The notes under the pieces: generated by a model
The model's input: only the letters and a program-made list of their open reading frames with translations
What the model was told of the DNA's origin: nothing
The model's database searches: none
In this document: positions 1-48,531 of the stretch, piece after piece
Layout: every line of letters starts with the position of its first letter
How positions within the stretch are numbered: position 1 is the first letter of the stretch
Position numbers and translations under genes: made by a program
Source of the DNA: an uncultured Bacteroidales bacterium
Lineage (GTDB): Bacteria > Bacteroidota > Bacteroidia > Bacteroidales > Paludibacteraceae
DNA length: 48,531 nucleotides
Direction: 5' to 3'
NCBI GenBank assembly: GCA_903927945.1
Contig: CAIYOZ010000002.1
Location: forward strand, 1 to 48,531

Positions 1-2
1 AA

Positions 3-2585
3 GGGAGTATCAACAAAGGGACAAAAAAAATCAATCAAAAAGAAAAGAACATTCTTTGTTTTGAAAAAAGTGATGCTACTTTTAAATCCGTATTAAAGAA
101 CTTAAAAATTCAATTACCTGATTCTATAAAGAAAGAAGGATTCTTCATTTCTACAGTCAAAAACACGACTATCATCTGTGGAGCTGATGGTAATGGTGTG
201 ATTTACGGTTGCCGTGAAATTATTGACAGATTCCAAAAAGAAAAAAAGCTTGATTTACCGGCTTCTTACAGTGATGCACCCGAAATGGTCATGCGCGGCA
301 CCTGTATTGGCATGCAAAAACCAACCTACCTGCCCGGTCGTACAGTCTATGAATATCCATATACTCCCGAAACATTTCCCTGGTTTTACGATAAAAAACA
401 ATGGATAGAATACCTCGATATGCTGGTGGCAAACCGGATGAACTCGCTTTATTTATGGAACGGGCATCCCTTTGCATCCCTGGTGCGTCTGAAAGAATAT
501 CCGTTTGCAGTCGAAGTGAGTGATGAGACGTTTAAAAAGAATGAAGAAATTTACACGTTCCTGACCCAAGAAGCTGACAAACGTGGGATTTTCATCATTC
601 AGATGTTTTATAACATCATTGTGTCCAAACCTTTTGCCGAACATTACGGCATTAAAACCCAGGACCGCAATCGCCCGATAACACCCTTGATCAGTGATTA
701 TACACGGAAGAGCATTGCTGCTTTTGTGGAGAAATACCCCAATGTTGGTTTTTTAATCACACTGGGAGAAGCGATGGATACCAACGAAGATGATGTAAAA
801 TGGTTTACCCAAACCATTATTCCCGGAGTAAAAGATGGAATGAAAGCGTTAGGCCGCACGGATGAACTGCCAATCATTCTACGCTCGCATGATACGGATG
901 CTAAATTGGATCTCGAAGCAGCTAAACCATTGTATAAGAATTTATTTACCATGAGTAAATATACCGGTGAAAGCCTCACAACGTATGAGCCAGGTGGTCC
1001 ATGGTCTAAAACCGACAGGGACCTGAGTGAACTTGGACCTGTTCATATCAGCAACGTCCATGTGCTGGCGAATCTTGAACCCTGGCGTTATGGTTCCCCT
1101 GAATTTATTCAGAAAGCTGTTGCTGCCATGCATGTGATGAAGGGTGCCAATGGGTTGCATTTGTATCCACAGGCTTCATTCTGGGATTATCCCTATACAG
1201 CGGATAAGCTGGCGGATGGAAGCCGGTTAAAACAAATCGACCGTGACTGGATATGGAATAAAGCCTGGGCAAGGTATGCCTGGAATTGCCATCGGGAACG
1301 GAATGATGAAATTCATTACTGGGATCAGCAATTGGGGGATTATTATGGAATAGAGGATACTGAGGCCCGTAATATTCAGGAAGCCTATGATCAGACCGGA
1401 GAAATAGCCCCTAAATTACTCCGTCGATTCGGAATCACGGAAGGAAACCGTCAGACCCTATTGTTGGGTATGTTCATGAGCCAGTTGGTGAACCCTTATA
1501 AATATAAGATTTATCCGGGATTCTATGAAAGTTGCGGACCTGAAGGGGAAAAGCTCATAGAATATGTGGAAAAGGAATGGAAACATCAACCTCATACAGG
1601 TGAATTACCCCTGGATATCATTGCACAAGCCATTGCACATGGTGATAAAGCCGTAGCAGCCATCGATCAGGTGGAAGGAAAAGTAACCAGAAACAAAGAG
1701 GAATTCGAGCGTCTTCGGAATGATATACACTGCTATCGTGAATTTGCTTATTTCTTCGAGAACAAAGTGAAAGCCGCCAGGCTGGTGCTCGATTATCAAT
1801 GGGGTAAAGACAGTAAGAATCTGGATGCAGCCATACCGTTTCTCGAAAAGAGCCTGGAACATTATGGAAAGTTAGTCGATTTGACCAAAGATCATTATCT
1901 GTACGCCAACAGCATGCAGACTTCCCAACGAAGAATTCCTATCGGCGGAGATAATGGAAAGAATAAAACCTGGGAAGAACTACTGGTCTATTATCAGAAA
2001 GAATTTGTAAATTACAAAACAAATCTGGCCATGTTAAAAGGAAAAACCTGTACAGGGATACAGAAAGTCGCCATCATTCCAGCCCTTTTACAATCGAATG
2101 TCAAGCTCATATCCAATGAAAAATGGATTAATTTGAAAGATGGGAACTCGTTATATAGCGATATAGACTCCAAAATTGAAGGCATAGCACCTGAACTTGC
2201 CGGAATGAACGGTTGGTTACTAAATGCTGAATCACAATCTGATGCAGGGACTACAATTGAATTCGAATCAACAACTCCTGTCAAACTTCTGATCGGTTTT
2301 TTCCGGGATGATCAAAAGAAATTTGCCAAGGCTCCTACCCTGGAGACTGACGCTTCGGCTAATTTATATGGACAGGCCGAACCTGTTTTAATGAACGCCA
2401 TTCACTTTAAGAGTTTACCGATGGTCAATGTGCATGCCTACAGTTTCAATGCCGGAAAAAACAAACTGTTATTGCCTAAAGGTCTTTGCCTGGTACTTGG
2501 ATTTACAAACAGCCTGATTGAATCCAGGGATGCCGGACTATCAGGAACCGGAAAAGAGAAAACGATAGATTGGATGTTTTATTAA
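3..2585 (+). CDS. Secreted GH138-like glycosidase (alpha-D-galacturonidase-like), 5'-truncated
   Basis: The frame is open from base 3, so the start and any signal peptide lie outside the window; the first start-like codon inside (GTG at 198) falls within the conserved motif GADGNGVIYG and is not the true start. About 860 residues are present. The N-terminal part (GADGNGVIYG, then CREIIDRF) resembles the small alpha/beta domain that precedes the barrel in GH20, GH67 and GH115 enzymes. A probable (beta/alpha)8 barrel follows, with LITLGEAMD (Glu codon 768-770) as a candidate catalytic acid; the C-terminus looks like a beta-sandwich. Length and position directly before a GH137/GH2-like fusion recall, from memory, the BT0997-BT0996 pair of the Bacteroides RG-II locus, where BT0997 is a GH138 enzyme cleaving alpha-galacturonic acid. 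The family call is inferred without a search; another GH20/GH67-like family is possible. Confidence 0.55.
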   Translation, partial: GSINKGTKKINQKEKNILCFEKSDATFKSVLKNLKIQLPDSIKKEGFFISTVKNTTIICGADGNGVIYGCREIIDRFQKEKKLDLPASYSDAPEMVMRGTCIGMQKPTYLPGRTVYEYPYTPETFPWFYDKKQWIEYLDMLVANRMNSLYLWNGHPFASLVRLKEYPFAVEVSDETFKKNEEIYTFLTQEADKRGIFIIQMFYNIIVSKPFAEHYGIKTQDRNRPITPLISDYTRKSIAAFVEKYPNVGFLITLGEAMDTNEDDVKWFTQTIIPGVKDGMKALGRTDELPIILRSHDTDAKLDLEAAKPLYKNLFTMSKYTGESLTTYEPGGPWSKTDRDLSELGPVHISNVHVLANLEPWRYGSPEFIQKAVAAMHVMKGANGLHLYPQASFWDYPYTADKLADGSRLKQIDRDWIWNKAWARYAWNCHRERNDEIHYWDQQLGDYYGIEDTEARNIQEAYDQTGEIAPKLLRRFGITEGNRQTLLLGMFMSQLVNPYKYKIYPGFYESCGPEGEKLIEYVEKEWKHQPHTGELPLDIIAQAIAHGDKAVAAIDQVEGKVTRNKEEFERLRNDIHCYREFAYFFENKVKAARLVLDYQWGKDSKNLDAAIPFLEKSLEHYGKLVDLTKDHYLYANSMQTSQRRIPIGGDNGKNKTWEELLVYYQKEFVNYKTNLAMLKGKTCTGIQKVAIIPALLQSNVKLISNEKWINLKDGNSLYSDIDSKIEGIAPELAGMNGWLLNAESQSDAGTTIEFESTTPVKLLIGFFRDDQKKFAKAPTLETDASANLYGQAEPVLMNAIHFKSLPMVNVHAYSFNAGKNKLLLPKGLCLVLGFTNSLIESRDAGLSGTGKEKTIDWMFY

Positions 2586-2687
2586 TCCGAAACATTTATA
2601 TTCCACCTGGAATGATGTTCTAAATTACTGTCTTTTTGATTACAATTTGCCTGCCATTTTCAAGTTGGGGGTATATTAACACTGATT

Positions 2688-5600
2688 ATGCAACAAAAGA
2701 TATTCTCTCTCATACTAAGTCTTTTCACTTGTTTTTATATCGCAGCTCAGCCTGAAGTTACCCAGGCAAAAATGGCTGAGATCTACGAACAGGTTAAAAC
2801 ACCTTACAAGTATGGTCTTGCCATCGCACCAACCACGAACAATTACAAAGTGGATTGTCCCACCGTTTTTCGGAAAGGTGATAAATGGTACATGACCTAC
2901 CTGGTTTACAATGGAAGAACAGGAACCAACGGCCGCGGATACGAGACCTGGATGGCGGAAAGTGATAATTTGTTGGAATGGAAAACGAAAGGACGTGTTC
3001 TTTCATTTCGCGAAGGTACCTGGGACATGAATCAACGGGGTGGCTTTCCTTCCTTGCCTGACATTAACTGGGGTGGCAGTTACAAACTTCAAACATTCAA
3101 AGGCAAGTATTGGATGACGTATATCGGTGGTGCTTCTGCCGGATACGAGTCAGGGCCCTTAAAGATCGGAATGGCCTTTACCCCGGAATCAAAACTGACG
3201 GATGCAACAGAATGGGATGCTCTCCCCGACCCTATTCTCACTCCCAAAGATAAAGACGGGCAATGGTTCGAAAACATCACGCAATATAAAAGCACGGTTT
3301 ATTGGGATAAAAAGAAAACTCTTGGAGCCCCCTTTGTTATGTTTTACAATGCCGGCGGTATCAATCCAACGAATAAGATCAAAGCTGAACGTATCGGTAT
3401 TGCCCTTTCGAAGGACATGAAACACTGGAAGCGTTATCCGGGGAATCCCGTCTTCACGCACGAGGAAGGTATCACGGGTGATGCGTACATCCAGAAGATC
3501 GGTGATGTGTATGTCATGTTTTATTTCTCAGCATTCCGTGCCGACCGTCCCTACAAAGCTTTCAATACCTTTGCCTGCAGTTATGACCTGATTCACTGGG
3601 CTGACTGGAAAGGAGCCGATTTGATCATTCCGTCCAAATCATACGATAATCTCTTTGCCCATAAAAGCTGCCTAATTAATTATCAAGGTATTGTCTATCA
3701 TTTTTATTGCGGGGTGAATCAGGATGATCAACGCGGTATTGCCGTAGCCACCAGCAAACCAATGGGACACTCAGCCTTGCGGTTTCCAATACCCGAATCA
3801 AAAGAAAGGCGCACCATTGTCAACCTGAATGAGGGTTGGAAAACCTGGATGAAAGATACCCTGAAGGTCAATATCCCGCACAACTGGGATGACTACTATG
3901 GTTACCGTCAACTCACACATGGCAACCTGCACGGGACTGCCACCTATCAAAAAACATTTATTGCCCCCAAAGCAGGCGAAAACAAACAGTACTTTATACG
4001 CTTCGAGGGTGTAGGCACTTTTGCCACCGTCACCCTGAACGGGATCAGTTTTGGCAGGCATCCCGGTGGAAGAGTTTCGTTTACCCTGAATGTGACTACT
4101 GCCATTAAACCGGGTGAAAACAATACGCTGACCGTCGTGGCTGAGCATCCTGAAATGATTACCGACATGCCCTGGGTATGCGGAGGTTGCTCCTCGGAAT
4201 ATGGATTCAGCGAAGGTTCGCAACCGTTGGGTATATTCCGGCCTGTGATATTGGAAGTAACCGACGACATTCGGATTGAGCCTTTCGGAATACATATCTG
4301 GAATAATACAAAAGCAGATTCCCTTTTTATCGAAACCGAAGTAAAAAACTATGGCACGCAACCCGGTGAGATTGAAATTGTCAACAAACTCAATAATGCA
4401 GATGGTATAGGTGTTCTTCGGTTGGCGGGGAAAGTCACGCTGGCATCCGGTGAGACGAGGATTATCAGGCAGGTTTCGTCCATACCGGTTCTTAAACGCT
4501 GGGATATTGCGCACCCTTATCTTTACAAGCTGGCATCCATGATCAAGCGGGGTGATAAAACAACTGATGAGATTTCAACTCCTTATGGTATCCGCACCCT
4601 GAGTTGGCCGGTGAAACGAAACGATCAGGATGGACGGTTCTATATGAACGAAAAGCCTGTATTTATCAACGGCGTTTGTGAATATGAAAACCAATTCGGG
4701 CAGTCCCATGCCTTCAGCAACGAGCAAATAGCTTCAAGGGTGAAGCAAATCAAGGCGGCAGGATTTAATGCATTCCGTGATGCCCACCAGCCACACAACC
4801 TGGAGTACCAAAAATACTGGGACGAAGATGGAATACTATTCTGGCCTCAGTTCTCAGCTCATATCTGGTATGACACCCCCGAATTCAGGAACAACTTCAA
4901 GCAATTGCTTCGTCAGTGGGTGAAAGAGCGTCGCAATTCTCCCTCCCTCATTATGTGGGGACTGCAAAACGAAAGTGTACTACCCAAGGATTTTGCCCGT
5001 GAATGCAGTGATATCATCCGCGAAATGGATCCCACTACCGCTTACATGCGCGTGATCACTACCTGTAACGGAGGTGAAGGAACCGATTGGAATGTTGTTC
5101 AGAACTGGAGCGGCACCTATGGGGGCAAAATCGAAAATTACAACCATGAACTGACTAAACCCAATCAGTTGCTGAACGGGGAATATGGAGCCTGGCGCAG
5201 TTTGGGACTGCATACCGAACCAACAGCCTTCGATCCCAAAGGTAGCTGGAGTGAAGATCGCATGTGCCAACTCCTGGAAATGAAGATCCGTTTGGCTGAA
5301 CAGGCTAAGGATAGTGTCTGCGGACAATTCCAGTGGGTCTTCAGCTCGCACGACAATCCGGGGCGTCGTCAACCGGATGAGGCTTACAGGGTCATTGATA
5401 AAGTCGGGCCTTTTAATTATAAAGGACTGGTCACACCCTGGGAAGAACCTACGGATGCCTATTACATGTACCGTGCCAATTACGTTTCGGCAAAGACCGA
5501 CCCAATGGTTTATCTTGTTTCACATACATGGCCCGGTCGTTTTACGAAACGCAGCCGTGCCACCGTGGAAGCCTACAGCAACTGCGACAGCGTGAAACTG

Positions 5601-6845
5601 TATAACGACGCTACCAATGATAACTTTATGGGGCGTAAAAAGAATAATGGCAAGGGGACTCATTTTATGTGGGAAAACAGGGATGTGCGGTATAATGTGC
5701 TTCGGGCCGTCGGTTATTTTGAAGGGAAACCCGTTGCCGAAGATCTGATCATACTGGATCATCTCGAAAAGGCTCCTCATTTCGACAGTTTATATCATCA
5801 AAGTAAACCGTTGCTCAAAGCGGAAGCCGGTTACAAGTACTTATACCGCGTGAATTGTGGCGGTGACGACTATACCGATGAGTTTCAACAAAAATGGGCA
5901 AAGGATGATAGTACCTATTCCCACTCCTGGGGAGCTGACTTCAAGGGGATGAATCCTTATCAGGCCAGTCAGGGAGTCACCACCGATCCGATACAGGGAG
6001 TACGCGACTGGTCGTTATTCGGACATTTCCGCTTTGGCCGCCAACGCCTGTCGTATCATTTTGCCGTACCTGATGGACGCTACCGGGTGGAACTTTATTT
6101 TACCGAACCCTGGCATGGTACAGGCGGCGGTGTAGCCACAGATTGCGAAGGGTTACGTGTGTTCGATGTAGCACTTAATGATTCGGTTGTGCTGCACGAC
6201 CTGGATATCTGGGCGGAAAGCGGACACGATGGTGCCCTGAAAAAAGTGGTTTATGCCGATGTAAATGATGGCAAACTGCTCCTTTCATTTCCAACTGTAA
6301 AAGCTGGCCAGGCTTTGATCTCTGCCATTGCCATCGCCTCAACGGTTCACCAGGTGCAGGTGCCGGTTTTACCGGCAACAACCTGGTCGTGGCAGGAAGC
6401 CGGAAGTAATTTCAGGGAGAAGACACCTTTATCAATGCTTGCGGAAGATAAGAATTCAAATTCAGTTAAAGTCTATAAAGCATCAACTGCTACTGTAAAA
6501 GGATCGTTTACAAAAAAGATTCTTTGTGACAGTGTATCCATCAGTTTCGGAAAAGGAACCACAAACACTATCCAATGGAACATAACCACCGGTTTAGCTC
6601 AGGTATGTGCCCTGCGTTTCAATTATAACAACTCAAACGGACAGGCGCTCCACCTCCGGATGAAATTTATAGCTTCGGATGGAACCCTCTTAAAGGATGA
6701 TGAAATTACTTTTCCCAATACCACCGAAAAATGGCGCATGATCAGTACTACCACTGGCACCTTTGTCAATGCCGGTCATTACAGGGTGATCCTTTCGGCT
6801 CCCGATATGAAAGGGCTAAGCTTTGAATCGCTAATGGTGCAATAA
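2688..6845 (+). CDS. Two-enzyme fusion: five-bladed beta-propeller glycosidase (GH43/GH137-like) + GH2 + malectin
   Basis: This 1385-residue protein begins with a signal peptide (MQQKIFSLILSLFTCFYIAAQ). Residues ~25-365 look like a five-bladed propeller glycosidase (repeated W/Y-rich blades, for example VDCPTVF, APFVMFYNAGG, GDAYIQKIGDVYVMFYF). Residues ~375-950 form a GH2 enzyme: sugar-binding domain, Ig-like domain and barrel, with acid/base Glu762 (GLQNES) and nucleophile Glu832 (LNGEYGAW). A malectin-like domain follows (~1060-1225, around ELYFTEPWHGTGGG), then a C-terminal beta-sandwich. Known biology, from memory: Bacteroides BT0996 of the RG-II pathway joins a GH137 beta-L-arabinofuranosidase to a GH2 beta-glucuronidase in this order, so this is probably its homologue. 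It would act in the periplasm or at the cell surface on a branched pectin side chain. The propeller could instead be GH43-like; the GH2 call is firm. Confidence 0.8.
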   Translation: MQQKIFSLILSLFTCFYIAAQPEVTQAKMAEIYEQVKTPYKYGLAIAPTTNNYKVDCPTVFRKGDKWYMTYLVYNGRTGTNGRGYETWMAESDNLLEWKTKGRVLSFREGTWDMNQRGGFPSLPDINWGGSYKLQTFKGKYWMTYIGGASAGYESGPLKIGMAFTPESKLTDATEWDALPDPILTPKDKDGQWFENITQYKSTVYWDKKKTLGAPFVMFYNAGGINPTNKIKAERIGIALSKDMKHWKRYPGNPVFTHEEGITGDAYIQKIGDVYVMFYFSAFRADRPYKAFNTFACSYDLIHWADWKGADLIIPSKSYDNLFAHKSCLINYQGIVYHFYCGVNQDDQRGIAVATSKPMGHSALRFPIPESKERRTIVNLNEGWKTWMKDTLKVNIPHNWDDYYGYRQLTHGNLHGTATYQKTFIAPKAGENKQYFIRFEGVGTFATVTLNGISFGRHPGGRVSFTLNVTTAIKPGENNTLTVVAEHPEMITDMPWVCGGCSSEYGFSEGSQPLGIFRPVILEVTDDIRIEPFGIHIWNNTKADSLFIETEVKNYGTQPGEIEIVNKLNNADGIGVLRLAGKVTLASGETRIIRQVSSIPVLKRWDIAHPYLYKLASMIKRGDKTTDEISTPYGIRTLSWPVKRNDQDGRFYMNEKPVFINGVCEYENQFGQSHAFSNEQIASRVKQIKAAGFNAFRDAHQPHNLEYQKYWDEDGILFWPQFSAHIWYDTPEFRNNFKQLLRQWVKERRNSPSLIMWGLQNESVLPKDFARECSDIIREMDPTTAYMRVITTCNGGEGTDWNVVQNWSGTYGGKIENYNHELTKPNQLLNGEYGAWRSLGLHTEPTAFDPKGSWSEDRMCQLLEMKIRLAEQAKDSVCGQFQWVFSSHDNPGRRQPDEAYRVIDKVGPFNYKGLVTPWEEPTDAYYMYRANYVSAKTDPMVYLVSHTWPGRFTKRSRATVEAYSNCDSVKLYNDATNDNFMGRKKNNGKGTHFMWENRDVRYNVLRAVGYFEGKPVAEDLIILDHLEKAPHFDSLYHQSKPLLKAEAGYKYLYRVNCGGDDYTDEFQQKWAKDDSTYSHSWGADFKGMNPYQASQGVTTDPIQGVRDWSLFGHFRFGRQRLSYHFAVPDGRYRVELYFTEPWHGTGGGVATDCEGLRVFDVALNDSVVLHDLDIWAESGHDGALKKVVYADVNDGKLLLSFPTVKAGQALISAIAIASTVHQVQVPVLPATTWSWQEAGSNFREKTPLSMLAEDKNSNSVKVYKASTATVKGSFTKKILCDSVSISFGKGTTNTIQWNITTGLAQVCALRFNYNNSNGQALHLRMKFIASDGTLLKDDEITFPNTTEKWRMISTTTGTFVNAGHYRVILSAPDMKGLSFESLMVQ

Positions 6846-7316
6846 ATTGCTTGCAACTTTCAGTTATTTTATCAAATAGCCTCCTTCTTGATTCTTACCG
6901 TACGATTTAGAAATTCAGTTACATTTTTTTAGGCAATGAGACCTTCGGCCTTCGGTATACCTTTCTCCGGCCTTTGTTATACCTTTGGCTTTAGACGTTA
7001 CATACATATTACATACTTGTTACATAGATGTTACATATACATCACATACCTATGTAACATCTATGTAACATCTATATAATTAGAATCTATTACATATTTC
7101 ATTTATAAAGCCAAAGGCATAACAAAGGCAGGAGAAAGGCCGGTCAAAGTCCGGAGAAGTAAACAAGTAAATGGAATTAGACAGAAGACCAGACATAAGC
7201 AATGTTGAATAGATATGACTGAACTTGAAATCATACCGAATGCAGGCCTTCATTGACTCAACTTATGAGTACATTTCCACTTTTTTCACGTCTGCTTAAT
7301 AATTCCAATCCGCAGT
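6846..7316. other. 470-base intergenic region with a long palindrome
   Basis: I see no convincing gene here. The middle is occupied by a roughly 180-base nested imperfect palindrome (entered separately). The remaining sequence up to the next ATG has no clear Bacteroides-type promoter. The palindrome probably separates transcription of the fusion gene from the LacZ-like gene downstream. Confidence 0.6.
6960..7139. repeat. Nested imperfect palindrome with TTACATA-type core
   Basis: The outer arms are 34 bases each (6960-6993 and 7106-7139) and pair at 32 of 34 positions; both contain the words CCTTTGTTAT and CCTTTGGCTTTA or their complements. Inside lies a second, perfect 18-base inverted repeat (7020-7037 and 7051-7068, loop 13 bases) built from the words TTACATA and GATGTTACATA. 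The spacer between the two levels carries further copies of TTACATA. It could fold as a long hairpin in RNA or extrude as a cruciform in DNA. Confidence 0.85.
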
Positions 7317-10300
7317 ATGAAGAAGTATATTTCAATTCTTGTCTTGAATATAATGGTTATGTTGACCATCAACGCCCAACAAGCGGACTGGGAAAACAAT
7401 CATATCCTGAGTATCAACCGCGAGCCTGCCAGGGATGCCTTTATTCCTTATGGGAAAGCTTTGGGAGATCGTACCCTGAGCCTGAACGGAACCTGGAAGT
7501 TCCGCTGGACACCCACCCCAGAAGGTAAGATAAACGATTTCTTTACCACCTCATTCATAGATACGGATTGGAAGTCACTTGCGGTCCCTGCTAACTGGGA
7601 ATTGAACGGATACGGCACCCCCATTTATGTATCATCCGGGTATTCATTTAAAATAGACCCACCCAGGGTAATGGGAACACCCAAGGAAAGTTTCACAGCC
7701 TTTAAGGAACGAAATCCAACCGGACAATACAGACGAACTTTCATACTACCCACCGGTTGGAAATCGGAGGGACAAACCTTTCTGCGTTTTGACGGAGTGA
7801 TCAGTGCCTTTTACGTCTGGGTAAATGGCGTAAAAGTAGGCTATAGCCAGGGAAGCATGGAACCTTCGGAATTTAATGTAACATCTTATTTACAGGTTAG
7901 GGAAAATCAGATAGCTGTTGAAGTGTACAAATACTGCGATGGTTCATACATAGAGGATCAGGACATGTGGCGATTTGCCGGGATACACCGCAATGTCTCC
8001 TTGTTTCATACGCCGAATGTCAGGATCACCGATCTCACGGTACGTACCATTCTGGATAAAGAGTATCGCAATGCCTCCCTTGAAATTGACCCCAAACTTT
8101 CGGTTTACGGAAAGGAAAACGGAAAAGGATATATCGTCCGGGCAAAGATCGAAAATTTGATCAATATCACGGCTGATGCAGCTTCCATCCTGAATCTGGA
8201 TCATAAGGCAGCTTTGATGAACGAATGGAATCCGCAACGTGGACCCCGAAAGACAGGCCGTTTAAAGGCGTTGATTGCAAATCCTGCCAAATGGACGGCT
8301 GAAACACCGAACTTATATACCCTGTTGATTACGCTGGAAGACAGCACCGGCAAAGTGGTCGAACGGGTACGACAGCCCATTGGTTTCCGATCGATAGAAA
8401 TATCCGGCAGGCAGATGCTTATCAATGGGAAGCCTATCAAACTACGCGGTGTCAACCGTCATGAGCATGACCCCGTACTTGGGAAAGTAATGACCGAAAA
8501 ACGCATGCTTCAGGATATCCTGCTCATGAAACGGGCGAATATCAATGCCGTCAGGACCTGTCACTATCCGAATGTTTCACGGTGGTACGAGCTGTGCGAC
8601 TCCATTGGAATGTATGTATTGGATGAAACGGACCTGGAAGAACATGGTTTACGGGGCGGGCTGGCTGCGGACCCTGATTGGTGTGCAGCCTTTATGGATC
8701 GCGTCATTCGGTTGGGCGAGCGCGATAAGAATCATCCTTCAGTGGTTATCTGGAGCCTGGGCAATGAAGCCGGATATGGCCCTAACTTTGCCGCCATGTC
8801 AGGGTGGTTGCACGATTTTGATCCCACCCGTCCGGTTCATTACGAAGGGGCACAGGGAATCAATGGCAATCCCGATCCCTCGACAGTCGATATGATCAGC
8901 CGGTTCTATCCCCGTGTACAAGACGACTATCTCAATCCCGGCACCACGGGAGGCAATGACGCCGAACGCCCCGAGAATGCACGGTGGGAACGACTCATAA
9001 ACATAGCCCCCAACGATACCCGGCCTGTATTGACCAGCGAATATGCCCATGCCATGGGAAATGCCATCGGAAACCTGCAGGAATACTGGGATGAAATTTA
9101 CAGCCATCACCAGTTGCTGGGAGGATTTATCTGGGAATGGGCCGATGAAGGTATCTTCAAGATTCTTCCAAATGGTAAAACCGAAGTGGCCTATGGTGGG
9201 GACTTTGGAGACTTTCCGAATCTCAAAACATTTTGTATCAAAGGGATCGTCACCAGCGACAGGGAAACAACGCCCAAATACTGGGATGTCAAGAAGGTTT
9301 ATCAGCCTGTGGCTATCAGTCTTAAAAATGACAGATTGCTGATTATCAACAGGAATCAACACACATCACTTTCACAATACCGTTGTGCCTGGTCGTGTAC
9401 AGTCGATGGAAAAGAAATCAAAAAAGGTGAAATGGTCTTACCTGATACTCCCGCCGGAGACAGCGTGACGGTATCTTCACCTATGCTTGTCGACAAACTA
9501 CCCAAAGGGGATGTTCGGTTGAAGATATTCTTTCAGCTCAAACAAGATTGTGTATGGGCAACCGCAGGATATGAGGTCGCCTATGAACAATTCTGCCTGC
9601 AGGAAGGAGCTTTTCCTCCGGCAGCAGTTTCTAACAAGGGAGCCATCTCCATCCATGAAAGCAACAATGAATTGCATGCAACAGGTAACCGGTTTTCAGC
9701 AAGTTGGAATGCAAAAGACGGTAGCCTTACATCATTAGTGTATGATGGTCGCGAAACATTGGCTCATCCTGCCGACTTTTCGACACAACCCATGATACAG
9801 GCATTCCGGGCACCCGTGGATAATGACCGGAGTTTTGGAAACTGGCTGGCAAAGGACTGGATCGCCAATAATCTGAATGCACCGGTTGTCAGCACCGATT
9901 CAATGACTCATAGTTTTCGAAAAGATGGGGCATTAAGGGTTGTCGTGTCTAAAACAAATCAGTATAAAAATGGAAAAATAAAGGCTAAACTTATTTATAC
10001 AGTCACTTCCAACGGAACAGTGGATTTAGAATGTCATTTTATTCCCGTTGGTGATTTGCCCGAATTACCAAGGTTGGGCATCGCCCTGGCGATAAATCCG
10101 GATGATACCAATTTTAGATGGTATGGCCGTGGACCGCAAGAAAATTACCCCGACCGCAAAGATGCTGCCATGGTAGGGATTTGGAAAGGGAAAGTAAGCG
10201 AACAGGCCGAGCGGTATCCACGTCCGCAAGAGACAGGAAACAAAGAGGAAATACGCACCCTGAGCCTGACAAACAACCAAGGGGCGGGATTAAAAGTAGA

Positions 10301-10526
10301 GGCAGTTGATAAAACCATCTCGGGGTCAGCCCTTAATTTTACAGCCAACGACTTAAATTCGACGGATCATGATTGCAACCTGATACCCCGGAAAGAAATC
10401 ATACTCAGCCTTGATTGTGCCATCCTGGGTCTTGGGAACAGCAGTTGCGGACCCGGCGTGTTGAAGAAATATGCCATTGAAAAGAATGAGCATGTGTTGC
10501 ATATCCGGTTGAACAGTGCAAAATGA
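7317..10526 (+). CDS. Secreted GH2 beta-galactosidase, LacZ type
   Basis: At 1069 residues this has the full length of a LacZ-like GH2 enzyme. A signal peptide (MKKYISILVLNIMVMLTINAQ) is followed by the sugar-binding domain (WKSLAVPANWELNGYGTPIY), an Ig-like domain, the barrel with acid/base Glu484 (SLGNEAGYG) and nucleophile Glu575 (TSEYAHAMGN), the WEWADEG motif, and a C-terminal Bgal_small-type domain (FRAPVDNDR, then WYGRGPQENYPDR). The reaction is probably exo-hydrolysis of a terminal beta-D-galactoside in the periplasm. The GH2 family also covers glucuronidases, galacturonidases and arabinopyranosidases, but the LacZ-type C-terminal domain favours galactose. The ATG at 7317 is chosen because it gives the signal peptide. 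A weak hairpin separates it from the aldolase gene 85 bases downstream. Confidence 0.88.
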   Translation: MKKYISILVLNIMVMLTINAQQADWENNHILSINREPARDAFIPYGKALGDRTLSLNGTWKFRWTPTPEGKINDFFTTSFIDTDWKSLAVPANWELNGYGTPIYVSSGYSFKIDPPRVMGTPKESFTAFKERNPTGQYRRTFILPTGWKSEGQTFLRFDGVISAFYVWVNGVKVGYSQGSMEPSEFNVTSYLQVRENQIAVEVYKYCDGSYIEDQDMWRFAGIHRNVSLFHTPNVRITDLTVRTILDKEYRNASLEIDPKLSVYGKENGKGYIVRAKIENLINITADAASILNLDHKAALMNEWNPQRGPRKTGRLKALIANPAKWTAETPNLYTLLITLEDSTGKVVERVRQPIGFRSIEISGRQMLINGKPIKLRGVNRHEHDPVLGKVMTEKRMLQDILLMKRANINAVRTCHYPNVSRWYELCDSIGMYVLDETDLEEHGLRGGLAADPDWCAAFMDRVIRLGERDKNHPSVVIWSLGNEAGYGPNFAAMSGWLHDFDPTRPVHYEGAQGINGNPDPSTVDMISRFYPRVQDDYLNPGTTGGNDAERPENARWERLINIAPNDTRPVLTSEYAHAMGNAIGNLQEYWDEIYSHHQLLGGFIWEWADEGIFKILPNGKTEVAYGGDFGDFPNLKTFCIKGIVTSDRETTPKYWDVKKVYQPVAISLKNDRLLIINRNQHTSLSQYRCAWSCTVDGKEIKKGEMVLPDTPAGDSVTVSSPMLVDKLPKGDVRLKIFFQLKQDCVWATAGYEVAYEQFCLQEGAFPPAAVSNKGAISIHESNNELHATGNRFSASWNAKDGSLTSLVYDGRETLAHPADFSTQPMIQAFRAPVDNDRSFGNWLAKDWIANNLNAPVVSTDSMTHSFRKDGALRVVVSKTNQYKNGKIKAKLIYTVTSNGTVDLECHFIPVGDLPELPRLGIALAINPDDTNFRWYGRGPQENYPDRKDAAMVGIWKGKVSEQAERYPRPQETGNKEEIRTLSLTNNQGAGLKVEAVDKTISGSALNFTANDLNSTDHDCNLIPRKEIILSLDCAILGLGNSSCGPGVLKKYAIEKNEHVLHIRLNSAK

Positions 10527-10568
10527 GTAATTTGAAATTAAACGATTAGAATAGAATATTAATAACAG

Positions 10569-10596
10569 CTAAAGTCTTTTTGAAATGAGACTTTAG
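10569..10596 (+). terminator. Short hairpin between GH2 and aldolase genes
   Basis: A 9-base perfect inverted repeat (ctaaagtct / agactttag) with a 10-base loop lies 42 bases after the GH2 stop codon. There is no clear T-tract after it, so it may be an attenuating or RNA-stabilising hairpin rather than a full terminator. Confidence 0.35.
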
Positions 10597-10611
10597 ATTA
10601 CAGACAAAAAA

Positions 10612-11517
10612 ATGATGAAAACAACCTTGCGTGGAATAGTTCCACCATTAGTTACCCCGCTTTTAGACAATGACACCCTGGATTTAGAGGGATTGGAAAA
10701 ACTGATTGAACATGTGATTGCCGGAGGCGTGAGTGGATTGTTCATTTTAGGAACAACCGGCGAAGCTCAGAGCCTGAGTTATGAACTGCGGGTGGAAATG
10801 ATTAAACAAACCACCCGTTTATTGAAAAACAGACTACCTTTACTGGTAGGTATTTCCGACACTTCGTTGAAGGATAGTATCAGCCTTTCGCAAGTTGCCG
10901 GAGAGATGGGAGCAGATGCATTGGTTTCAGCACCACCTTATTACTATGCAACAGGTCAACCCGAACTGGCAGAGTTTTATGAAAGCCTGATACCTCAGCT
11001 GGAGCTGCCTATCTATCTGTATAACATGCCATCGCATACAAAAGTAGCATTTGCCCCATCGATAATCCGTCGCATTGCAGAAAACGAGAAAGTGATCGGA
11101 TTTAAAGATAGTTCTTCTAATGGTACCTATTTCCAACAGGTTATGTATGAAATGCGCGACCGTAAAGATTTTTCTATCTTTGTAGGCCCTGAAGAAATGA
11201 TGGCTGAAGTAGTGCTCATGGGTGCTGATGGAGGTGTGAACGGAGGAGCCAATATGTTCCCTAAATTATATGTGGACCTGTATAATGCTGCTGCCACCCA
11301 AAACATGGCAGAAGTCAAGAGATTACATGCCATCGTGATGCAAATCAGTGCGACTATTTATAGTGTGGGCAGCTTTGGATCGAGCTATTTGAAAGGAGTA
11401 AAAAGCGGACTCTCGGTGTTAGGCATTTGCAATGATTTCCTGGCTGCACCCTATAATAAATTTGACGCAGCACATAAGGAAAAAATCCGGGTGGCTATTG
11501 AGAACCTTCCATTATAA
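10612..11517 (+). CDS. DHDPS/N-acetylneuraminate lyase-family class I aldolase
   Basis: This 301-residue cytoplasmic protein without signal peptide has the normal length of the DapA/NanA superfamily. It carries the pyruvate-binding motif GTTGE (residues 47-51), Tyr137 in YNMP and the Schiff-base lysine Lys165 in GFKDSS. These show a pyruvate-type class I aldolase or dehydratase. True DapA is unlikely, because the gene sits between a secreted GH2 and a sugar-acid-type MFS transporter in a pectin locus. More likely it cleaves or dehydrates a 2-keto-3-deoxy sugar acid. Candidates are a ketodeoxy-hexonate from uronic acids or, if the locus targets RG-II, Kdo or Dha, its two 2-keto-3-deoxy acidic sugars. 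The substrate is inference only; the family is certain. Confidence 0.85.
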   Translation: MMKTTLRGIVPPLVTPLLDNDTLDLEGLEKLIEHVIAGGVSGLFILGTTGEAQSLSYELRVEMIKQTTRLLKNRLPLLVGISDTSLKDSISLSQVAGEMGADALVSAPPYYYATGQPELAEFYESLIPQLELPIYLYNMPSHTKVAFAPSIIRRIAENEKVIGFKDSSSNGTYFQQVMYEMRDRKDFSIFVGPEEMMAEVVLMGADGGVNGGANMFPKLYVDLYNAAATQNMAEVKRLHAIVMQISATIYSVGSFGSSYLKGVKSGLSVLGICNDFLAAPYNKFDAAHKEKIRVAIENLPL

Positions 11518-11536
11518 AAAACACTTTATAACTTTA

Positions 11537-11598
11537 AACTTTTCCATTTAAACTTTTCCAAAGTTCCAAACTTTGGAAAAGTGGTTAGTGGAAAAGTT
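11537..11598. terminator. Nested palindrome between aldolase and MFS genes
   Basis: An inner perfect 13-base inverted repeat (acttttccaaagt at 11552-11564, complement at 11570-11582, 5-base loop) is enclosed by an outer perfect 10-base pair (aacttttcca at 11537-11546 with 11589-11598). The same word, ACTTTTCCA, forms both levels. It could act as a terminator or processing hairpin in the 100-base gap between two genes that otherwise look co-transcribed. Confidence 0.6.
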
Positions 11599-11617
11599 GT
11601 TTATTAGAAACTAATCC

Positions 11618-12859
11618 ATGAAATCCCATAAACTTTATCCCTGGTTCGTAGTCGGAATGCTGTGGTTTGTCGCCCTGCTCAATTATCTGGACAGACAGAT
11701 GCTTTCGACCATGAAACCATCGATGATGATCGATATTGCCGAACTGGTTTCAGCCACCAATTTTGGTAGGTTAATGGCGGTATTTTTGTGGATCTATGCC
11801 CTCATGAGCCCCATATCGGGAATAATCGCCGACAGGCTGAACCGGAAATGGATGATCGTCGGGAGTTTGTTTGTATGGTCGGGAGTTACCCTGTTAATGG
11901 GTTACGCCAAGACTTTTGATCAGCTGTATGTACTTCGTGCCATTATGGGGGTGAGCGAAGCCTTCTATATTCCGGCAGGCCTATCGTTGATTGCCGATTA
12001 TCATCAGGGGAAAACAAGGTCGTTGGCCATTGGGATTCATACCACGGGGATCTATCTGGGACAGGCACTGGGAGGTTTCGGAGCTACAGTTGCCGATCAT
12101 TTCTCGTGGCAAATGACGTTTCATTCATTTGGGTTGCTTGGAGTAGGATATAGCCTGATCCTGATGTTTTTTCTAAGAGAGAAAAAGAGTTACACCATTG
12201 ATCTAACCAAAAAAACAACGATTGCCAACGAGTTTTCAATGGCATTTAAGGGACTGGGTGTCCTGTTGGGGAATATCGCCTTCTGGGTGATTTTGTTTTA
12301 TTTCTCGGCACCAAGTCTACCCGGTTGGGCCACCAAGAATTGGCTACCCACACTTTTTTCAGACACCTTGCATCTCCCAATGGCACAGGCAGGACCTATG
12401 GCCACCATCACCATGGCTATGGCCTCTTTTGCCGGTGTATTGATCGGCGGGGTGTTATCGGACAAATGGGTGCAACGTAATCTGAAGGGACGAATTTATA
12501 CCGGTGTGATTGGATTAAGCCTGACCATCCCGGCGCTGATTTTACTGGGTTACGGGCATAGTTTCACCACTGTGCTGTTTGGGGCATTATGTTTCGGGTT
12601 AGGATTTGGAATGTTCGATGTAAATAACATGCCCATCCTCTGCCAGTTTGTATCTTCACGTTACCGGGCAACCGGTTACGGATTAATGAATCTGGTGGGG
12701 ATCGCTTCGGGTGCATTTATTACAAACTATTTAGGCAAATCAATTGATGCCGGTAACCTGGGTAAAAACTTCGCCATGTTGGGTATTGTGGTTGTAATAG
12801 CCATTATTTTGCAGTTAACCCTGTTGAAACCAAAGTATATTAATAAAACTGAAGATTAG
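11618..12859 (+). CDS. MFS transporter, anion:cation symporter-like (hexuronate/sugar-acid type)
   Basis: This 413-residue inner-membrane protein has about 12 hydrophobic helices. The first helix has the ALLNYLDRQ signature typical of ExuT/GudP-like acid-sugar symporters, followed by an MFS loop motif (GIIADRLNRKWMI). Its place directly after a keto-acid aldolase and before a phosphatase suggests proton-coupled uptake of an acidic sugar released by the surrounding hydrolases and lyases. Galacturonate, glucuronate or a 2-keto-3-deoxy acid are all plausible. The substrate cannot be read from sequence; the MFS assignment is firm. The ATG at 11618 gives a normal short cytoplasmic N-terminus before helix 1. 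Confidence 0.85.
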   Translation: MKSHKLYPWFVVGMLWFVALLNYLDRQMLSTMKPSMMIDIAELVSATNFGRLMAVFLWIYALMSPISGIIADRLNRKWMIVGSLFVWSGVTLLMGYAKTFDQLYVLRAIMGVSEAFYIPAGLSLIADYHQGKTRSLAIGIHTTGIYLGQALGGFGATVADHFSWQMTFHSFGLLGVGYSLILMFFLREKKSYTIDLTKKTTIANEFSMAFKGLGVLLGNIAFWVILFYFSAPSLPGWATKNWLPTLFSDTLHLPMAQAGPMATITMAMASFAGVLIGGVLSDKWVQRNLKGRIYTGVIGLSLTIPALILLGYGHSFTTVLFGALCFGLGFGMFDVNNMPILCQFVSSRYRATGYGLMNLVGIASGAFITNYLGKSIDAGNLGKNFAMLGIVVVIAIILQLTLLKPKYINKTED

Positions 12860-12923
12860 AAAGGAACAAAAGAACTACTTTTGCATTCATTTGCCTTTTG
12901 GGCCATTAATATCCATTACGAGT

Positions 12924-13736
12924 ATGATACACGAGACAGATGATTTTTACCGCAGCCTGACTGACAAGGTGATTGAACTGAGTAAACAAGTCGCTGCTTA
13001 TATTGAAAAAGAAAGCATCGATTTTTCGTTGGAGGCTGTTGAAACAAAGAGTAAGAACGATTTTGTATCGTATGTTGACCAGGAGGCTGAAAGATTATTA
13101 GTCAGGACGCTTGCCTTGATATTGCCTGAAGCCGGTTTTGTTACTGAGGAAGGTACTGCCCACGATAACGGGGAAGATTATTTATGGATCATTGACCCAT
13201 TGGACGGTACCACCAATTTCATTCATACATCAACTCCCTATGCCATCAGCATTGCCCTGACCTATAAACAGGAGCCTGTTGTGGGTGTCATCCACGAAAT
13301 TACCAGGAAAGAGATCTTTTATGCCTGGAAAGGAAGTAAAGCTTATCTCAACGGATCGGAAATCCATGTTTCCACAACCGATAAACTTCCTGAGGCCCTT
13401 ATTGTGAGCGGGCGCCCCCACCACTACCAGGACCGCTATCCCGAACTGTTAAACTCTGTGGATTACTTCCTGAAAAACACACATGGTTTACGGTTAAGTG
13501 GTTCAGCTGCCAGCGACCTGGCGTATGTAGCCTGCGGACGTTATGACGGCCGTTATGAGTTTAACCTCAAACCCTGGGACATTGCTGCCGGGGTATTAAT
13601 TATCCAACAGGCAGGAGGAAAAGTAAGCGATTTCAACGGGGAGAACAATTACTTCACGAATGGCTCAGTCTTAGCCTCCAACAGTCGAATTTTTGAAGAG
13701 TTTAAGAATGTGATTGGTGAACTGTTTGATGAATAG
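12924..13736 (+). CDS. Inositol monophosphatase family phosphatase
   Basis: The product has 270 residues from the ATG at 12924 (MIHETDD). A longer reading from TTG at 12891 would add 11 residues unlike the family and is not preferred. Metal-binding motifs of the Mg2+-dependent lithium-sensitive phosphatase superfamily are present: TEEGTA, IDPLDGTTNF, and WDIAAGVLIIQQAGG near the C-terminus. Family members dephosphorylate inositol phosphates, 3'-phosphoadenosine 5'-phosphate, fructose bisphosphate or other sugar phosphates. The gene follows the MFS gene by 64 bases on the same strand, so co-expression is likely. A role in the same sugar pathway would be inference; a housekeeping role is equally possible. 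Confidence 0.85.
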   Translation: MIHETDDFYRSLTDKVIELSKQVAAYIEKESIDFSLEAVETKSKNDFVSYVDQEAERLLVRTLALILPEAGFVTEEGTAHDNGEDYLWIIDPLDGTTNFIHTSTPYAISIALTYKQEPVVGVIHEITRKEIFYAWKGSKAYLNGSEIHVSTTDKLPEALIVSGRPHHYQDRYPELLNSVDYFLKNTHGLRLSGSAASDLAYVACGRYDGRYEFNLKPWDIAAGVLIIQQAGGKVSDFNGENNYFTNGSVLASNSRIFEEFKNVIGELFDE

Positions 13737-13999
13737 TTTCTTTTATATGTTAAATTTAACACACCACACTGCAGGCTCCTTGATTAAAAGTCCGATTTCT
13801 ACCCCTGAATATATTTTTTAATTCATCATTTCGATACAACTGTATTAGAATTATCGTAATTTCGTCTTTGTCAATTGTATTCAAACTTTATAAAAGCCTT
13901 GTTACAACTTGATGAATACTGGTTCAGGTGGGTACAATTGTGCTGTTTCTACGTCTTTTCCTCGTATTGTCATGGGTATAACAAATATGTTTTAACATA

Positions 14000-16867
14000 A
14001 TGAATTACATAAAAGCAGTTAGATATTTCACCTTTTCATTCTTCCTTTCTATCATTTGTTTTACATCCTCTTTTGCACAAAAGACGATTCCGGTTACCCA
14101 GCGCTACTACCTCTCGGGACATGGTGCTGATGATACGATTCTATGGGATTTCAATTGCACCGGAGGAAACAATTCAGGGAAGTGGACGAAAATAGGTGTA
14201 CCATCCTGCTGGGAATTACAGGGTTTCGGCACCTACCAATATGGGATGAAGTTCTACGGAAAAGCATCCCCGGAAGGTATCGCCAACGAAAAGGGGCTTT
14301 ACAAATATGAATTTGAGGTACCCGCCGCCTGGAATGGCAAACAGGTTATCCTTACTTTTGAGGCTTCAATGACCGATACTCAGGTAAAAATAAACGGGCA
14401 GAAAGCAGGCAGCATGCATCAGGGTGCTTTTTATCGTTTTTCGTACAATATCACCGAACGGTTGAAATACGGCCAGAAGAACCTGCTGGAAGTAACCGTC
14501 AGCAAAGAAAGTGAAAACACGAGTATCAACCTGGCAGAACGTCGTGCCGATTACTGGAATTTCGGTGGTATATTCCGCCCTGTCTTCCTGGAAATAAAGC
14601 CGGTGATCAACCTGTCGCATGTAGCCATCAATGCCAAAGCAGACGGTACATTTACTGCCAATTGCTATTTAAACAAGGCCATTGAAGGAGCAAGTATCAA
14701 AACCGTATTACTCGATACCAAAGGAAATAAAGTTTCGGAGACGACCTCTCCTGTAAAAGCCGGCAGTGATTGGGCTACAGTGACAGCAAATGTCAAGAAT
14801 CCAGCCCTCTGGACATCTGAAACACCCATTCGATATAAAGCCCGGTTTACTCTGATTGACAAAGATGGGAATGCATTGCATCAATACGATGAATCCTTTG
14901 GTTTCCGCACGATTGAAGTGCGCGAAAGCGATGGCATGTATATCAATGGGGTTCGTGTCAATATCCGGGGAATTAACCGCCACAGCTTCCGTCCGGAGAG
15001 TGGACGCACGCTCTCCAAGGCTAAGAACATTGAAGATGTGTTGCTGATAAAAAGTATGAATATGAATTCTGTTCGCCTATCCCATTATCCTGCCGACCCT
15101 GATTTTTTGGATGCCTGCGATTCTCTGGGATTGTATGTCATGAGCGAATTAGGGGGTTGGCACGGGCACTATGATACAGCAGTTGGAGTAAAATTGGTGG
15201 AAGAAATGGTGGAGCGTGATGTCAATCATCCCTGCATAACCTGGTGGAGCAACGGGAATGAAAAAGGCTGGAACGATGAACTCAACGGTGAGTTCCATAA
15301 ATATGACCCGCAACTTCGTCCGGTTATTCATCCCCAGGGTAACTTTGGAGGATTCGAGACCATGCATTACCGTTCGTACGGTGAGACGCAGGATTACTTA
15401 CGCAAACCCGAGATATTCATGCCCACCGAATTCTTACACGGATTGTATGATGGTGGCCTGGGTGCTGGACTCTGGGATTACTGGGAAATGATGCGTACGC
15501 ATCCCCGTTGCATGGGTGGATTTCTGTGGGTTTTTGCCGATGAAGGCGTAAAAAGGGTAGATATGAATGGTTTTATCGACAACCAGGGAAACTATGCCTG
15601 TGACGGTATTGTCGGACCTCATCATGAAAAAGAAGGTAGTTATTATTCTGTGAAGCAAATATGGTGTCCTGTTCAGGTCATGGAAAAAACAATAGATGCC
15701 GGCTTCAAAGGGTTGTTCACCATAGAGAACCGTTACGATTTTCGGAATATCAGCACCTGCCGTTTTATCTGGAAACAAGTAAAATTCCCTGCAGCTTCCG
15801 ACACCAAAGGTGAAGTGAAAATCATAAAACAAGGAGAAGTAAAAGGTGCGAACATAGCACCTCATTCATCCGGTAAACTGAACCTGGATATATCCCTGGA
15901 CTCACAGGCCGACGCACTCTTTTTAACTGTGTTGGATTACATGGGTAATGAACTCTGGAGATGGTCGTACCCGATTATTAAAAACACACCAGCACAGAAA
16001 ACTTCAAATGAAGGTACACTGGCAACACAGGAATCAACTTCAGAAACACTTGTTATCAATGCAGGCAATAAGAAATTTACGTTCAGCAAGAAAGACGGTG
16101 AGCTAAAAGTAGTCACTATCATGGGAAAACTCATCAGTTTTGCCAACGGACCCCGCTTTATTGCGGCTCGTCGTGCGGACCGTTCACTCGACCAGTTCTA
16201 TAATCACGATGATGATCAGGCTAAAGAAAAAGACCGTACTTATACTGAATTCACCGATGCTGCTGTCTTCAAAGGTTTCGACATAAAGGAAGATGGTAAA
16301 AATTTGATTATAACAGCGAATTATAAGCTGGGAAACCTGGATAAAGCACAATGGACTGTTTCTCCAACCGGGAAACTAACCCTGGATTACAGCTATAACT
16401 TCAATGCTGTGGTTGACCTGATGGGAATCAAGTTCGATTATCCGGAAGATAAAGTACAAAGCAAACGGTGGTTGGGTGACGGGCCTTACCGCGTCTGGCA
16501 AAACAGGTTACAAGGTCCGGTCTACGACATTTGGGCAACTGATTATAACGATCCAATCCCCGGAGAAAGTTTTACCTATCCTGAATTCAAAGGTTATTTT
16601 GCCCACGTGAACTGGATGAACATAAAGACCAGTGAAGGGGAGATAGGCATTGCCAATGAAACGCCGGAGACATATGTAGGAGTTTATGAACCCCGGGACG
16701 GTCGGGATAATTTGCTTTATACGTTGCCAAAAAGCGGGATATCAGTATTAAATGTTATTCCGGCAGTACGCAACAAAGTGAATGCAACCGATCTGATCGG
16801 ACCATCCTCACAGCCTAAATGGGTACATGGGGAACAGAGCGGACGAATCATTTTTAATTTCAACTAA
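14000..16867 (+). CDS. Secreted GH2 glycosidase, first gene of GH2-GH106-esterase-DUF5703 operon
   Basis: This 955-residue protein begins with a signal peptide ending at SSFAQ. The GH2 sugar-binding, Ig-like and barrel domains are visible, with acid/base Glu421 (SNGNEKGWN) and nucleophile Glu477 (MPTEFLHG). GFLWVFADEG is the equivalent of the WEW.DEG motif of LacZ. The C-terminal third is beta-sandwich-like (WLGDGPYRVWQNR). The Glu-Glu spacing of 56 residues is shorter than in the LacZ-like paralogue, and the motifs differ enough to suggest another substrate; beta-galactoside, glucuronide, galacturonide or alpha-L-arabinopyranoside are possible within GH2. The gene starts 263 bases after the phosphatase gene, in a gap that could hold a promoter, and heads a tightly spaced set of four genes. 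Confidence 0.85.
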   Translation: MNYIKAVRYFTFSFFLSIICFTSSFAQKTIPVTQRYYLSGHGADDTILWDFNCTGGNNSGKWTKIGVPSCWELQGFGTYQYGMKFYGKASPEGIANEKGLYKYEFEVPAAWNGKQVILTFEASMTDTQVKINGQKAGSMHQGAFYRFSYNITERLKYGQKNLLEVTVSKESENTSINLAERRADYWNFGGIFRPVFLEIKPVINLSHVAINAKADGTFTANCYLNKAIEGASIKTVLLDTKGNKVSETTSPVKAGSDWATVTANVKNPALWTSETPIRYKARFTLIDKDGNALHQYDESFGFRTIEVRESDGMYINGVRVNIRGINRHSFRPESGRTLSKAKNIEDVLLIKSMNMNSVRLSHYPADPDFLDACDSLGLYVMSELGGWHGHYDTAVGVKLVEEMVERDVNHPCITWWSNGNEKGWNDELNGEFHKYDPQLRPVIHPQGNFGGFETMHYRSYGETQDYLRKPEIFMPTEFLHGLYDGGLGAGLWDYWEMMRTHPRCMGGFLWVFADEGVKRVDMNGFIDNQGNYACDGIVGPHHEKEGSYYSVKQIWCPVQVMEKTIDAGFKGLFTIENRYDFRNISTCRFIWKQVKFPAASDTKGEVKIIKQGEVKGANIAPHSSGKLNLDISLDSQADALFLTVLDYMGNELWRWSYPIIKNTPAQKTSNEGTLATQESTSETLVINAGNKKFTFSKKDGELKVVTIMGKLISFANGPRFIAARRADRSLDQFYNHDDDQAKEKDRTYTEFTDAAVFKGFDIKEDGKNLIITANYKLGNLDKAQWTVSPTGKLTLDYSYNFNAVVDLMGIKFDYPEDKVQSKRWLGDGPYRVWQNRLQGPVYDIWATDYNDPIPGESFTYPEFKGYFAHVNWMNIKTSEGEIGIANETPETYVGVYEPRDGRDNLLYTLPKSGISVLNVIPAVRNKVNATDLIGPSSQPKWVHGEQSGRIIFNFN

Positions 16868-16937
16868 TTGAACCACAAAAACAAAAAGAGATTTAAATTT
16901 TATGAACTCATTTGTCTTTTGTGCGAAACCTATCAAC

Positions 16938-19900
16938 ATGAAACATTTCAAATCGATTCTGATTGTTCAATTTATTCTAATAACCGGACTTAGTTCTATT
17001 GGGGCACAACCCTCGCTGCGTGAACAGTTCGTTCACCCTCCTGTTGAAGCCAAACCCTGGACTTTCTGGTATTGGATGTACGGAGCTGTTTCCAAGGAAG
17101 GCATCAAAGCGGATCTGGAAGCCATGAAGCAGGTTGGGTTGGGAGGTGCCTATTTAATGACCATCAAAGGAACCAATGAAGGTCCCGGTTATAAAGGGGC
17201 TGTATCACAATTGACTCCGGAATGGTGGAAAATGGTACGTTACAGCATGGAACAAGCTGACCGTTTAGACTTGAAATTAGGAATGCATGTCTCCGATGGG
17301 TTTGCATTGGCCGGTGGACCATGGATTACACCGAAAGAATCCATGCAAAAAGTAGTATGGAGTGACACCATCGTTGCAGGAAGTAAAACTTTATCAATAT
17401 CGCTCACGAAACCGGAGACATATAATGGCTACTATGAGGACATTGCCGTGTATGCCTTGCCACTGAAAGAAAAGAACAAAGACTTCATTTCTTATGGAAA
17501 AGACAGACCTGTCGTCAGTTCTGACAATCCGGAGGATACTTCTCCGTTTTCTATTTCAGGAAAGGACTTTAAATCTTCAGTACCCTGCTGGATTCAGTAT
17601 ACCTATTCCGGTCCTTTCACTTTACGAAGCATCGAAGTGACTCCTTCGGGAAATAATTTTCAATCGCAACGGTTATGTGTCATGGCCAGTGACGATGGGA
17701 AGAATTTCAGGTTAGTCAAGCAACTTATTCCTGCCCGGCAAGGTTGGCAGAATACGGATCAACCCAGCACATACGCCCTGCCTGCTACCACTGCACGATA
17801 TTTCCGCCTGACCTGGAATCCTGAAGGAAGCGAACCGGGCAGTGAGGACCTGGATGCTGCAAAATGGAAACCAACCCTTAAAATCAAACAACTTAGCCTG
17901 AGTTCCACTCCCCGCATCAATGAGTGGGAAGGAAAAGCAGGTTTGGTATGGCGCGTGGCAAACAGAACCACTTCTGCTGAGATCGCAGCGAATGAGTGTG
18001 CTCCCAAAGCTGAAATAATCAACCTTACTTCCTATATGAAGAATGGCGTACTCACCGTAAAACTACCCAAAGGTAACTGGCGTATACTGCGTATGGGGCA
18101 CACTTCAACGGGACATACCAATGCTACTGGAGGTGCGGGGAAAGGACTGGAATGCGATAAATTCAATGAAACGTCTGTACAGAAACAATTTGACAATTGG
18201 GTTGGGGCGATCTTTGCAAAAACAGACTCGGTGTTGGCTCATCGGGTCTTAAAATTTATGCATATCGATAGCTGGGAATGGGGCAGTCAGAACTGGAGTG
18301 ATAATTTTGCCTCAGAATTTAAGTCTCGAAGAGGCTATGATCTGATGCCTTATTTACCCTTGCTGGCCGGTTATTCGGTCGAAAGTGCAGAAGTATCAGA
18401 AAAGGTATTGCATGATGTACGAACAACTATTTCCGACTTGGTATCGGATGTCTTTTTCAGGGTTATGCAGAAGAATGCAAAGGCATACGGGTGTGAAACA
18501 TCAGCCGAATGTGTGGCTCCGACCTTTGTCAGTGATGGCATGTTGCATTATAAAGAGGTGGACAGGCCCATGGGTGAGTTCTGGTTACGGAGTCCAACGC
18601 ATGATAAACCCAACGATATGCTCGATGCCATTAGCGGAGCCCACATCTACGGAAAAAATATCATTCAATCGGAAAGCTTCACCCAGTTACGTGTCAGTTG
18701 GGACGAAGATCCTGCTTTGTTGAAACCGTTACTCGACAGCAAGTTTGCCCTTGGGATCAACAAAGTATTCTTCCATGTATTTGTCCATAACCCGTATCTT
18801 GATCGGGCTCCGGGAATGACACTCGATGGCATCGGACACTTCTTTCAACGGGACCAGACCTGGTGGCATCAGGGCAAAGCCTGGGTGGATTATGTGCAAC
18901 GTTGCCAGGCTATGTTACAATATGGTCACCCTGTAAACGATATAGCCGTATTTACGGGAGAAGAGATCCCACGCCGGGCTATTTTGCCAGATCGGTTGGT
19001 GCCTTCACTACCCGGTATTTTTGGTGCAGAACGGGTGGAAAGTGAAACGATCCGTTTGAAAAATGAAGGGCAACCAATGCGGGTCATGCCAGCCGGTGTT
19101 TCTCATTCAGCCAACATGGCTGATCCGGAGAAGTGGATCAATCCCTTGCGGGGTTATTCTTACGACTCGTTTAACCGGGATGCCCTCTTAAGACTCGCGA
19201 AGGTAAAAGACGGGGAAATTACATTACCCGGGGGAGCATCCTATAAGGTATTGGTATTGCCACTACCCCACCCTATGAGTCCTGACAATGTGCCTTATTC
19301 TGCCGAAGTGCAAGCCAAAATCAGCGAATCGAAACAGGCAGGGGTGATCATACCCGAGCTGCCCTATAAACAGGATGATTTTTCTGCTTACGGACTTCAA
19401 CGCGATGCCATTGTGCCGGAAGGAATTGAATGGACACACCGTCGTAGTGATGATACCGACATTTATTTTATCTCTAATCAGGAAAACAAGGAAAGAATGA
19501 TTGAGCTATCATTGCGCGTTCAAGGCAAAATACCTGAACTGTGGAATCCTGCGACCGGTGAAATGACCCGTCGGGTATCGTGGAAAACAGAAGCCGGAAG
19601 AACAGTCCTGAAGTTTAAATTAGACTCCCATGAATCTACTTTTGTAGTATTCACTCAACCGACGAGTGAATCAAACTCTATGGAAAAACAAGTAAAAACA
19701 AGTACTATATCCTTGAAAATAAAAGACAAATGGACCGTCACTTTTCCTGCTATCAATAAATCAATAACCTCGGATACTTTATTTGACTGGAGTAAAAATT
19801 CCGACTATCATATTAAATACTATTCGGGAACAGCTACCTATCATTCAACTTTCAGTTGGAAAAATAACGTTCAGCAAAAACAGGTATATTTGCAGTTGGG

Positions 19901-20177
19901 TAAAGTGGCAAATCTGGCAACCGTAAGCATTAATGGATTTGTCTGTGGTACAACCTGGACCTCTCCCTACCGGGTAGAAATAGATAAATCATTAAGAGAA
20001 GGTACAAATACCATTGATATTGAAGTTGTCAATACCTGGGCAAATGCGCTGAACGGTTCTGATAAAGGGACTCCTCCCTTCCCCGGAATATGGACCAATG
20101 GAAAATATCGAATGAGTGAGGATAAATTACTGGTATCAGGACTCATTGGTCCGTTATCCATTATGATGAATGAATAA
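16938..20177 (+). CDS. GH106 alpha-L-rhamnosidase
   Basis: The ATG at 16938 is preferred because it begins a signal peptide (MKHFKSILIVQFILITGLSS, ending near IGAQ); the frame continues upstream to 16902 but those residues spoil the peptide. The mature start (LREQFVHPP, then PWTFWYWMYG) and SKEGIKADLEAMKQVGLGG are characteristic of GH106. A long barrel follows (HIDSWEWGSQNW, SAECVAPTF), then a C-terminal beta-sandwich (QLGKVANLATVSINGF). At 1079 residues it matches the family length. The reaction is exo-removal of alpha-L-rhamnose, in pectin from RG-I backbone ends or RG-II side chains; BT0986 of the Bacteroides RG-II pathway is a GH106 enzyme (known from memory). The esterase gene follows 14 bases later. 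Confidence 0.88.
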   Translation: MKHFKSILIVQFILITGLSSIGAQPSLREQFVHPPVEAKPWTFWYWMYGAVSKEGIKADLEAMKQVGLGGAYLMTIKGTNEGPGYKGAVSQLTPEWWKMVRYSMEQADRLDLKLGMHVSDGFALAGGPWITPKESMQKVVWSDTIVAGSKTLSISLTKPETYNGYYEDIAVYALPLKEKNKDFISYGKDRPVVSSDNPEDTSPFSISGKDFKSSVPCWIQYTYSGPFTLRSIEVTPSGNNFQSQRLCVMASDDGKNFRLVKQLIPARQGWQNTDQPSTYALPATTARYFRLTWNPEGSEPGSEDLDAAKWKPTLKIKQLSLSSTPRINEWEGKAGLVWRVANRTTSAEIAANECAPKAEIINLTSYMKNGVLTVKLPKGNWRILRMGHTSTGHTNATGGAGKGLECDKFNETSVQKQFDNWVGAIFAKTDSVLAHRVLKFMHIDSWEWGSQNWSDNFASEFKSRRGYDLMPYLPLLAGYSVESAEVSEKVLHDVRTTISDLVSDVFFRVMQKNAKAYGCETSAECVAPTFVSDGMLHYKEVDRPMGEFWLRSPTHDKPNDMLDAISGAHIYGKNIIQSESFTQLRVSWDEDPALLKPLLDSKFALGINKVFFHVFVHNPYLDRAPGMTLDGIGHFFQRDQTWWHQGKAWVDYVQRCQAMLQYGHPVNDIAVFTGEEIPRRAILPDRLVPSLPGIFGAERVESETIRLKNEGQPMRVMPAGVSHSANMADPEKWINPLRGYSYDSFNRDALLRLAKVKDGEITLPGGASYKVLVLPLPHPMSPDNVPYSAEVQAKISESKQAGVIIPELPYKQDDFSAYGLQRDAIVPEGIEWTHRRSDDTDIYFISNQENKERMIELSLRVQGKIPELWNPATGEMTRRVSWKTEAGRTVLKFKLDSHESTFVVFTQPTSESNSMEKQVKTSTISLKIKDKWTVTFPAINKSITSDTLFDWSKNSDYHIKYYSGTATYHSTFSWKNNVQQKQVYLQLGKVANLATVSINGFVCGTTWTSPYRVEIDKSLREGTNTIDIEVVNTWANALNGSDKGTPPFPGIWTNGKYRMSEDKLLVSGLIGPLSIMMNE

Positions 20178-20191
20178 AATCTTATAAAACA

Positions 20192-21616
20192 ATGAAACAC
20201 CTAAAAAATTCTATCCTTTTAGTATTCCTGGCATGTATTACCACACTATCGGCAGAAATAAAACTACCGGCTATTTTCTCGGACGGTATGGTGATGCAGC
20301 AAAAGATAACTGCCAATATATGGGGGAAAGCCTCTGCTAAAGCGCAAGTAATTCTTACCTCCAGCTGGGATAAGAAAAAACAGACTACGACGGCTGATGA
20401 TCAGGGTAACTGGAAAATTGCATTCAAAACACCCACTGCGGGAGGTCCCTTTACGCTGACTATTTCAGATGGCAAACCTTTCGTATTAAAAGATATCCTA
20501 ATGGGTGAAGTCTGGCTTTGCTCGGGTCAAAGCAATATGGAAATGCCCATGAAAGGCTTCAAGAATCAACCGGTCGAAGGATCAAACATGGATATCCTGA
20601 AAAGCACGAATACAAACCTGCGACTGTTCACCGTGAAACGTAATTCCACCATTGAAAGCCAAACCGACGTATCCGGCCAATGGCAGGAAGCAGCACCGCT
20701 GAGTGTACGTGACTTTAGTGCCACGGCTTATTACTTTGGCCGGTTGTTGCAGGAGACGCTTCATGTGCCCGTAGGGTTGGTATCCAGTTCCTGGGGAGGA
20801 TCGTGCATTGAAGCATGGATGACTGAAGATATGCTGCATGCCTTTCCATCGGTGAAGATTCCAAAGACAGAAAAAGACATAAAAGAGAAAAACCGTACAC
20901 CTATCACCCTGTATCAGGCCATGATTCATCCTCTAGTCGGTTTAACCCTGAAAGGAGTTATCTGGTATCAGGGCGAAACCAATTACGATCATGCGAACAC
21001 TTATGCCGATATGTTTACCACTATGATTAATGGTTGGCGTAAGAACTGGGGACAAAGTGATACGATTCCTTTCTATTATTGCCAGATTGCCCCTTTCGAC
21101 TATTCAATTATCACCGAGAAGGGTAAGGAAGTCATCAATTCTGCTTATTTGCGTGAAGCGCAGGGAAAAGTTGAACAGCATGTGCCTGCAACAGGGATGG
21201 CTGTTTTATTGGATGCCGGGCTTGAAAAAGGGATTCATCCTATTAAGAAACAGCTTGCCGGCGAAAGGCTTGCCTTACTGGCATTAACAAAAAGTTATAA
21301 GATCCAGGGCGTGGCAGGTGAAAGTCCCTATTATAAAGGAATAGAAATTCAGGGCGACACGGTAATGGTTAGCTTTGAACGAGCCAATATGTGGATAGCA
21401 GCTAAAAACTTCGAGTCAAAGCTATTTACGGTGGCAGGTGCTGATAAAGTATTTCATCCCGCCAAGGCATGGATTGTACGCAGTAAGATGTATGTAAAGA
21501 GCGAAGCTGTTGCCAAACCGGTTGCAGTACGTTATGGCTTCGAAAACTATGTGGAGGGTGATTTATACAGTAACGAAGGATTGCCGGTATCCTCATTCAG
21601 GAGCGATAACTGGTAA
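20192..21616 (+). CDS. Secreted SGNH-hydrolase acetylesterase (sialate O-acetylesterase-like)
   Basis: This 474-residue protein has a signal peptide (MKHLKNSILLVFLACITTLSA). The opening LPAIFSDGMVMQQ is typical of the DUF303/sialate O-acetylesterase-like family. The nucleophile Ser114 lies in SGQSNME, an ENxxWYQGE-like block appears as GVIWYQGETNY, and the catalytic His is in GIHPIKK. In plant cell wall loci such proteins remove O-acetyl groups from pectin or xylan sugars; sialic acid is only the name-giving substrate. It probably deacetylates rhamnose, galacturonic acid or methyl-sugar residues ahead of the rhamnosidase and GH2 of the same operon. The exact substrate is unknown. Confidence 0.85.
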   Translation: MKHLKNSILLVFLACITTLSAEIKLPAIFSDGMVMQQKITANIWGKASAKAQVILTSSWDKKKQTTTADDQGNWKIAFKTPTAGGPFTLTISDGKPFVLKDILMGEVWLCSGQSNMEMPMKGFKNQPVEGSNMDILKSTNTNLRLFTVKRNSTIESQTDVSGQWQEAAPLSVRDFSATAYYFGRLLQETLHVPVGLVSSSWGGSCIEAWMTEDMLHAFPSVKIPKTEKDIKEKNRTPITLYQAMIHPLVGLTLKGVIWYQGETNYDHANTYADMFTTMINGWRKNWGQSDTIPFYYCQIAPFDYSIITEKGKEVINSAYLREAQGKVEQHVPATGMAVLLDAGLEKGIHPIKKQLAGERLALLALTKSYKIQGVAGESPYYKGIEIQGDTVMVSFERANMWIAAKNFESKLFTVAGADKVFHPAKAWIVRSKMYVKSEAVAKPVAVRYGFENYVEGDLYSNEGLPVSSFRSDNW

Positions 21617-21657
21617 GAATACCAACCCAAAAAGGGATGTATCAGATAATATCCACT

Positions 21658-23997
21658 ATGAAAAAAAAGACTCTTTTACCCTGGAAGATTTTTTCCACTT
21701 CTCCACTTAACGGGAAGGGGTTTGTCGTACGATGTTATCTGATTTTCTTACTCTCCCTGATCACTTCATCACTTTTTGCCACTGAGAAGAGTTTGATATG
21801 GACTTCACCATCGCACAATTCTTCGGAATCAATGCCCTGTGGTGGTGGGGATACCGGTCTCAATGTATGGGTGGAAAACGGTGATTTGCTCCTTTATGTA
21901 AGTCGTAGTGGCACGTTCGATGAAAATAACACTTTGCTCAAACAAGGACGTTTCCGCCTGCACCTTACGCCTAATCCATTTCTGAACGCTCATGATTTTC
22001 GTCAGGAATTAAAACTGAATGATGGGTATGTGGAGATTTCCGCTGCCGGAACGATTTTGCATGTTTGGGTGGATGTATTTCATCCGGTAGTACATATTGA
22101 TATACAAAGTAAAACTCCTGTTTCATCAGAGCTTCGTTATGAAAGCTGGCGGTATCGCGACCGGCTGATTCGCAAAGGCGAGGGACAACAGGATTCCTAT
22201 AAATGGGCGCCACCTGAAGGATTATTGATGCGACACGATTCTGTTTCAGCTTCAGGAAATGCAGTTACTTTCTTTCACAGTAATCCTTCCAACACCATTT
22301 TTGATGTGGCGGTTACACAACAAGGCATGGAAAGCGTCAAGTCGCAATTAATGAATCCACTGGCAAATCTTACTTCCGGAGGCCGTGCCTGGGGCGATAA
22401 TCTGACATTCGGAAGAATAGAAAATGGGAAATATGCCGGCACGGATTATCAGGCATGGTGTTTTGGAAGTATAAAACCCTTTAGAAACCAGCACATCAAC
22501 ATTGCCCTGTATACAGGTCAAACACTGGACATAGCTACCTGGGAAAAAGGACTGGAAAAAACGATTGCATCTATATCTCCAAAAGCGGACCACAAAAAGT
22601 CTATTGCCTGGTGGAATGCCTTCTGGGACCGGAGTTATATTCATGCTTCAGGCCAGGCGACAGAACTATCCAGGAATTACACGCTTTTTCGGTATATGCT
22701 GGGGTGTAATGCCTACGGAACCTCCCCCACTAAATTCAATGGCGGGTTGTTTACGTTCGATCCTTCCCTGGTTGATTCGGCTCAGGCTTTCACTCCCGAT
22801 TACCGAAAATGGGGAGGCGGAACTTTTACCGCCCAGAACCAACGGCTCGTGTACTGGCCTATGTTGAAAAGCGGTGATTTCGATATGATGCCCTCCCAGT
22901 TTGATTTCTACAATCGCTTGTTGAAAAATGCCGAATTACGCTCCCGGGTATATTGGGGACATGCCGGTGCCTGTTTTGCCGAGCAACTTGAAAACTTCGG
23001 CTTGCCCAACCCCAGTGAATACAGTTGGAAACGACCCGATTACTCCGACAAAGGTGTGGAGTATAATGCCTGGCTTGAATATGAATGGGATACCGTACTG
23101 GAATTCTGTCAAATGATCCTCGAAACCCGCGATTACAACAATGCCGATATAAACCGGTACTTGCCATTGATTAAAAGTTCCGTTCGTTTCTTTGACGAGC
23201 ATTACCGTTACCTGGCATTGCATCGTGGACGCAAGGCACTGGATGCCGAGGGGCATTTAATCTTGTTTCCATCTTCTGGTTGTGAAACTTACAAAATGGC
23301 GGACAATCCTTCGAGTACCATTGCCGCTTTACGCACGATCTTAAAAACCATGGGAAGCAAAGACTCCCTGTTAGCAACTATTCCACCGGTTCCTTTACGG
23401 ACACTAAACGGGAAAACCCTGATATCTCCTGCCAAAACGTGGGAACGGGTCAATAATACCGAATCTGCACAACTGTATCCTGTATTTCCCTGGCGAATAT
23501 ACGGAGTCGGAAAAGACAGTCTGCAAGTTGCCCGAAACACCTATTTATACGATCCGGATGTATTGAAGTTCCGCAGTCATGTAGGTTGGAAACAGGATAA
23601 TATCTTTGCCGCCTGTCTTGGTCTGACTGACGAAGCAAAACGGCTTGCTTTGCTTAAACTGGCTAATGGCCCATATCGTTTTCCTGCTTTCTGGGGTCCC
23701 GGTTTCGACTGGGCACCCGATCATAACCGGGGAGGAAGCGGCATGATCGGTCTGCAGGAGATGCTACTCCAAACCACAGACAGTGGAAAGATTCTACTTT
23801 TCCCTGCATGGCCTCCAGAATGGAATGTGCATTTCAAATTGCATGCACCAAAAAACACGACGGTTGAAGCTGAACTAAAAGAAGGGAAAGTGATCACCCT
23901 GATTGTTTCACCAGAGAGCAGATTGAAAGATATCAAGATGATGATAGGAAATAAAGACTACAAATCAAGTCAAAGTTCACTAAGACATATGAGATAA
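21658..23997 (+). CDS. DUF5703 protein, GH95/GH65-like predicted glycosidase
   Basis: The ATG at 21658 (MKKKTLLPW) is chosen; the open frame begins 21 bases earlier. The protein has about 779 residues. Residues ~20-60 contain the export signal, a hydrophobic stretch ending at SSLFA. The N-terminal block around IWTSPSHNSSESMPCGGGD matches my memory of DUF5703 domains. The centre (WWNAFWDRSYIHASG, then YTLFRYMLGCNAYG) is the alpha/alpha-barrel style of the GH95/GH65 group, and the C-terminus (LQEMLLQTTDSGKILLFPAWP) recalls GH95 fucosidases and galactosidases. No activity is known to me for DUF5703 proteins. The operon suggests an exo-acting enzyme on an L-sugar or uronic acid. Confidence 0.7.
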   Translation: MKKKTLLPWKIFSTSPLNGKGFVVRCYLIFLLSLITSSLFATEKSLIWTSPSHNSSESMPCGGGDTGLNVWVENGDLLLYVSRSGTFDENNTLLKQGRFRLHLTPNPFLNAHDFRQELKLNDGYVEISAAGTILHVWVDVFHPVVHIDIQSKTPVSSELRYESWRYRDRLIRKGEGQQDSYKWAPPEGLLMRHDSVSASGNAVTFFHSNPSNTIFDVAVTQQGMESVKSQLMNPLANLTSGGRAWGDNLTFGRIENGKYAGTDYQAWCFGSIKPFRNQHINIALYTGQTLDIATWEKGLEKTIASISPKADHKKSIAWWNAFWDRSYIHASGQATELSRNYTLFRYMLGCNAYGTSPTKFNGGLFTFDPSLVDSAQAFTPDYRKWGGGTFTAQNQRLVYWPMLKSGDFDMMPSQFDFYNRLLKNAELRSRVYWGHAGACFAEQLENFGLPNPSEYSWKRPDYSDKGVEYNAWLEYEWDTVLEFCQMILETRDYNNADINRYLPLIKSSVRFFDEHYRYLALHRGRKALDAEGHLILFPSSGCETYKMADNPSSTIAALRTILKTMGSKDSLLATIPPVPLRTLNGKTLISPAKTWERVNNTESAQLYPVFPWRIYGVGKDSLQVARNTYLYDPDVLKFRSHVGWKQDNIFAACLGLTDEAKRLALLKLANGPYRFPAFWGPGFDWAPDHNRGGSGMIGLQEMLLQTTDSGKILLFPAWPPEWNVHFKLHAPKNTTVEAELKEGKVITLIVSPESRLKDIKMMIGNKDYKSSQSSLRHMR

Positions 23998-24100
23998 ATA
24001 CAATTCGTTATTCAAGTTTTGTCCTTGCTACATTCTTGCCTTCGAAGTGAAAGGGTCTTGTTTGATAAACTAAACAATCTCTTTTAAATACGATAATGAT

Positions 24101-24153
24101 ACCTACATAACACCTATATATTTAAATACGTATTGAATAGGTATTATATAGGT
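24101..24153. repeat. Imperfect AT-rich hairpin of ACCTA-type words
   Basis: The left arm acctacataacaccta (24101-24116) pairs at 14 of 16 positions with taggtattatataggt (24138-24153). Each arm contains two copies of the core word (ACCTA on the left, TAGGT on the right). The layout resembles the palindrome at 6960-7139, although the words differ. Confidence 0.6.
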
Positions 24154-24250
24154 ATTATCTCAAGACAAAGGTAGGTCAAAGGCATGAACAATTATTCAGC
24201 AGGCGAGGAGAAATACTGAGTCAAAATAAATAAAAACAAATTATTTGTGG

Positions 24251-24258
24251 TAACTTTG
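24251..24258 (+). promoter_or_regulatory. Candidate Bacteroides-type -7 box (TAACTTTG)
   Basis: TAACTTTG fits the Bacteroidota consensus TAnnTTTG and lies 40 bases before the ATG of the GH2 gene at 24299. I do not see a good TTTG -33 element at the usual distance, so the call rests on one box only. Confidence 0.4.
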
Positions 24259-24298
24259 AATTCAACAGTTTAAAGTATCCGCAACTCAACTCAAGAAG

Positions 24299-26893
24299 AT
24301 GAAAATAAAGAATACACTTTTGGCATTCCTGCTCATTATACTTCCTGCAAACATTCTTGCGATTCAGGAAACGTCGGTTGCCGGTTTTATCCAACTCCCC
24401 GGAAGTGGAAGGCAAGTGTATAACTTTAATCCCGGATGGCGGTTTTATAAAGGGGATATAAAGAATGCCGAAAGAAAGGATTTTGATGATTCACAGTGGG
24501 AAGTGGTAGCCACACCCCATACCGTGGAGCTTATGCCGGCGGAGGCCAGTGGAGGCAGGAATTACCAGGGCGTAGCCTGGTACCGCAAGCATTTTGTAAT
24601 ACCCGCTGAAGCGAAAGGAAAAGATGTTTCGCTTCATTTTGAAGCGATCATGGGGAAACAAAGTATTTATATCAACGGGAAATTAGTAAAAGAACATCTG
24701 GGTGGGTATTTACCCATTACCATCCAACTTTCAGAACAAGGAATCCAGGCGGGGGATACCTGTTTGGTTGCCGTGATGACTGATAACAGCGACGATAAGA
24801 CCTACCCTCCAGGCAAACCTCAGTACACCCTTGACTTTGCGTATCATGGTGGCATTTATCGCGATGTATGGATGATATGCAAAAGCAAGGTTGCCATTAC
24901 TGATGCTGTAGAAGCAGCTGAAACAGCCGGAGGAGGTGTTTTTATTCATTATGACAATATCAGCGATAAGAGCGCACAGGTTTTCATCAATACCGAGGTA
25001 AAAAACAATGGAAAGGAGACTGAGAATTTGATAGTTGAATCTTCACTGGTTGATGCGCAGGGAATCGTTATCAGGAAAACAGCTACAAGCCTGTCGCTTA
25101 AAGCAGGTGAATCAAAAACAGTTAGTCAACAAGCAACTGTTATAAATCCGCATCTTTGGTCACCAGATGTTCCTTATCTCTATCGTGTCAATTCATTGTT
25201 AAAAAAAGGAAAGAAAGCTCTCGATGGTGGGACTACACGTATCGGGATCCGCAAAACCGAGTTTCGCGGGAAAGAGGGTTTTTATCTGAATGGCAAACCT
25301 TATGGACAGATGATTGGTGCCAACCGTCATCAGGATTTTGCGTATGTGGGCAATGCACTCCCGAATTCCCAGCAATGGCGGGATGCCAAACGGCTCAGGG
25401 ATGCAGGTTGTACCATAATCCGCACGGCACATTATCCCCAGGATCCTGCATTCATGGATGCCTGCGATGAGCTGGGGCTTTTTATCATTATAGCCACTCC
25501 GGGATGGCAATACTGGAATAAAGATCCTAACTTTGAACAACTGGTTTACAAAAACACCAGAGACCTGATTCGCAGGGACCGGAATCACACCTCGGTTATC
25601 ATGTGGGAACCCATCTTAAATGAGACACGATACCCGCTTGGGTTTTCATTGAATTCATTAAAGATTTGCAGGGAGGAATTCCCCTATCCGGGAGCTCCTT
25701 CCGCTGCAGCCGATCTGCATTCGGATGGTGTGGCAGACAATTATGATGTGGTATATGGCTGGCCGACGGATGAAGGAAAGGCGAAACAAAGTATCTTCAC
25801 CCGGGAGTTTGGTGAGAATGTGGATGACTGGTATGGACATAACAACAATAACCGCGCTAGCCGCAGCTGGGGGGAACGTCCCCAAATTGTACAGGCTCTG
25901 TCGCTGGCACAATCGTATGATGCCATGTTTCACACCACCGGGCAGTTTATCGGTGGTGCCCAATGGCATCCGTTCGATCATCAACGTGGTTATCATCCCG
26001 ACCCTTATTGGGGAGGAATCTTTGATGCATTCCGCCAACCTAAATATGCGTATTACATGTTTAAAAGCCAGGTTGATCCAAAAATACAACATTCGATAGC
26101 TGACGATGGCCCCATGGTATTCATAGCCCATGAAATGACTCAGTTTTCCGACAACAATGTAGTGATATTCAGTAATTGCGATTCGGTAAGACTTACAGCC
26201 TACGAAGGGAAAAGCTGGACAAAACCCGTTTTGCATGAGAAAGGACATATACCCTATGCCCCGGTTACTTTTGATAATGTATTTGATTTCTGGGAAGCCC
26301 GCGAGTATTCATACGTCCAAAAAGAATGGCAGAAAATAAGTTTACTGGCCGAAGGTTTTCTCAATGGGAAAGTGGTTTGTTCTGAAAAGAAAATGCCATC
26401 CCGCCGATCGACTAAGATCCGCCTGACCCTCGACAGTCAAAAGCAATCACTGGTGGCGGATGGCTCCGACTTTATAATTGCCGTGGCAGAAATAACGGAT
26501 GATAATGGCAATGTCCGTCGCCTGGCAAAGGACAATATTGTATTCACGGTAGAAGGTGAAGGCGAAATCATTGGAGACGAAAAAATCGGAGCAAATCCCC
26601 GAGCCGTTGAATTTGGCTCTGCTCCAGTATTGATACGCTCGACCAGGAAGGCAGGAAAAATAAAAATCAAAGCTCATGTGCAATTTGAGGGTACGCAGGC
26701 ACCCACAGCCACAGAACTTGAATTTGAAAGCATACCTGCCACTTTCCCGCTTTGTTTTATGGACCAACAAAAGGTCACAGAGAATAAAACTGATAATTTG
26801 CAGTCTAAAAAGATTCAGCTCTCGGAGGAAGAGAAACAAAAATTATTGAAAGAAGTAGAACGCCAACAAACTGATTTTGGTGAAAAAAAGTGA
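24299..26893 (+). CDS. Secreted GH2 glycosidase with extended C-terminus
   Basis: This 864-residue protein has a signal peptide ending near NILA. The domain order is sugar-binding domain (FNPGWRFYKGD), Ig-like domain and barrel (GANRHQDF). The acid/base candidate is Glu442 in PILNETRYP and the nucleophile candidate is Glu503 in FTREFGENV. A C-terminal Ig-like domain with SQKQSLVADGSDFI resembles the DUF4982 or Big-type domains attached to many Bacteroidetes GH2 enzymes. The replacement of the usual NLGNE motif by WEPILNE separates it from the LacZ-like paralogue and suggests another specificity, such as galacturonide or arabinopyranoside. The stop codon is the first triplet of an inverted-repeat element shared in style with 45.7-45.9 kb. 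Confidence 0.83.
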   Translation: MKIKNTLLAFLLIILPANILAIQETSVAGFIQLPGSGRQVYNFNPGWRFYKGDIKNAERKDFDDSQWEVVATPHTVELMPAEASGGRNYQGVAWYRKHFVIPAEAKGKDVSLHFEAIMGKQSIYINGKLVKEHLGGYLPITIQLSEQGIQAGDTCLVAVMTDNSDDKTYPPGKPQYTLDFAYHGGIYRDVWMICKSKVAITDAVEAAETAGGGVFIHYDNISDKSAQVFINTEVKNNGKETENLIVESSLVDAQGIVIRKTATSLSLKAGESKTVSQQATVINPHLWSPDVPYLYRVNSLLKKGKKALDGGTTRIGIRKTEFRGKEGFYLNGKPYGQMIGANRHQDFAYVGNALPNSQQWRDAKRLRDAGCTIIRTAHYPQDPAFMDACDELGLFIIIATPGWQYWNKDPNFEQLVYKNTRDLIRRDRNHTSVIMWEPILNETRYPLGFSLNSLKICREEFPYPGAPSAAADLHSDGVADNYDVVYGWPTDEGKAKQSIFTREFGENVDDWYGHNNNNRASRSWGERPQIVQALSLAQSYDAMFHTTGQFIGGAQWHPFDHQRGYHPDPYWGGIFDAFRQPKYAYYMFKSQVDPKIQHSIADDGPMVFIAHEMTQFSDNNVVIFSNCDSVRLTAYEGKSWTKPVLHEKGHIPYAPVTFDNVFDFWEAREYSYVQKEWQKISLLAEGFLNGKVVCSEKKMPSRRSTKIRLTLDSQKQSLVADGSDFIIAVAEITDDNGNVRRLAKDNIVFTVEGEGEIIGDEKIGANPRAVEFGSAPVLIRSTRKAGKIKIKAHVQFEGTQAPTATELEFESIPATFPLCFMDQQKVTENKTDNLQSKKIQLSEEEKQKLLKEVERQQTDFGEKK

Positions 26894-27065
26894 TTAGTTG
26901 ATTAGTTAATTAATTAGTATATTAAGTTAATTGGTTGGAAAAGGAGGACTTTGAAGACCTTGGCGACTCAACTAGCCAATTAACTTAATAACTTAATCAA
27001 CAAATCAACAAATCAACGATTAATTATTCAACTAATCAACTAATCAACCAATTAACTTAATATAC
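26891..27065. repeat. Palindromic element of TTGATTAG/CCAATTAAC words, starts in a stop codon
   Basis: Two perfect inverted repeats lie here: 17 bases (26891-26907 with 27030-27046) and 21 bases (26917-26937 with 27045-27065). The left arms start in the TGA of the upstream GH2 gene, and the right arms end about 20 bases before the next ATG. The words TTGATTAG, GTTAATTGG and their complements recur; the same word set forms the element at 45695-45928. Confidence 0.8.
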
Positions 27066-27085
27066 CAATTAACCAACAAACAACA

Positions 27086-28540
27086 ATGATAAAAAAAACA
27101 TTCCTGACATTCTGTATCTTGCTGACTGTCTTCTCTCATCTTACCGGGGAAGTAATCCTTCCTAAGATTATCGGACATAATATGGTGCTTCAACGCCACA
27201 AAACAGTGCCTGTTTGGGGTACAGCCACCCCGGGTGAAAAAGTATCAGTAACTTTTGGGGCACAACACCAGGAAACTATTGCCGGAGATTCAGGGAAATG
27301 GCAAGTGAAGCTTAATCCCATGGAAGCTTCCGAGTTGCCCCGTGAAATGATCATTTCGGGTACAAACACCATAAAACTGAGAAATATACTGGTGGGTGAA
27401 GTTTGGTTATGTTCCGGACAATCGAACATGGAATACAGCATGCGAAAAAACAGCAAGATACAGCCGACGGTTAAAGGAAACAAACCGCCTGAAGACGATC
27501 TATCGATGGCTAATAATACGAATATCCGCATTTTCCTGGTGAAGCGGAAGTACATGTCCCCCGATTCAACACATAGCGGTTGGGAAACTGCCCGTGGAGT
27601 TGCCCTGAGAGATTTTTCTGCCGTCGGGTATTTTTATGCCAGAGAACTCTATCAGAAATTACATATCCCCATCGGCATGATTTCCTCAGCCGTACCGGGA
27701 AGCCGGATTGAACCCTGGATAGAAGCTAAAAAGCTGGAGACCTCTCCGAAAATGAAGAACGGCAAGATATTAGAACCATTATCAGAAGACAAAGGAGATC
27801 CCGGAAAGTTTTACACAACCATGATTCAACCGCTTATCCCATTTTCAATCAGGGGATTCCTTTGGTATCAGGGTGAATCGAACTGTTTCCTGAACGAGAA
27901 CATACGTTATGCCTATAAGTTTAAGACCCTGATCGAAAGCTGGCGCAATGATTGGATGGATGATAGAATGCCTTTCTATTTTGTGCAAATTGCACCATTC
28001 CATTATTCAGGATCCAAAGATGTTCGTCCCCATACAGCAGAAAACCTGCCTGAATTTTGGGAAGCACAGTCATTAGCACTTCAACTACCCAAAACAGGCA
28101 TGATTACCATAACCGATCTTGTCGATAGTATTGTTGATATTCATCCCGCCTACAAATGGGAAGTTGGACGACGGTTGAGTTTGGTTGCTTTGAATAAGAC
28201 TTATGGGTTTAAAGACATTATTTGTTCTGGTCCAACTTTTCAACAGATGAAAATAATCAACGATAAGATCGAGGTTACTTTCACAAATACAGGCAGTGGC
28301 CTGATGAGTCGGGATGGTAAACCACTTACCTGGTTTAGTATTGCGGGATCGGATGGAAATTTCGTACCGGCACATGCTGAAATCCGTGGAAACAAAGTTA
28401 TCGTATCCTCCGATGACGTTAAAAAACCGAAATATGTTCGATTTGCATGGAACGAAGCTGCCCAGTCAAACTTCATCAACAATGAAGGTTTGCCCGCTGT
28501 GCCGTTTCGCAGCATGAATCAATGGGAGAAGATCTTTTAA
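27086..28540 (+). CDS. Second secreted SGNH acetylesterase (sialate O-acetylesterase-like)
   Basis: This 484-residue protein has a signal peptide (MIKKTFLTFCILLTVFSHLTG). It shares the family plan of the 20192-21616 product: LPKIIGHNMVLQRH at the start, nucleophile Ser113 in CSGQSNMEYS, GFLWYQGESN, and the Asp/His region DSIVDIHP. It differs in its insertions (for example a longer loop after the nucleophile) and so probably recognises another acetylated sugar or position. The preceding GH2 and the following regulator suggest it belongs to the same regulon. Acetyl removal in the periplasm is the likely role; the true substrate is unknown. Confidence 0.84.
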   Translation: MIKKTFLTFCILLTVFSHLTGEVILPKIIGHNMVLQRHKTVPVWGTATPGEKVSVTFGAQHQETIAGDSGKWQVKLNPMEASELPREMIISGTNTIKLRNILVGEVWLCSGQSNMEYSMRKNSKIQPTVKGNKPPEDDLSMANNTNIRIFLVKRKYMSPDSTHSGWETARGVALRDFSAVGYFYARELYQKLHIPIGMISSAVPGSRIEPWIEAKKLETSPKMKNGKILEPLSEDKGDPGKFYTTMIQPLIPFSIRGFLWYQGESNCFLNENIRYAYKFKTLIESWRNDWMDDRMPFYFVQIAPFHYSGSKDVRPHTAENLPEFWEAQSLALQLPKTGMITITDLVDSIVDIHPAYKWEVGRRLSLVALNKTYGFKDIICSGPTFQQMKIINDKIEVTFTNTGSGLMSRDGKPLTWFSIAGSDGNFVPAHAEIRGNKVIVSSDDVKKPKYVRFAWNEAAQSNFINNEGLPAVPFRSMNQWEKIF

Positions 28541-28587
28541 GGAACTTATATTGTCCTAAAAATCAGATAAACCATTAAAAAATAGCA

Positions 28588-28619
28588 CTTGTACAATTGC
28601 AATTAGTTTCATACATTTG
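28588..28619 (+). promoter_or_regulatory. Bacteroides-type promoter before the hybrid two-component gene
   Basis: The -7 box TACATTTG (28612-28619) matches TAnnTTTG exactly. A CTTG at 28588-28591, 20 bases upstream, fits the -33 TTTG element with one mismatch. It lies about 100 bases before the ATG at 28721 and suggests that the regulator has its own, probably constitutive, promoter separate from the esterase gene. Confidence 0.55.
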
Positions 28620-28720
28620 TATAATGAGATTTGAAGTATGCGTATTTTAAAAGAAATTCGTTTGAATAATTTCATGTTCAGTATTTTTCCATTTTTACAT
28701 AACGAATTCTTTAATTTAAT

Positions 28721-31700
28721 ATGAAGAAGTTATTACTTTCCGTTCTATTCGTTTTTATAGCGCTACAATCAAGCTTTTGTAATAAAAATATGATTGTTCA
28801 GGACTATACAACGGAGAATGGATTGCTCCATAATACAGTTTTTTGCAGTATCAAAGATGCAGATGGATTTATGTGGTTTGGCACCTGGTATGGCCTTACC
28901 AGTTTCGACGGCGTAAAATTCAAGAGTTATAACAATCGGGATGATTACAACACAGACATACCACCACTTAAACTGCAAGCGATTGTGGAAGCAAAAGATG
29001 GTAATCTGTGGGTAAAAACCATTGACCATCGGTTATACTACTTTGATAAACGTTCTGAACTCTTTTATGACGTTTTTAATGTCATAAAGAGGAAATATTC
29101 AGTTAGCCCCAAAATCATTAAGATACAAAAAACAGCATCAGGTGATTTATTGCTTCTGACAAAGAATAAGGACTTATTGAAAGCCGTATCGAAAGGGAAT
29201 GGTCACTTTGATGTTTCCCTGTTGTACGATTCCCAAATCAAGCGGGAACATAAATTAATGAACAACCTATTGGTTGAAGATGCAGCTTCATTAAACTGGA
29301 TTGGATTAGACTTCAAAATTATCTCCTGTCAAAAAGGAAATGCATTGAGATCAAAACCTTCCGATTTTGTGCTACGAAAAATAGCACTCGATGCGGGACA
29401 GGAATTTACGTGTGCCTGTTTATCCGGAAGTATTCTGTGGTTGGGGGATAGTAATGGCAACATTTACAAGGTGGACTATAATACCGGGAATGTCACAAAA
29501 AGGACGTTAATCCAGGGAAGCGTGATCCAAAATATAATCAGTGATGCCGGTAAGAACTTATTTATTGCTATTCAGAATAAAGGCATTTTTGAGTACGACG
29601 ATCGTTCAGCTGATTTAGTAAAAGTCACTCCTCTGACAGGAAAAGATGTGGTGACTAATTCATATATTGACAGTTACGATAAGTTGTGGTTTGAACTGAA
29701 CCAAACATCAATTGTTTATTACGACCCATTTAACAAGATTGTCAAAAGGTTCTCTTTACCGGTAGGAAATGTAAACAAAGCTCTGAAAATTCAGGATGGT
29801 AAAGACCAGGGAATGTTTTTTCTGACCACTTCAGGTGATGTGGCGTGGTTTGATCGTTCAGTGGGGGCTGTTTCCTTGTTGAATAATCAACCTGAGCTAA
29901 CTCTGAATGGAACCAAGAAAGTTTTTTTCGATTTATTCCTGGATAAAGATAATATCCTTTGGTTAAGTTCCACTGCCAACGGTGTTTTAAAGATTAGTTT
30001 CCCGAAGCAACAATTTAACCTGTTTCATTTACCTCCCACAAATCCGACCTCCACAGATTTTGCAGTAAAAACAATGTACCAGACCAAAAATGGGGACATT
30101 TGGGTAGCCACGCGTCAGGGTGAAGTTTATCAACTTGACCGTTCGAAGAAAGTCAAACACGTTTTTTCGGTAAAAAACAATTACATTGGGAATGTCTATA
30201 ATATCATGGAAGACCGCAAAGGGGATATATGGTTTTCTACAAAAGGGAATGGACTTGTCAGGGCGGAATTAAATAATGCAAGTTCTTCAGGTTTCAATTT
30301 CACTCGGTATACGTATGACGAAAAAAATCCATTGTCAATTAGTGGTAATGATGTTTATTATACTTTTGAAGATAGCAGCAACCATATTTGGGTTGGATTA
30401 TTTGGTGGAGGACTGAACTTAATAACACAAGACCATGGTAAGATAACTTTCAAAAACAAGTTTAACAGTTTTGAACATTATCCGAAGTATGGGCTTTACA
30501 TGGAAATCAGAAATATCACGGAAGATAAAAATGGTCGTATCTGGGTAGGTACCAGTGATGGTCTTCTATCATTCGATAGTCATTTTAAGAAACCAACTCT
30601 GATTAATTTTGAAATTTACCGCTCAGATACTTCTGCATCAAATATCGCTGACAACGATATCTATGTTATGTTTAAAGATGCAGCCTCCCAAATATGGTTT
30701 AGTGTCTTCGGAGGAGGATTGTACAAACTTGAAAGTTATAACACGAAAACCAATCTACCGGTTTTCAAATCATATAGTTTAAAGGAGGGCTTGAAAACAG
30801 ATGTGATCGTTTCCATTATAGAAGACAATGACAATGCACTTTGGCTGGTGACTGAAAATGCCTTGGCACGATTTGACAAAACCAAGGAAACCTGCCGGAA
30901 TTTCGACAGATATGATGGTTTTTTAAATGTACAGATGGAACAGGAAAGTGCATTAAAATGTCAATCAGGGGATTTATGGTTTGGAAACCGAATGGGCATA
31001 CTTTCCTTTAATCCTGAAAAAATCGAAACTAACAATTATGATTATAAAACATTTATAGTCGATTTCCTTATTTCGAACCGGGATTTGAAAAGTTTCAAGG
31101 GGAAACCTATTCTCAAGGAATCGATCCGTTATGCCAATTCAATAACACTCGACCACAATCAATCGACTTTTGTGATTGAATTTGCAGCGTTGAACTATTA
31201 TAATCAAAACCGGGTATCGTACAAATATATTCTGAAAGGATTTGAAGAAGAATGGCACTTTAACGGCAAAAACCGTATTGCTTCGTACCCGAACATTCCA
31301 CCCGGGAAATACATCTTCAAAGTACAGACCATTGATGAAGCCAATGCATCCCTGAATTCGGAAAGATCGTTGGAAATCATCATATTGCCTCCCTGGTGGC
31401 AGACATGGTGGGCGTATACGTTTTACACAATCCTGGGAATTATTCTGATATATATGATCATTCGGGGTGTATTGTTCTATATCAAAATGCGGAATGACAT
31501 CTATGTTGAACAACGGGTATCGGAATTAAAAATTAAATTCTTCACGAACATTTCGCACGAATTAAGGACTCCGTTGACACTGATCATGGGACCTATCCAG
31601 GAATTGAAACAAAAGCAACAACTCAACGAGAAGGGGTTGCAATACATCTCCATGATTGAAAAGAATGCCAGTCAAATGCTTCAACTTGTAAATCAAATTC

Positions 31701-33118
31701 TTGATTTCCGAAAGATACAGAACGGGAAAATGATTTTACACGTTTCGCAGTTTGACTTAAACGAGCTCATTAATTCTTTTCATAAAGAATTCAGTGTCAT
31801 GTCTGAAGAAAAGGAAATCAGCTACACTTTCCATCTGGTTGATGAGGAGATATTGATTTGGGCTGACAAGGAAAAACTAGAAATAGTGGTGCGCAATATT
31901 CTTTCGAATGCGTTTAAATTCACACAAGCCGGAGGAAATATCTTTATTACGTCCGGCTTGTCGGATGATGGCTTGCACTGTTTTATACGGGTAGAGGATA
32001 CCGGTATTGGCATTCCACAGAATAAAATATCCGAGATCTTTGAAAGATTCTTTCAGGGTGAAAACTCGAAGAACAGTGATTATCCCGGCACCGGTATTGG
32101 ACTGGCGCTCTCAAAAGAAATCGTCAACTTGCATAATGGCAATATAACCGCTGCCAATAAACCGGAGCAAGGCACTGTGTTTACGATAGAATTGAACTTA
32201 GGCAAAGATCACTACATTCCCTCTGAAGTCAACTTTTATGTAAACGACTCCATCACTGAAAAATCGGATGATGACAGTGAAATTGATTCTGAATCAGATA
32301 AAACGGCAATAGGTGAAACAACAGAAAACAGAAATGAATTGCCTACATTGTTGGTGGTGGAAGACAATAAAGATTTATGCAATTTACTGAAGCTTCAACT
32401 GGAAGATAAGTATAAGGTTTACATTGCCGAAAATGGTGTGGAAGGATTGAAAAAAGTAAATCTCTACCATCCCGACATTGTGGTGACTGACCAGATGATG
32501 CCTGAAATGACCGGTACTGAAATGTTGATTAATATACGTCAGGACTTCCAGATCAGCCATATTCCGGTGATCATATTAACGGCAAAGAGTGACGACGAAG
32601 ATAAGATCAAGGCCATCAGCATGGGTGCCAATGCTTATATTACAAAACCTTTCAACAAAGAGTATCTGATAGCCTGCATCGAACAATTGCTCAGTGATCG
32701 TAAAGTATTCCGGGATAAGGTCTGGAAACAGGAGAAAAACGCAGTACCCGATAATGTGGACACGTACGAAAACTACCTGGTGAAAAAAGATATTCAATTC
32801 CTGGATAAGATTCATCAGGTCATTGAGGAAAACATTGACAACAGCGATTTCAACATAGACACCATCGCCGATAACATCGGACTAAGCCGCTCTGCATTTT
32901 TCAAAAAGCTAAAGAGCCTTACGGGGTTGGCTCCGGTGGATACCATCAAAGAAATACGATTGACAAAGTCGATTGAATTGCTTAAAAACACCGACATGAC
33001 CATTTCTGAAATTGCTTTTGCAGTAGGTTTTAAAGAATCAGGCTATTACGGCAAATGTTTCCGCAAGAAATATGACCAAACACCCACTGAATATATGAGT
33101 AATTACAGAAAAAAATAA
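28721..33118 (+). CDS. Hybrid two-component system regulator (HTCS)
   Basis: This 1465-residue single-chain sensor and transcription factor begins with a signal peptide. About ten Reg_prop blades follow (for example GFMWFGTWYG, GDIWVATRQG, GRIWVGTSDG, GDLWFGNRMG), building the two propellers of the periplasmic sensor. Then come a Y_Y_Y domain (~residues 800-885), a membrane helix (~896-918), a histidine kinase with His946 in FTNISHELRTP, the ATPase motifs (NAFKFT, DTGIGIP, GTGIGLAL), a receiver domain with Asp1257 (VTDQMMPEMTG), and a C-terminal AraC-type helix-turn-helix (IADNIGLSRSAFFKKLK). Known HTCS proteins bind a locus-specific oligosaccharide and activate the local utilisation genes. 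The ligand here is probably a pectic oligosaccharide (inference). Confidence 0.96.
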   Translation: MKKLLLSVLFVFIALQSSFCNKNMIVQDYTTENGLLHNTVFCSIKDADGFMWFGTWYGLTSFDGVKFKSYNNRDDYNTDIPPLKLQAIVEAKDGNLWVKTIDHRLYYFDKRSELFYDVFNVIKRKYSVSPKIIKIQKTASGDLLLLTKNKDLLKAVSKGNGHFDVSLLYDSQIKREHKLMNNLLVEDAASLNWIGLDFKIISCQKGNALRSKPSDFVLRKIALDAGQEFTCACLSGSILWLGDSNGNIYKVDYNTGNVTKRTLIQGSVIQNIISDAGKNLFIAIQNKGIFEYDDRSADLVKVTPLTGKDVVTNSYIDSYDKLWFELNQTSIVYYDPFNKIVKRFSLPVGNVNKALKIQDGKDQGMFFLTTSGDVAWFDRSVGAVSLLNNQPELTLNGTKKVFFDLFLDKDNILWLSSTANGVLKISFPKQQFNLFHLPPTNPTSTDFAVKTMYQTKNGDIWVATRQGEVYQLDRSKKVKHVFSVKNNYIGNVYNIMEDRKGDIWFSTKGNGLVRAELNNASSSGFNFTRYTYDEKNPLSISGNDVYYTFEDSSNHIWVGLFGGGLNLITQDHGKITFKNKFNSFEHYPKYGLYMEIRNITEDKNGRIWVGTSDGLLSFDSHFKKPTLINFEIYRSDTSASNIADNDIYVMFKDAASQIWFSVFGGGLYKLESYNTKTNLPVFKSYSLKEGLKTDVIVSIIEDNDNALWLVTENALARFDKTKETCRNFDRYDGFLNVQMEQESALKCQSGDLWFGNRMGILSFNPEKIETNNYDYKTFIVDFLISNRDLKSFKGKPILKESIRYANSITLDHNQSTFVIEFAALNYYNQNRVSYKYILKGFEEEWHFNGKNRIASYPNIPPGKYIFKVQTIDEANASLNSERSLEIIILPPWWQTWWAYTFYTILGIILIYMIIRGVLFYIKMRNDIYVEQRVSELKIKFFTNISHELRTPLTLIMGPIQELKQKQQLNEKGLQYISMIEKNASQMLQLVNQILDFRKIQNGKMILHVSQFDLNELINSFHKEFSVMSEEKEISYTFHLVDEEILIWADKEKLEIVVRNILSNAFKFTQAGGNIFITSGLSDDGLHCFIRVEDTGIGIPQNKISEIFERFFQGENSKNSDYPGTGIGLALSKEIVNLHNGNITAANKPEQGTVFTIELNLGKDHYIPSEVNFYVNDSITEKSDDDSEIDSESDKTAIGETTENRNELPTLLVVEDNKDLCNLLKLQLEDKYKVYIAENGVEGLKKVNLYHPDIVVTDQMMPEMTGTEMLINIRQDFQISHIPVIILTAKSDDEDKIKAISMGANAYITKPFNKEYLIACIEQLLSDRKVFRDKVWKQEKNAVPDNVDTYENYLVKKDIQFLDKIHQVIEENIDNSDFNIDTIADNIGLSRSAFFKKLKSLTGLAPVDTIKEIRLTKSIELLKNTDMTISEIAFAVGFKESGYYGKCFRKKYDQTPTEYMSNYRKK

Positions 33119-33174
33119 TTTAAATGATTACAAAAGGGTTTCTTTTTCGTTTTAAGTACATAAAATAGTTCATA

Positions 33175-34863
33175 ATGAAAAGAAATCAATTTACAAAAGT
33201 TTTATCGATATTGGTATTAACTGTTTCTGTACTGCCTGTGATGGCACAATACCCAATAATTCCGGATTCAGTAAAGAAAAGAGCGGCTCGAGAAGAAGCG
33301 GAGATCAATCGCAAATCGGACCTGGCTTGGCAAGAAGCTTTGCCTATTGTGACAAAAGAAGCCGAATCAGGTCGCCCCTACAGACCCTGGGCTGCAAAAC
33401 CCGAAGACTTATTGAAATCAGAACTTCCTGCTTTTCCGGGAGCTATGGGCGGTGGTGAATATACTGCCGGTGGCCGGGGAGGCAAAGTGATTGTCGTAAA
33501 ATCATTGGCAGATGAAGGGAAGGGTACTTTCCGTGAGGCCTGTGAAGTAGGCGGAGCACGTATCATTGTGTTTAACGTTGCCGGAGTCATTCGACTGAAG
33601 ACACCCATCCATGTTCGGGCACCCTACGTGACTATTGCAGGACAAACAGCTCCGGGTGACGGGATATGCGTCACAGGAGCTTCCTTTTTAATCGATACCC
33701 ATGATGTCATCCTTCGCCACATGCGATTCCGCCGGGGTGCTCAGGATGTAGCCGACAGGGATGATGCCGTAGGCGGAAATCCTGTGGGGAATATCATGAT
33801 CGACCACTGCTCTGCCAGTTGGGGTCTCGACGAAAACATGTCCATCTATCGCCATGTGTATGAACGTGGAGCCAACGGACATGGCCTGAAACTTCCTACC
33901 GTAAATATCACCATCCAAAATACCATTTTTTCAGAAGGATTGGACACCTACAACCATGCTTTTGGATCCACCTGCGGAGGGCATAACTGTATGTTCACCC
34001 GGAACCTGTATGCCTCCAACATCAGCAGAAACTGTTCAGTAGGTATGGACGAAGGATTTAATTTTGTCAACAATGTGATCTATAACTGGTGGAACCGATC
34101 CATTGATGGCGGGGATTATAACAGCCTGTTCAATATTATCAACAACTATTTCAAACCGGGTCCCATCACTCCATTAGATAAACCCATATCCTACCGCATT
34201 CTTAAACCGGAAGCCGGAAGGGATAAGACCAGACCTGTTACATTTGGGAAAGCCTTCGTTTCGGGGAATATCATTGAAGGAAATGAAAAAGTAACTAAGA
34301 ACAACTGGGATGGTGGCGTGCAATTGTCTGAAGAAGTGAAAGCGGATGATTATTTACCCAAAATAAGAGTTGATAAACCATTTGTTATGCCGAATGTAAC
34401 CGTCATGGATACCAAGCAGGCATTCAAATTTGTTTTGGATAACGTAGGAGCAAACTTTCCAAAGAGTGATGCGGTGGACATTCGTGTCATTAAAACAGTA
34501 AAAACAGGCAAGGCCATCTATGCGGAGAATGCCCCCGAATTCATTCCTAAATATGTAAAAAGACGTTTACCGGCCGATTCCTATAAAAAAGGGATCATAA
34601 CAGATATCCGTCAGGTGGGTGGACTCCCTGAATATAAAGGGCAACCTTATCTGGATTCAGACAACGACGGTATGCCGGATGCCTGGGAAATTGCAAATGG
34701 TTTAAACCCCAATGATCCTTCCGATGCTATCAAAGATTGCAACGGCGATGGTTATACAAACATTGAAAAGTACATCAATGGTATTGATACTAAAAAGAAA
34801 GTGGATTGGAAAGTTGAAAGGAACAATCATGATACATTGGCTAAACGAAAAAGTCTGCTCTAA
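33175..34863 (+). CDS. Secreted pectate lyase, PL1-like, with C-terminal calcium-binding tail
   Basis: This 562-residue protein has a signal peptide (ending VMAQ). Residues ~85-400 form a right-handed parallel beta-helix: FPGAMGGGEYTAGGRGG, TIAGQTAPGDGICV, IMIDHCSASWG and the DAVGG region match PL1 pectate lyases. A conserved C-terminal tail carries two calcium-loop-like motifs of thrombospondin type 3 style (DSDNDGMPD at about residues 494-502, and DCNGDGY). The reaction is beta-elimination in polygalacturonan, giving 4,5-unsaturated ends. It starts 56 bases after the regulator gene, so it may be co-transcribed with it. PL1 is my best fit; other beta-helix lyase families are less likely. Confidence 0.83.
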   Translation: MKRNQFTKVLSILVLTVSVLPVMAQYPIIPDSVKKRAAREEAEINRKSDLAWQEALPIVTKEAESGRPYRPWAAKPEDLLKSELPAFPGAMGGGEYTAGGRGGKVIVVKSLADEGKGTFREACEVGGARIIVFNVAGVIRLKTPIHVRAPYVTIAGQTAPGDGICVTGASFLIDTHDVILRHMRFRRGAQDVADRDDAVGGNPVGNIMIDHCSASWGLDENMSIYRHVYERGANGHGLKLPTVNITIQNTIFSEGLDTYNHAFGSTCGGHNCMFTRNLYASNISRNCSVGMDEGFNFVNNVIYNWWNRSIDGGDYNSLFNIINNYFKPGPITPLDKPISYRILKPEAGRDKTRPVTFGKAFVSGNIIEGNEKVTKNNWDGGVQLSEEVKADDYLPKIRVDKPFVMPNVTVMDTKQAFKFVLDNVGANFPKSDAVDIRVIKTVKTGKAIYAENAPEFIPKYVKRRLPADSYKKGIITDIRQVGGLPEYKGQPYLDSDNDGMPDAWEIANGLNPNDPSDAIKDCNGDGYTNIEKYINGIDTKKKVDWKVERNNHDTLAKRKSLL

Positions 34864-34942
34864 GAAACCGCTTTCAATTTAGCATATTGTTAAGTACCTG
34901 AAACTATTTAGACTGGACTAAATGAATTATCCCAAATATGGT

Positions 34943-35076
34943 AATAAGGTTTATTATAGGGGGCATTGGTTTTCTACTAAGGTTTAATATTTCGAAAATA
35001 AGGTTTTTAAATTCAACCACCTTATTTTTATTTTTAGAAATAGTAAACAAAAAGATCCAAATCTCATTACCTTATT
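34943..35076. repeat. AAATAAGGT inverted repeat cluster
   Basis: A perfect 10-base inverted repeat (aaaataaggt at 34995-35004 with 35019-35028, loop 14) is flanked by outer copies of the same word, aataaggt at 34943-34950 and accttatt at 35069-35076. The AT-richness limits confidence. Confidence 0.45.
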
Positions 35077-35138
35077 TATAGTAGCATCACTTGACATTTA
35101 TTTTCATTTACTTAAGTGATACTTTTCTATTTCGGGAC

Positions 35139-35158
35139 ACGCGATTTCCATATCGCGT
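35139..35158. repeat. REP-like hairpin acgcgat / atcgcgt
   Basis: Seven-base perfect arms (35139-35145 and 35152-35158) surround a 6-base loop. The GC-rich stem stands out in an AT-rich intergenic region. It may be a single REP unit. Confidence 0.5.
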
Positions 35159-35337
35159 TCTTCCTTATTCAACTTAAAATACGTGACAATAAATTTATTA
35201 GTAAATGAGGAATAATGTAACCGATTTCAGAACACAAAATATATCATTAAATTCCATCCATCACATATGTGACTATGTATAAGTAAGTGGAAGAGAATAA
35301 TATCCTATTTTAATTTGATAGAGAAAATGTATTTATT

Positions 35338-35471
35338 TCAATTGCCGTCCCATTTATGGGACTGATAAAATGATATAGATCTACATGGCTTTAGCCAAAT
35401 TTAAATTCTATTTGGCTAAAGCCAAACTATTTTTTACATTCAGCCCATCCCATAAATGGGACGGCAATTGA
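35338..35471. repeat. Two-level palindrome: 24-base outer and 14-base inner perfect arms
   Basis: The outer arms 35338-35361 and 35448-35471 are perfect inverted copies, each containing the self-complementary-like word CCCATTTATGGG. The inner arms 35387-35400 (ggctttagccaaat) and 35410-35423 are also perfect, with a 9-base loop, and each includes the palindrome GGCTTTAGCC. REP-type elements with such words occur in Bacteroidota genomes (general recollection). No transposase of the RAYT type is in the window. Confidence 0.88.
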
Positions 35472-35567
35472 TACAAAAACACGACATTATATTGTTCACA
35501 TTACTTAAATATGTGTTTTATATTAATCTTTATATTGTACCATCTTTTCATTAAAATAATTTTTCGA

Positions 35568-38500
35568 ATGAATGTTATAAAAAACATCAGCACTCTACTA
35601 TTTTTGTTATCAATTGTATTCATTCAATCGATAACCGCTCAAACCACTTCATTGCAAGTGAAAAAAAATATAGTATCTTATATTCCCGATGCAAAAGGGA
35701 ACCGTGTACTCGACTTTTCGTATTGCGGATACAAAAGTTCTGAACAGGATATACCGAATCTGAAGAATGTAATTTTTGTTCCTCATGTGACTGGTGAAGC
35801 TGATGCCTCTGAAGTCATTCAACGTGCCATCAACTATGTCTCTGCCCTAAAAGCGGACAGCCGTGGTTTCAGGGGAGCAGTCTTGTTGGACAAGGGTATC
35901 TTTCATCTTTATAAGAGTTTATGGATTCAAACGTCAGGGGTCGTCCTCAGAGGCTCCGACAAGCACGAAACTGTGCTGTTGAAGCATGAGGTTGATCGTG
36001 GTGCCTTGGTGCGTATCGAAGGAGTAAACAATCAATCGGTAAAAGATACATTCAAACTTGCTTCAACCTACATTCCTGTCAACCAAAGAACACTGGAACT
36101 TCAATCGACCCAGAATATTAAAGTGGGCGACAGACTGAAAATAGTCCGGCCTTCCACCAAGGAATGGATAACCTCGGTTGGTTGTGATATTTTCGGTGGA
36201 GGTATCAGCGCATTGGGTTGGAAACCGGGTGATATGGATGTAACCTGGGATCGGAAAGTGACGGCTATTGATGGTAAAACTGTCACCATCGATGCGCCAC
36301 TGACCTCTGCCCTTGACGTTCAATACGGAGGTGCAAAGGTGTTTAGTTACAACTGGAACGGCCGTATCAAAGAATCAGGGATTGAAAATCTAACGATGAT
36401 TTCCGATTATAACAAGAAATACCCAAAAGATGAAGACCATTGCTGGACAGGTATTTCCGTTGAAAATGCCGAAAACTGCTGGGTTCGCCAGATTAATTTC
36501 AGTCACTTTGCCGGAAATGCTGTCTTTCTTCAGCCAACCTCCTCACAAATTACGGTAGAGGATTGTATTTCAAAAGACCCTGTCTCAGAAATTGGAGGGT
36601 TCCGGAGAATTATTTTTTATACCATGGGTCAGCAGAATTTATTCCAACGTTGTTATTCCGAAAATGGTATCAACGATTTCGCTGCCGGGTATTGTGCACC
36701 GGGTCCCAATGCTTTCGTGCAATGTGCAGCCAAAGGAGCGCTGGGATTCAGCGGTTCCATTGATGCCTGGGCATGCGGATTGTTATTCGATGTGGTCGAT
36801 ATCGACGGGAATAATCTTACCTATAAAAACCTGGGGCAAAATAAAAACGGTGCAGGGTGGAATACCTCAAACAGCCTGTTCTACCAGTGTACTGCCTCTG
36901 AAATTGAATGTTATTCCCCTGCGAAAGATGCTCCAAACAGGGCGTTCGGCTGCTGGGCTCAATTCTCGGGTGATGGCGAATGGGCGGAATCAAACAATCA
37001 TGTGCAACCCCGAAGCCTGTACTATGCTCAACTGGCAGCTCGGTTGAATCAGGACGTTTCCTCCCGTGGCCGTATTTTGCCGAAAAACACCAGTGATGCT
37101 TCCAGTAGTCCTACAGTGGCCGTGGCAGCAGAAATGGTAAAAGAATCTTACGTTCCGCTTTTAACCCTTGAAAATTGGATTGAACAAGCTCCCTTTACCC
37201 CTTCTGTCGATCATTCATCCTTGATGACAACTGACAAACTGAAGAGTCAACCAATGCGGGTGAAAGCATATATACCTGCTTTTGCCATTGTCAATGGACG
37301 CTTCGTATGCGATGGAGCATTGATCAACGGTGGAAAACTCGATGTACAGTGGTGGAATGGCAAGCTGAAACCGAATTATATCGATTCATACTTAACCAAA
37401 CCCCACGTGACACGTTTTGTTCCGGGTCGTGAAGGATTGGGCCTCACTGACCGGATCGACTCGGTCGTGTCCACCATGAAGGCCAAGGGCATTGCGGTTC
37501 TCGATCATAATTACGGTTTATGGACTGACCGCCGCCGGGATGATCATGAGAGAATTCGTCGCCGGGATGGTGACGTCTGGGGTCCTTTTTACGAACAACC
37601 TTTTGGTCGCAGCGGAGAAGGCACTGCCTGGGACGGTTTATCGAAATATGATCTGAATCGCCCCAATGCCTGGTATTGGTATCGCCTGAAAGAGTTTGCT
37701 GATAAAGGACAAAAGAATGGCATGCTGCTTTTCCATGAAAACTTCTTCCAACACAACATCATCGAAGCAGGAGCTCACTGGGTGGATTGCCCCTGGCGTT
37801 CGGCCAACAACATCAATGACCTGGGATTTCCCGAACCTATTAACTTCACGGGTGATAAACGTATTTTCAGGGCCAATATGTTTTATGACATTTCCAATCC
37901 GGTCCGACGGCAATATTACCGGACCTATATTCGCCAATGCCTGAATAATTTTGCCGACAACAAAAACGTAGTACAACTCATCAGCGCCGAATTTACCGGA
38001 CCCCTTAAATTCGTTCAGTTTTGGTTGGACGTCATAGCCGAATGGCAGACCGAGACCGGCAAAAAAGCAACGATTGCATTAAGCACCACCAAAGATGTGC
38101 AGGATTCCATCCTCAATGATCCAAAACGAGCAGCCGTGGTTGATATCATCGATATCCGCTATTGGCATTATAAAAATGATGGAACAGTGTATGCACCCCT
38201 GGGTGGATTGAACCTGGCACCCCGTCAACATGCCCGGTTAATGAAGATCGGAAAGGTGGGATTTAACGATGCCTACAAAGCCGTCAATGAATACAGGACT
38301 AAATTCCCGGAGAAAGCGGTGACGTATTATGCTGACAATTACCCGGAACTGGCCTGGGCCGTATTGATGGCAGGTGGTTCTTGCCCCGCGCTTCAAGTGA
38401 ATGATAACGACTTCTTAACTGCTGCTGCTCAGATGGATGTACAGGAAGTGAAAACCGGTAATTATAAGATATTGGTAAAATCTGGTACGGGAATTATCAT

Positions 38501-38681
38501 TTTCGCCCAGTCAAAATCGGATATTCCGGTTCAACTGGAAAAAGGAAAATATCAACTGAAGTATATAGAACCCAAATCCGGTGGAATTACAGTCCTGAAT
38601 AAAGCCATTACTGCGAATCAACCAATTGATTTTAAGGTAGAAGCAACGAAGACAGGCGTCTATTGGCTCCAAAAAATATAG
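35568..38681 (+). CDS. Large secreted beta-helix protein with DUF6298-like C-terminal half
   Basis: The ATG at 35568 is chosen because it opens a clean signal peptide (MNVIKNISTLLFLLSIVF, ending SITAQ); the open frame from 35511 adds 19 residues that do not fit. The protein has 1037 residues. Residues ~30-480 look like a right-handed beta-helix of the pectin-enzyme type (AVLLDKGIFHLYKSLWI, SGVVLRGSDK, GIENLTMISD, NFSHFAGNAVF). The C-terminal half (DRIDSVVSTMKAKGIAVLDH, HENFFQHNIIEAGAHWVD, VVQLISAEFTGP) may be a barrel and matches my memory of DUF6298. The N-terminal half is consistent with a lyase or hydrolase of acidic polysaccharide, but I know no activity. A strong terminator follows. Confidence 0.65.
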   Translation: MNVIKNISTLLFLLSIVFIQSITAQTTSLQVKKNIVSYIPDAKGNRVLDFSYCGYKSSEQDIPNLKNVIFVPHVTGEADASEVIQRAINYVSALKADSRGFRGAVLLDKGIFHLYKSLWIQTSGVVLRGSDKHETVLLKHEVDRGALVRIEGVNNQSVKDTFKLASTYIPVNQRTLELQSTQNIKVGDRLKIVRPSTKEWITSVGCDIFGGGISALGWKPGDMDVTWDRKVTAIDGKTVTIDAPLTSALDVQYGGAKVFSYNWNGRIKESGIENLTMISDYNKKYPKDEDHCWTGISVENAENCWVRQINFSHFAGNAVFLQPTSSQITVEDCISKDPVSEIGGFRRIIFYTMGQQNLFQRCYSENGINDFAAGYCAPGPNAFVQCAAKGALGFSGSIDAWACGLLFDVVDIDGNNLTYKNLGQNKNGAGWNTSNSLFYQCTASEIECYSPAKDAPNRAFGCWAQFSGDGEWAESNNHVQPRSLYYAQLAARLNQDVSSRGRILPKNTSDASSSPTVAVAAEMVKESYVPLLTLENWIEQAPFTPSVDHSSLMTTDKLKSQPMRVKAYIPAFAIVNGRFVCDGALINGGKLDVQWWNGKLKPNYIDSYLTKPHVTRFVPGREGLGLTDRIDSVVSTMKAKGIAVLDHNYGLWTDRRRDDHERIRRRDGDVWGPFYEQPFGRSGEGTAWDGLSKYDLNRPNAWYWYRLKEFADKGQKNGMLLFHENFFQHNIIEAGAHWVDCPWRSANNINDLGFPEPINFTGDKRIFRANMFYDISNPVRRQYYRTYIRQCLNNFADNKNVVQLISAEFTGPLKFVQFWLDVIAEWQTETGKKATIALSTTKDVQDSILNDPKRAAVVDIIDIRYWHYKNDGTVYAPLGGLNLAPRQHARLMKIGKVGFNDAYKAVNEYRTKFPEKAVTYYADNYPELAWAVLMAGGSCPALQVNDNDFLTAAAQMDVQEVKTGNYKILVKSGTGIIIFAQSKSDIPVQLEKGKYQLKYIEPKSGGITVLNKAITANQPIDFKVEATKTGVYWLQKI

Positions 38682-38715
38682 ACTAAAACTGTCTTATTTA
38701 CCATTTATTCCCAAC

Positions 38716-38753
38716 AGTGCCGAAACAACAAACAGGTTGTTTCGGCACTTTTT
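38716..38753 (+). terminator. Strong intrinsic terminator
   Basis: A 14-base perfect stem (agtgccgaaacaac at 38716-38729, complement at 38736-38749, 6-base loop) is followed by a T-run. It lies 35 bases after the beta-helix gene and closes the pectin locus. Confidence 0.85.
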
Positions 38754-38848
38754 GTACTATTTTAACGCGTAAAATATGTTCTAAAGCAGGTTACCTGATT
38801 TTACCACAAGCAAATCAGATTTTCCAACAACTTGATTAATCAACTCTG

Positions 38849-38856
38849 TATTTTTG
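38849..38856 (+). promoter_or_regulatory. Candidate -7 box before the sigma factor gene
   Basis: TATTTTTG fits TAnnTTTG and lies 33 bases before the ATG at 38890. No clear -33 element at the usual spacing was found. Confidence 0.35.
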
Positions 38857-38889
38857 TTGCATTGAATTTAGCAACTAAAAGACAATAGT

Positions 38890-39471
38890 ATGATGGAAAT
38901 TACCAATTTGAAGAAATCACCTTACTTAAATACCGATGTTCAAACTTCAGAATTACTAGTTGATTTCATTAGCGGTGATACCGCCGCATTCTCAAAGTTA
39001 TACAACCTGCATGTAAACATGCTTTACAATTATGGTTGTAAGATTACCAAAGATGTGGAACTGTTGAAAGACTGTATTCAGGAAGTTTTCATTAAGATTT
39101 ACAACAAAAGGGCTGAACTGGATACAGTGACTAACTTTAAATCGTACATCATTATTTCTCTAAAAAACAAATTGTGTGACGAAAGCCGCAAACGCATCAA
39201 TCTTTCAGATATCGCCGTGGAAGAATTAGATGTTATTTCGGGCGACAATGTGGAGAAAGATTATATTGACAACGAAAAAGAGTTGCTTGATAACGTGTTT
39301 GTAACAAAAATTCTGAATCAATTGTCTCCCCGTCAACGGACAGCCATTGTTTTATACTATATTGAAGAAAAAAAATACGAGGAAATATGTGCGATCATGG
39401 ATATGAATTACCAGTCGGTAAGGAACCTTATTCACCGTGGTATTTCCAAATTACGCACCTGCGCCGTATAA
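38890..39471 (+). CDS. ECF-type RNA polymerase sigma-70 factor
   Basis: This 193-residue protein has a sigma region 2 segment (SKLYNLHVNMLYNYG, then LLKDCIQEVFIKIY) and a C-terminal region 4 with a helix-turn-helix (LSPRQRTAIVLYY, YEEICAIMDMNYQSVRNLI). This is the ECF layout of Bacteroidetes sigma factors that usually pair with a FecR anti-sigma factor and a SusC-like TonB-dependent transporter. Here only a short FecR-like fragment follows, and no SusC/SusD is near. The ATG at 38890 is used; the next codon is also ATG. It may control a distant regulon, or be a leftover of a dismantled locus. Confidence 0.9.
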   Translation: MMEITNLKKSPYLNTDVQTSELLVDFISGDTAAFSKLYNLHVNMLYNYGCKITKDVELLKDCIQEVFIKIYNKRAELDTVTNFKSYIIISLKNKLCDESRKRINLSDIAVEELDVISGDNVEKDYIDNEKELLDNVFVTKILNQLSPRQRTAIVLYYIEEKKYEEICAIMDMNYQSVRNLIHRGISKLRTCAV

Positions 39472-39545
39472 ACCGATAAATTCTTGAGTTTGTGAGTACA
39501 TAATGAGTTGAAGTAGCGTCTTTAAATAAAATTAATAGACACTTC

Positions 39546-39800
39546 GTGAATTCAATAACTGATAAACGCATAGTAAGTATTCTGGTGAATGATGATTTCA
39601 TTAACTACGTACTGAATCCCAACCTCATACTGAAAGAGAGATGGGAGAATCATTTTACCACACACCCCGACGACCTGCCATTGGTCAATAAAGCCCGACA
39701 GATATTACTCGGTGAATATGAGTCCACAGAGCTCTCCCAGGACGCTGCATTAGCTATGGAGCACCTCATCTTTGATAAATGCGGATTACCTTTCAATTAA
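39546..39800 (+). CDS. Short FecR-like N-terminal anti-sigma fragment
   Basis: This 84-residue product starts at GTG 39546; no ATG is available in frame nearby. The stretch DDFINYVLNPN, RWENHFTTHPD and VNKARQILLGE resembles the N-terminal sigma-binding region of Bacteroidetes FecR-type anti-sigma proteins. The transmembrane helix and periplasmic FecR domain that should follow are missing; the frame ends in a stop and the DNA downstream is simple repeats. It lies 74 bases after the ECF sigma gene. It may be a soluble anti-sigma factor working in the cytoplasm, or the remnant of a truncated FecR gene. The similarity is weak but the position supports it. Confidence 0.6.
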   Translation: MNSITDKRIVSILVNDDFINYVLNPNLILKERWENHFTTHPDDLPLVNKARQILLGEYESTELSQDAALAMEHLIFDKCGLPFN

Positions 39801-39839
39801 TCACTCCCCTGCCCTTCTTTTTACACCTACCTATAATTT

Positions 39840-40015
39840 AGGTTATTGGGTTATTTGGTTATTAAGTTATTAGGTTATTAAGTATCGATCTGGTATCTGA
39901 CTCACTACTACAAACTTCCGACTTCCTTCTTCTGACTTCCGACTATAAACTACCGACTGCCGCACTTCTTACTACCGACTTCTTACTACCAACTGCCCAC
40001 TATAAACTATAAACT
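39840..40015. repeat. Degenerate short tandem repeats (GGTTATTN, then CTTCCGACT/CTACCGACT)
   Basis: The first block (39840-39881) has about five copies of GGTTATT or GTTATT with one- or two-base spacers. The second (39907-40015) is a pyrimidine-rich run in which CTTCCGACT, CTACCGACT and ACTATAAACT recur with changes. The repeats are too irregular for an exact copy count. Confidence 0.6.
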
Positions 40016-40195
40016 TATTTTGTTAAATGTTTACAGTATCTTTTCTTGTTATTGGGATATACTTATTGTATTTCTGATGATAATTCTTTTAAAGTAAGAT
40101 TGTTTTTAATATACTAAAGCAGTTTGATTTAGCAAATAAATCCCTTGAATGCTTATTGTACAAAACACATTAATAGAATTTATATATTGTATATA

Positions 40196-40218
40196 ATACA
40201 GTATATAAATACCTGTAT
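40196..40218. promoter_or_regulatory. Candidate operator: ATACAG-N11-CTGTAT
   Basis: A perfect 6-base inverted repeat with an 11-base AT spacer lies 50 bases upstream of the -7 box of the regulator gene. Dyad symmetry of this size fits a dimeric Nudix-like regulator binding its own promoter. The AT-rich surroundings mean chance cannot be excluded. Confidence 0.35.
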
Positions 40219-40268
40219 ATGTGTTTTATAACATGGTAATAAAATATTTATTATTCAAAATATACTCT

Positions 40269-40276
40269 TACATTTG
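40269..40276 (+). promoter_or_regulatory. Candidate -7 box (TACATTTG) of the regulator gene
   Basis: This exact match to TAnnTTTG lies 25 bases before the ATG at 40302; the -33 element is not clear. Confidence 0.45.
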
Positions 40277-40301
40277 TCGACTTTAATAACGGAAATAAAT
40301 A

Positions 40302-41012
40302 ATGGCAATAGAAAATTCATTTACGCTTCATATCTCGGTTGACTGTGTAGTATTTGGCTTTGATGGGGAAAAGCTGAAAGTATTACTGATCGAACGGAGT
40401 ATTAATGAACCAAACGAATTATATAACGACAAGAAACTTCCGGGAAGCATCATCTTCAACAATGAAGATTTAGATGAAGCTGCATCTCGTATTCTGACAG
40501 AACTTACCGGTTTGAAAAATATCTATTTAAGTCAGTTTAAAAGTTTTGGAAATCCAGGCAGGACATCAAACCCCAGGGATATCTTGTGGTTGGAACGGAC
40601 AACGCAATTAAAAATCGGCAGAATAGTCACCGTGGCCTACACTGCGTTGATTAAGATAGACAGGAAGCTGGTATTTAATGCTGCTGATTCATCGGCAAAT
40701 TGGTATGATATTAAAGAAATTGCAAAAATGCAACTTGCATTTGATCATAATCAAATTATTGAAAAGGGATTGGAACATATTCGGCATCAAGTGAACTTAG
40801 AACCTCATTTATTATTTGAATTGTTACCTAAAAAGTTCACCATTTCACAACTTCGTATTATACATGATGTTGTCCATCAAACCCGATCGGATGTCAGGAA
40901 TTTTCAGAAGAAAGTATCCCAAATGCCTTATTTGGTTATGCTTGACGAAGTAGAAGAGGGAGTTCCTCACCGTGCCGCGAGGTTGTATAAGTATAAGAGA
41001 AAGAACCCCTAA
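40302..41012 (+). CDS. Nudix-related pentose regulator (AraR/NrtR type)
   Basis: This 236-residue protein has an N-terminal Nudix-like domain (ISVDCVVFGFDGEKLKVLLIER) and a C-terminal winged helix (FTISQLRIIHDVV, ending HRAARLYKYKRK). The Nudix box at residues ~48-71 (PGSIIFNNEDLDEAASRIL) lacks the catalytic Glu pattern (REuxEE reads RILTEL), so it probably binds a ligand rather than hydrolysing one. Known relatives include the AraR regulator of arabinose use in Bacteroides. Placed upstream of xylB-xylA-xylE, it most likely controls xylose use, probably as a repressor released by the sugar (inference). The last codons and stop lie in a CCCCTAA repeat element. Confidence 0.88.
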   Translation: MAIENSFTLHISVDCVVFGFDGEKLKVLLIERSINEPNELYNDKKLPGSIIFNNEDLDEAASRILTELTGLKNIYLSQFKSFGNPGRTSNPRDILWLERTTQLKIGRIVTVAYTALIKIDRKLVFNAADSSANWYDIKEIAKMQLAFDHNQIIEKGLEHIRHQVNLEPHLLFELLPKKFTISQLRIIHDVVHQTRSDVRNFQKKVSQMPYLVMLDEVEEGVPHRAARLYKYKRKNP

Positions 41013-41120
41013 CCCCTAAAGGGGAACAAAAACCCTTTGGATTGGTGGTTATAAAACAAACAATAATAACTTTTATTGAATAATACTAACGTCTCTTATC
41101 CCCCTTTAGGGGCTAGGGGT
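41004..41120. repeat. CCCCTAAAGGGG-type inverted-repeat element, copy A
   Basis: The left end (aacccctaacccctaaagggg from 41004) pairs with the right end (ccctttaggggctaggggt, ending 41120) at 19 of 20 positions. The element fills nearly all of the gap between the regulator and xylB genes, and its left end encodes the last residues and stop codon of the regulator. The spacer carries AAAACAAAC and TAATACTAAC, which recur in copy B. Confidence 0.8.
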
Positions 41121-41133
41121 AATATTTAAGAAT

Positions 41134-42606
41134 ATGTATCTACTAGGTTATGATTTAGGAAGTTCGTCTGTTAAGGCGAGTTTGGTGAATGCCACCACAG
41201 GCGAATGTGTGTCGTCGGCATTCTTTCCAAAAAAGGAAATGGAAATTATTTCGGTAAAAGCAGGCTGGGCGGAACAAAATCCTGAAATATGGTGGAAAAA
41301 CCTAAAACTCGCTACGCAAGTAGTGTTGGAAGAATCGGGAGTAAATGCAATGGACATAAAAGCCATTGGTATTTCCTATCAAATGCACGGTCTGGTGCTT
41401 GTGGACGAAAACCAACAGGCTATCCGTAATTCCATTATCTGGTGCGACTCACGTGCAGTGCCTTATGGTGAAAAAGCTTTTAATGAAATAGGTGGTGAAC
41501 AGTGTTTATCCCATTTATTGAATTCTCCGGGCAATTTCACTTTGTCAAAAATGGCCTGGGTAAAGGAAAATGAACCTGAAAACTTTGCCAAAGCAAAATA
41601 CTATATGTTACCGGGCGATTATCTGGCTATGCGTATGACAGGTGATGCCCGCACAACAGCATCGGGTTTGTCGGAAGGTATTGCATGGGATTTCAAGTCT
41701 GAATCTCCGGCTAAATTCCTGTTCGATTACTTCGGTTTTGACACAGCTTTAATACCTGAAATTGTACCTACATTTGGTCAACAAGGAAATCTGACAGCCG
41801 ATATCGCTGCTGAACTCGGATTAGCTGCCGGAACTCCAGTGACTTACCGTGCAGGAGACCAACCCAACAATGCATTGTCACTAAACGTATTGAATCCGGG
41901 TGAAATTGCGGCTACCGGTGGTACTTCGGGTGTGGTTTATGGCGTAAACAGCGATTCGAAATACGATCCCCAATCTCGTGTAAACTCATTTGCACATGTA
42001 AATCATACTCCAGAGGATACCCGGGTTGGTGTATTGCTTTGTATTAACGGAACAGCAATTCTAAATACCTGGATAAAGAACAACGTGGCTCCTGAAGGTA
42101 TCAGCTATGCAGAAATGAACGAATTGGCTGCAGAAATTCCTGTGGGGAGTGAAGGCGTTAGTATCATTCCTTTTGGCAATGGGGCTGAACGTGTATTGGG
42201 AAACCTGGAACCAAACTGCTCCATTCACGGTGTAAATTTTAACCGTATTACTAAAGCACATTTTATCCGGGCTGCACACGAAGGTATTGCTTTCTCTTTT
42301 AAGTACGGTATGGACATTATGAATCAAATGGGGATTGAAACCAAAACAATTCGGGCAGGGCATGCGAACTTATTCTTGAGTCCTGTTTTCCGTCAGACTC
42401 TGGCTAATATCACCGGAGCCACCATTGAATTGTACAATACTGATGGTTCAGTAGGGGCAGCACGTGGTGCCGGAATAGGTGCCGGGATTTATAAAGATGC
42501 AGAAGAAGCTTTTGCTACATTGAAAAAGATTCAGGTAATTAACCCCGAACCCGAAAATGTGGAAGCTACGAAAGCGGCGTACGATAAATGGATAATGAAA
42601 ATATAA
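41134..42606 (+). CDS. xylB: Xylulokinase
   Basis: This 490-residue cytoplasmic FGGY-family kinase phosphorylates D-xylulose to D-xylulose 5-phosphate with ATP. The N-terminal phosphate-binding motif DLGSSSVKASLV, the ISYQMHGLVLVD segment (the family's QMHG signature), the GDQPNNAL segment and GGTSGVV are all visible. Its length is normal. It sits before xylose isomerase and a sugar symporter, which fixes the substrate well. Start: ATG 41134, directly after the repeat element. Confidence 0.95.
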   Translation: MYLLGYDLGSSSVKASLVNATTGECVSSAFFPKKEMEIISVKAGWAEQNPEIWWKNLKLATQVVLEESGVNAMDIKAIGISYQMHGLVLVDENQQAIRNSIIWCDSRAVPYGEKAFNEIGGEQCLSHLLNSPGNFTLSKMAWVKENEPENFAKAKYYMLPGDYLAMRMTGDARTTASGLSEGIAWDFKSESPAKFLFDYFGFDTALIPEIVPTFGQQGNLTADIAAELGLAAGTPVTYRAGDQPNNALSLNVLNPGEIAATGGTSGVVYGVNSDSKYDPQSRVNSFAHVNHTPEDTRVGVLLCINGTAILNTWIKNNVAPEGISYAEMNELAAEIPVGSEGVSIIPFGNGAERVLGNLEPNCSIHGVNFNRITKAHFIRAAHEGIAFSFKYGMDIMNQMGIETKTIRAGHANLFLSPVFRQTLANITGATIELYNTDGSVGAARGAGIGAGIYKDAEEAFATLKKIQVINPEPENVEATKAAYDKWIMKI

Positions 42607-42607
42607 G

Positions 42608-42775
42608 AACCCCTGAAGGGGAACAATTAAAGTCAGTTTTCATTATTCAATTAGGTTTTAAAGCTTAATTTCAAAGTTAAAACCAAATCCTCTTACTCCC
42701 CTTTAGGGGTTGGGTGTCATTAAAACAAACTATTAATACTAACTTCTCCGGCTCCGCTTTAGGGGCTGGGGGTCA
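42608..42775. repeat. CCCCTAAAGGGG-type element, copy B with two right ends
   Basis: A left end (aacccctgaaggggaac, 42608-42624) begins two bases after the xylB stop. Two right-end copies follow in tandem: ccctttaggggttgggtgtc near 42697-42720 and ctttaggggctgggggtc near 42752-42775. The words AAAACAAAC and TAATACTAAC between them match copy A. It fills the xylB-xylA gap. Confidence 0.75.
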
Positions 42776-42786
42776 TTAAAATTATT

Positions 42787-44103
42787 ATGTCAACAAAACA
42801 GTATTTCCCAGCAGTGGAAAAAATCAAATTCGAAGGAAAAGAAAGTAAAAACCCATTAGCATTCCGTTACTACGATGCTGAGAAAGTGGTTTATGGTAAA
42901 ACCATGAAAGAATGGTTTAAATTCAGCATGGCCTGGTGGCATACCTTGTGTGCTGAAGGTGGCGATCCTTTTGGTGGTGGCACTCAGGTTCACCCATGGG
43001 TAGGAGCTGCCGATGCGTTGCAAGCTGCAAAAGACAAAATGGATGCAGGTTTTGAATTTATGACGAAGATCGGTATTGAATACTATTGTTTCCACGATCT
43101 TGATTTAATCAGCGAAGGTAACAGCATAGCAGAATACGAAGCAAACCTGAAAGCTATCGTGGCTTATGCGAAACAAAAACAGGCTGAAACCGGCATCAAA
43201 CTTATGTGGGGTACTGCGAATGTATTCTCACCAGCACGTTATATGAATGGTGCAAGCACCAATCCTGATTTTGATGCAGCTGCACGTGCCATGCTTCAAA
43301 TAAAGAATGCGATTGATGCTACTATCGATTTGGGTGGCAAAGCATACGTTTTCTGGGGAGGACGCGAAGGGTACATGTCGTTGCTCAACACCAACATGAA
43401 ACGCGAAAAACAACACATGGGTATGATGTTGACTAAAGCGCGTGACTATGCCCGTGCAAAAGGGTTCAAAGGAGTTTTCCTGATCGAACCGAAACCAATG
43501 GAACCTATGAAACACCAATATGATGTGGATACTGAAACAGTCATCGGATTCCTGAAAGAATTTGGGTTGGAAAACGATTTCAAAATCAACATTGAAGTAA
43601 ACCACGCTACATTGGCCGGTCACACTTTCGAACACGAATTACAATGTGCTGTTGATAATGGCATGTTGGGAGCTATTGATGCTAATCGTGGTGATGTTCA
43701 AAATGGCTGGGATACCGACCAATTCCCGATTGATACTTTTGAATTGACTCAGGCTATGTTAGTGATTCTTCAGGGTGATGGCATGCAAGGTGGTGGTACC
43801 AACTTCGATGCAAAAATCCGTCGTAACTCAACCGATAATAATGATTTATTCATTGCTCATGTTGCCGCCATGGATGTTATGGCACGTTCTTTAGAAGCTG
43901 CTGCAGCGATACTGGAAGAATCTCCTTATAAGAAAATGGTTTCCGACCGTTACGCCTCTTACAACGCAGGGAAAGGGAAAGAATTCGAAGAAGGTAAACT
44001 ATCTTTCGAAGACGTTTATGAGTATGCGAAATCAAATGGAGAACCAGCGCAAATCAGCGGTAAACAAGAGCTTTACGAAGCGATTGTAAATATGTACATT
44101 TAA
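42787..44103 (+). CDS. xylA: D-xylose isomerase
   Basis: This 438-residue metal-dependent isomerase converts D-xylose to D-xylulose. The class II length and motifs are present: catalytic His103 and Asp106 in CFHDLDL, the WGGREGY motif (190-196), and metal/substrate ligands Glu234 and Lys236 in [10 protein letters not shown] followed by KHQYD. Nearby [13 protein letters not shown] completes the site. It acts in the cytoplasm upstream of xylulokinase in the pentose phosphate route. Confidence 0.97.
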
Positions 44104-44109
44104 AAACAG

Positions 44110-44192
44110 AAGTAAGAGGTAAGGAGTGAGAGGCAAGTACTTTGTATTCTTACTGCTTACTTCCTTACCTCTTACCTCTTACCTCTTACCTC
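44110..44192. repeat. Hairpin ending in four TTACCTC tandem copies
   Basis: Four perfect 7-base copies of TTACCTC lie at 44165-44192. The complementary strand word (GTAAGAGGTAAGG at 44111-44124) starts 7 bases after the xylA stop codon and pairs with the first copies at 13 of 14 positions, giving a hairpin with a long loop. It fills most of the 102-base gap before the transporter gene. Confidence 0.75.
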
Positions 44193-44205
44193 TTAATTAA
44201 AACAC

Positions 44206-45603
44206 ATGAACCCAGAAAAAGGAAGTAAATTTTATATTTTCGGAATAACATTGGTGGCCACGTTGGGTGGTTTGCTTTTCGGATACGACACAGCCGTTAT
44301 CTCGGGTGCGGTCGATTCATTAAAAACTGTATTCCACCTGAATGAAGCTACTTTTGGTAGCATGGCAACAACCTATCATGGTGCCACGGTGGCAAGCGCA
44401 CTTATCGGTTGTATTATCGGCAGTGCAGTTTCAGGACTTTTTGCCGAGAAATTAGGACGTAAAAACTCATTGCTTCTGGCAGCTATTCTGTTTTTCCTGT
44501 CGGCATGCGGTGCAGCATATCCTGAATTTTTCTTCTTTCACAAAGGGGACGGTTCTGTACCGGTGCTGATTGCATTCAACATTTACCGTGTGATAGGAGG
44601 AATCGGTGTAGGACTTGCTTCGGCCATTTGCCCTATGTATATTGCTGAAATTGCACCGGCTGAAATTCGCGGGAAACTTGTTTCCTGGAATCAGTTTGCT
44701 ATTATTTTTGGTATGCTGATTGTTTATTTCGTAAACTATTTCATTACGAAAGGTCAACCACAACAATGGATTGATAGCGAAGGATGGCGCTATATGTTTG
44801 CGTCCAATGCGGTACCTGCCGCAGTTTTTGGTATATTATTGTTTTTTGTCCCCGAAACTCCCCGTCATCTGGCGTTGATTGGTCTCGAAGACAAAGCACT
44901 GCACATTCTTGGTAAAATCAACGGATCGAACAAAGCCAAAGAAATCCTACAGGATATTAAAGATTCTGCCCACGAAAAGGTGGAAAAAGTACTGGCTTAT
45001 GGTTGGAAAGTGCTGGTAATAGGCATCCTGCTTTCTGTGTTTCAACAGGCGGTGGGTATCAACGTCGTGCTGTATTATGCTCCAACCATATTCAAAGGAC
45101 TTGGTTTTGGAAACGATGCTGCCATGTACCAGACGGTCATCATGGGCTTTATCAACATTATCTTTACATTAGTAGCTATCTTTACAGTCGATAAATTCGG
45201 ACGTAAACCGCTTTTAATTATCGGTTCTATAGGAATGGCCATCGGAATGTTCGCCATTGGATTGTTGGCTCATCTGCAAATTATTGGTGTAAGCACGTTG
45301 GTTTTCATTGTCATCTATTCGGCTTCGTTTATGATGTCGTGGGGACCGATTTGTTGGGTATTGATCTCTGAAATTTTCCCGAATACCATTCGTGGCAAAG
45401 CAATTGCAATCGCTGTAGCAGCCCAATGGATTTCCAACTTTATTGTTTCGGCTTCATTCCCGGCTCTGCAAGCGGTGAGCATGACTTTCACCTACTGGTT
45501 GTACGGAGTCATGAGTATTTTATCAGCCATCTTTGTTTGGAAAATGGTTCCTGAGACAAAAGGAAAAACGTTGGAAAACATAACTAAATTGTGGAGAAAA
45601 TAA
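44206..45603 (+). CDS. xylE: D-xylose:H+ symporter (MFS sugar porter)
   Basis: This 465-residue inner-membrane protein has 12 predicted helices. Sugar-porter signatures are visible: FGYDTAVISG in helix 1, AEKLGRKNSL after helix 2, VPETPRHLAL in the middle, QQAVGINVVLYYAPTIF in helix 7 and VPETKGKTLE at the end. Homologues such as E. coli XylE import D-xylose with protons. The xylB-xylA context supports xylose; arabinose or glucose use cannot be excluded. Confidence 0.92.
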   Translation: MNPEKGSKFYIFGITLVATLGGLLFGYDTAVISGAVDSLKTVFHLNEATFGSMATTYHGATVASALIGCIIGSAVSGLFAEKLGRKNSLLLAAILFFLSACGAAYPEFFFFHKGDGSVPVLIAFNIYRVIGGIGVGLASAICPMYIAEIAPAEIRGKLVSWNQFAIIFGMLIVYFVNYFITKGQPQQWIDSEGWRYMFASNAVPAAVFGILLFFVPETPRHLALIGLEDKALHILGKINGSNKAKEILQDIKDSAHEKVEKVLAYGWKVLVIGILLSVFQQAVGINVVLYYAPTIFKGLGFGNDAAMYQTVIMGFINIIFTLVAIFTVDKFGRKPLLIIGSIGMAIGMFAIGLLAHLQIIGVSTLVFIVIYSASFMMSWGPICWVLISEIFPNTIRGKAIAIAVAAQWISNFIVSASFPALQAVSMTFTYWLYGVMSILSAIFVWKMVPETKGKTLENITKLWRK

Positions 45604-45764
45604 GTAAGTACGCGAAATAAAGAAATGTCCTGTTTATAAATTGAAAATCAGGATCAGAATAGAACGTGGATTCAGGTGGATTCAGCAGATAAATAGTTGA
45701 TTGGTTGATTAAGTTGATTAAGTCCCAAAAAAGGTATGGAATAGCAGTAAATTTCAAACTTCCA

Positions 45765-45795
45765 CTCTTTACACCCCTTTAATGGGCTTGGAGTT
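45765..45795. repeat. Degenerate right end of the CCCCTAAAGGGG element
   Basis: The words ctctttacacccctttaatg and gggcttggagttc resemble the right end at 42697-42720 with several changes. No matching left end is seen, so it is probably a decayed half-copy. Confidence 0.45.
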
Positions 45796-45826
45796 CTTTG
45801 TTTCTTCATCCGGCTTTTTTAATTAC

Positions 45827-45861
45827 AAAGCGTGTAGTGGTACCTGACCATTACACGCTTT
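45827..45861. terminator. Bidirectional terminator-like hairpin
   Basis: A 14-base stem (aaagcgtgtagtgg at 45827-45840 with ccattacacgcttt at 45848-45861, one G-T pair) surrounds a 7-base loop. A-rich and T-rich flanks lie on either side. The position between convergent genes fits a terminator serving both. Confidence 0.75.
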
Positions 45862-45926
45862 CATAGTACCAATTAACTAATTAACTCTATCAACTTAATC
45901 AACCAATTAACCAATCAACCAATCAA

Positions 45927-47465
45927 CTAATCACCCATCAACGCCATCACATCATTCTTCAATGCTTTTGTATCCTCATCAATCATGTTATCCTTTATTT
46001 GATCAATGAATGGAGTAAGTTGTTTTTTGGTTGAAGGATCTATGCGAAGTTCCTCACGTGCATAATTCAAAAATGCCGTCCTGTTTAGATTGGGCGAATC
46101 CTTGAATTCCAGTGATTTTTTTATGGCACTCAAATATAATTCACGACCTGAATCATATAGACCCTTTCTGAAATCAACCAAACCCCTTGTCGCCAGTAAA
46201 CAAACATCAATTTCGCCCTCATTTACAATATTAGACTTAATTTGGGCCAGATAACCCTCGGCTTTCTCAATCTCATTGTTCATAGCACAGGCATAGGCTA
46301 TGTTATTGATTAATTCGGGATCCATGGGATTTGCCTGAAGGCCTATATTCAATATCTTTTCCGATAACTCATATTCTTTTAAATGAGTGGTTGAAATGCT
46401 TGAGGCAAATAATACCGGGCGTTTAGCGAATGGCATGTCTTCAATCCAATCGCTGGCAAAACGAATGGAATCAACGAATTCTTTTCTATTAAAACTAGAT
46501 AAGGCGCACGATTCATAAAACCGATTCATAGGAAGTGTATGAATATTTAGTAGATCAACATCCTGAAGCAATGATTTGGAGGCAGCCCACTCCGCCTGTG
46601 CCAGGCTGTTGTCATTCGGATCGATCAACGAGGTGTGAAATAGTTTCTTTGATTTTTTAGTGGAACCATTGAAATATTCTATTGTTCCTATCGAACTGGC
46701 TAGCTCCGAAATACTAGCTGAAGAATAGTTGCCGGATTCAAGCAGGGTTAACCCTCTTTTTATATTATTTGAATTCCGGTCTAACATGGATGAAATTGAT
46801 ATCTCGGAAGCCATCAACCAGGGATCATTTTTTATCAGTTCATTTTTCTTCAACACATGCAGTGCTTGTTCCTTGTCCTGTAGATGAAGATGCAACCGGG
46901 CGGCCGACCTGATAATAAACCGGTTGTTCTTACCCAGGTACAAGGCTTTATGAATGGCTAGAACGGATTGATCCACCTGACCGATACTGATATAACACCT
47001 TGACAATTCTACATATAAAATCGGATTGTAGGGATAATCAATTATTTTATGTTTTAGTGTGGCTATTTTTTTATGAATAGCATCGATGGAGATACAATCA
47101 AACAGGTTATCATCATTTATCTCGTCCATCTTTTGTTCCACTTTTTCCTTTACAGAATTCAGGATGGCCGAAGCCAATGCTTTCTGCGAATTTGTGCAAT
47201 CCTCTTTATGGGCAAGGATGAACGTTGCAGCCTCTTTTACTTCCTGACAGTTCATCTGTCCGTTCGATACCGCTGCACTCAACAAATCGGCTGCAAACGG
47301 CACAGACCTGTTCATATTCCAGTCACCTATATAGTCGTTGATGGAGACTAAATCAACTCTTTTCTCAGGTTGGGAGCTGTTCAATTCTCCCAGACGTGCC
47401 GTTTTAGAAAAGCTTTTCCAATTTGGAATAACACGCCTGTCCGCGTTTGTAAATATTATGGCCAT
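45927..47465 (-). CDS. TPR-like helical repeat protein coupled to a protein kinase
   Basis: This 512-residue protein has no signal peptide and no clear membrane helix. From about residue 130 on it is made of helical pairs with TPR-like spacing (NPILYVELSRCYISIGQ, AIHKALYLGKN, NPMDPELINNIAYACAMN, AEGYLAQIKS). I do not recognise the first 120 residues. It starts 4 bases after the stop codon of the kinase gene, so the two are almost certainly made from one transcript and translationally coupled. A scaffold or substrate for the kinase is plausible; the function is unknown. Its stop codon lies in a palindromic element. Confidence 0.7.
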   Translation of the reverse strand: MAIIFTNADRRVIPNWKSFSKTARLGELNSSQPEKRVDLVSINDYIGDWNMNRSVPFAADLLSAAVSNGQMNCQEVKEAATFILAHKEDCTNSQKALASAILNSVKEKVEQKMDEINDDNLFDCISIDAIHKKIATLKHKIIDYPYNPILYVELSRCYISIGQVDQSVLAIHKALYLGKNNRFIIRSAARLHLHLQDKEQALHVLKKNELIKNDPWLMASEISISSMLDRNSNNIKRGLTLLESGNYSSASISELASSIGTIEYFNGSTKKSKKLFHTSLIDPNDNSLAQAEWAASKSLLQDVDLLNIHTLPMNRFYESCALSSFNRKEFVDSIRFASDWIEDMPFAKRPVLFASSISTTHLKEYELSEKILNIGLQANPMDPELINNIAYACAMNNEIEKAEGYLAQIKSNIVNEGEIDVCLLATRGLVDFRKGLYDSGRELYLSAIKKSLEFKDSPNLNRTAFLNYAREELRIDPSTKKQLTPFIDQIKDNMIDEDTKALKNDVMALMGD

Positions 47466-47469
47466 GATA

Positions 47470-48507
47470 TTATAGGTTTAATAATGCAAACTCAGCTTTT
47501 CTATGCAATATATCCAGCTGGCCTACAAAACGTTCTAAACTATAATTATTCCCTTTAACTCTTATATTCTGAGGATGCCCTCTTTTCTCCGGATTGGGGT
47601 GGCACAGGAATTCAATGAGTTGAATGATATCTGCTTTGAGTGATTCGATGGGAATGGAATTCTTAATTTCAATTAAGGATGTATGAAAAGCATTCAGTAA
47701 GTAGGACTCATCATTTTTAAACGAATTACTGATACCAATAGGTAATAAGACCGCCAGGTTTTTCATAATGTGTGCCGACATGCTGATGCCCGAAATATAA
47801 TACGAGATCATGCTTCCCAGCAGATAGCAATCAATGGCATAATTGCGTTCGTGCCATTCATCCTGTTGGTATAAATACCACACTTCAGGTGGGGAATACG
47901 TACGGTCTCCTGAAAAAAACATTTTATCGTACGGTCCACTCAACGCCGGGCACATCGATCGACCTAAGTCTCCAATTTTCGATTCACTTTTAAACAGAAG
48001 TATGTTGGACGGTTTAATATCCTGGTGCGATACTTCAATACCATGCAGCTGCTTGATGCCCACTGCAATGTCGTGCAGTGATTTTAATTTCCACGAGAAA
48101 TCCAGTGTCTTGGAGTAATCCAATTTATGTCGTACATCCCCATCTGCCATATCAAAGATCAGGTACGGCACCTTTGGATACGAATATCCCGGCATGTCTT
48201 CTTCACCGGAGCTAATGACGAAGGACACTTTTGTCACACGGTTCTTTTGGCAGTAATCCGACAGATTCCTTTCATACAGGAAGGCATTCGACATCTCCAG
48301 CATGTTCTCCATGAACGTTCGCCCATCATCCGTAAAACCACTAATATTGAAAGCCTTCAGGAAGTATTTCTTGTCTTCTTTCTCAACTTCATAACACACC
48401 GAAAAAAAGCCACCCGTATCACCGGTATCCTTCACTATTTTCCGTACTACTTTCCAACCTTGTTCCAGTGTCCTGCCTTCTAAATTGTGAGCTGCGATGT
48501 CTTTCAT
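47470..48507 (-). CDS. Eukaryotic-like Ser/Thr protein kinase
   Basis: This 345-residue soluble protein lacks a membrane helix, unlike PknB-type kinases. Visible kinase residues are Lys51 in YFLKAFN, the catalytic loop HQDIKPSN (Asp163, Asn168), the metal site Asp180 in GDLGRS (in place of DFG), a PPE motif (SPPEVW) and DCYLLG (Asp226). The glycine-rich loop is weak (DTGDTGGFFSV). The core residues are present, so activity is likely. The ATG at 48507 leaves 24 bases to the window edge, so partners upstream on the minus strand are invisible. The TPR-like gene follows directly. Kinases of this build often accompany PP2C phosphatases and vWA proteins in Bacteroidota (recollection). Confidence 0.85.
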   Translation of the reverse strand: MKDIAAHNLEGRTLEQGWKVVRKIVKDTGDTGGFFSVCYEVEKEDKKYFLKAFNISGFTDDGRTFMENMLEMSNAFLYERNLSDYCQKNRVTKVSFVISSGEEDMPGYSYPKVPYLIFDMADGDVRHKLDYSKTLDFSWKLKSLHDIAVGIKQLHGIEVSHQDIKPSNILLFKSESKIGDLGRSMCPALSGPYDKMFFSGDRTYSPPEVWYLYQQDEWHERNYAIDCYLLGSMISYYISGISMSAHIMKNLAVLLPIGISNSFKNDESYLLNAFHTSLIEIKNSIPIESLKADIIQLIEFLCHPNPEKRGHPQNIRVKGNNYSLERFVGQLDILHRKAEFALLNL

Positions 48508-48510
48508 GAT

Positions 48511-48531
48511 TTTTACGATTTACGATTTACA
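48511..48531. repeat. Short tandem repeat TTTACGA before the kinase gene
   Basis: About three copies of the 7-base word (TTTACGA, TTTACGA, TTTA) directly precede the kinase start codon on the minus strand. The repeat may continue beyond the window. Confidence 0.55.

Follow-up and report, generated by a model that had tools for sequence, protein, structure and literature searches.

Three intergenic hairpins of the window, i.e., of the whole 48,531-nucleotide stretch of DNA analysed here (gaps 26894, 44108, and 45695), are probably gene-less copies of an S23 element of the intervening sequence (IVS) type. Built of words of 7 or 8 bases, they resemble reduced versions of a widespread selfish element with a small gene for a four-helix protein; elsewhere, this element is known chiefly from within ribosomal RNA genes. 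The full element consists of a degenerate array of 7- to 9-mers, in most cases rich in G or in purines when read on the coding strand, a small S23 (four-helix-bundle) gene (PF05635, TIGR02436), and a reverse-complement array. The copies in the window lack an S23 gene and are filed only as gene-less relatives. The window contains the following intergenic features.

6943–7156, no strand: inverted 11-mer arrays (TTACATA words) within outer inverted arms, a separate class
11537–11598, no strand: small ordinary hairpin below threshold (T = 14, I = 15), with a perfect 14-bp inverted repeat
24096–24158, no strand: inverted 11-mer words, a separate class (T = 18 at period 11, I = 18)
26894–27085, plus strand: 8-mer word element of the TTGATTGG class that lacks an S23 gene, with a left array reaching to about 26937 and a right array at about 26970–27084
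35325–35485, no strand: conventional inverted-repeat (MITE-like) element without word array (T = 14 and I = 21 for the gap)
39838–40009, no strand: one-sided arrays; 8-mers at 39838–39879, 7-mers at about 39907–40009
44108–44198, plus strand: 7-mer word element that lacks an S23 gene, with a left array at about 44108–44138, a loop, and a right array at about 44149–44198
45695–45926, no strand: 8-mer word element of the TTGATTGG class that lacks an S23 gene and is flanked by convergent genes

Gaps were scored for the best tandem match at periods of 5 to 13 (T) and for the best inverted match (I), each in a 21-base window, and compared with 60 dinucleotide shuffles per gap; in the window, gaps of at least 60 bp were counted. 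Values of T ≥ 17 together with I ≥ 18 are reached by 5 of 17 gaps in the window, by 6 of 103 gaps on 40 unbiased contigs of the genome to which it belongs (G000), and by 2 of 184 gaps in genome G002, and by no shuffle in any of these three gap sets (mean 0.00, maximum 0 in each). The original prediction had seen one plan in seven gaps and is partly confirmed; the five gaps that pass, those with 6960, 24101, 26891, 44110, and 45695, bear it out, whereas the gaps at 35338 and 11537 fail. The seven are not of one kind either, but comprise two word classes, one conventional repeat, and one ordinary hairpin, and instead of words of 7–10 bases we find units of 7, 8, and 11, which form no single range. 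For two of the 13 passing gaps (L145 and L188), reading of the arms by eye indicates that the highest-scoring inverted repeat does not pair with the array but forms a terminator-like hairpin next to it. The same thresholds are reached in 0 of 64 gaps of G028, a genome with no S23 match, and in 4 of 100 gaps of G041, S23-free genomes being too small a sample here to reveal a dependence on S23 genes. An Rfam scan of the window gave no family at gathering score.

The 44108–44198 gap (T = 21 at period 7, I = 18) has a predicted fold of −37 kcal/mol (z −5.8), and its element has at least 52 matches in G000, from 40 scored of 75 candidates. The 26894–27085 gap (T = 19 at period 8, I = 21; z of the predicted fold −8.2) holds an element with at least 74 matches in the same genome, from 40 scored of 248 candidates. 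For the 45695–45926 gap (T = 19 at period 8, I = 20), z of the predicted fold is −9.3, and a terminator-like hairpin (45827–45861) lies within the core of the element. By eye, the window elements have the same arms as S23-bearing copies in G000: those of the 44108 element stand on either side of an S23 gene at L206, and TTGATTGG words adjoin S23 genes at L200 and L201. None of the nine PF05635 matches in G000 lies on the contig of the window (C2), and the 44110 element has no match in the plasmid collection. The search for S23 remnants in the window gaps and in the hairpins of the transporter gap produced few matches (L113, L130, and L131), no better than those of shuffles, and for this reason the origin of these elements by gene loss is something that we infer.

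Across the genus, most S23 genes stand between complementary arms. The set comprised 77 loci, i.e., eight of the nine G000 matches (L207, under the cut-off, was omitted), 29 loci, and 40 further rows, the latter neither all nor random and, except for L294, chosen before their flanks were seen; three loci were lost for short flanks, leaving 74, and the removal of one S23-like ORF reduced the controls from 127 to 126. Flanks complementary at J ≥ 18 were found for 53 of 74 S23 genes, versus 1 of 126 control ORFs and 0 of 370 shuffled flanks, and J is below 17 at 13 of the 74. A tandem array is present on at least one side at 55 of 74 S23 genes, versus 4 of 126 controls. One copy, L266 in a relative, has lost most of its S23 gene and kept both arms, with a gene remnant still recognisable (E = 4e-23). 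Beyond the genus, J ≥ 17 is reached at 14 of 30 S23 loci of other Bacteroidota (16 are below) versus 2 of 300 with shuffled flanks, and at 11 of 16 plasmid S23 loci (5 are below), taken from 30 matching records, versus 4 of 160 shuffled flanks. The array-S23-array design recurs in cyanobacteria, where S23 genes on plasmids sit among heptamer-type arrays, in Gemmatimonadota, and in an intervening sequence of Azospirillum, whose S23 copy lies inside 23S rRNA and has heptamer arms.

The word family is linked to the S23 lineage across sites. Word similarity tracks S23 identity (r = 0.49, a value that none of 1000 permutations reached), and the S23 tree requires 14 changes for 14 site groups, compared with a mean of 39 after shuffling. 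These results bear on the possibility that the arrays are a pure product of replication, in which slippage and template switching act alone, with no protein partner, and S23 genes are present by chance. Such a process would fit the variation of words inside arrays, the matching of arms in most elements, and the existence of arrays that are one-sided or have no S23 gene. It is strained by the frequency of arrays at S23 genes relative to control genes and by word families that are common to several sites in step with the S23 protein, and we regard it as quite improbable.

The words change while the arms remain matched. For the gap before window position 44206, 25 orthologous gaps were read, including that of the window, and all 22 of at least 45 bp contain an inverted repeat (I15 ≥ 12; 3.4 of 22 in shuffles), 18 of them with I15 ≥ 13 (0.45 in shuffles). 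Several word families occur at this one orthologous gap, with period 7 in 17 of 22, which upholds the proposals of a common plan with changing words and of something other than one transposon family of fixed sequence. The check that the original prediction had asked for, differing word sets at one gap among relatives, thus comes out in its favour. At shared operon sites as well, words differ between species and the own arms of an element usually fit each other best. When arms were swapped at the same site, own arms beat the mean of the swapped ones at 30 of 37 loci (p = 5e-6; one of 38 loci had too short a gap to be counted) and in 22 of 22 cases at the transporter gap; they were not better at 7 of the 37 (site (2,2), 4/7; site (8,7), 1/3).

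An S23 element of this kind might move in one piece, with an S23 protein that recognises the words of its own element as a transposase recognises its ends. Words would change by slippage, and the arms would be kept complementary by copying from arm to arm, through template switching in a hairpin or quasi-palindrome; template switching, already named in the original prediction, is plausible in this role. With slippage and arm-to-arm copying, therefore, no fixed end sequence would be needed. The gene-less hairpins might be non-autonomous or relic copies. Copies might persist directly behind stop codons and directly ahead of start codons because a transcript could form a stem at these places without much harm, as happens in rRNA, where the stem is cut by RNase III.

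Alternatively, the host might select the stems: operon gaps would need a stable hairpin for message stability, processing, or stoichiometry and would recruit any convenient repeat, with S23 genes as passengers able to tolerate these positions. Word elements do lie between codirectional genes, the folds of the window elements are predicted to be stable, and at the sdhA-sdhB-like gap (29 of 30 gaps read; L257 is at a contig edge) 7 of 29 relatives have an unrelated CCCC..GGGG hairpin instead. However, 14 of the 29 manage with a gap of only 1–26 bp, G.U versus A.C mismatches (32 versus 21, p = 0.17; 13 versus 10, p = 0.68) do not clearly point to selection at the RNA level, and the match between words and S23 lineage across sites would be left unaccounted for, which makes host selection an unlikely explanation. 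Among 80 named loci, a single S23 gene was found (L055, J = 18), and the neighbours of its gap resemble those of the sdhA-sdhB-like site.

Two further agents can be weighed through the genes that they would require. An Avd-like S23 protein acting with a reverse transcriptase might write the words from an RNA template, and PF05635 resembles Avd (PMC10053308), the related four-helix protein of diversity-generating retroelements. Avd models match two of the four S23 proteins tested, at scores under the Avd cut-off, and neither of the two S23 proteins whose words the window uses; yet the search of G000, which is 97.7% complete, revealed no match to RVT_1, the reverse transcriptase that a diversity-generating retroelement has, and retro-type copying is therefore very unlikely. 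The original prediction had named, as one example, a RAYT-like enzyme of loose specificity, which would be a Y1 transposase. G000 does encode six Y1_Tnp genes (at each locus, the most central ORF was treated as the Y1 gene), and three of the six loci have complementary flanks (J of 17, 19, and 21), but a tandem array (T ≥ 17) is found in either flank at none of them. The link of repeats to a Y1 transposase gene that characterises REP/RAYT systems is thus not seen, and such an agent is hardly credible. The word elements resemble MITEs and REP-RAYT systems in being intergenic hairpins with gene-less copies alongside gene-bearing relatives; unlike them, they end in a drifting tandem word and not in a fixed sequence.

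The S23 element reading has parallels in the 23S rRNA IVS of the Coxiella type, in which an S23 ORF lies inside inverted repeats, tandem heptamers (GACAGAT) precede the S23 start codon in numbers that vary between strains, and some copies carry a deletion in the S23 gene (PMC4990558). The Azospirillum copy joins S23, 23S rRNA, and heptamer arms. In contrast to the IVS, the window elements lie between protein genes, have no S23 gene, and differ in their words from gap to gap; a location in 23S rRNA is found only for L250. RNase III cutting is a known feature of the rRNA forms, whereas the stems of the window are predicted. Cyanobacterial STRR are usually 7-bp repeats that fold into hairpins between genes, e.g., hupS-hupL (PMC2670836), and heptamers also occur in the P6b region of the trnL intron of cyanobacteria (PMC3488679). 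The window elements share this design of tandem repeats of about 7 bp in intergenic, here predicted, hairpins (period 7 at 44108, period 8 at 26894 and 45695), although the name STRR belongs to cyanobacteria and the window to another phylum; the available text of both descriptions makes no mention of S23 genes. Two Xanthomonas genomes contain 70 and 75 inverted pairs of GGGAATC heptamer arrays, the longest of which lie beside different genes in the two genomes (PMC4692102). In the available text these pairs are discussed as G-quadruplex repeats, without a link to S23; Xanthomonas campestris has an S23 protein of known structure (2gsc). TAACTGA direct repeats form intergenic heptamer arrays in Beggiatoaceae, cyanobacteria, and some Bacteroidetes, with two sets in Paludibacter propionicigenes, and are mostly one-sided, with one inverted set in the main genome (PMC4679880).

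Intergenic heptamer arrays have thus been described in several bacteria without agreement on their origin, and rRNA intervening sequences have so far had no known mover. S23 genes in such arrays, together with gene-less word hairpins, join the two puzzles and provide a candidate protein; among open-licence papers, we found no title or abstract that ties S23 genes to intergenic word arrays. Tentatively, and with somewhat more doubt than conviction, we propose that S23 elements are phylum-crossing mobile DNA whose ends are a drifting tandem word read by their own Avd-like protein, that 23S rRNA IVS arose where such elements inserted into rRNA, and that many of the heptamer arrays between genes (STRR of cyanobacteria, GGGAATC of Xanthomonas, and TAACTGA) are gene-less copies. 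If S23 proteins do recognise the words of their own elements, such mobile DNA would alter its recognition sequence and its protein in step and yet keep one plan.

The S23 element does not explain the 11-mer gaps 6943–7156 (T = 19 at period 11, I = 20) and 24096–24158. The MITE-like element at 35325–35485 has 34-nt arms, 91% complementary, and copies of about 93–94% identity on contigs C104 (two), C409, C220, and C17 (40 scored of 41 candidates); like a MITE, it has terminal inverted repeats and is present in several nearly identical copies. The gap 39801–40301 with its one-sided arrays (T = 18 at period 8, I = 16) was absent from the gaps listed in the original prediction.

Gaps were scored by their best tandem match (T) and best inverted match (I) of 21 bases, with 60 dinucleotide shuffles of each gap as control. 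T ≥ 17 together with I ≥ 18 is attained by five of the 17 window gaps, by 6 of 103 gaps from an unbiased sample of the window's own genome (G000; 4.47 Mb in 450 contigs) and by 2 of 184 gaps of a relative assembled as one contig (G002; 3,685,504 bases). G000 is a Paludibacter-like Bacteroidales assembly, a window transporter having its best relatives among uncultured Bacteroidales and Paludibacter sp. The original prediction had asked for a comparison with shuffled sequence, and no shuffle in any of the three gap sets attains these values; in 2 of the 13 passing gaps, the top inverted match comes from a terminator-like hairpin distinct from the array. What had been observed, namely short words in near-copies on one side of a gap and their reverse complements on the other, is something real, and for five of the seven gaps named the common plan stands, while the gaps at 35338 and 11537 lack it. 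The seven gaps are nevertheless of several kinds:

Features of the window
26894: word element, unit of the 7-8-mer class
44108-44198: word element, unit of the 7-8-mer class
45695: word element, unit of the 7-8-mer class
6943-7156: 11-mer arrays, class of its own
24096-24158: 11-mer arrays, class of its own
35325-35485: conventional repeat, copies of about 93-94%
11537: ordinary gap lacking the plan

Each of the three word elements folds better than all 200 of its own shuffles (z of -5.8 at 44108, -8.2 at 26894, and -9.3 at 45695). Array flanks in G000 lead to a small PF05635 gene (23S rRNA intervening-sequence protein, S23; TIGR02436 "four helix bundle protein"), a family with nine matches in G000, eight of them above cut-off, and none in 14 control genomes. 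At locus L206, the S23 gene is flanked by AGAAGTAAGAGGTAAGGAG and CTTACTCCTTACCTCTTACCTCTTA, the arms of the element at 44108-44198, and occupies the position of the short loop there; further S23 genes adjoin TTGATT, AAAGTC, and AAGAACC arrays. Judged by their arms, the three window gaps are very probably gene-less forms of word elements of the S23 or intervening sequence (IVS) type.

The S23 gene is present in 45 of the 48 genomes of the genus and in 90 of 118 Bacteroidota genomes. Let J be the best complementary match, out of 21 bases, of the 250-base stretches that precede and follow a gene. In the genus, J ≥ 18 is reached by 53 of 74 S23 genes, whereas similarly sized control ORFs reach it in 1 of 126 cases and shuffled flanks in 0 of 370 (J ≥ 17: 61, 3, and 7, respectively). 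One flank or both carry a tandem array at 55 of the 74 S23 genes versus 4 of the 126 control ORFs. Among 30 Bacteroidota loci, the best-scoring one per genome, 14 reach J ≥ 17 and 9 reach J ≥ 18 (shuffled flanks, 2 and 1 of 300; swaps between loci, 15 and 5 of 870). For 16 plasmid loci, mostly cyanobacterial, the counts are 11 and 9 (4 and 0 of 160 with shuffled flanks; 11 and 6 of 240 with swapped ones); (AGTAGGG)n and (CCCTACT)n, for example, are the arms enclosing the S23 gene on a Nostoc edaphicum plasmid (L237). This element separates two ribonucleotide reductase genes and is on the strand opposite to both; on three other cyanobacterial plasmids (L240, L245, and L247), S23 is situated between CRISPR genes, twice cas6/cas4 and once cas10/cmr3. 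An Azospirillum copy inside a 23S rRNA gene (RF02541, 1109 bits) possesses heptamer arms too, and in Coxiella, according to PMC4990558, tandem GACAGAT heptamers varying in copy number among strains precede the S23 start codon; rRNA IVSs and intergenic elements thus have one design in common. Parts of this design are displayed by IVS elements (PMC4990558), STRR hairpins (PMC2670836, PMC3488679), Xanthomonas GGGAATC pairs (PMC4692102), and TAACTGA repeats (PMC4679880); the consulted passages of these papers link no intergenic arrays to S23 genes.

Arm positions are measurable in 50 of 77 S23 loci, where the best left-arm window begins a median of 9.5 bases past the upstream stop codon and the best right-arm window ends a median of 20 bases ahead of the next start. 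The left arm holds more G than C in 39 of these loci, equal numbers in 4 and fewer in 7. The arrays next to S23 genes have a period of 7 in 49 cases, 8 in 20, 9 in 17, 12 in 3, and 6 in 2.

Fourteen operon sites harbor at least two S23 loci, the same sites recurring in different species; their neighbors are presumably sdhA/sdhB, etfA/acyl-CoA dehydrogenase, and methylmalonyl-CoA mutase subunits. Mapping the 14 site groups onto the S23 tree takes 14 changes, where 13 is the minimum and shuffling averages 39; four groups (s03, s04, s05, and s12) are not single clades, and the nearest relative is a same-site S23 in 43 of 52 cases, which indicates that the gene is inherited in place at most sites. 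Within one and the same site, the words differ between species. At 30 of 37 loci, an element's arms fit each other better than swapped arms do on average (Wilcoxon p = 5e-6), least clearly at sites (2,2) (4/7) and (8,7) (1/3). Across sites (68 loci, 2163 pairs differing in both neighbors), mean word similarity is 0.43 at S23 identities of at least 60% (107 pairs) versus 0.14 below, with r = 0.49, matched by 0 of 1000 permutations that ignore species kinship. On these sequence comparisons, S23 protein and word family travel together.

Differing word sets at the same gap in relatives, another check proposed originally, are indeed encountered upstream of the transporter at 44206, where 25 orthologous gaps, the window's own included, display GTAAG, AAAGAGC/AAGAACC, GTCAAAG, GAGTAAAC, and CCAATGTG types among others. 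An inverted repeat with a score (I15) of at least 12 exists in all 22 gaps of at least 45 bp (shuffles, 3.4 of 22) and of at least 13 in 18 (shuffles, 0.45); the best period is 7 in 17 of the 22, and in all 22 the left half finds a better partner in its own right half than, on average, in those of the other gaps. Judged by eye, L132 and L133 carry other hairpins in this gap.

Among 29 sdhA-sdhB-like gaps, 7 hold the full element (521-549 bp), 7, including that of G000, an unrelated CCCC..GGGG hairpin (115-152 bp), 14 only 1-26 bp, and one (L266, 224 bp) both arms with just the 3' end of S23, 85% identical over 79 bases to that of a relative's gene (E = 4e-23). Gene loss with retention of the arms therefore does occur; the window elements and transporter-gap hairpins show no S23 remnant above chance, so that for them such loss is an inferred origin. 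At the same site, filled L253 reads TAA/TTAGTTAC..CTTGTAA/CTAAAAAGATATG and empty L255 TAA/CTAAAAAGATATG, one close pair that suggests a possible 3-base repeat (TAA) at both insert ends, at most a candidate target duplication. The target TAACT is similar to the element's own word.

Anatomy, recurrence, linkage, arm matching, and a single deletion are established directly. Beyond these, the S23 protein might recognize the words, the element may move as a unit, and the arms could be maintained through arm-to-arm copying plus slippage; mismatch types do not discriminate RNA-level selection from DNA-level copying. A RAYT-like enzyme (Y1_Tnp), originally offered as one possible generator, is disfavored by the lack of tandem arrays at all six Y1_Tnp loci, although three of them reach J ≥ 17, and a retro-type mover by the absence of any RVT_1 profile match from G000. 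At locus L363 (contig C268 of G000), CAACCCTGCGGGTTG palindromes flank a Y1_Tnp gene left and right, an arrangement that is REP/RAYT-like and devoid of word arrays. Similarity of PF05635 to Avd is noted in PMC10053308; among four S23 proteins tested, two match Avd models weakly (below cut-off or in PHROGs) and those of L206 and L201 do not match. The sole PDB relative of S23 found by sequence is 2gsc, and the Xanthomonas S23 structure is described in PMC4990558 as a homopentamer of four-helix bundles. The S23-element account as a whole, mechanism included, seems fairly probable to us.

The 11-mer class, with two gaps in the window, is left unexplained by this account: no S23 gene was seen between 11-mer arrays, and no partner gene was found. 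Period-11 arrays also occur at L163 4391, L166 4579, L177 2270, L013 982, L022 5471, and L207 1777, in long gaps and in several cases with outer inverted arms. A single window gap contains, at 39838-40009, one-sided arrays of 8-mers (TTAGGTTATT) and of 7-mers (ACTTCCG). Hairpins of the type CCCCTAAAGGGG..CCCCTTTAGGGG lie at 41013-41133 and 42607-42786 of the window, and similar-looking ones occupy the transporter gap of L132 as well as the sdhA-sdhB-like gap in six relatives and in G000 itself (L273). In L010, at 3015-3542, word families of three types (GCGTTCC, GAAGAGTTT, and TTCATTGG) are nested, as if elements had inserted into one another.
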